Virus record (IMG/VR): IMGVR_UViG_3300018080_008426
Coordinates: 1 to 29,965 of that record
Strand: one strand, 5' to 3'
DNA length: 29,965 nt
DNA from: a virus
How positions within the stretch are numbered: position 1 is the stretch's first letter; each line of letters opens with the position of its first letter. Shown piece after piece: positions 1 to 29,965 of the stretch. A program made the position numbers and the translations under genes. A model generated the notes under the pieces. That model ran no database searches and had not been told where the DNA came from. It was given only the letters and a program-made list of their open reading frames with translations.

Positions 1-501
1 CCTGTTTCTGTGTTTGGTATACGCTGTCATCCAATCACTAAGCAACTTTATCAAAATGCGTCGCTGTGCCGACCTCGCTGCCGACCACGCTGCCGACCTC
101 GCTGCCGACTCCGCTGCCGACCACGCTGCCGACCACGCTGCCAACTCCGCTGCCGACTCCGCTGCCGACAAATCCTCGTCAGTCACCTTTCCGTCTAACC
201 ACAAACGCTTCACCCTAATCGCGTTCAAAATGCGAACATCAAGTTCCCGACCCTGCCTGCGCTCTCGGCGCAGCGCGCTCTCAGCGCACTTGCACGCAAA
301 CTCATGCAACACCCGCTCTGGAACCAACTCCTCTCTCAAAACCGCCCAGAATCGATCTTCGATTGGAATATTCAAATCAAGAATCTGCGCCGCGGTCAGG
401 TACTTCCTGTGCCCGAATAACTTCTTGACCCGCTCCCGAGTGTATTCTTCGCAAGGATCCCACGACATCACCTCATCAACCGTGCATCTGTACTTTTTCA
501 T
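1..501 (-). CDS. Imm5-like protein with Ala-rich tetrad repeats (truncated by window edge)
   Basis: I translated this by hand: it begins [14 protein letters not shown] and is open for 167 codons to the window edge, so the C-terminus is missing. Residues ~45-110 carry the pattern [11 protein letters not shown] ... [12 protein letters not shown] ... [19 protein letters not shown] recognise this from phage and bacterial proteins usually labelled putative immunity protein (Imm5-like); the name reflects family annotation, and no immunity role is shown. Residues 112-147 are nine tetrads of the type [12 protein letters not shown], expected to form a long helix. The ATG overlaps the primase stop (ATGA), and a purine-rich site (gggaggcgaag) precedes it, so it is probably translated in the same operon. 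Function unknown. Confidence 0.75.
61..168 (-). repeat. Coding 12-bp tandem repeats (tetrapeptide repeat)
   Basis: Nine imperfect copies of a 12-bp unit of the form TCGGCAGCGnGG encode SAAx tetrads at residues 112-147 of the Imm5-like protein. Units differ mainly in the last codon (GAG, TGG, AGG), so the copies are in frame and under coding constraint. Confidence 0.85.
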
Positions 502-1442
502 CTTCGCCTCCCGCGGTAAAAATCTATCAACTCTCCCGGCCCGAAGTCCGCCGGGTCTTTCCCGTCCGGCATCTCCACAACTTCAATCTCGCGACCCCGA
601 CCAAGCCACCACCGGACCTCGCGCGCGAACTCCCGGCCCGCAAGGTCGCCCTCCTGCCACACCGTGATCTTGTCGCTCCACGCCACCGCCTCCACCTGCT
701 CCTCGGTTAGCGCCGAACCGTTCGCCGCCACCGGGTTGTTGAATTTCACCTGTCCCACCCTTATAGCAGAAATCCATCCCTCAGTAAAGTGCAACTCTTT
801 TATTTTTCTGTCAACCTGATCGAGTCCGAAAAAAACGTGCCGGCCGAACTTGTCGTTCGGCGGCTTCTTCACCTTCGGCTTGCTCCCGTCGTACGACCGC
901 GCGAGCCACGAGACAAGTACGCCGTTCAGCGTAAGCGGCACCCACACGCGCGACCGCCACGGCCAGTCCTTGACCCCGTACCGAACGACGTCGCCCCACT
1001 CGACTCCCCGCCGCTCAAGGTACGACGCGCACCTGGAACCGGCGACGATCGGGCGAACGCTGCGAGGCGAATCGATCCTGACAGGACGATGCCTCGCGAG
1101 CATGCCGTCGCCCTCCTCGCCGACCTTGACGACCGCCGAGGTCGACGACTTCTTAGCGTACTTTACCGCATCCGGGAAATCACAACCGGTCACGTACTGG
1201 ATCAGGTCGTACAGGTCTCCCCCAAACTTGCACGAGTGGCAGAAGTGCAGACCGTGCCGCTCGTCGCCGTACCGCATGCGCCAGGACGGGTTGTTGTCCG
1301 GGTGGTCGCGGTTCGGGCACCTGGCGACCAACTCGTACCCGGTGTCGCGGTCCACCTCGATCCCGAGCCGGTCAAGCAGGTCGGACAGATCAACCGACTC
1401 GCGAATCTCCGCCGGGCTTTTTCTGCGCCTGCGCCGCTTCAT
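498..1442 (-). CDS. DnaG-type primase (CHC2 zinc finger plus TOPRIM), short form
   Basis: It should make RNA primers for phage DNA replication. Residues ~36-80 form a CHC2-type zinc-binding domain: C42-x4-H47 then C68-x2-C71, with the usual HPD..PS and GGD..DLI surroundings. Residues ~215-300 look like the TOPRIM catalytic core: E221-G222, then ANGSALTEEQ, then EGD-x-AG at 264-269, and GKDPADF near the end. The first acid of the usual DGD is Glu here. At 314 residues it lacks the C-terminal helicase-binding domain of cellular DnaG. I chose the ATG at 1442 (MKRRRRRKS) because GAGGAG lies 3 nt upstream and it gives an ATGA overlap with the preceding gene. DnaB, DnaC-like and DnaN genes lie just upstream in the same direction. 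Confidence 0.9.
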   Translation of the reverse strand: MKRRRRRKSPAEIRESVDLSDLLDRLGIEVDRDTGYELVARCPNRDHPDNNPSWRMRYGDERHGLHFCHSCKFGGDLYDLIQYVTGCDFPDAVKYAKKSSTSAVVKVGEEGDGMLARHRPVRIDSPRSVRPIVAGSRCASYLERRGVEWGDVVRYGVKDWPWRSRVWVPLTLNGVLVSWLARSYDGSKPKVKKPPNDKFGRHVFFGLDQVDRKIKELHFTEGWISAIRVGQVKFNNPVAANGSALTEEQVEAVAWSDKITVWQEGDLAGREFAREVRWWLGRGREIEVVEMPDGKDPADFGPGELIDFYRGRRR

Positions 1443-1606
1443 GTTCTCCTCGGACTCTTGCACTTGACCGACTTCTTCATCGCCTCCAGCATCGGCTCCG
1501 CCCTCGCGAGGTAGTCCAGCGTCAGCCGCATGAACTCAACGAACAACTCATGCGACCTGTCAGTGCGCCGCTTGAGACGCTCATACTTGGCCTTCCAGTC
1601 AGTCAT
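1439..1606 (-). CDS. Small hypothetical protein (55 aa)
   Basis: It begins MTDWKAKYERLKRR. The protein is helical-looking, with a Lys/Arg-rich N-terminus, a middle segment (ELFVEFMRLTLDYLARAEP) that could form an amphipathic helix, and a basic tail. The start at 1606 is chosen because GGGAGG lies just upstream and ATG overlaps the previous stop as ATGA; it also overlaps the primase start the same way. Wedged between a Cys-rich protein and the primase, it is probably co-translated with both. I do not recognise a family. Confidence 0.7.
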   Translation of the reverse strand: MTDWKAKYERLKRRTDRSHELFVEFMRLTLDYLARAEPMLEAMKKSVKCKSPRRT

Positions 1607-1887
1607 TCCGCCTCCCACTCTACAAAACGACTCTGCCACCACCGCCTTTTCTTGAACCACTTGCAGTCATTTTTTATGTTTATCCTGCTGGGGCGCTCGT
1701 TGTAGACCACAACCGGTCGGTGCCACCCGACAGTGTCGCAGAAGTTCTCTGGGTGTGTACACACGCACAGATCCTCCCGCTCCTGGGTCGGCAATATATC
1801 GTTTATAAATCTACCGGCCTGACGCTCGACTCTTTCCTTCAAATACCTGCAATCCCGGCAATAAACCCTTTTCGTTTTACTTTTCAT
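1603..1887 (-). CDS. Small Cys-rich, possibly zinc-binding protein (94 aa)
   Basis: It has C10-x2-C13 near the N-terminus (YCRDCRY), then C41-x-C43 and C50, and finally an NDCKWF motif (C75). This Cys layout suggests one or two structural metal sites. Small CxxC proteins ending in C-x-W-F are frequent in phage early regions but have no settled function. The start ATG follows GGGAGGAG and lies 3 nt after the DnaB stop. No homologue recognised; function unknown. Confidence 0.75.
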   Translation of the reverse strand: MKSKTKRVYCRDCRYLKERVERQAGRFINDILPTQEREDLCVCTHPENFCDTVGWHRPVVVYNERPSRINIKNDCKWFKKRRWWQSRFVEWEAE

Positions 1888-1890
1888 CTC

Positions 1891-3258
1891 TCACTCCTCC
1901 CTCAAAAACGACGCGCCCGGCCGCAGGTCCGCGGCCTCGGCGAGTCTCGGCTTGATCAACCTGCACGTCTCCGGCTGAAACCTGGCGACCATCGTCACCT
2001 GGTCCTCGCCAAGCTTCTGCTTGCCGATCGTGACCTCCATGACGTCGCCCTTCGGCGTGCGCGGCTTGAACACCTTCTCCCGGTGGACGAACAGGACCGT
2101 GTCGGCGAACTCCTCGTACGCCCCGGACTGCTTCAGGTCGTTCAGCGTCGGCCGGCGTGCCTTGTCCTTGCTCCGGTCCTCCACGCGGCGGTGGAGCTGC
2201 TGCACGACGATGTTGTGCGTGCCGGTGGACTTGCCGATCTCATAGAACGCCCCGACAGCCGCGCTGATCTGCTCAGGGTTAGTGTTCTTAAGCGCACGCT
2301 GCCAGATGTCCCAGATGGCGATGTCGTACGCGCCCTGCGACAGAACCTCGCCCATCTTGTCGACCGCCGCCTCGTTGCTCCACTTGCCAGCCCGGATGAG
2401 CGACCGGATCGGGTTGTCGATTATCGTCAGCCTGCCACCCTCGAACAGCCACTCGACCGCGCGCTCGACCTTGTTGTGCTGCGCGTCCGTCAGGTCCTCC
2501 GGGTTCTTCAGGATCAACTTCTTGTCGATGCCGGTGACGCACGCGACCAGCAGGTTCAAGATGTACTCCCTGCCCTTCTCCAGCGCGCCAATCAGCACCC
2601 GGCTCTCCTCAAGCCTGCGCAGCCGACGGGCCGTGTCGATCATCAGCATCGTCTTGCCCATGCGTGGACGGCCGGCGACGACCGTGATGCTCCCCGGCGC
2701 GTACCCCTCGGTCAGCACTCCGTCGAGCGGCTCGTACCCGGTGGACACGAACAGACCCGACTCGCCAGACCGGCGCCTGCGGTACGACTCCAGCCAGTCA
2801 TCGCCCGAGTCCGCATCCCCCGAGCGCAGCGGCGCGTCCTTGAGTCCCTGCAAGAGTGCCCGCGCGTCCGCCACCACCTCGTCATACTCCGCCTCCGGAT
2901 CCTCCGCGGACTCGACCACGTCCTTCGCCGCGTCCTTCACGCGAGCCCGCGCGGCGTCCCGACGGAGCGCGTCCAGCCTGCGGTCAAGATCAACCGGCGG
3001 GTCCGCCTCGAACAGCTCGCGCAGCTTCTCCAGTCCCCCGAACTCCCGACCATCGGTCCTGGTTGCCACGTCGGTCGGGGCTGGCTCGACGCCGTCCTCC
3101 TCGCACTTCGCGACCGCCGCGAAGATCACGCGGTGCTTCGCACCGAAGAAATCCTGCGGCTTCGCGCACGCGAGCGCGCGCCTGCGCGAATCATCGTCAC
3201 GAAGGATGGCAACGAGGATGGCCTGCTCGTTGACTATGTCGTACTTGCGTCGGGGCAT
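1891..3258 (-). CDS. dnaB: Replicative DNA helicase, DnaB family
   Basis: This is the 5'-3' hexameric helicase of the phage replisome. Residues ~5-100 match a DnaB N-terminal domain (EQAILVAIL ... AIFAAV-type pattern). The RecA-like core follows: Walker A GRPRMGKT at 196-203, a Walker B strand ending in D317 (YDIAIWDIW), then VVQQLHRRVEDR and the DnaB signature region LNDLKQSGAYEEFADTVLFVHRE (segments at ~372-393), which in the family reads as DLRESGxIEQDAD. Length (455) is normal for the family. The ATG directly follows the stop of the pentapeptide gene (TAAATG) with AAAAGGAAA upstream. The helicase loader, clamp and primase are all within 4 kb. Confidence 0.95.
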   Translation of the reverse strand: MPRRKYDIVNEQAILVAILRDDDSRRRALACAKPQDFFGAKHRVIFAAVAKCEEDGVEPAPTDVATRTDGREFGGLEKLRELFEADPPVDLDRRLDALRRDAARARVKDAAKDVVESAEDPEAEYDEVVADARALLQGLKDAPLRSGDADSGDDWLESYRRRRSGESGLFVSTGYEPLDGVLTEGYAPGSITVVAGRPRMGKTMLMIDTARRLRRLEESRVLIGALEKGREYILNLLVACVTGIDKKLILKNPEDLTDAQHNKVERAVEWLFEGGRLTIIDNPIRSLIRAGKWSNEAAVDKMGEVLSQGAYDIAIWDIWQRALKNTNPEQISAAVGAFYEIGKSTGTHNIVVQQLHRRVEDRSKDKARRPTLNDLKQSGAYEEFADTVLFVHREKVFKPRTPKGDVMEVTIGKQKLGEDQVTMVARFQPETCRLIKPRLAEAADLRPGASFLREE

Positions 3259-3879
3259 TTATTTCCTTTTTGCATATCCGTCATCGCCACGTTCCCACCC
3301 TTCAAGGTCCGCTCCGGAAAGGTACGCTCCAGAAAGGTCCGCTCCAGAAAGGTCCGCTCCAGAAAGGTCCGCTCTGGAAAGGTACGCTCCAGAAAGGTCC
3401 GCTCCAGAAAGGTTCGCTCTGGAAAGGTTCGCTCTGGAAAGGTACGCTCCGGAAAGATCCGCTCTGGAAAGGTACGCTCCGGAAAGATCCGCTCTGGAAA
3501 GGTGCGGTCTCGTCGCAGCCACCCAAATCCGAATGTCGATACACTCCCACGGCTCGACAACACCTAGTTCCCGAAATTGCCGGCACACGACCTTGTCTTC
3601 GAGACTTCCCTCGATCTCCCGAACTTCCACCAACGCGACCCGCAGTCCCCGCCACTTCAGAGGGTCGCTCGTGGCGTGGTATCCACACTCGCACACCTCG
3701 ACTTCGCCGTCAATCCTCGGAGACCACTCTCCGCACCTTCCCTCAATCGCCGGACTTAGACGGAAACTACGGTCCCCTCCGTTGCAGCTCCGTCCGTACT
3801 GGTCCGATACTCGCCAGAACAATCGCCTTTCCTTCAACGCCTTGAGCGCCGCTCGCTTTGCATTCGACTTTAGAATCAT
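3259..3879 (-). CDS. Pentapeptide-repeat protein with an N-terminal companion domain
   Basis: Residues 126-195 are 14 near-perfect pentapeptides of the A(D/N/Y)LS(R/G) type, the pattern that folds into a right-handed quadrilateral beta-helix; some such proteins (MfpA, Qnr) mimic DNA and bind gyrase. Residues 1-120 form a separate domain with C63-x-C65-G-Y-H68, W76 and ALVEV (82-86). The same C/G-H/W/VEV pattern occurs in the C-terminal domain of the hexad-repeat protein at 11539-12375. It lies between the helicase loader and helicase genes. The start has GGGAGG 5 nt upstream. A TGTAT-TTACA inverted repeat sits 16 bp before the start. The role in this phage is unknown; gyrase or DNA mimicry is only a suggestion from the family. 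Confidence 0.9.
3295..3504 (-). repeat. Coding 15-bp tandem repeats (pentapeptide repeat)
   Basis: Fourteen imperfect 15-bp units, read on the plus strand as ggtccgctccagaaa and variants, encode the pentapeptides. Copies differ at the same few bases, giving D/Y/N and R/G choices, which suggests copy-number change and gene conversion within the array. Confidence 0.9.
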
Positions 3880-3894
3880 CTCGACCTCCCGTCG

Positions 3895-3913
3895 TGTATT
3901 AACAGTTTTTACA
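3895..3913 (-). promoter_or_regulatory. Inverted repeat resembling the phage operator (one mismatch)
   Basis: TGTAT-N9-TTACA just upstream of the pentapeptide gene, overlapping the last codons of the helicase-loader gene. Together with its flank it closely matches the site at 27686-27704 (both read TGTATTAACA then, after 4 nt, TACATTCT). I see no convincing -35/-10 pair here, so a promoter is not claimed. Confidence 0.45.
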
Positions 3914-4520
3914 TTCTCAACCGCATGTCCTCGCCGCCGACCGGGACGAACTCGCCCATCTCCCTCAGCCGACCGACGATCCGCGGGCCGTACTCGTCAC
4001 CGAGCCACTGCTCCAGCGCGTCTGGCTCAAAGTTCGTGGTCACGACCGTCGGCGCCCTGGCGCGCAGCCTGCCGTCGATCAGAATGTACAGGCACTCCAG
4101 CGCGCGGTCAGTCCGCTTCTCAGCCCCAAGGTCATCCAAAACCAGGACGGGCACCTCGTCGGGGTCCGCCAGCCGCAGCACCTCGTCCGTGTCCCTGCGC
4201 GGGATGCAGACGGTCGGCAAAACCTGCGAGAACAGGCCGCGCTGGGTCACCATGAAGTGCGCGACCGCGTTCCCGAGATGGGTCTTGCCCACCCCGGTCG
4301 GACCGAACAGGACGGGAGGCTTCGACGCGAGCGGCTGCCCGAAGTGCGTGCACCAGTCTACGCACTTCGTCAGTGCCCTCGTCTTTCCCTTCAGCGACTC
4401 GAAAGTGTCGAATGTCATGCGGGGGTCGACTCCGCCCTCGGCGAACATCCGCTCAGTCGGTCCGCCACCGCCGGTCGAAGTCGCTCCCGGCTTTCGCGAT
4501 CCCTTTTTGCCCCTCGCCAT
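3909..4520 (-). CDS. DnaC/IstB-type helicase loader ATPase
   Basis: This AAA+ ATPase should load the phage DnaB helicase onto DNA. Walker A is GPTGVGKT (73-80), Walker B VLVLDDLG (D129, D130), sensor-1 region VVTTNF (N163), and a likely arginine finger in YGPRIVGRL (R180/R184). The first ~30 residues are a basic, Gly-rich tail ([10 protein letters not shown]). Length 203 suits a loader with a short N-terminal region. The start is fixed by AGGAGG 5 nt upstream; this makes its first 68 nt overlap the end of the upstream gene, a long overlap for this genome. Co-location with DnaB, DnaN and primase supports the role. Confidence 0.9.
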
Positions 4521-4794
4521 CCTTGCCTCCTGCGTACTGATCGACCTGCGCCAGGAACACCTTCAGCGGGTGTCGGCGCTGGGTCAGCCACCTGCTCCGG
4601 TCTGTCAAATAATTATACAGGCGCCTGCGTGCCTCGTCGAGCCCGAGCGCGTCGACGATCTCGGTCGCGTTGCGCCGGTCGCGCCCGGTCATGCGCGCGA
4701 GGCACGGCGAGCGGTACCTGCCCGCCCACCCCTCGCGGTAGCACTCCAGCAGCGCATTGACCAGGCGCTGAATCGATGAACGTCCGCGCGGCAT
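4453..4794 (-). CDS. Hypothetical basic protein between clamp and helicase loader (113 aa)
   Basis: It begins MPRGRSSIQRLVNALL. It is strongly basic and mostly helical by eye, with YREGWAGRYRSP and LYNYLTDRSRWLTQRRHPLKVFL as notable segments. It starts 4 nt after the sliding-clamp stop and runs 68 nt into the helicase-loader gene in another frame. Its place suggests a replication accessory role, for example DNA binding or a loader partner, but that is inference from position only. No family recognised. Confidence 0.7.
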   Translation of the reverse strand: MPRGRSSIQRLVNALLECYREGWAGRYRSPCLARMTGRDRRNATEIVDALGLDEARRRLYNYLTDRSRWLTQRRHPLKVFLAQVDQYAGGKDGEGQKGIAKAGSDFDRRWRTD

Positions 4795-4798
4795 GCTT

Positions 4799-6028
4799 TC
4801 ACATCCTCATCGGCATCACGAACGCCATGCGCCCGTGCCCTACGTCGATCACGTAAGGTCCGCCGCAAAATGCGGTTTCGCCCTTCACCTTCACCGGCCT
4901 GCCCCGGTCATCCTCGCCGTCCTCCAGGTCGTACTCCTTCACGTGAATCAGAACCTCCCCGTCCGCCACCGACAGCGGCTCGACAAGGTAGTTGACGTTC
5001 ACGTTCAGAGTCAACGGCCCGCCGTCCATCCGCGATACCTCCAGCGGCAACTCGACCTCGACCTCCGGGTCGTCGATGTCCTCGCGAGTCGCAGCGACGA
5101 CCGGCTTGCCGGACTCGATCCGGATCCTCACCCCGCCGTTCCGCTTCGGTGCGAATTTCGCCGCCTGCTTGATCGCCTTGAGCAGCGCCTTGCCGTCCTC
5201 GGCGTGAAGCAAAACCTCCGCCTTGGTGGTGGTCGGGTCCCAGATGACCTGCATGTACTCGGGGAACTGCCCGTCGATGTACCTGGTGATCAGCCTCCAG
5301 CCGTCCTCGGTCTCGATGTAGGCGTACTTCGGGTTGTCCCCGAACGTGCTGAATGAGTAGCCCGGGATCTCGCCCCTGCGGTTGCTCATGCGAACCAGGA
5401 AACCCATCGCCGCCGCCGGCAGGAGCGCGGTGCCGCTCAGCGCCGACGCGTCGACCACGTGGAGCCGGTGGCCGTCGGTCGCGACTATCTTGCCGCGCTC
5501 GCCGTCGAAGTACGCGGCGTTCAGGTTGTAGCGGGTCTCGTCCGTGCTCATGCACTGCGCGACGAACTTCAGGTCCGCACCCTCGTCGTCCTTGTCCGGG
5601 TCGCACTCGCAGACGACCTGCTCGTCCCCGTCCATTGACGGGACCGGCGGGAACTCCTCCGGGTCGACCGACCGCGGCAGCCTCACGGTCACGCCGACCG
5701 ACGCGACCGTGACACTCAGCGCCCCCGCGTCCCCGGATGCCAGCCTGACGGTCGTGTTCCCGGTCACCCCCGACAGCGCCTTGTGCAGGTCCTTCGACTT
5801 CACGCACGTGTCCAGCTCGCCCTCGACGACCTGGCTGCACTGATTGGTCAGCACGCGCGTCACGCGCGACTCCAGGTCCGTCGCCTCCAGCGTCAACCGA
5901 TCGCCGTCGCCCGTGATCCTGATTGTGTTGCACACTTCGAGCGTGCTGTTTCCCGTCAGGCGCTTCAACTCCGCGATCGTGTCTTTCAGTGTCGCGTAGT
6001 CAACCGTGTACTCCGATCTCTTTTTCAT
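4799..6028 (-). CDS. dnaN: DNA polymerase III sliding clamp (beta subunit)
   Basis: This is the ring-shaped processivity clamp that tethers a polymerase to DNA. Recognisable are the beta-clamp signatures ATDGHRLHVVDA (~residues 190-200), the preceding RYNLNAAYFDG, the later DGQFPEY segment, and a C-terminus ending MPMRM, close to the cellular MPMRL that forms part of the peptide-binding pocket. At 409 residues it is slightly longer than bacterial clamps, from an acidic insert (ECDPDKDDEGAD). GGGAGG lies 4 nt before the ATG. It heads a transcription unit with its own promoter (6062-6090) and an overlapping operator-like repeat. A phage-encoded clamp implies a polymerase gene outside this window or use of the host enzyme. 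Confidence 0.95.
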   Translation of the reverse strand: MKKRSEYTVDYATLKDTIAELKRLTGNSTLEVCNTIRITGDGDRLTLEATDLESRVTRVLTNQCSQVVEGELDTCVKSKDLHKALSGVTGNTTVRLASGDAGALSVTVASVGVTVRLPRSVDPEEFPPVPSMDGDEQVVCECDPDKDDEGADLKFVAQCMSTDETRYNLNAAYFDGERGKIVATDGHRLHVVDASALSGTALLPAAAMGFLVRMSNRRGEIPGYSFSTFGDNPKYAYIETEDGWRLITRYIDGQFPEYMQVIWDPTTTKAEVLLHAEDGKALLKAIKQAAKFAPKRNGGVRIRIESGKPVVAATREDIDDPEVEVELPLEVSRMDGGPLTLNVNVNYLVEPLSVADGEVLIHVKEYDLEDGEDDRGRPVKVKGETAFCGGPYVIDVGHGRMAFVMPMRM

Positions 6029-6051
6029 CTCGACCTCCCGTTCTCAGTTTT

Positions 6052-6069
6052 TGTATTAAGCATTATACA
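6052..6069 (-). promoter_or_regulatory. Candidate operator overlapping the dnaN promoter
   Basis: Perfect inverted repeat TGTAT-N8-ATACA, with the same arm sequence and spacing as the repeat in front of the helix-turn-helix gene (16057-16076). It covers the -10 box, as expected for a repressor site. Confidence 0.6.
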
Positions 6070-6090
6070 CTTCCTCGCTGACAAAGCAAA
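6062..6090 (-). promoter_or_regulatory. Promoter for dnaN
   Basis: On the minus strand, -35 TTTGCT (6085-6090), 17 bp, then -10 TATAAT (6062-6067). The -10 is perfect consensus. Transcription would start about 6055, giving a ~25-nt leader before the Shine-Dalgarno. Confidence 0.75.
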
Positions 6091-6112
6091 CTCTTTTTTC
6101 TTGGGTGGCGAT

Positions 6113-6147
6113 CTCCCCCCGCTGGCGGTTTTTGCCAGCGGGGGGAG
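6113..6147 (-). terminator. Strong hairpin between the SF2 helicase gene and dnaN
   Basis: A perfect 14-bp stem (ctccccccgctggc / gccagcggggggag) with a 7-nt loop. It lies downstream of the SF2 helicase gene and upstream of the dnaN promoter, where a terminator is expected. Neither side has a good U-run on the transcript, so termination may be Rho-assisted, or the stem may serve replication. Confidence 0.5.
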
Positions 6148-6291
6148 TCTCTCGGTATTTATTTTCACTCGTCGATCCCTTAACCTCACAGAAAAGTCTT
6201 TAACAAACTTTAACAACCTTAAAAGTGTTAACGGCCGATCGCTTATAGCTGACGCGCGCGACTACCTTATTAATAAGCAAGCGCATACGCG
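6148..6291. repeat. AT-rich non-coding segment with tandem repeats and a palindrome
   Basis: The segment holds tandem 10-mers CTTTAACAAA and CTTTAACAAC (6198-6217), then cttaaaagtgttaac, and a perfect 12-bp palindrome CTTATTAATAAG (6266-6277). No ORF or clear promoter is seen. It lies in the replication cluster next to dnaN, so a replication origin or regulator-binding region is possible. Confidence 0.45.
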
Positions 6292-7815
6292 TCACTCGAC
6301 TACCTCCAGGTCGCTGCAGACCGTCCGCAGGCCATTAAAAAACTTTTTCAGCTTGCGCTCCCTTCGCCGCTTCCCGTCGTCGTCGGAGTACCGCGGCCAC
6401 AGCTTTCGATCCCAGAAGTAAACCGCGACGCCCTCCTTTTTCCGCGACCCGTGCTTCCTCGCCGCCCGGCCGACCATCTGCGTCAGTCGCTTCGGGTGCT
6501 GGTGAACCGGGCAGGTCAGAATGACGTGCGTGAGGTTCGGTACGTCGAGCCCCTCGTCAGCCACCTTCGTTCCGATCCCGACCTTGATCTTCCCGGCACG
6601 CAGGCCGTCGATGGTCTTCTCCAGCATCTTCTTGTTCTCGGCCCCGCCGACCATCACGCCGGCCCGGATCCCGACCTTCCCGAGTCGCTGGTGCCAGTCG
6701 AAGCACGCCTCTACCCGCTCGGTCAGCATCAGGATCCTGGTGTCCCTGACGGACGCGATTTCGCGCACCTTCTCCAGGATTAGCGCGTTTCTGTCGTCGT
6801 CGTTCACCAGCCTGGTAACCATTCCCATCCAGTCGGGTATTTCGTTCGCGTCCCGGCTCGCCGCGTATTCCTCGTCGAAGTAATTTGTCGGCACGACCTC
6901 CATGCGAACCGAGACCAGCCGGTCAAGTTCGACAAGCTCCTCCTTCGTGATCTCGTGAGCGACCGGGCCAAACGTCTCGTGAAGCAGGTACTCTTTGCCG
7001 TCCTTGCGTTTGATTGTCGCTGAGCAGCCCCACCGCCACCTCGCCGGAAACATCTCGGCGACCGCGTTGTGGGTGCGTGCCGGGACGTGGTGGCATTCGT
7101 CGGTAACAATCAAGCCGAACTGATCTACCCAATGCGGAGGAGACTTCCCCATGTGGCGCCACAACGTCTGCTGTGTGGCGACCGTCACCGGCCTGATGTT
7201 TTCCTCTTTTCCGCCGCCAATCGTTCCGGCCGTGACCCCGAGGAACTCCGCGATCCTCGTCTCCCACTGCCGCATCAGCTCGCGCGTGTGCACGACGATC
7301 AGCACCGGCTGCCGCAGTCTAGCGATCGCGCCGATCATGCAGACCGTCTTGCCCCCGCCGCACGGGCCTTTCAGCACCCCGCCGGTCGTCAGGAGCAGGT
7401 CGTCAACCGCTCGCTCCTGGAACGGGTACAGGTCCTTCTTGAGCCGCAGGTCCACCTCCTCATGCTTGACCGTGCGGTCCCAGATTGGTCTCATCTCCAT
7501 TTTACGGCCGTCGAGAATTTTCCTGACTTCAGACAGCACCCCGCGCGGCAGGAGTAGCCAGCCGTCCTCGATTCGCCACGATCTGATCTTCGGGTCGATG
7601 TCTCCGGTCCACACCCCCATCGCGCGCTTCTTGAAGAACTCCGGGTTGTCGTGCGTGTACCTCGCGCGCAGCGCCGCGGCAGTCCCGGAGCCCAAATCGT
7701 CCAGGTTCAGCCGCAGGTGGGTGTCCAGGACGGCCCTGACGGTCATTTTCCGCCCGTCTAAGGCCCTCAGACCCCTCTGAGCGGGTTGGTTAGCGTCTGT
7801 TCCCTTCGGACGCAT
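6292..7815 (-). CDS. SF2 DNA helicase (DEAH-like, XPB/UvsW type)
   Basis: An ATP-dependent helicase or translocase for recombination, repair or origin activation. Motif I is GPCGGGKT (150-157), motif II DECHH (239-243), motif III SAT (GCSATIKRKDG), and motif VI QMVGRAARKHG near the C-terminus, with a VGIGTKVADEGLDVP segment typical of motif V. The N-terminal ~120 residues include a segment (IRSWRIEDGWLLLPRGV) resembling the N-terminal region of UvsW/XPB-type enzymes. I chose the ATG at 7815 (MRPKGTDANQ) because AGGAGG lies 7 nt upstream; an upstream in-frame alternative start would remove that spacing. It follows a small Cys-rich gene and is the last gene before the non-coding segment at 6.1-6.3 kb. 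Confidence 0.92.
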   Translation of the reverse strand: MRPKGTDANQPAQRGLRALDGRKMTVRAVLDTHLRLNLDDLGSGTAAALRARYTHDNPEFFKKRAMGVWTGDIDPKIRSWRIEDGWLLLPRGVLSEVRKILDGRKMEMRPIWDRTVKHEEVDLRLKKDLYPFQERAVDDLLLTTGGVLKGPCGGGKTVCMIGAIARLRQPVLIVVHTRELMRQWETRIAEFLGVTAGTIGGGKEENIRPVTVATQQTLWRHMGKSPPHWVDQFGLIVTDECHHVPARTHNAVAEMFPARWRWGCSATIKRKDGKEYLLHETFGPVAHEITKEELVELDRLVSVRMEVVPTNYFDEEYAASRDANEIPDWMGMVTRLVNDDDRNALILEKVREIASVRDTRILMLTERVEACFDWHQRLGKVGIRAGVMVGGAENKKMLEKTIDGLRAGKIKVGIGTKVADEGLDVPNLTHVILTCPVHQHPKRLTQMVGRAARKHGSRKKEGVAVYFWDRKLWPRYSDDDGKRRRERKLKKFFNGLRTVCSDLEVVE

Positions 7816-7846
7816 CCTGCGGCCTCCTATGACCTCACATGTCCTT

Positions 7847-8035
7847 TCACGTCCACCCATTGTCCCAGATCGGCACCCACTCCTCGCAGTACCCGTCGCG
7901 GATCCGCTGGCGGTTCAGGTCCTTCGCCTTCGGAGTGCGCCGGCCCCGCCAGTTCTTTTCGTCGGCTGGGCACCTGTCACCGTTTTTGTTCTCGCACAGC
8001 TCGCACTTCAACTCGCCACTCTTGCCCCTCGGCAT
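7847..8035 (-). CDS. Small Cys-rich protein, paralogue of 12359-12547 (62 aa)
   Basis: MPRGKSGELK is followed by C11-x2-C14, C22 and a late C50-E-E-W-V-P. The 62-residue protein at 12359-12547 has the same length, the same start (MPRGK), C10-x2-C13, C19 and C44-V-D-W-A-P, so the two are probably paralogues with one metal site. The ATG follows AGGGAGG. Function unknown; binding nucleic acid or a host protein is possible for such small zinc folds. Confidence 0.75.
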   Translation of the reverse strand: MPRGKSGELKCELCENKNGDRCPADEKNWRGRRTPKAKDLNRQRIRDGYCEEWVPIWDNGWT

Positions 8036-8054
8036 GACCGGCCTCCCTGGATGT

Positions 8055-8603
8055 TCAAAGAATTGTGCACTGCATTCTTTCTTCGAGAAAATTGATTACC
8101 TCATCCTCGCACAGCGGCCAGAACCTGTGTACGTCCACTCCGACATTGAACGACTTGCCATTCCACAGCCACTTCTCGTGAACGTGCCCACAAAGTATGA
8201 AGTCCCACTCGTCCGGGTCGATGCTTTTGTCGTGATCGCCGTACGGATCCGGCGTACCCTTCGGATAAACTGGCCGGTGGTTGAGAACACAGTTGTACCC
8301 ACCAATCTTCAACGGGAGATTCGCGTGCCATTCGTCGACCGCGTCGAGCGTCTTCTTTTTGTCATGGTTTCCCTTTATCAGGACAATTCTCCCGTTTAGA
8401 CTCTCGACAAAATTCTGCATGTCCCGACCCCTCGGGAAACACAGGTCCCCAAGATGGTAGACGTTATCGTTCCGACTTATAATGCCGTTCCACCTGCGCT
8501 TGAGGTCACGATCCATAAACCACGCGTTCTCGTACGGTCGTCCGGTGTACTTGATTATATTCGCGTGACCGAAATGGTGGTCAGCCGTGAAGAAATTAGC
8601 CAT
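8055..8603 (-). CDS. Metallophosphoesterase (calcineurin-like)
   Basis: A two-metal phosphoesterase. All family motifs are visible: D-H-H (8-10, in ADHHFGH), GDL (52-54), GNHD (78-81), H109 (LNHRP) and GHVH (139-142), so it should be active. Members of this compact group (~180 aa) act as phosphodiesterases, nucleotidases or phosphatases; the substrate here cannot be read from sequence. The start at 8603 (MANFFTADHH) follows GGAGGAG; a longer in-frame start would add 19 non-conserved residues. A large hairpin lies just upstream of the ribosome site. Confidence 0.92.
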   Translation of the reverse strand: MANFFTADHHFGHANIIKYTGRPYENAWFMDRDLKRRWNGIISRNDNVYHLGDLCFPRGRDMQNFVESLNGRIVLIKGNHDKKKTLDAVDEWHANLPLKIGGYNCVLNHRPVYPKGTPDPYGDHDKSIDPDEWDFILCGHVHEKWLWNGKSFNVGVDVHRFWPLCEDEVINFLEERMQCTIL

Positions 8604-8617
8604 GCTCCAACTCCTCC

Positions 8618-8654
8618 AGCTGCTCGCGGTGCTTTTCCCACCAGGCGAGCAGCT
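8618..8654 (-). promoter_or_regulatory. Intergenic hairpin directly upstream of the phosphoesterase ribosome site
   Basis: Arms AGCTGCTCGC (8618-8627) and GCGAGCAGCT (8645-8654) pair perfectly; inside, GGTG/CACC adds 4 more bp with a 2-nt bulge. It fills most of the 53-nt gap and ends next to GGAGGAG. There is no U-run, so it is more likely an RNA-stability or translation element than a terminator. Confidence 0.5.
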
Positions 8655-8656
8655 TG

Positions 8657-8845
8657 TCACGCTCCAACGCGACCCGCGACCTCGGCGAGCGTCTTTTCCA
8701 ATTCCATCACGCGAGCGCGCAGGATCTTGATCCGCTTGTACAGCGCCGTGTTCTCGTCGCGCGTGTCGCGCAGGCCCGAGTACAGGTGCATGGTCAACTC
8801 GCTGGTGATTCGGTCGTGCTTCTTTTTGCGCTTGAATAGTGGCAT
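8657..8845 (-). CDS. Small coiled-coil protein (62 aa)
   Basis: It begins MPLFKRKKKHDR, a basic N-terminus, followed by a long predicted helix with heptad-like spacing (TALYKRIKILRARVMELEKTL). It starts at an ATG that shares its A-T-G with the stop of the upstream gene (TGATG), pointing to translational coupling; AGGAA lies 6-10 nt upstream. No family recognised. It could form a dimer that binds nucleic acid or the membrane, but this is inference from composition. Confidence 0.65.
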   Translation of the reverse strand: MPLFKRKKKHDRITSELTMHLYSGLRDTRDENTALYKRIKILRARVMELEKTLAEVAGRVGA

Positions 8846-9300
8846 CACAGATTCCTGGTTCCCTTGCACGCCGGGTACTTCAGGCACCCGAGGAACTTCT
8901 TCCCGTTGCGCGCCTTGCGCTCGACCATGTATTCACCGCAGGCCGGACACCTCACTAGCAACCCGACAGCTCGGTACGCCTCCCGGCACCGCTCCAGCAG
9001 GTTCTCCAGGAAGTTCTTCGTCCGGTGGATGCGCTTTGACTTCCAGACCGGCCTGTTGCTGCCGCTCGCGACGAGCACGACTCGACCGGCGTCCTCGCCG
9101 ACCCCCCTGGCGGTCCCCGTGTTCTTCCCGCCGTTGGGCACGACCGACGAGTACACCCGGATGCGGACCTTCTTGTTCGGAGTCGGGTGCTCGAACACCA
9201 GCTCGCGGGTGCCGCCGATCTTGACCTCGCGAAAACCCGCCGCCTCCAGGTGGTCGCGGACCTCCTGCTCGGTGCGTGGTACGTATCTAGTGCCGCTCAT
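8845..9300 (-). CDS. Protein with C-terminal topoisomerase-type zinc ribbon (151 aa)
   Basis: The C-terminus (~residues 117-151) reads CPACGEYMVERKARNG ... FLGCLKYPAC, the four-cysteine zinc finger found repeated at the end of bacterial type IA topoisomerases, which binds single-stranded DNA. The N-terminal ~110 residues begin with RTEQEVRDHLEAAGF and contain VRIRVYSSVVPNG; I do not recognise this part, but the same layout, an N-terminal domain plus Topo-C4 finger, occurs in restriction-endonuclease-like and other DNA-binding proteins. No nuclease motif is obvious. It follows the UvrD-like helicase gene by 17 nt, so a role with that helicase at ssDNA is plausible. Confidence 0.75.
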   Translation of the reverse strand: MSGTRYVPRTEQEVRDHLEAAGFREVKIGGTRELVFEHPTPNKKVRIRVYSSVVPNGGKNTGTARGVGEDAGRVVLVASGSNRPVWKSKRIHRTKNFLENLLERCREAYRAVGLLVRCPACGEYMVERKARNGKKFLGCLKYPACKGTRNL

Positions 9301-9317
9301 TTTCGGTCTCCCTTCTC

Positions 9318-11405
9318 CTATTCGTGTTTATTGATGAAATCGTCAGAAGCGGTTTCCATGTAGTCGTTGAAGTCGACCGGCCCGTGTCCGAGTATGTTGA
9401 TCTTCTCGGCCCTGTCAACGAGACCCGCCTCGACCACGAACCGGCTCGGCCTCAGCTCGACCGTCTTGCCGCCGACGAGCGCGGAGGTCGGGCAGGTGAT
9501 CATTAGGTGGTCTTTCGCACGGGTAATGGCGACGTAGAAGATCCGCTTCTCCTCCTCGATGTCATCGCTGCGGCCGTGCGGTAGGATCGACTCCGCGCAC
9601 CCGGCGACGAACACGGCCCCGAACTCCAGGCCCTTCTGCTTGTGGACGGTCGACAGTTGCATCAGGTCCGCGTTCCCCTTCTTGCGCTTCTTGCGCTCGT
9701 CCGCCAGGTTGTCGATGTACTTGAGCATCGCCTCGGCGGTCTTGAACCGGCCGCTCGTCCGCACCAGCTCGCGGATGTTGCTCAGGCGACTGTTCTCGGC
9801 CGTGTCGGTGCCCTCGTCGCCGACGATCCACTCCTCGTACCTCGTGCGCCGGAGCAGGCCGGTGAACGCGGACGGCAGGTCCGTCTGCTTGTCCGCCAGA
9901 TCGGCCCGCAGCGCGTCCACAATCTCGACGAACTGGATCACGCTGCTGATCTGCCGCGGCTTGAGGCCCAGTCCGGGCCGGCACTCGCGCGCCACGTCCA
10001 GCATCGATTGCCCGGACCCGGCCGCCTCGTCCTCCATCGCGTCGACGCTCACCCTGCCGATAAACCGGAACGGGCGGTTGATCGCTCGTCGGCAGGACGC
10101 GTCGTCGGTCGGGTCGACCGCGAGCCGCAGGTACGCGAGCAGGTCGGCGACCTCCTTGCGACGATAGAAGTCCGTGCCGCCGATCACGACGTGCGGAACT
10201 TGCCTTCGGATGCACTCCTCCTCGAAGCTGCGACTCTGCGCGTTCGTTCGGTACATGACCGCCATCTCGCCCCATCTCACGCCGTCCTCGTGAAGCTGGA
10301 CGGCCCGCTCGACGACCCTGACGGCCTCGTCGTCCATGTCGGCCGCGCGTTGGAAGTCGACGCTGGCCTCGCCCTCGCGGTTCGCCACCGCCGAGGACTT
10401 CATGACGTCGTGCGGGAAAGTCGATCCGGTCCGGTTTGCCACATCAATTATACCGGGCAGGCACCGGTAGTTAATGCTCATCTCGATGACCTCGGCCATG
10501 AACTTCTCGCGGAAGTTCAGGGTCAGGTCGAGCACGCTCCCGCGCCACCCGAAGATGAGCTGCCGCGCGTCCCCGACCGCCATGAGCGACTTCGAGCCGG
10601 TGGCGAGGATCTCCATCAACGCGTGCTGCGCGAGGTTGGTGTCCTGGAACTCGTCGACGATGACGTGGTCGTACCGGCCCTCCCACCTCGCGCGCGTGTC
10701 CGAGTCCGCGCGCAGGTACTCGACCGACAGCTTGAGCATGTCGTCGAAGGTTATCAGGCCGCGCCGCTCGCGCTCCTCCTCGTACAGGAAGTACGCCTCG
10801 CCCATGCGCGGGTCGTTCGTCACGCCCGGCCGCTGCGCGTCGTACGGCTTCGCACCGCGGTCGACCTTCACGTCCCGCGGACCGACCAGGCCGTTCTTGC
10901 AGGCGCCAATGAAGCCCTCGACCTCGGAGATATCGGCGCCCCGCCAGTTCATCTGCCGGTACCCGAGCACGTCCTTGAGTGCGTAGCGCATCTTGTTGTC
11001 GGCGTCGACCTCGTAGTCCTTCCACGGCGAGCCGTCGCGGATGACCGACAGGCAGACGTGGTGGAAGGTGCCGACCTCGGCTCCGCCCTCGCCAACCGGG
11101 CAGCCGAGCGACTTGAGCCGGTCGTTCATCTCGCCCGCGCCTCTTTTGGTGAAGGTCGTTGCGAGCACCCGACTCATGTCAATGCCGTCCTGGTGCATCC
11201 GGTACATGCGGTTGACGATCGACCTGGTCTTGCCGCTACCGGGGACGGCGACGACGATGACCGCCCCCTCGTTCCACGCGACGACCGACCGCTGCGCGTC
11301 GTTCAACCCCTCGTACGGATCCGCCCACTGGGTCGGTTCGTCGTCGGGAATATCCATGAGCGCGTCGATGGACGCCCGCTTCTTCTTGATCTTTCCTCGT
11401 GGCAT
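9318..11405 (-). CDS. UvrD/Rep/PcrA-type SF1 DNA helicase
   Basis: A 3'-5' ATP-dependent DNA helicase. Seen in order: the Q-motif region LNDAQRSVV (34-42), Walker A VPGSGKT (54-60), motif Ia ATTFTKRGAGEM (82-93), Walker B VDEFQDTN (250-257), motif III AVGDARQLIFGWRG, motif IV INYRCLPGI, motif V STVHKQKGLEF, and motif VI YVAITRAKDHL. Length 695 is normal for Rep/UvrD. The start MPRGKIKKKRAS follows AGGGAGG; its first ten codons are nearly identical to those of the gene at 12359-12547. In this phage it may assist replication restart or recombination. An intrinsic terminator lies just upstream. Confidence 0.95.
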   Translation of the reverse strand: MPRGKIKKKRASIDALMDIPDDEPTQWADPYEGLNDAQRSVVAWNEGAVIVVAVPGSGKTRSIVNRMYRMHQDGIDMSRVLATTFTKRGAGEMNDRLKSLGCPVGEGGAEVGTFHHVCLSVIRDGSPWKDYEVDADNKMRYALKDVLGYRQMNWRGADISEVEGFIGACKNGLVGPRDVKVDRGAKPYDAQRPGVTNDPRMGEAYFLYEEERERRGLITFDDMLKLSVEYLRADSDTRARWEGRYDHVIVDEFQDTNLAQHALMEILATGSKSLMAVGDARQLIFGWRGSVLDLTLNFREKFMAEVIEMSINYRCLPGIIDVANRTGSTFPHDVMKSSAVANREGEASVDFQRAADMDDEAVRVVERAVQLHEDGVRWGEMAVMYRTNAQSRSFEEECIRRQVPHVVIGGTDFYRRKEVADLLAYLRLAVDPTDDASCRRAINRPFRFIGRVSVDAMEDEAAGSGQSMLDVARECRPGLGLKPRQISSVIQFVEIVDALRADLADKQTDLPSAFTGLLRRTRYEEWIVGDEGTDTAENSRLSNIRELVRTSGRFKTAEAMLKYIDNLADERKKRKKGNADLMQLSTVHKQKGLEFGAVFVAGCAESILPHGRSDDIEEEKRIFYVAITRAKDHLMITCPTSALVGGKTVELRPSRFVVEAGLVDRAEKINILGHGPVDFNDYMETASDDFINKHE

Positions 11406-11442
11406 GATTGCCTCCCTGTTTCCGTTCGCCCCTCCCGTTTTG

Positions 11443-11486
11443 AAAAACGCCGGACGGCAGGCAGGGAGGGTTTCCCGCCGTCCGGC
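11443..11486 (-). terminator. Intrinsic terminator after the hexad-repeat gene
   Basis: Perfect 10-bp GC stem (gccggacggc 11449-11458 / gccgtccggc 11477-11486), an 18-nt loop, then GTTTTT on the minus strand. It ends the unit containing the repeat gene 11539-12375, leaving ~40 nt to the UvrD-type start. The remaining ~50 nt (11487-11538) of this gap hold nothing recognisable. Confidence 0.7.
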
Positions 11487-11538
11487 TCGCGCGACCCGGG
11501 GTCTGCTCTCGCGGTCCGCGCCAGGCCGCGCGTCATCT

Positions 11539-12375
11539 CTACGTCAAGACTCTCAATTTTCTAACGCGCAGTTTCATGTCGTTGCCGGGCAATCCAGCGA
11601 ACAATATGTCTTCACTGGCAACCTCGACTTCCAATGCGATGAGATCATGTTCGGCTTGGCAGAGTCCGCACCATTCGGGACGAATGCCGACTCTTAAGAC
11701 GTGCAGTCCTGGCGCACACTGTTGATCGCTCGCCTTGCCATCTGTTTCGACGACACTGCCGACCGGATATTCGACTCGTGTGCCACCATCAAAGTTTGGT
11801 GAAAATCGGTCGTGTGTGACCCACTTCCAGAATCGATGCGTTTTCTTTTGACGATAGACGGTGCGGTATAGTTCAGCCAAGTCGTTTGATGTCATTCCGT
11901 CACCGAGTTTTACCCTGTCACCGAGTTTTACCCTGTCACCGAGTTCTACCCCGTCACCGAGGTTTACCCAGTTACCGAGTTTTACCCCGTTACCGAGTTT
12001 TACCCTGACACCGAGTTTTACCCCGTCACCGAGTTTTACCCTGTCACCGAGTTTTACCCAGTCACCGAGTTCTACCCTGTCACCGAGTTTTACCCAGTCA
12101 CCGAGTTTTACCCCGTTACCGAGTTTTACCCCGTTACCGAGTTTTACCCCGTTACCGAGTTTTACCCCGTCACCGAGTTTTACCCTGTCACCGAGTTTTA
12201 CCCTGTCACCGAGTTTTACCCTGTCACCGAGTTTTACCCTGTCACCGAGTTTTACCCAGTCACCGAGTTTTACCCTGTCACCGAGTTCTACCCTGACACC
12301 GTTTGGCGAAACGTGCCATCCATGTTTATTTTTCTTCCACTTGCGAATTTCGTCTACTTTAGCTGGATAAATCAT
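11539..12375 (-). CDS. Hexad-repeat (VKLGDx) protein with C-terminal companion domain
   Basis: After a 28-residue lead (MIYPAKVDEIRKWKKN), residues 29-160 are 22 tandem hexads of the form V-K/E-L-G-D/N-R/W/G. The 6-residue period with small residues and alternating charge suggests a left-handed beta-helix-like solenoid, though the classical [LIV]-G-x4 pattern is only partly met. Residues 161-278 are a separate domain with C220, G223-L-H225, W235 and ALEVEV (247-252), matching the non-repeat domain of the pentapeptide protein at 3259-3879, where it is N-terminal. AGGGAGG lies 5 nt upstream of the ATG. It overlaps the previous gene by 17 nt and is followed by a terminator. Function unknown. Confidence 0.85.
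   Translation of the reverse strand: MIYPAKVDEIRKWKKNKHGWHVSPNGVRVELGDRVKLGDWVKLGDRVKLGDRVKLGDRVKLGDRVKLGDGVKLGNGVKLGNGVKLGNGVKLGDWVKLGDRVELGDWVKLGDRVKLGDGVKLGVRVKLGNGVKLGNWVNLGDGVELGDRVKLGDRVKLGDGMTSNDLAELYRTVYRQKKTHRFWKWVTHDRFSPNFDGGTRVEYPVGSVVETDGKASDQQCAPGLHVLRVGIRPEWCGLCQAEHDLIALEVEVASEDILFAGLPGNDMKLRVRKLRVLT
11896..12291 (-). repeat. Coding 18-bp tandem repeats (22 units)
   Basis: Twenty-two copies of an 18-bp unit, read on the plus strand as accgagttttaccctgtc and variants, encode the VKLGDx hexads. Substitutions are shared between neighbouring units (for example runs of ccgtta), as expected from slippage or unequal crossing-over. It is not a CRISPR: there are no spacers. Confidence 0.95.
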
Positions 12376-12547
12376 CTTTTCCTCCCTTGATTTTCATTTC
12401 GGGCGCCCAGTCCACGCACACGCCCGCGTCGAGCATGAAGTCGATCGACGACTGAACGAGCTTCTGCTCGCGAGCCTTCTTGAACGTCATGCACTCGCGG
12501 TTGCGTCGGCAGTTGCGGCACCGCTTCTTGATCTTGCCTCGTGGCAT
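12359..12547 (-). CDS. Small Cys-rich protein, paralogue of 7847-8035 (62 aa)
   Basis: It begins MPRGKIKKRC with C10-x2-C13, C19 and a late C44-V-D-W-A-P, the same length and layout as the protein at 7847-8035. Its leader (AGGGAGGC then ATGCCACGAGG) and first codons are almost the same as those of the UvrD-type gene, so the start region has been copied or is under common constraint. It has its own promoter (12580-12608). A structural zinc site is likely; function unknown. Confidence 0.75.
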   Translation of the reverse strand: MPRGKIKKRCRNCRRNRECMTFKKAREQKLVQSSIDFMLDAGVCVDWAPEMKIKGGKDDLSS

Positions 12548-12568
12548 CTCAGCCTCCCTTGCTGCGTT

Positions 12569-12587
12569 TGTTTAATTTGATTATACA
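12569..12587 (-). promoter_or_regulatory. Operator-like inverted repeat (one mismatch)
   Basis: TGTTT-N9-ATACA overlaps the -10 box of the promoter at 12580-12608, in the same register as the repeats at the dnaN and regulator promoters. It is the weakest of the five sites together with the one at 3895-3913. Confidence 0.35.
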
Positions 12588-12608
12588 CTTTATATGCGCG
12601 GACCGCAA
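12580..12608 (-). promoter_or_regulatory. Promoter for the 12359-12547 / 11539-12375 unit
   Basis: Minus strand: -35 TTGCGG (12603-12608), 17 bp, -10 TATAAT (12580-12585). The -10 is perfect; the -35 keeps TTG. Confidence 0.65.
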
Positions 12609-12625
12609 CTTAATCCGGCCCGCGC
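12596..12625 (-). terminator. GC-rich hairpin after gene 12641-13417
   Basis: A 9-bp stem with one G-U pair (gcgcggacc 12596-12604 / ggcccgcgc 12617-12625). It lies 15 nt after the end of the Lys-rich gene and overlaps the -35 of the next promoter. It lacks a U-run on the minus strand, so it is only a weak terminator candidate. Confidence 0.35.
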
Positions 12626-12640
12626 GTTTGTCAAATAATT

Positions 12641-13417
12641 TTACACCGCCGTGAACCGGAGCAGGCCCTTCTTGGGGTTGATCTCGATGGTGACCTCCAG
12701 GCCACCGATCTCGACGACCGCCTGCTTCGTCCACCCGGCCTTCTTGGCATTGCCCTTCGTTGCCGCCAGCTTGGTCTGACCCTTCTCGACGTCACGCGGT
12801 TTGGGCGCCTTCGCCGGCTTCGGCTTGCTGCTCTTGCTGGCCGACCTCGAGGCGGTCGGGTTGTCGGTCGTGAGCCCGCCGTTGTGGTGAGTGATCGCCA
12901 GCTTGGCCTCCTTCTTGTCGGCCTTCGCCGACTCGGCCTTCTCGGCCTCCTTCTTCTGCCGCAGTCCGCGCATGACCTCGGTGGTCGACACGCCGTCGGT
13001 CACGAGGCGCATGACCTCCTTCTGCACCTTGTCGCCCTCCTTGACCACCGCATACGAGAGCGACGGTCCGAGCCGGAGTGCCTGCTCGCGGGTCAGGCTC
13101 TCGGCGACGGAGATGCAGTTGTAGACGGTCTGCCTAGTCGGGCCTTTCCCGGCCTGGTGGATCTCCTGCTCGCAGTAGTCCTGGAAGGACTTGAATTCGG
13201 CCGCCTTCCACAGCCGGTCGTCCCGGATCACCTTCCAGGCGCACCCGAGGGAATAGAACCGACCGCCGATCTCGGAGATGTCCCGGCGAATCTGCTCCGC
13301 CAGCTCGTTGTATCGGTCGAGCAGCTTCGCGTGCTCGACGCTGCCCTTGGTGCGGTCCTGGACGACGACCTTCTTCTCCTTCTTTGCTGCCTTCTTTTTC
13401 GTCTCTTTCTTCGCCAT
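12641..13417 (-). CDS. Lys/Ala-rich protein with possible DUF3102-like DNA-binding domain (258 aa)
   Basis: Residues 1-22 are a Lys-rich tail (MAKKETKKKAAKKEKK). Residues ~35-110 contain RRDISEIGGRFYSLG ... FKSFQDYCEQE ... TRQTVYNCISVAESL, which resembles the pattern of DUF3102-type phage/plasmid proteins (an iterative EIG...L...W...TAQRYMxVAE helix-turn-helix). The region ~130-220 is Lys/Ala/Pro-rich and probably disordered, and the last ~30 residues form a small beta-rich unit (VVEIGGLEVTIEINPKKG). The ATG at 13417 follows AGGGAGG; a longer in-frame start is unlikely. It may bind DNA. Its unit starts at the promoter at 13752-13781. Confidence 0.7.
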   Translation of the reverse strand: MAKKETKKKAAKKEKKVVVQDRTKGSVEHAKLLDRYNELAEQIRRDISEIGGRFYSLGCAWKVIRDDRLWKAAEFKSFQDYCEQEIHQAGKGPTRQTVYNCISVAESLTREQALRLGPSLSYAVVKEGDKVQKEVMRLVTDGVSTTEVMRGLRQKKEAEKAESAKADKKEAKLAITHHNGGLTTDNPTASRSASKSSKPKPAKAPKPRDVEKGQTKLAATKGNAKKAGWTKQAVVEIGGLEVTIEINPKKGLLRFTAV

Positions 13418-13443
13418 GTCTGGCCTCCCTGTGAAAAGGTTGA

Positions 13444-13713
13444 CTACCTGAACTTCCGCTTGTGGTTGCCGCGCTTCCTGCGCCACCGCCTGCGCTGGTC
13501 TCCCTTCGACCCCCTGAAGTGCTGGTTGAAGCTGTTCGGGTCATACTCCGAGCCGTGGGCTGCGACGAACGACAGCGCCAGCGCGCGCCGCCGAGTCAGC
13601 ACCGTCCCGGGCTCGTCGGCGTTCAGGCCGCGCGCCCGGTTGCGCGCCCGCGCATTCGCGACGAGCGCGACCAAGAGTGCAACGAAAAGTGCGAGGATCG
13701 TTACGGTGGTCAT
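13444..13713 (-). CDS. Single-span membrane protein with basic tail (89 aa)
   Basis: Residues ~3-20 (VTILALFVALLVALVA) form one transmembrane helix; the remaining ~65 residues are strongly basic and end GNHKRKFR-like. A basic tail next to a single helix suggests a cytoplasmic C-terminus. The ATG follows AGGGAGG. It is the first gene after a good promoter (13752-13781). No family recognised; it could act on the host membrane early in infection. Confidence 0.7.
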   Translation of the reverse strand: MTTVTILALFVALLVALVANARARNRARGLNADEPGTVLTRRRALALSFVAAHGSEYDPNSFNQHFRGSKGDQRRRWRRKRGNHKRKFR

Positions 13714-13751
13714 TTCTACCTCCCTGCTATTTGCCCGCGTAGCTTGCGGGT

Positions 13752-13781
13752 AGTATATCAGCGGGTGCGACGGTTAGTCAA
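13752..13781 (-). promoter_or_regulatory. Early promoter in the 13714-13793 gap
   Basis: Minus strand: -35 TTGACT (13776-13781), 18 bp, -10 TATACT (13752-13757). Both boxes differ from consensus at one base. There is no TGTAT/ATACA repeat here, so it may be constitutive. Confidence 0.7.
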
Positions 13782-13793
13782 CACCCACCTCAC

Positions 13794-14129
13794 TCAGTCC
13801 TGCGGCACCGACACCCAGCACCCGCAAACGCCGCCGCGGGCCGTCTTGTGCCGCTTGCTGCCGGCGACGAACTTGGTGTCGGCCTCTTTCTTCGCCCGCT
13901 TCAGGATGCGCTCGGCCGTCTCGGACTCGTCCTCGTCACCCTGGTACTCGAAGCCGATCAGCATCTCGACCAGCTTCTCGCGCAGGTAGATGAGCGACCC
14001 GAGTCCGGGCCACGACCGGTCCTCCGCACACTCGTCTGCCGTCCTGGCGACCTGCTTGAGCAGGCCGGAAATCAAGGCGGTCTCGTCGGCGATCTTCTTG
14101 TCCAGGTCTTTCAAGTTTTTCGGTTTCAT
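13794..14129 (-). CDS. Hypothetical protein (111 aa)
   Basis: It begins MKPKNLKDLDKKIADE. The protein is helix-rich and charged, with a Gly-Leu-rich turn (WPGLGSLIYLREKLVEML) and a short C-terminal stretch RGGVCGCWVSV with a CxC. The start follows AGGGAGG inside a 20-bp leader identical to that of the next gene upstream (14208-14414). No family recognised. Confidence 0.7.
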   Translation of the reverse strand: MKPKNLKDLDKKIADETALISGLLKQVARTADECAEDRSWPGLGSLIYLREKLVEMLIGFEYQGDEDESETAERILKRAKKEADTKFVAGSKRHKTARGGVCGCWVSVPQD

Positions 14130-14131
14130 AT

Positions 14132-14151
14132 CTTGCCTCCCTTTAGGCGTT
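14132..14151 (-). repeat. Duplicated 20-bp translation leader, copy 1
   Basis: Plus-strand cttgcctccctttaggcgtt is identical to 14417-14436. It contains the Shine-Dalgarno AGGGAGG preceded by CCTAA. Copy 2 overlaps the stop codon of 14428-15084; copy 1 lies in a 78-nt gap with no gene I can support. Confidence 0.8.
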
Positions 14152-14207
14152 CAGTATCTACCAGACGTCCTGCTCTAACACGTTTTTAAGGCGTCCTCCT
14201 TTCTTGT

Positions 14208-14414
14208 CTACTTGGTAATCTCGATGTATCCAAACCGTGCCATGTTCTCCAGCGAGTGACGCATGGTTTTGTCGGCCCATTTGATAAATGTGGCCTCGCT
14301 CTCGAAGTCCGGGCGCCGGCTTTCAATGTACCGACGTAGTCGACGCACGCGACTCTCGATCGACGTTCCGTCCGGATTGCAGATTTTAACCTTCGGCTTG
14401 TTCGTTGTGCTCAT
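14208..14414 (-). CDS. Small hypothetical protein (68 aa)
   Basis: It begins MSTTNKPKVKICNPDG. A short beta-type start (KVKICNPDGTSIESRV) is followed by basic, helix-rich sequence (RRLRRYIESR ... TFIKWADKTMRHSL). The start follows AGGGAGGCAAGTC. No family recognised; the basic middle could bind nucleic acid, but there is no motif to support this. Confidence 0.7.
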   Translation of the reverse strand: MSTTNKPKVKICNPDGTSIESRVRRLRRYIESRRPDFESEATFIKWADKTMRHSLENMARFGYIEITK

Positions 14415-14416
14415 GA

Positions 14417-14436
14417 CTTGCCTCCCTTTAGGCGTT
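14417..14436 (-). repeat. Duplicated 20-bp translation leader, copy 2
   Basis: Identical to 14132-14151. It supplies the ribosome-binding site of 14208-14414 and overlaps the end of the LPD29-like gene. Confidence 0.8.
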
Positions 14437-15084
14437 GTCGATTGCTTCGTCGATTGCTTCGCAGAGAATCGTCGCAGCGTGATGGGGCGACTGTGGCAGG
14501 CTGCCCAGCGCCGCCTTCATCGCATTCACCAGGTCGTCTCTCGTCATCGGTTCGGGTTTCTTGGGCTCGGGCTTCCGTCCGGCCTTCCGTCCGGCCTTCT
14601 GCTCGTGGAGCGCGATGTCCAGCGCCGCCGGCCCGCTCGCGTGGTGGAGCTTGACGTTGCTGCCGGGCTCGCTCAGCCCGAGCCAGAGCTGGAACCCGCA
14701 GCCGTGCTTGCTGACGCCCGCGTCCGTGCCCTCGACCGGAGTGATGGTGCTCTCGGACGCGGTCTTCGCGCTCTCGACCGCCTTGCGGACGGCCTCGACG
14801 TACGGGGCGGCCAGCGCGTCGCGGACCGTGTCGGTCATCTCGGTGAAAACGAAGCGGTTGCCGCCGCTGAGGATCTCGCCGGTAACTTCGCACCTGCGGA
14901 TGACCTGGCACCGCTCGGCGATCTCCTTGACTTCGGCGAATGGCACCGCGGGGTCGCGGACGGTGACGTAGATGCTGGATCCGCCGCTGTAGGAGTGCAC
15001 CCGGACGCTGACCTTGCGGCTGTTCCACCCTTTGATTTTCAACTCGTCCCTAATCTCCTGCGCGTGGTCTCTGGTAGATTTCAT
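14428..15084 (-). CDS. LPD29-like protein (218 aa)
   Basis: The N-terminal ~75 residues read EIRDELKIKGW ... KVSVRVHSYSGGSSIYVTV ... PFAEVKEIAERC ... TGEILSGGNRFVF, the pattern I know from LPD29, a large-polyvalent-protein-associated domain found in phage and integrative-element proteins. A middle part (~110-165) contains GCGFQLWLGLSEPGS, then a Lys/Pro-rich linker and a C-terminal helical piece (TRDDLVNAMKAAL). The start at 15084 has GGGAG 6 nt upstream; a GTG one codon earlier is also possible. LPD29's biochemical role is not settled. It is in a run of small early genes from the promoter at 15627-15655. Confidence 0.65.
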   Translation of the reverse strand: MKSTRDHAQEIRDELKIKGWNSRKVSVRVHSYSGGSSIYVTVRDPAVPFAEVKEIAERCQVIRRCEVTGEILSGGNRFVFTEMTDTVRDALAAPYVEAVRKAVESAKTASESTITPVEGTDAGVSKHGCGFQLWLGLSEPGSNVKLHHASGPAALDIALHEQKAGRKAGRKPEPKKPEPMTRDDLVNAMKAALGSLPQSPHHAATILCEAIDEAIDNA

Positions 15085-15095
15085 CACATTCTCCC

Positions 15096-15275
15096 TTAGT
15101 TCATCTCTGTGACCACGATGTCATCGTCATCGGCCGGCGCTGTGGCCTGCGCCTCTTCGTAGTTCTGATACCCGGCGTCTCTCGCCATCGCGTCGAGCGC
15201 CTCCTGCTCGGTCTCGCCCTCGTATGCTCCCAGGTCCACTCCCGACGTTCGATTTTCGATCCGATACTGTTTCAT
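15096..15275 (-). CDS. Small early protein (59 aa)
   Basis: Found by reading the gap. It begins MKQYRIENRTSGVDLGAY, then has EGETEQEALDAMARDAGY, and ends with an acidic run (ADDDDIVVTEMN). The start has AAGGAG 8 nt upstream. This compact beta-beta-alpha layout (K.YRI....G..LG.YE..TE.EALD.MARDAGY) is one I know from many small phage and bacterial hypothetical proteins. Function unknown. It starts 20 nt after the stop of 15296-15574 and ends 11 nt before the LPD29-like start. Confidence 0.8.
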   Translation of the reverse strand: MKQYRIENRTSGVDLGAYEGETEQEALDAMARDAGYQNYEEAQATAPADDDDIVVTEMN

Positions 15276-15295
15276 TTTTTTTTCTCCTTGTGCCC

Positions 15296-15574
15296 TTAGT
15301 ATCCCAAACAGTCGTCTTCGCTACCATCACCGAGTCGGATGCCGTCGATGCCACGGTGACGGCGGACGGGCTTGCTGCTCTGCGGGGCACCCTGCTCTGC
15401 GGCCTGCCGGCGGGCAGCTTTCTTGGCATCCGCCTGGGCTTTGCGCTGGTCTTTCCCGTACTCGCTCACGATCTCTGCCCGCTCATCCTCGGGGATGGCC
15501 AGCCACTCTTTGAGGGTCATGGTCCGACCACAAAAGTCCCGCCGTTCGTTCAACTGTTCCTCTGTCCAGGTCAT
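15296..15574 (-). CDS. First gene of the early unit, hypothetical (92 aa)
   Basis: It begins MTWTEEQLNERRDFCG. The first ~45 residues are acidic and helical (MTLKEWLAIPEDERAEIVSEYG), the middle is Lys/Ala/Gln-rich (QRKAQADAKKAARRQ), and the end is acidic. The start follows AAGGAG by 6 nt; a longer in-frame start at 15667 lies upstream of the promoter and is unlikely. Being the first gene downstream of the strongest promoter seen, it is probably expressed immediately on infection. No family recognised. Confidence 0.75.
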   Translation of the reverse strand: MTWTEEQLNERRDFCGRTMTLKEWLAIPEDERAEIVSEYGKDQRKAQADAKKAARRQAAEQGAPQSSKPVRRHRGIDGIRLGDGSEDDCLGY

Positions 15575-15612
15575 GTCCGTCTCCTTTTTGGCTTCTTGGT
15601 TTTTCGTATTCC

Positions 15613-15640
15613 GTATCATGTCTGCTATATTAAATGATAC
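15613..15640 (-). promoter_or_regulatory. Inverted repeat over the early promoter
   Basis: GTATCAT (15613-15619) and ATGATAC (15634-15640) are perfect 7-bp arms 14 bp apart, flanking the -10 box. Next to it the minus strand reads TAAACGTATCAT, one base longer than TAAACGATCAT in the operator of the HTH gene, which suggests binding by the same or a related regulator. Confidence 0.5.
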
Positions 15641-15655
15641 GTTTACGCTTGTCAA
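15627..15655 (-). promoter_or_regulatory. Early promoter, near consensus
   Basis: Minus strand: -35 TTGACA (15650-15655), exactly 17 bp, -10 TAATAT (15627-15632). It is the best promoter in the window and drives 15296-15574 and following genes. The ~150 nt upstream (15656-15808) is AT-rich. Confidence 0.85.
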
Positions 15656-15672
15656 GTTTATGCTCATTTTTC

Positions 15673-15789
15673 AACTCATTGTTTTTATTACATTTTATTT
15701 TTCTGGAGATCGTGGATCGGCCTGTAACTGCAATACAATGCGTCGAAACCCATATTTTGCGCTTTTCTTGTAACTCATTGATTTTATTA
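15673..15789. repeat. 18-bp direct repeat in the AT-rich gap 15575-15808
   Basis: aactcattgtttttatta (15673-15690) and aactcattgattttatta (15772-15789) differ at one base and lie 99 bp apart. The gap they sit in holds the early promoter and no gene I can support; a 27-codon ORF starts in the second copy but has no ribosome site. Confidence 0.6.
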
Positions 15790-15808
15790 GAAAAGAAAAT
15801 TTGTCGGA

Positions 15809-16042
15809 TTATTTTACAAATCCGCCGATCTGCAAAATCAGGGTCAGATGCCGGTCGGACGGCTGGTCCTTCCCTCGCCGCCAATTCCACAGCGCCTGAC
15901 GACTGACACCGAGTCGACGCGCGAGCGCCGCGTCGCTCCTACACCCGGACGCATGCGCAGCCACGAGCAGCAGCGCCTCGATGTCAGTCATCTCGATCGT
16001 CGCCCTCCCGAGATTCTTCGTCCTGGTCGTCACTGTCGCCAT
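15809..16042 (-). CDS. Small helix-turn-helix transcription regulator (77 aa)
   Basis: Residues ~30-70 carry a Cro/XRE-like HTH: RSDAALARRLGVSRQALWNWRRG, with the recognition helix in VSRQALWNW. A short basic N-terminus (MATVTTRTKN) precedes it, and there is no extra domain, as in Cro-like repressors. The start at 16042 is set by GGAGGT 5 nt upstream; longer in-frame starts lie upstream of the promoter. It has its own promoter (16068-16096), overlapped by an inverted repeat, so autoregulation is likely. It sits alone between the late-region terminator and the early promoter, the usual place for a switch regulator. Confidence 0.85.
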   Translation of the reverse strand: MATVTTRTKNLGRATIEMTDIEALLLVAAHASGCRSDAALARRLGVSRQALWNWRRGKDQPSDRHLTLILQIGGFVK

Positions 16043-16055
16043 CGCGCACCTCCGG

Positions 16056-16077
16056 TTTGTATAAACGATCATACAAA
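16056..16077 (-). promoter_or_regulatory. Candidate operator of the HTH regulator
   Basis: Inverted repeat with perfect 7-bp arms TTTGTAT and ATACAAA separated by 8 bp. It covers the -10 box and start point of the regulator's own promoter. Related repeats lie at 6052-6069, 27686-27704, 3895-3913 and 12569-12587. Confidence 0.65.
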
Positions 16078-16096
16078 ATTCCTTGTCATTTGTAAA
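16068..16096 (-). promoter_or_regulatory. Promoter of the HTH regulator
   Basis: Minus strand: -35 TTTACA (16091-16096), 17 bp, -10 TATGAT (16068-16073). The -35 begins just after the U-run of the late terminator. Confidence 0.8.
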
Positions 16097-16100
16097 GCAC

Positions 16101-16132
16101 AAAAATGCCCCCGGAGCCAACACTCCGGGGGC
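16101..16132 (-). terminator. Intrinsic terminator of the late operon
   Basis: Perfect 10-bp GC stem (gcccccggag 16107-16116 / ctccgggggc 16123-16132), 6-nt loop, then ATTTTT on the minus strand. It ends the tail/lysis transcription unit before the regulator promoter. Confidence 0.9.
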
Positions 16133-16145
16133 TGCACACAAGACC

Positions 16146-16160
16146 GGGCGCCTCGCGCCC
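16146..16160 (-). other. Small hairpin in the 16133-16261 gap
   Basis: GGGCGC-ctc-GCGCCC, a perfect 6-bp stem with a 3-nt loop, 14 nt upstream of the terminator stem on the transcript. It may help termination or protect the 3' end. The rest of this 129-nt gap shows no gene or promoter. Confidence 0.4.
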
Positions 16161-16261
16161 TCTACCCTTCCAAGTATGGAACGGATCCTTTAATGAGTCA
16201 AGCCGTGCTCGGCGTTCATTATTCTGTGCACAGCACGACGAATCGACCAGAATATTGAACA

Positions 16262-16465
16262 TCACTTCTCGCGCTCGGCCTTCGTCCCCCTCTTCGCGTA
16301 GTCGGTCGCGTACCACCCGCTGCCCTTGAGCTGAAAGTTGCACGGCGACACCTGGCGGACGAGCGCGCCTCCGCACTTCGGGCACCTGCCGGGGTCATCA
16401 GAGTACCCCTGCAGCCGCTCGATCTTTCGGCCGCACTCCGCGCACTTGTAGACGTAGACGGGCAA
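16262..16465 (-). CDS. FmdB-type zinc ribbon protein (67 aa)
   Basis: MPVYVYKCAECGRKIE, then CPKCGG, and FQLKGSGWYATDYA are the signatures of the FmdB/CxxC_CxxC regulatory family: two CxxC knuckles (C8, C11, C28, C31) and the conserved LKGSGWY.TDY. FmdB-like proteins are small metal-binding proteins of unclear role, often annotated as regulators. The start is a TTG with a poor upstream site 2 nt after the previous stop, so translation is probably coupled. It is the last gene before the late terminator, an unusual place for it, and may be a cargo gene. Confidence 0.88.
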   Translation of the reverse strand: MPVYVYKCAECGRKIERLQGYSDDPGRCPKCGGALVRQVSPCNFQLKGSGWYATDYAKRGTKAEREK

Positions 16466-16467
16466 GG

Positions 16468-16881
16468 CTACTTCCCGACGAGGTACCCGACGAGGAATGC
16501 GGCGCCGCCGATCACAATGGTGACGCCGCCGGCCACCAGGACGACCGTCAGAGGATCCCAGCCGTCCGGTTCGTCCAGACGGCGCATCTCCGCCTTGCGG
16601 CAGTCATCCTCGGACTGAGCGATGGTCAGCATCCGGTCGAGCGAGTCGCGGTTGAACTTGAACCAACCCTCCTCGCACCGGTTATCCACCAGGCTGCACG
16701 GCACGATCTCGAACACGCCCTTTTTGGGCAGGCTCGTACCCTTTTTGGGAGCGGTTGTACCCCTCGCGTCCATCGCCGGCACTGGTTCGTCAGCCGTCTC
16801 CTGAGCCGCCAGAGATGCCGGGAGGATCGTCAGGATTCCAACCAGAAAGCAGATCAGACAGCTTCGCCGCAGCCGCTTCAT
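16468..16881 (-). CDS. Exported protein with C-terminal membrane helix (lysis cassette, 137 aa)
   Basis: Residues ~1-27 form a signal peptide or anchor (MKRLRRSCLICFLVGILTIL, then PASLAAQ with an A-x-A-type cleavage site). The centre is soluble, with KKGTSLPKKG and two cysteines, C61 and C68 or so. The C-terminus (~110-137) is a hydrophobic helix rich in Gly/Val (VVLVAGGVTIVIGGAAF). There is no lipobox, so it is not a typical Rz1 or unimolecular spanin. The start ATG at 16881 has AAGGAG 7 nt upstream, giving a 92-nt out-of-frame overlap with 16790-17062, reminiscent of Rz/Rz1 pairs. Confidence 0.65.
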   Translation of the reverse strand: MKRLRRSCLICFLVGILTILPASLAAQETADEPVPAMDARGTTAPKKGTSLPKKGVFEIVPCSLVDNRCEEGWFKFNRDSLDRMLTIAQSEDDCRKAEMRRLDEPDGWDPLTVVLVAGGVTIVIGGAAFLVGYLVGK

Positions 16882-17062
16882 CGTCAAGCTCCTTGTTCTC
16901 GCGCTCGCGGATCAGCCGCTTGGCGATGGCCGCGTTCGCGTCTCGCTCCGCCTCCGCCCTTCGCCGCTTTCTGTTCGCGCGCGACAGGAGAGCGCCGAGC
17001 GTGATCGTCACCCCGGCCACGACGACCAGGGTGACGATCACGAGCAGGACCTTCCAGTCCAC
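16790..17062 (-). CDS. Putative i-spanin-like protein: N-terminal membrane helix plus charged helix (90 aa)
   Basis: Residues ~4-25 (WKVLLVIVTLVVVAGVTITL) form one transmembrane helix; then a long charged helical segment (NRKRRRAEAERDANAAIAKR ... KELDDEAAAAKL) and a short Gly/Pro tail. This is the topology of inner-membrane spanins (Rz), and the gene overlaps an exported protein gene at its 3' end, as Rz and Rz1 do. Without an Rz1 lipoprotein the assignment stays tentative. It starts with GTG (AGGTG 7 nt upstream), 3 nt after the previous stop. Confidence 0.55.
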   Translation of the reverse strand: MDWKVLLVIVTLVVVAGVTITLGALLSRANRKRRRAEAERDANAAIAKRLIRERENKELDDEAAAAKLSDLLSGWNPDDPPGISGGSGDG

Positions 17063-17065
17063 CGG

Positions 17066-17467
17066 TTACACCTGCTTCTTCTTGATGGGCTTCTCGGCCG
17101 CGTCGGTGACCTTGTCGGGTATCAAGTCCCACGCCTTGCCGGCGACAAGCGCTGCAGTAAAGCCGACTCCAATGGCCGACAAAATATCGCCTCCGGCGAC
17201 CATTGAGGTTGCCATACCGGCCAGTCCGATCAGGGCGGTGCTGGTGATGGCGAGTGCCTTGCCTTTCAGGTTCGGCAACAGGAACAACCGCAACAGGTAC
17301 ATGAATACCAACCCGCCACCCGCGATGATCAGCGTCCAGTTCTTCGCACCGATACCGTCGAACAGGTTCTTGCTCGCCTCGCCCGGGTCGATCTCAGGCA
17401 TCGGTCCCTGCGCCAGAGCGGTCCACGCCCAGACGATCAGCACCGTGAGAACAATAAGTCGCTTCAT
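17066..17467 (-). CDS. Multi-span membrane protein, possible holin (133 aa)
   Basis: A cleavable-looking signal (MKRLIVLTVLIVWAWTALAQ) is followed by two or three hydrophobic spans: WTLIIAGGGLVFMYLLRLFLLP (a segment near 44-65), ALAITSTALIGLAGMATSM (~71-89) and a weaker one (ILSAIGVGFTAALVAGKAW), with a basic end (KPIKKKQV). The position after the tail genes and before the spanin-like pair fits a holin, and small size with a charged C-terminus fits too. No holin family is recognised, and no endolysin gene is visible nearby. The ATG follows GGAGGAAG. Confidence 0.6.
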   Translation of the reverse strand: MKRLIVLTVLIVWAWTALAQGPMPEIDPGEASKNLFDGIGAKNWTLIIAGGGLVFMYLLRLFLLPNLKGKALAITSTALIGLAGMATSMVAGGDILSAIGVGFTAALVAGKAWDLIPDKVTDAAEKPIKKKQV

Positions 17468-17498
17468 GTTTCTTCCTCCTTGGTTTATAGGCCGTTTT

Positions 17499-17585
17499 TT
17501 ACAATGTTGGCCCAGTGTCTAGATCATCCTCTATTGGTTTAACCCCATGTACTTGCTGTGGCCAAGATGTAGGATTTGCAGTCAT
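17499..17585 (-). CDS. Possible 28-aa leftover or coupled ORF after the lectin-fusion gene
   Basis: ATG directly follows the double stop (TAATAAATG) of 17589-18941 and runs 28 codons (MTANPTSWPQQVHGVKPIED...). There is no separate ribosome site, so it would depend on reinitiation. Its composition matches the AT-rich tail of the gene before it. It may be the remnant of the donor sequence of that domain and not a real gene. Confidence 0.3.
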   Translation of the reverse strand: MTANPTSWPQQVHGVKPIEDDLDTGPTL

Positions 17586-17588
17586 TTA

Positions 17589-18941
17589 TTATGGACCCTT
17601 TACAGGAGTATTTGGTAAATCACCAAAAACATCAAAAACGTAAGGCGCGTTTGGGCCAGTTGCCACGTCTGCATTATATGTTACAGCTACGCCCTGATCA
17701 TAATAATTCAAAAATGTCGGACTGAAATTGTCTATTGGATGTTTTACTTTGTTCCAGATATCGTGGGCGTCTTGAATGGACATGACATAACCATTATAAA
17801 ATCCATACCACCAAAATTTACAGTCTGCTGAATTTGCCCAAAGAGGCGTATTGCCGATCCGATAATCCACGGCTACATTTTGTGGAGGACCAAATGCATC
17901 ACCTCGTGTGGCTGTTTGTAAACCATTGTCTGCATCAACTGTAGTTATCCTCAAATCTGAAGTGCCGTCACCATCCCAATGATAAGAACAAACAACCAAC
18001 GATTTTCGACCACATGCCAATGGTCCAACTGGACCAGTATACAACTGGATAGTTCGCACGACAAAATTTAGTTTATAAACTGCGAATTGTATGCCTCCCG
18101 TAAATGTTGTGCCTCCGCCAAAACCACCATATTGAACCGAAAATTGGTACTGCCTGCCAGACAATCCTTTCGGTTTGCTATTCAAAGCAGGGACTACATT
18201 GGCAAATGGTTCAATTAGCATAGCAACTGAAAAATCTCCAGCGGGATCGAAATCCCCACCATACTCGCCTTGTGACTCCATCCAATCTTTTGGAGGAGGG
18301 CTATTACGTGAATGAAACTCCCAATAATGTGCGTCCAAATCTATGGGGGTGGCTTCAGAGGGGGTGGCTTCAGATGCGTCGTACCCGTAGACCCACCCGT
18401 ACGGATGCGCCTCGCTGCCGCCGTAATCGCCGTCGACGTCGCTATGCGCAACCACTTTCAACCGCATTCCCTCACGGATCGTGCTGATGCGAATATAGTC
18501 GGCCATCCGGCACTTCCACATCACGAACACGAGGTCTTCGCCGGTTGCGGCATACGGCCGGCGGCCGTATATCGTGAAGTACTGGGCGGTCGCCGACGGG
18601 GACGGGTAGTTGATCCTGCCCTCCGGCCAGTCGCCCTGCGCTGCCACCTTCGCCTCATCCGGCGCCCGATCGAGCAGCCACAGCAGGTTCTCCCGGTTCA
18701 ACTCCTCAACCCTCCCGGTGAACGTCATCTGCGTGGTGACTGTCGCCGCCTGGTCCGGCATGGTGCCGAACGCACGCAAACCGCGGTGGACTGCCATCTT
18801 ACGACGGACGTTGAGCTTGCCGTCCTTCACGCAGCCGACCCGCAGCGTGACGCCGTTGACCACCGCGTACAACTCAGTCCACTCGCCGACCAGCAGCGAC
18901 TCTCTGGAGACCGTTCCCTGCCTGTTGAAGTTGTGCGTCAT
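17589..18941 (-). CDS. Tail-tube paralogue fused to a C-terminal lectin/LamG-like domain (450 aa)
   Basis: Residues 1-185 are homologous to the tail tube protein 27789-28337: both have HNF at residues 3-5, then SLLVG-x-W-x-E-x-YA, TG-x-VEE-x-N, YFT-x-YG-x-R, and DVDGD-x-GGS ... P-x-GW near the end. Residues 190-199 are a SEATP duplication; residues ~205-450 look like a concanavalin-type jelly-roll (GRQYQFSVQYGG, LVVCSYHWDGDGTSDLRI, WYGFYNGYVMS), the fold of LamG and lectin modules that bind sugars. The C-terminal part is much more AT-rich than the N-terminal part. It directly follows 18942-20501 (TAAATG). Likely a distal-tail or receptor-recognition protein; assembly role is inferred. Confidence 0.8.
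   Translation of the reverse strand: MTHNFNRQGTVSRESLLVGEWTELYAVVNGVTLRVGCVKDGKLNVRRKMAVHRGLRAFGTMPDQAATVTTQMTFTGRVEELNRENLLWLLDRAPDEAKVAAQGDWPEGRINYPSPSATAQYFTIYGRRPYAATGEDLVFVMWKCRMADYIRISTIREGMRLKVVAHSDVDGDYGGSEAHPYGWVYGYDASEATPSEATPIDLDAHYWEFHSRNSPPPKDWMESQGEYGGDFDPAGDFSVAMLIEPFANVVPALNSKPKGLSGRQYQFSVQYGGFGGGTTFTGGIQFAVYKLNFVVRTIQLYTGPVGPLACGRKSLVVCSYHWDGDGTSDLRITTVDADNGLQTATRGDAFGPPQNVAVDYRIGNTPLWANSADCKFWWYGFYNGYVMSIQDAHDIWNKVKHPIDNFSPTFLNYYDQGVAVTYNADVATGPNAPYVFDVFGDLPNTPVKGP
18345..18374 (-). repeat. Perfect 15-bp tandem duplication at the domain junction
   Basis: gggggtggcttcaga occurs twice back to back and encodes SEATP-SEATP (residues 190-199). It lies exactly where the GC-rich tail-tube-like part meets the AT-rich lectin-like part. 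Confidence 0.95.
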
Positions 18942-20501
18942 TTACTTGTTCACGTCGTAAACGTCCGTATAGTCGTCAACGCTCACCAAATCAAAGTCGA
19001 CATAAGGGCCGGTGCCGCGATGCTCCCCGATGACTTTGAACATCGTATCGGTCCAATCTTCGTCGTCATCTGTTACCATCACGGTGTCCCAGAGGCCGAC
19101 GTCAACAGCGTCCAGCGTGCAGCGGTAGCTGACGAACACGCGCATCTTTGAGTATGTCTCGATGCACCAGTTCAGAAGCCACCGCGCACTTTGCTCGTCC
19201 GCAAGGTCCCCGGCGTTTATGTCCATCGACTGCGACATTCCGTACCTGCGCCATGACACTCTGCAACTATCATCACTATCCTTGTCTGCAGTGACGCATC
19301 CGGTGCTTTCGCCTCTGAACCCAGACATAGAGTACTTGACAACGAAATTGTTGAAAATCGAAGACCGCTCCGTTTCGGTGACGCTCGCAGTTTTTCCAAT
19401 TATATTTATGTCTGTTCTAAGATGCTTGACAACGTCGCGAGTCCAGACGAGCGGGATGAACGCGTACTTCGGACCTCTTTGAATCATCGCCAACGGCAGC
19501 AAGGACGAGACTCTGTTTCTGACCATGTCTAAAACACCGCCGCCGCTCCGATCGTTGAAGGCCAATCCGAGTGTGACCCCGTCCATCGCCAAGTCGATTT
19601 TTTTTATGTAGTAAAGATCAAAGATGTTGTCGTCGTCACCGAAAAACGAGAGCAGATATCTTATCGCGTCGGCCGGCGAAGCCGACGAATGCCCGGTGAC
19701 GTCCACCGTTACGTCCCTCGTGGTGGCCGCATCGCCGACAGTCAACACCCTGTAGTACGTGTTCCCGTCTGCGTCCGTCTGCGTGTTGTCCTGTCCGCTT
19801 ATCGCGAGCGCACCCTCGTCCCCGTCATATACTGCGGAGACCTTTCCACCAGCTCCGAACTCGCCGTTCCTGTCCTGCATCACCAAAAACTCGTCGCTGC
19901 TTCCTCCCGAGATGTCGAGCACCGGAAGTTTTTTAACTGCTCCCACGACGACCGGGTATGGTTTTCCTGAGTCTTCGTCCGCGAGGTTGGTCAGAAGATC
20001 CTGCGTGGCAGCTATCGGAGGAAACGGTCTTTCTCCAAACAACCTTACGTCCTCGACACTGAACGTCGATTTCCACTTGTCGCTGTCGAAGAATGGCTTC
20101 GTAATTTTCCCACTGAGCAACAAGTGCGACTGCTCAAGCGTATAGTCGCGTCCGGTGATGTGCCAGTAAACGTCGACGTCGACGTCCTGCAAAACAATCC
20201 CGGCCTTGCGAATGTCGCGCAACGGAAAATAGTCAGCGCCCATCTCGAACGACATTGATTGAACTGAGAAGTCGCGAGAAAACGGGTCTACTGACTCTTT
20301 GTGGATTGGATCGTTGGTGATCGCACCAACAAAATGCAGGGCGTCTCCTGTACCGGTCTCGCGCACCACGACATCCTTCGTCCCGAAGCAGTATCTTTTG
20401 TTACTGGTGCGAATGTCAACCAGTATACAAGCCGTCGCGGCCTCGTCGACCGGGAGTCTAGTCCACTTCCCGTCGCCGCCAACTAAACGAAACTCCGTCA
20501 A
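18942..20501 (-). CDS. Tail-tip / hub-like structural protein (519 aa)
   Basis: It begins MTEFRLVGGDGKWTRLPVDE. It is a beta-rich, acidic protein with no enzymatic motif. Segments such as PIAATQDLLTNLADEDSGKP, YPVVVGAVKKLPVL and a C-terminal WDTVMVTDDDEDW ... DLVSVDDYTD fit a phage tail hub or adaptor type protein, and its place third after the tape measure is where tail-tip hub proteins lie. I cannot name the family exactly. It starts with TTG (GAGGAGG 4-5 nt upstream) and overlaps the previous stop as TTGA. No lysozyme or peptidase domain is seen. Confidence 0.7.
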   Translation of the reverse strand: MTEFRLVGGDGKWTRLPVDEAATACILVDIRTSNKRYCFGTKDVVVRETGTGDALHFVGAITNDPIHKESVDPFSRDFSVQSMSFEMGADYFPLRDIRKAGIVLQDVDVDVYWHITGRDYTLEQSHLLLSGKITKPFFDSDKWKSTFSVEDVRLFGERPFPPIAATQDLLTNLADEDSGKPYPVVVGAVKKLPVLDISGGSSDEFLVMQDRNGEFGAGGKVSAVYDGDEGALAISGQDNTQTDADGNTYYRVLTVGDAATTRDVTVDVTGHSSASPADAIRYLLSFFGDDDNIFDLYYIKKIDLAMDGVTLGLAFNDRSGGGVLDMVRNRVSSLLPLAMIQRGPKYAFIPLVWTRDVVKHLRTDINIIGKTASVTETERSSIFNNFVVKYSMSGFRGESTGCVTADKDSDDSCRVSWRRYGMSQSMDINAGDLADEQSARWLLNWCIETYSKMRVFVSYRCTLDAVDVGLWDTVMVTDDDEDWTDTMFKVIGEHRGTGPYVDFDLVSVDDYTDVYDVNK

Positions 20502-23500
20502 AGGACCTCCTCAAGCACAATTCCTCCGACGTCGCCGACCCCTCGAATGTGATACGCGCCGTCCTGCTCCTCGTATGAGTAGAACTTGCGTCGGCGGCTC
20601 ATCGGTCCACCAACCCGCGCGAGGATCGGGTCCGTGTGACTCATCTCGGACGCCTCCGAGCAGGTATTCGTGCAGGGGGTCAATGCCGTGTCGTCGTCGA
20701 TCCAAACCACCGGATAAACTCCCCAGCGTGCGTGCCGGTACAGCTCGGACACGATGTCGACACCCATGCCCCGGTCGACCCGTCCGGTGTACGTTAGATC
20801 GATCTTCCTGCGCTCGGGCGCCACCTCGCGCCACTGATCGATCCTGGCTCGACCGGTCGTGACCTCCACGCCAGCCTCGGTAGTGATGGACGACTCCCAC
20901 TCGTCGTTCGGCAGGTCGTACGTCTGCCCGAGTACGACCGTGCCGACCTTGACTGTGTCCTCGCTCGGGGACGGGGTCAAGTTGTTGACGTTCAACGTCA
21001 ACCGCACTCGGGGATACCTGTACTGCTTGTCGAAAATGTGAAGAAACCGATCAGAGAATATGGTGAATGTATCGCCGTCGGCAACCCCGTCGGCCTCTAC
21101 GTTGCACTCCAAGAACAGGCGATTCGGGTTGTTGCCATCGATCCTGTAAATCTTTCCGTTACATGTTCCACCGACAAATGCGACGTACCACTTTCGATAC
21201 TCAGTCGATGCAAACTGATTTGGTAGTGGCCAATCAGACAAATTCGACGCACCCGAACCAAATCGAACACTATTCTGATCGGGAGTGCCGATAACTGTGA
21301 GCGTTGAATCATAGATAAACGGACCACCTCGACCCGGAATCGGCAAAGCATTGCACCAGATTGTCGTCCACGACGTTCCGGCGAAGTCCCCGCCCTCCAG
21401 CTTGAACATCGGCATGTTCAGACCAAAAACCGCAATCGAGTCAAATGCAAAGTTCATGCAGGTTGACTCGTCGCCCTCGTGCCTGCGCCAGTCGATCACG
21501 ATGGTGCCCGACCTGGCGGACGCATCCTCCGGATCCGCGAAACAGATCCGCGGTGATGCGACCAGAATGTTGTCGGCATCGAACTGCGCCCCGACGTCGA
21601 ACTCCCACGTGTCGCCGTCAATGGCGAAGTTTCCTGTCCATTTGCAGGCGATTCCCTGCAGAATCCCGACCGGATTGTAGTGGCACTTTTTCCCCACGCA
21701 CGCGGAGAAGTCCCAGTCGACGTCGAACGCATCCTCGTTCGTCACCATCATCGATCGCCAGTGTGACTCGGACGCGACAGTCCCACCGAACGCCGAGGAC
21801 CCCCACTGCACTTTGCTATCGCCGGCCCCCGCGTACGCGTCTTCCTGCAGCGTGTCTGAACTCACGGTTAACTCGTAGTGTGCGACCTCCCGGTAGTGCG
21901 ACGACGGCGCCCGGAACAACTGCATCTCGTTCTCGAACGCGATTATGACATACTCGCTCCAGTCCGACGGGTCCCAGTTCGTCGGCGTGAATGTCTGCAC
22001 TATTGCCGCGGCGTGCACGTCGTAGAGTACGATCCTGTCGGTGTAGAAGAACAGCGCGAAATGCACGCTGGCATTGCTGCCCGCAGACGTCAGGCGCACG
22101 TCCACACCTGCGCGCCCGCTAATAGTCTTGACCTCGAACCTGGCCGTCGCCCCGCTGTCGTACCACCCGTCGGTGCCGGCCGCCGGCCATCTGTAGTTTT
22201 TGTTCGTCGCGGCACCGTTGGTTATCTCCATGTGATAGAAGTCGTTCTCAGAATCGTTTGCGATCGCCCCGGTTCCCGTAACTTCCGTCCATAGATTTAA
22301 GTTCGGATGCCCGTCGTTCGTCGACGGGTATGCGTGTGGAGTCCATACGACGCTCCACCCGGTCACCGCCGAATCGAATTGCACCCCGCACCACATCGCC
22401 AACCTGTAAACCTGCAGACAGTAGTAGTCAGTGCCGCTGTGATTATCATGCTTCAGCACTACGACATCCAGAAAACCACTGCCATTCAGAAACCTCGCCG
22501 AAATTTGATCGTCGTCAAGACCGTCGCTATCGGTGTCTCCATTGGCCACCGTTCCACCACTTGTCCAGTTCGCCGTGTACGCACCCTCCTCATCGTCTGC
22601 GTGCTGCTCAGTCAACCCAATGTCGCCACCAGCGAGCACGTCGGTGCTGTAAAGTGCCCACAGGCCGTGATACTCTTGGGATATGCTGAGGCCAGCATCC
22701 GCATCGACTCCGGTGGTGATCGGGGTGCTCCAGTTCTGCCCGTCCAGTGTTTTCGACGCATACGCGACGTTGGACCGGTTGAACACCAAGTACATGACAC
22801 CGTCCTGACCGCGCGCGAGGTCGAGATTAACCTCGCTGTTGGCCACGACTTCAGTGGTGACGGTGTCGGCGCTCGACCACGTGAACCCACCATCATCTGA
22901 TGTACTTGAGTACACTCCGTAGTTCGGTCCAGCCCACGTCCTCGAATAGACCACGACCAACCTTGAGCCGATGCGGTCCAGCGCCACCCAATATCTGTCA
23001 GTAATCAGACCAGTAATCTCGCCAACCTTAACCCAGTTAGAACCACAATCGTATGACTTGTAAAAATACAGAGCATTGTTCGTAGAGAACACCGTGACGA
23101 TCGAGCCGTCGTCCAACTCGACCATGTCAAAGCCGGGTGCCTGAGTCGACGTTTCGGTCGGCGACATTCCCATTGTCGCGTTATAATCCCATTGGCAATT
23201 AACTATCGGCAATCCTCCGTGGTCGTTGTATTCGTTGAGCGTCCAGAACAATATCGTCGGCGCATTTCCGGAACCAGTCCATCTTACGACGCCGAGCAAA
23301 CCGATATTTCCACGATCGGCGGTCAACTTCGCCCACTTCTCCAGTTTAATTATTCTTGGCGACGACAACTGGACGTCGTTGTCAACCGCCGTCAGTGTCT
23401 GCGTCAAAACCGGCACGTCCTTGCGCTCTCCGCCCATCGGGTTGAGATCGTCGACTACGTCGTCCTCGTCGTCATCCCTCAAGAAGTCTGGCTCGACGGT

Positions 23501-23731
23501 AAACCTGGCGCCCTCGTCTCCGTTGTAGCTCACGAAGTCGCCGCTGCGCTCAACCTCAATTGCCAGTTCCTGCCGCGAACGCACATAATCGGCAACACCG
23601 ACAAATCCGGTGGGTCCACTATTCCCGCTGTCCGGCTCGGGTATTCTCAAAACATACGCCTCAGCCATCGGCCGATCGATGAACTGCACCTCTTTGTTGT
23701 CGCGCATGGCGCTCATCATGATCCTGCGCAT
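20498..23731 (-). CDS. Large distal-tail-like protein with sialidase Asp-boxes and jelly-roll (1077 aa)
   Basis: The N-terminal ~100 residues and C-terminal ~200 (RYPRVRLTLNVNNL ... RARIDQWREVAPERRKIDL) look like two halves of a distal tail (Dit) protein around a very large insert. The insert contains Asp-boxes at 226-233 (SYDCGSNW) and 278-285 (SDDGGFTW) plus a degenerate one near 326-334, typical of BNR beta-propellers of sialidases, and later (~480-640) a jelly-roll-like region (TARFEVKTISGRAGVDVRL). Such 'evolved Dit' proteins carry sugar-binding modules. No complete sialidase active site is visible, so binding is more likely than cleavage. The ATG at 23731 follows GAGGAGGG, 1 nt past the tape-measure stop. 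Confidence 0.75.
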   Translation of the reverse strand: MRRIMMSAMRDNKEVQFIDRPMAEAYVLRIPEPDSGNSGPTGFVGVADYVRSRQELAIEVERSGDFVSYNGDEGARFTVEPDFLRDDDEDDVVDDLNPMGGERKDVPVLTQTLTAVDNDVQLSSPRIIKLEKWAKLTADRGNIGLLGVVRWTGSGNAPTILFWTLNEYNDHGGLPIVNCQWDYNATMGMSPTETSTQAPGFDMVELDDGSIVTVFSTNNALYFYKSYDCGSNWVKVGEITGLITDRYWVALDRIGSRLVVVYSRTWAGPNYGVYSSTSDDGGFTWSSADTVTTEVVANSEVNLDLARGQDGVMYLVFNRSNVAYASKTLDGQNWSTPITTGVDADAGLSISQEYHGLWALYSTDVLAGGDIGLTEQHADDEEGAYTANWTSGGTVANGDTDSDGLDDDQISARFLNGSGFLDVVVLKHDNHSGTDYYCLQVYRLAMWCGVQFDSAVTGWSVVWTPHAYPSTNDGHPNLNLWTEVTGTGAIANDSENDFYHMEITNGAATNKNYRWPAAGTDGWYDSGATARFEVKTISGRAGVDVRLTSAGSNASVHFALFFYTDRIVLYDVHAAAIVQTFTPTNWDPSDWSEYVIIAFENEMQLFRAPSSHYREVAHYELTVSSDTLQEDAYAGAGDSKVQWGSSAFGGTVASESHWRSMMVTNEDAFDVDWDFSACVGKKCHYNPVGILQGIACKWTGNFAIDGDTWEFDVGAQFDADNILVASPRICFADPEDASARSGTIVIDWRRHEGDESTCMNFAFDSIAVFGLNMPMFKLEGGDFAGTSWTTIWCNALPIPGRGGPFIYDSTLTVIGTPDQNSVRFGSGASNLSDWPLPNQFASTEYRKWYVAFVGGTCNGKIYRIDGNNPNRLFLECNVEADGVADGDTFTIFSDRFLHIFDKQYRYPRVRLTLNVNNLTPSPSEDTVKVGTVVLGQTYDLPNDEWESSITTEAGVEVTTGRARIDQWREVAPERRKIDLTYTGRVDRGMGVDIVSELYRHARWGVYPVVWIDDDTALTPCTNTCSEASEMSHTDPILARVGGPMSRRRKFYSYEEQDGAYHIRGVGDVGGIVLEEVL

Positions 23732-23732
23732 G

Positions 23733-26573
23733 CTATGCCCTCCTCGGTTTCCAGCCCGGCACGGAATTGCCGCCAACAAGTCGACGCATTTTTCCAGTTC
23801 CCTGACGAACAAGTTCAGCCTGCATCTCGTCAACGACCTGCGCACTGTCGCGAGCGAACATGTGCTGCGGCTTGAACACCAAATTGTACGTGTCGCCGCC
23901 CCTCATCTCCCCGCGATTCAGCGAGTTGACGAAATCCTCCCCACCCATCGCTGCAACGACTTCGCGCCGAATGACGCCCTCGCCGGCCTGTAGAATAGCC
24001 GGAACGTCACCAGGTGCAAGTGACGGTCTTACGAACAGACCACTGTGCGCCTTGATGACATTCGAGAACATGCCGGCGCTTCTGCTCATGTTGTTAGCTG
24101 CCTTCACAAAGCCACCTTCGTGGAACCACGACCCGATCCACTCTCCGATGCCCTTACCAATATCGGCCACGAAACCCGCTGCGTGCCCAAGAATCGGAAC
24201 AGCATCTCCCCACTTTTGAGTCAGGTCCATGCCACCGCCGAACGTGAGTAGGTTGCCAATCGCACGCGCAACCGCCTCGGCCAAGGCTAATGCGATCTCC
24301 GGAATCCTATGAATAATTACCGCAATGATGTCAGGAATGCGATCGGTGATTGTGTCAATGATGTCCGGAATGTGCTCAACGAACGCATCTATGATCATCG
24401 GGATGCCTTCGTCGATCAAGTAGTCGAGCACCGGCCCGATGTTCTCCGCGAGCATCTCCCAGAAGTGGACCATCTGCTCGGTTGTCGCTCGAACGTCATC
24501 GACGTTCGCCCCTGCAAGTCCCATCTCAAACAAATCACCAATCTGACCGAAAGGCTTGGCGATGGCACCCAGACCAGTCTCGGCCATGCCGAGCAGCTTC
24601 TCTCCAAGCGCCTCCTTGAATCCACGTGCGATGTCGTCCCACCATGTTGGTTCGGATTGCAACTTTTTTTGTGCCTCCGCGAACGCGTACGCTCGACGCT
24701 CCTCGACAGACTCCAACTCCGCCCCGCCTATCTGCTGATACCAGGAGTCGACCCCGCGTTTCGCGAACTCGTCGGCGAACTTAAGCAGGTCGGCGCGCTT
24801 CTTGGTGAGCGTGTCCACTAGCGCCAGACCCGAGGACGTCCCTGCGCGAGTCAGCGCATCGATCACTCCGGCTGAAATGAAGCCGGCACCGAATGGCGCA
24901 CCTGTTCCGGTGATGTCCTCGGGGAGCAGCTTCGGGCCTTTGCCGCTCGGTGGTTTCTTCTTGCCCTTCGGCTTCTCGCCCGGTGGCGCATAACCAGGCA
25001 TGAAGAACTGCGTCCACTCCTGCGGGGTCTTGAACAACTGGCCTTCCAGTAGACCACCCTGTGCCAGCATGTTCTCGACCATCAACTCCCACGCCTTTTT
25101 TCCCTTCTCTTTGGACTCAAGTTTCTCACGTACGTGCGCAAGCGGATCGTCCGGAATGGTGGCAACCGCGATCGCAATCGCCGACAATCTTCCGATTGTC
25201 GTCAGCAAGGACGTGTTCGCCTTTCCAATCCAACTGACCCATGTCTTCAACTTACCAATCGCCCAGACTGTGGCAAGAGTCTTCGCGATCTTCTCGCCAT
25301 GCTCAAGAATGAACTTGCCGAGTCCGACAATCGCGTCGAACGCACTCTCGACAAACTCCTTGATCTCGTCGCCGTGATTCTCGACCCACTTCCCGACGTC
25401 CTGCATCTTCTGCAGCAACATCGGAATCAGTTTCTTGCCGATGCTGATGAAAACATCGTTTACGACGTTCCAGAATTTCTTGGTCTGAAACTCGAACGTA
25501 TTCGACATCTTCTTGTACGCCTCATCGGTGGCTCCGGCCGCGTTGTTCATCTCAACCAGCGATGACTTGAACTTGCCGATGCCGGAACCGGCCAGCACGG
25601 CGAGACCTTGGATGGCCTCCTGTTCGATCCCCAGTTTTTGCATCATGATGGTGCTGCCGCCAGTCACGTCGTTCAGGGCCTCCAACGCCGCGGTGAACCC
25701 CTTGGTCTCCAAGATGTCGGAAATCGTGGTGCCCATCCTGGCCTTCATGGCCTTGTCGAGTTCCTTGTTGCTCTTGGCCGCCACCCTGATTATGCCGTTC
25801 ATGGCGGTGATCGCCCGCTGCGCGGGAACGCCGAGTGCGGTCATGGCCGCAATCGCCGCGTTGACCTCCTCAAATGACACGCCGGATCCGGCAGCCGCAG
25901 ACGTCACCATGCCGATGCTGCTACTCAACTGCTGGAAGTTGATCTTGCCCAACTTGACGGTCGAGAACAGGATGTCGCTGAACTTGGTCGCGTCGTCCGT
26001 ACTTCTACCGTACGCGTTCAACGCAGTAGTCAGCACGTCGACGGCCGAGAACGTGTCGGACACGCCGGCCACTGCGACCTTGTTCGCGGCACCGAGCAGG
26101 TCCATCGCCCCGGCCGCCTCCTCGGTTCCCTTGGTGCCGGCCGAGATCACCTGGTACAGGCCCTTTGTAAGTTCCCCAGCGCTCGCCGACGTGGTCTTCG
26201 CCATGTCGCGGATCGCCTTCTCAAACTTCCGCATCTTCGGTTCGGCCTTGTCACCGAGCAAGGTGCTGACCTCAGCCAGTTTGGTCTCGAAGTCAGCCGC
26301 GGCCTTGACCGACTTGTAGATCGACGCGGTGAGCGCCCCGAATCCAGCAATCCCCGCATACTTGACCATCTTCTTGGCGAAGCTGCCGATCTTGTTCGAC
26401 GCCCTCTCGAACGCCTTCTCCATCTTGGAGCCGGCCTTCTTGCCCTCGTCCCCGGTCTTCTTGGTCTGGTCCTCCAGCTTGTCGAGCCGCTTGATCAGGT
26501 CGTCGATGTTCTTGACCAGGTTCTTCTGTTCCGCGACAAATTGCAGGACGAGGTCTTCGGATTTCGTCGCCAT
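23733..26573 (-). CDS. Tail tape measure protein (TP901 type)
   Basis: It sets tail length and takes part in DNA ejection. Residues ~85-300 are the TP901 core: FETKLAEVSTLLGD, then KGLYQVISAGTKGTEEAAG, ALNAYGRSTDDATKFSD, SIGMVTSAAAGSGVSFEEVNA and GVPAQRAITAMNGIIR-type segments. The N-terminal ~50 residues are a coiled coil (DDLIKRLDKLEDQTKK). Several hydrophobic stretches follow at ~415-480 and ~750-830. With 946 residues and ~0.15 nm per residue, the tail would be about 140 nm. No peptidoglycan-cutting domain is seen. It starts one base after the previous stop (TAGATG). Confidence 0.93.
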   Translation of the reverse strand: MATKSEDLVLQFVAEQKNLVKNIDDLIKRLDKLEDQTKKTGDEGKKAGSKMEKAFERASNKIGSFAKKMVKYAGIAGFGALTASIYKSVKAAADFETKLAEVSTLLGDKAEPKMRKFEKAIRDMAKTTSASAGELTKGLYQVISAGTKGTEEAAGAMDLLGAANKVAVAGVSDTFSAVDVLTTALNAYGRSTDDATKFSDILFSTVKLGKINFQQLSSSIGMVTSAAAGSGVSFEEVNAAIAAMTALGVPAQRAITAMNGIIRVAAKSNKELDKAMKARMGTTISDILETKGFTAALEALNDVTGGSTIMMQKLGIEQEAIQGLAVLAGSGIGKFKSSLVEMNNAAGATDEAYKKMSNTFEFQTKKFWNVVNDVFISIGKKLIPMLLQKMQDVGKWVENHGDEIKEFVESAFDAIVGLGKFILEHGEKIAKTLATVWAIGKLKTWVSWIGKANTSLLTTIGRLSAIAIAVATIPDDPLAHVREKLESKEKGKKAWELMVENMLAQGGLLEGQLFKTPQEWTQFFMPGYAPPGEKPKGKKKPPSGKGPKLLPEDITGTGAPFGAGFISAGVIDALTRAGTSSGLALVDTLTKKRADLLKFADEFAKRGVDSWYQQIGGAELESVEERRAYAFAEAQKKLQSEPTWWDDIARGFKEALGEKLLGMAETGLGAIAKPFGQIGDLFEMGLAGANVDDVRATTEQMVHFWEMLAENIGPVLDYLIDEGIPMIIDAFVEHIPDIIDTITDRIPDIIAVIIHRIPEIALALAEAVARAIGNLLTFGGGMDLTQKWGDAVPILGHAAGFVADIGKGIGEWIGSWFHEGGFVKAANNMSRSAGMFSNVIKAHSGLFVRPSLAPGDVPAILQAGEGVIRREVVAAMGGEDFVNSLNRGEMRGGDTYNLVFKPQHMFARDSAQVVDEMQAELVRQGTGKMRRLVGGNSVPGWKPRRA

Positions 26574-26987
26574 CTACTTCCCCTTCTTCGGAGGTACCCG
26601 GCGGATCTTGCCCTTCCCGAGGTAAGGCTGGAGCGAGCGCATCGGCCCGTCGAGGTCGACAACCTTGTTGAACTGCTTCACCCTGCGGCCACGCGGGTCA
26701 TACCTGACCTTCTGCTGGTACCACTCTGGCAGGCCCCTTGTGCCCGTTTGACGCCCCTCCTTGGGCACCTGCGCGCCCGTAGACGCACCCGCACCTGCGC
26801 GAGGGTGTCCGCCTTTAGGCGACTTGCCGCCGAGGCCCCTGAAGACCTCGTTGAGCACGAGGAACTTGTCCCGCACGTAAGTCGCCATGATATGCATGAC
26901 TTGCCGGTAGGTGTAGTCGTTCGCCACCCTGAACTCCGTTGTCTGCCGGGCATTCGCGACGACTGTCAACATCTCGATCTGCGTCAC
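26574..26987 (-). CDS. Tail assembly chaperone, downstream partner (137 aa)
   Basis: It lies between the chaperone gene and the tape measure, where the second chaperone frame (gpT-like) of lambda-like phages lies. It begins with GTG inside the upstream stop (GTGA). The N-terminal ~50 residues are helical (TYRQVMHIMATYVRDKFLVLNEV); the rest is Gly/Lys/Arg-rich (LPYLGKGKIRRVPPKKGK-type end). Its frame is -1 relative to the upstream gene and stays open upstream of GTG, so it could also be made as a frameshift extension. Independent translation by coupling is equally possible. Confidence 0.65.
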   Translation of the reverse strand: MTQIEMLTVVANARQTTEFRVANDYTYRQVMHIMATYVRDKFLVLNEVFRGLGGKSPKGGHPRAGAGASTGAQVPKEGRQTGTRGLPEWYQQKVRYDPRGRRVKQFNKVVDLDGPMRSLQPYLGKGKIRRVPPKKGK

Positions 26988-27664
26988 CCGGTCTTGTTCT
27001 GCTCTGCCGGCTCCCCCGCCTCGTCTTCCTTCTTCTCCGAGAGCAGCTTCGCGACGGGGGTCCAGTAGTTTTTTACCAGTCCGACGACGTCGTTAACCTC
27101 GACGACCGCCTTCAGAACCTGCTGCTCCTGCGGGAGCGTCAGGCTGTTCTTCACGAATTCGAACATCGCCGGGCAGTACTCGTACCCGTGGGCCTTGTCG
27201 GTGGCGGTCTGCTTCGGGTTGTCCAGGCCGGCTCGCTTGCGATTGTCGAGCGTGTCCAGCGCGAGGCAGGACACAAGCGTCAGGTCGTTCGACAGGAGCT
27301 TGAAGACGAGTTCCTTGACCTGGCCCGCCACCGCCCCGACGTCCATCTCGTCGGAGTCGGCGAGTGCCTTGTGCTGCTCGGACAGGACGTCGGCGAGCTT
27401 GTTCCGGATCTCGTCGTCCGACTTGCCCGACTTCTTCATCTCCGCGCTGACCCTGGTCATCTCGGCCATCATCTCCGCGTTCGCACGCCGGCTGGAGCGC
27501 ATCGCCTCCAGGAACGGGCCGACTATCTTGGCCGCGTCCAGCTTGTCGAGCAGCACCTTGACGACCGCGTCGCGCTTTGCCACGGTGAACTCGTCCACCG
27601 CCAGGGTTTCCTTGCCGACTGCCACCTTTCTGCTCTTGGGCATGAAGTCCGTCATGGTCTCCAT
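26984..27664 (-). CDS. Tail assembly chaperone (226 aa)
   Basis: By position between tail tube and tape measure, and by its acidic/helical make-up, this should be the gpG-like chaperone that binds the tape measure during tail assembly. Segments seen: TVAKRDAVVKVLLDKLDAAKI, RANAEMMAEMTRVSAEMKK and an acidic end (LLSEKKEDEAGEPAEQNKTG). The start at 27664 (METMTDFMP) follows AGGAGGAG; in-frame TTG upstream is rejected. It has its own leader with an operator-like inverted repeat (27686-27704), the only such site in the late region. Confidence 0.75.
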   Translation of the reverse strand: METMTDFMPKSRKVAVGKETLAVDEFTVAKRDAVVKVLLDKLDAAKIVGPFLEAMRSSRRANAEMMAEMTRVSAEMKKSGKSDDEIRNKLADVLSEQHKALADSDEMDVGAVAGQVKELVFKLLSNDLTLVSCLALDTLDNRKRAGLDNPKQTATDKAHGYEYCPAMFEFVKNSLTLPQEQQVLKAVVEVNDVVGLVKNYWTPVAKLLSEKKEDEAGEPAEQNKTG

Positions 27665-27685
27665 GTTCTCCTCCTGTTCTAGGTT

Positions 27686-27704
27686 TGTATTAACAAAATA
27701 TACA
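27686..27704 (-). promoter_or_regulatory. Operator-like inverted repeat and weak promoter before the chaperone gene
   Basis: TGTAT-N9-ATACA with perfect arms. The minus strand carries a -10-like TATATT (27697-27702) inside the repeat, but no good -35 at 17 bp, so a promoter here would need an activator. Match to the site at 3895-3913 is striking, also in its flank. Confidence 0.5.
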
Positions 27705-27728
27705 TTCTGCTCGGTTGGGTGCGGCGAC

Positions 27729-27776
27729 GGCACTCCGCCGCCGCGGGGGGTCAATGGTGGGTCAACGGGGAGTGCC
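27729..27776 (-). terminator. Hairpin after the tail tube gene
   Basis: ggcactcc (27729-27736) and ggagtgcc (27769-27776) form an 8-bp stem with a GC-rich 32-nt loop region. It lacks a U-run. It could be a partial terminator or an mRNA-stability stem that raises tail-tube expression over downstream genes. Confidence 0.35.
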
Positions 27777-27788
27777 CCGGGTCAGTCT

Positions 27789-28337
27789 CTAGCTCCCCTG
27801 GTCCGGCACCCAGATCCAGCCCAGCGGGTCGGTCGAGCTGCCGCCGTGATCGCCGTCGACGTCGTTCAGGCCCTCGACCTCCAGGGGGGATCCGGCCCAC
27901 TCGTCGCCTCCGCCGAGGCTGAACAGCGACCGCTGCAGGCACTTGTGGATGCGGAACACGATGTCGACGCCGTCGCTCACGCGGGTGCGCTTGCCGTACA
28001 GCGTGAAGTACGTCGGGGTCTCAAGGTCGCCGACGTACAGGTAGTTGCTGCTGCACGACAGGGACTGCCCGAGCAGGAACGACACGTTCTGGCAGTTTAT
28101 CTCCTCGACCTTTCCCGTGTACTTCATCCACACTCTCGTCGCGACCACCAGGTCGGTGGTCCGGGGGAACGAGGTGTCGATGTGCTCCATGAACTCGCGG
28201 CCGATCTCCAGCACCCCCTCCGGCACGTTGCCGATCCGGTACTGGGTCCCGGTGATCTCCGCGTAGATTTCGGACCAGTCACCGACGAGCAGCGAGCTTT
28301 CGTCGTAGGTCCCTTCCTGCGTAAAGTTGTGCGCCAC
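27789..28337 (-). CDS. Major tail tube protein (182 aa)
   Basis: It should form the hexameric rings of the non-contractile tail tube. It sits between tail terminator and chaperone genes, as tube genes do, and is beta-rich: WSEIYAEITGTQYRIG, ATRVWMKYTGKVEEIN, TYFTLYGKRTRV. The end has DVDGDHGGS (159-167) then PLGWIWV. A paralogous copy forms the N-terminal half of 17589-18941. Start is GTG with GAGGAGG 8-9 nt upstream. No signal or membrane segment. Confidence 0.8.
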   Translation of the reverse strand: MAHNFTQEGTYDESSLLVGDWSEIYAEITGTQYRIGNVPEGVLEIGREFMEHIDTSFPRTTDLVVATRVWMKYTGKVEEINCQNVSFLLGQSLSCSSNYLYVGDLETPTYFTLYGKRTRVSDGVDIVFRIHKCLQRSLFSLGGGDEWAGSPLEVEGLNDVDGDHGGSSTDPLGWIWVPDQGS

Positions 28338-28356
28338 TTTCCCTTACCTCCTCACG

Positions 28357-28881
28357 TCAGTCGTAAAACCTGCTCGCCCGCGCCACGTCGGAGAGCGTTA
28401 TGAACCGATACGTCAAAACCCTCCGGAGAATCCCATTCTCCGGATCCATTTTTCTGTTTTCCTCCGGCTGCCCGTAGACGCCGGACGAGTTGACCACGAT
28501 GGCCTTGCGGTTTGTGATTATCGTGGGTGCGGACGGGGTCACGCTGTAGTCGTACAACTGGATACCATCCGCTCCGCCTTCCATCGCGCTTTGAAGTTGG
28601 TCCGCGAGCGCGAGCAGCTTGATGCCGTAGCGGTCGCCGGATGAGTGCCTGCCCTGGACGCGAGAACAGATGGAAGCCTGCAGCATCGTGAAGCCCTTCT
28701 GCCCGGCAGACTCCTCGATGAAGTCCAGGTCGACCCACTGGTCCAGCTCCGACTCGTCGAACGTCTCGTCGCGGTAGTTCACCTTGCCGGACAAACTGTA
28801 CGCGTCCTCGAAGTTTGTCTTGATGAACCGCAGGATCGACCTGTTGATGTTGCCGCTCTTGCGCTTTGCGGGGGTCGTCAT
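28357..28881 (-). CDS. Tail terminator-like protein (174 aa)
   Basis: By position between the HK97-gp10-like gene and the tail tube, this should be the protein that caps the tail and joins it to the head. It begins MTTPAKRKSGNINRSILRFI; the middle has QLQSAMEGGADGIQLYDYSV and the end RVLTYRFITLSDVARASRFYD, the alpha/beta layout usual for gpU-like terminators (end of the tube contact strand with ...LTYRF). No sequence signature is decisive. The ATG overlaps nothing; the site AAGGGTTAG is weak, so coupling to the upstream stop is likely. Confidence 0.6.
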   Translation of the reverse strand: MTTPAKRKSGNINRSILRFIKTNFEDAYSLSGKVNYRDETFDESELDQWVDLDFIEESAGQKGFTMLQASICSRVQGRHSSGDRYGIKLLALADQLQSAMEGGADGIQLYDYSVTPSAPTIITNRKAIVVNSSGVYGQPEENRKMDPENGILRRVLTYRFITLSDVARASRFYD

Positions 28882-28885
28882 TCAT

Positions 28886-29473
28886 CTAACCCTTCTTCCA
28901 CTCATCCGCAACCTTGCGGCCCCACCGCCGCATCATCTTCTTGAGCGCCATCTTGGTCTTCGCGCGAGTGACCCGCACCATGCCGTACGGGCGGGTGCCG
29001 GGATGGTCGACTTCCTTGGTGAAAACGGTCTCGCCGTTCGCGTCGAACTTCAGATACTCCGTGTCAACCGGCGTGATCTTGTGGGGTGGCGACCCGTACT
29101 CCAGCACCTCCAGGAGCGTGTAGTCCTTCTTGGTCCCGGTGCGCTTGATTTTCAACCGTGCGCTTTCCTTCGGAACCGCGCCCGCCTTCGTGATCTTGTG
29201 GGTTAACTTGTTGTAAATATAGCCCATCACGGGTACCCGGTCTTTGCCGCCCTTGCCGATTGTCCTTAGCGTCCACCCACTGCGGATATGCTCTCCCCCA
29301 CGCTGGCTGCCAACCCGACCCTCGCTCTTGGGTGTCATGTGCTTTACCAATTTGTGCGCCTTCTTGAGCTGGCTGACCATGTCGTCCTGCCAACTCGGCG
29401 TGCCAGTGGCAAGGCGCTTTATGCGCTCCAATTTGTCACGAATATCGGGAATATTTGTGCTGATCGCGAACAC
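28886..29473 (-). CDS. HK97 gp10-like tail/connector protein (195 aa)
   Basis: It has the features of the HK97-gp10 family: an N-terminal helix, then K-x-MTPKSEGRVGSQRGGEHIRSGW-like residues (KHMTPKSEGR, GGEHIRSGWTLR), a LEYGSPPHKI motif ('EyGt..H.i.P' in the family) and the pattern HPGTRPYGMVR near the C-terminus. Members connect head and tail. The start is uncertain: GTG at 29473 is 13 nt from GGAGGT, which lies in the loop of a small hairpin. Any downstream start would lose conserved helix. Confidence 0.82.
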   Translation of the reverse strand: MFAISTNIPDIRDKLERIKRLATGTPSWQDDMVSQLKKAHKLVKHMTPKSEGRVGSQRGGEHIRSGWTLRTIGKGGKDRVPVMGYIYNKLTHKITKAGAVPKESARLKIKRTGTKKDYTLLEVLEYGSPPHKITPVDTEYLKFDANGETVFTKEVDHPGTRPYGMVRVTRAKTKMALKKMMRRWGRKVADEWKKG

Positions 29474-29474
29474 T

Positions 29475-29515
29475 GGGCGGTATAGACCTCCACTATATAC
29501 ACAAGGTGTCCGCCC
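29475..29515 (-). promoter_or_regulatory. Hairpins around the ribosome site of 28886-29473
   Basis: Outer arms gggcgg (29475-29480) / ccgccc (29510-29515) and inner arms tatag (29481-29485) / ctata (29493-29497); GGAGG (29487-29491) lies in the 7-nt inner loop. This could control or correct the long spacing to the GTG start. Confidence 0.35.
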
Positions 29516-29527
29516 TGGTCTAGCGTA

Positions 29528-29965
29528 TCAGACTTCGCTGCGGGTCAGCTTGGCGAGTACCTCGACGCGGCCCGACTGAGCCTCGAAGTCGGCCTCCATC
29601 ACCTCGTACCGGTCGTCGTCGTGCTCAATGAGGTCAGTCTTCTGAATGTCGCCCGTCACGTCATACAGCACGAACACGACATCGGCCTCCTCGATGAGCC
29701 CGCCCCACTTGCGCTCGTACCGCTTAGTCTCCTCGTCCACGAACGCGTCGAGCCCGGACAGGCCCGAAACGGCCGTGTAAGTCGGGTCGACCCCGGCGAC
29801 CGCATCTCCCCCTGTTGCCGTGTATCGCAGCACGTCAATGGTCTTGTTGCCCTGCACGGAGCGGTCGCGCCTCCACGACTGCTTCTCCAGGTCCCACGCC
29901 TCGACGGCGCTGTTGTTCCCGCCGTAGTCCCCGCTCGCGGCGGTGCTTGGCAATTTCGTCCCCAT
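29528..29965 (-). CDS. Head-completion (head closure/adaptor) type protein (145 aa)
   Basis: The gene is complete: ATG lies at the window edge. It begins MGTKLPSTAASGDYGGNNSA. The C-terminal half is beta-rich (EADVVFVLYDVTGDIQKTD, DDRYEVMEADFEAQSGRVEV), similar in pattern to small head-tail joining (stopper) proteins, which end with R-V-E-V-L-A-x-L. Its position before the HK97-gp10 and terminator genes fits the usual order. The ribosome site is outside the window. Confidence in the exact role is modest. Confidence 0.55.
   Translation of the reverse strand: MGTKLPSTAASGDYGGNNSAVEAWDLEKQSWRRDRSVQGNKTIDVLRYTATGGDAVAGVDPTYTAVSGLSGLDAFVDEETKRYERKWGGLIEEADVVFVLYDVTGDIQKTDLIEHDDDRYEVMEADFEAQSGRVEVLAKLTRSEV

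Follow-up and report, generated by a model that had tools for sequence, protein, structure and literature searches.

This locus raises the question of whether a short inverted repeat, TGTAT-N8/9-ATACA, marks the operators of a single phage regulator and, if so, which protein is likely to read it. We analyzed a stretch of viral DNA of 29,965 bp, referred to here as the window, which is probably a fragment, with part of the phage genome lying outside it. A preliminary description of this DNA had listed five such dyads, three exact and two with one mismatch, and a pattern search of the whole window recovered precisely these, with no sixth dyad at spacer 8 or 9 and no further copy with at most one mismatch. 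The exact copies are located at 6052-6069 and 16058-16075, both with an 8-bp spacer, and at 27686-27704, where the spacer is 9 bp; the copies at 3895-3913 and 12569-12587 each carry a single mismatch and a 9-bp spacer, making two dyads of the shorter kind and three of the longer. The arms of the dyad at 16058 lengthen to 7 bp (TTTGTAT/ATACAAA), giving a 22-bp element at 16056-16077.

Dyad counts were well above chance in three separate nulls. Dinucleotide shuffles of the whole window gave an expectation of 0.02 exact copies, against 3 observed. When genes and intergenic stretches were shuffled separately, keeping the composition of each apart (n = 300), 0.01 exact copies (maximum 1) and 0.33 near copies (maximum 2) were expected, against 3 and 5 observed. 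Leaders were also picked by the left arm TGTAT alone, which selected those of the genes starting at 6028, 12547, 16042, 27664 and 29473; the right arm at a spacing of 8 or 9 bp was perfect in three of these five and had one mismatch in a fourth. The region at 29474-29527, considered as a further dyad, was rejected, being another small inverted repeat around the Shine-Dalgarno sequence of the gene at 28886-29473.

Because the pattern was chosen after the sequence had been read, shuffles were also scored for any family with 5-bp arms, and some such family reached at least three intergenic copies in 7 of 300. This post hoc choice is what speaks for the dyads being chance AT-rich matches in leaders that hold -10 boxes, but that explanation is very improbable given the two additional near copies, the placement of all five in leaders, and the ranks obtained with a half-site matrix built by leaving out one dyad at a time. 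In that analysis each dyad scored highest among 59,793 positions, at 20-29 bits, with the runner-up at 12.9-14.4 bits. Since every dyad ranks first with a wide gap below it, the set is closed at five in the window, and these ranks, together with the extra near copies and the uniform position, remove the doubt arising from the any-family count.

All called genes in the window run leftward, on the minus strand, and the dyads had been described as lying upstream of such genes, with hits of the motif proposed to cluster 10-60 bp before starts rather than inside genes. This proved correct for all five, which lie 16-24 bp above minus-strand start codons: the distance from the lower end of the dyad to the start codon is 16 bp for the gene starting at 3879, 24 bp for 6028, 16 bp for 16042, 22 bp for 12547 and 22 bp for 27664. 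None is centered inside a gene, though by our own gene list the window is 94% coding; the noncoding DNA amounts to 1814 bp (6%), and all five dyad centers fall within it. On the minus, coding strand the dyads read TGTATAATGCTTAATACA in the dnaN leader, TGTATGATCGTTTATACA in the leader of a small helix-turn-helix (HTH) gene, TGTATATTTTGTTAATACA at 27686, TGTAAAAACTGTTAATACA at 3895 and TGTATAATCAAATTAAACA at 12569. In every leader the order is the same, with the dyad followed by a Shine-Dalgarno sequence and then the start codon.

A position so close to start codons would also suit hairpins in leader RNA that control stability or translation. We consider this reading highly unlikely, as the leaders are predicted to fold only weakly and have no fold in common (minimum free energies of -3.3 to -7.7 kcal/mol, with 13 to 138 of 200 shuffles at least as good), no Rfam family was matched, and transcription probably starts inside the dyad. 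A strong, intrinsic-terminator-like hairpin occurs at 16107-16132 on the minus strand (11 pairs followed by ATTTTT), just upstream of the HTH gene promoter, where it closes the late/lysis block.

The dyads had further been described as lying over several promoters and covering the -10 box in at least three cases; a promoter position is clear for three of them but not for the other two. The HTH gene has a sigma-70-type promoter at 16068-16096 (minus strand), TTTACA-17-TATGAT, with 10 of 12 consensus matches, and the dyad there overlies the -10 hexamer TATGAT. The dyads at 6052 and 12569 overlie the -10 hexamer TATAAT of the dnaN and 12547 promoters, respectively, both of which have a poor -35. 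At all three of these sites the dyad begins in one register at the -10 hexamer and extends across the start region. The dyad at 27686, however, has a TATATT but no recognizable -35, and for the dyad at 3895, which overlaps the stop codon of the helicase-loader gene upstream, no convincing promoter could be assigned. The lack of a clear -35 at 3895 and 27686 counts against the explanation that we favor below.

This arrangement raises the possibility that the motif is the promoter itself, composed of an unusual -10 and a conserved start or initially transcribed element (TTAATACAAAC), with its symmetry incidental. Such a reading would account for the coincidence of the left half with TATAAT or TATGAT at three dyads, and for the observation that the downstream half-site is more conserved than the upstream half and that all five copies share a single orientation. 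Two copies of the dyad nevertheless stand without recognizable hexamers, at 3895 and 27686, and a good promoter, TTGACT-18-TATACT at 13781-13752, has no dyad, so the dyad is not merely the signature of this phage's promoters. It is also unlikely that the right half would mirror the left by chance. We therefore regard the promoter reading as improbable, if less so than chance matches or RNA hairpins.

If the dyads are instead operators, the genes that they precede indicate what would be regulated. Four dyads lie in the early/replication half of the window and divide it into blocks 16042-12641, 12547-6292, 6028-3909 and 3879 onward. The dyad at 16056-16077 precedes the HTH gene, and that at 12569-12587 heads the block 12547-6292, which encodes a UvrD-type helicase, a phosphoesterase and a second helicase. 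The dyad at 6052-6069 heads the dnaN block, whose first gene (4799-6028, minus strand) encodes a DnaN-like sliding clamp (phrog_947, 7e-42) and which is followed, from 3879 and under the dyad at 3895-3913, by a pentapeptide protein, DnaB-type helicase and primase; together with the helicase loader, these make up the replication genes. The remaining half of the window contains tail genes, including the tape measure, and small membrane- or lysis-like genes ahead of the HTH gene. Here a single dyad, at 27686-27704, heads a block made up of a 226-aa gene (26984-27664), the frame that overlaps it downstream, and the gene for the tape measure protein. From gene order, the first two may be a tail-chaperone/frameshift pair; neither had a PHROG match. 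The locations thus agree with the earlier wording that the site would serve replication and one late point.

The strongest candidate for the protein that binds these sites is encoded at 15809-16042 (minus strand), by the gene whose leader holds the highest-scoring dyad (31.8 with the half-site matrix) and the one with the longest arms. This 77-aa protein is of the Cro/CI type, with a putative recognition helix around SRQALWNW. Its Pfam scores lie just above threshold (HTH_3, 23.5 bits with a cut-off of 23; Phage_CI_repr, 23.1 bits with a cut-off of 22), and it matches phrog_638, a family of transcriptional regulators, at 1.9e-9. The predicted model has four helices in a lambda-repressor-like arrangement, with core pLDDT mostly above 90. 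Top Foldseek matches were P22 C2, HipB, DdrO and SinR, with Xylella Cro close behind, and the match to P22 C2 had a probability of 1.00 but an E-value of 0.04. In a second structural comparison (VIA), the top rows were Aca7, HigA2, ImmR and Aca10, at Z scores of 6-7, but many XRE folds score level with these, to within about one Z unit, so the matches indicate the class of the protein and not its function. As in the Cro/CI class, a dyad lies across the protein's own promoter.

Alternatively, the dyads may be operators of another binder, either a regulator of the host or a phage repressor whose gene lies beyond this fragment; the HTH gene would then be just one target among others. The window may be a fragment, the sequence does not directly give the link between protein and DNA, the fold matches would suit XRE proteins in general, and neither an integrase nor a full-length CI turned up among the genes examined, all of which leaves room for such a protein. 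On the other hand, the strongest dyad heads a DNA-binding gene of the right class, which is the usual layout of autoregulation, and no second typical repressor was recognized among the profiled genes of the window, which include just an FmdB-like zinc ribbon at 16262-16465. Weighing these points, we hold the involvement of another binder to be possible but rather unlikely. That regulators may be encoded beyond the window nonetheless counts against the explanation preferred here.

Together, these observations suggest that a single dimeric regulator of the phage uses the five dyads as its operators and that this regulator is most probably the Cro-like HTH protein of 77 aa, a reading to which we assign a probability of roughly two in three. 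Its more general part, the recognition of a shared dyad by one regulator at several transcription units of the phage, has good support, because the set of five is closed, all members lie in leaders and three share a register at the -10; this is also the part of the regulon proposed in the preliminary description that the analysis bears out. The identification of the HTH protein as the binder, which draws on its position and its modeled fold, is plausible. A dimer of this protein on the -10 and start region would keep RNA polymerase off, so that the HTH gene would repress itself, and the same dimer would impose matched repression on the helicase, dnaN and dnaB/primase blocks. By analogy with its class, early genes may be shut off or throttled as the HTH protein accumulates, as with lambda Cro. 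At 3895 and 27686, the least certain part of this scheme, bound dimer might affect a weak promoter or stand as a roadblock in the path of read-through transcription.

The occurrence of both 8- and 9-bp spacers would be awkward for a rigid dimer and is a mild difficulty for the favored explanation. An 8-bp spacing is in itself acceptable for an XRE dimer, because the HipB operator, TATCC-N8-GGATA, has the same geometry (PMC3376134). As to the mixture of spacers, a repressor of another phage, gp33 of BPs, is reported to work with a spacer that varies (PMC4557955). A bolder extension, which we consider doubtful, is that this tiny Cro-like protein serves as a genome-wide dosage controller of the replisome (clamp, helicases, helicase loader and primase) and of one point in tail assembly, with the dyad acting as a promoter-blocking operator or, where there is no promoter, as an in-operon roadblock, and with both spacers tolerated.

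Relatives of the phage were sought in several ways, in collections that may leave out very near records. Megablast of 23 kb against phage records found none, and tblastn of the HTH protein and of a 1077-aa tail-region gene product against phage records gave no match. The DnaN, UvrD-type, DnaB and tape-measure proteins showed about 21-34% identity to their nearest phage homologs. Scans of viral contigs with the HTH, DnaN, tape measure and UvrD-type queries yielded no relative, and none of 80 loci obtained from a DnaN alignment had more than two genes in common with the phage. DNA scans of viral and genome contigs for the motif plus Shine-Dalgarno returned mostly AT-rich, chance-like matches and no locus with the phage's gene set. 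A scan for the recognition helix (RQA.WNW) returned 32 loci, a few of them true HTH proteins, otherwise unrelated to that of the phage, and none with the dyad upstream. Neither the phage records nor the viral contigs yielded a homolog of the HTH protein together with an operator of its own, so that position and fold are what link protein to site; this result and the lack of the dyad ahead of the look-alike HTH genes count against the favored explanation.

The dyad does not have the spacing of the canonical E. coli-type LexA (SOS) box, CTGT-N8-ACAG, as its TGT and ACA are separated by 12 or 13 bp. One example of a LexA box is in print (PMC4655474). Several known systems resemble this arrangement in part. 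The lambdoid Cro/CI proteins, such as lambda Cro and P22 C2, are likewise small HTH proteins of the same fold with dyad operators over their own and early promoters, but in the present phage each of the transcription units has one dyad, the dyads are spread across more than 20 kb with a wider gap between their symmetric arms, and the genes all run one way with no divergent repressor partner seen in the window. HipB, an XRE antitoxin, shares the geometry, with 5-bp arms and an 8-bp spacer read by an XRE-type HTH dimer, although it autoregulates a chromosomal toxin-antitoxin operon through four clustered operators with another arm sequence. The Aca autorepressors are also small phage HTH repressors that act through inverted repeats, and Aca7, Aca10 and Aca1 are among the tied fold matches, but their sites are known from acr operons and not from replication blocks. 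No anti-CRISPR gene was recognized in the present phage; the gene at 15296-15667 and other small neighbors of the HTH gene had no PADLOC match, and 15296-15667 had no PHROG match.

Dispersed sites read by one repressor also have parallels elsewhere. The gp33 repressor of mycobacteriophage BPs is reported to act at five regulatory regions genome-wide, through half-sites with a variable spacer (PMC4557955), and here too there are five regions and a spacer that varies, between 8 and 9 bp. The two differ in that each half-site in BPs is a palindrome of 12 bp and in that gp33 is a larger protein and forms tetramers (PMC4557955). The stoperators of Cluster A mycobacteriophages are scattered, lie in one orientation to transcription and occur only in part at promoters, but they are asymmetric 13-bp sites, often off promoters and numbering up to about 30 per genome, whereas the present phage has five symmetric dyads in 30 kb, all in leaders (PMC6550527). 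In SPbeta, a repeated intergenic element, SPBRE, occurs at many phage promoter regions under one master repressor, MrpR, which differs from the HTH protein in having a tyrosine-recombinase fold and from our dyad in the 15-bp motif that it reads (PMC10516654). If the dyad is indeed common to the HTH gene and the clamp, helicase/primase and tail blocks, a single autoregulated protein would tune both replication and one assembly step. The analysis provides a set of operators that can be tested, with a candidate for their regulator, in a lineage of phages that has no close relatives in the searched collections. Dispersed phage operators under one repressor are already known from BPs gp33, the Cluster A stoperators and SPbeta SPBRE, and what is new here is an example in an otherwise unmatched phage.

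A second motif, TGTAWAATWATTTGACA (17 bp), is present in three copies on the minus strand of the window and has the symmetry of an imperfect dyad, TGT..AAT-W-ATT..ACA. The expectation was 0.02 matches versus these three copies, but the same three copies served to define the motif. The copy at 4603-4619 lies above the gene for the helicase loader and contains a TATAAT promoter, that at 12629-12645 contains TTGACA and is located 60 bp above operator 12569, a one-mismatch member of the main dyad set, and the third, at 15802-15818, falls on the stop codon of the HTH gene. Below the latter gene is an AT-rich gap (15668-15808) that includes a repeated stretch, TAATAAAATCAATGAGTTACAAG / TAATAAAAACAATGAGTTGAAAA. 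Another noncoding gap, of 263 bp (6029-6291), is located above dnaN and contains GTTAA-rich direct repeats, GTTGTTAAAG and TTTGTTAAAG, as well as a long GC hairpin; this gap is a candidate replication origin.

Several genes encode repeat proteins. In gene 11539-12375 a repeat with a period of 18 nt, encoding a beta-helix-type LGDRVK hexapeptide, occurs 22 times in register, and the periods are 15 nt in the pentapeptide gene (3259-3879) and 12 nt (AESAAWS) in the gene at 1-501. Two tail-region genes, 17589-18941 and 27789-28337, have in common the N-terminal sequence HNF..G....SLLVG.W.E.YA together with a segment that reads GDYGGS/GDHGGS, which likely represent a duplicated tail domain.

Dyads were also observed in other viral contigs. 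An identical TGTATGAGCAATCATACA dyad occurs in L025, L049 and L059, and directly precedes a start codon in L025. The GC-rich, 9.8-kb viral contig L050, whose terminase is similar to those of Arthrobacter phages, contains three TGTATG-N7-CATACA dyads (at 7438, 7749 and 9355), of which two or more lie in the leaders of genes; these are possibly an analogous operator set in an unrelated phage.
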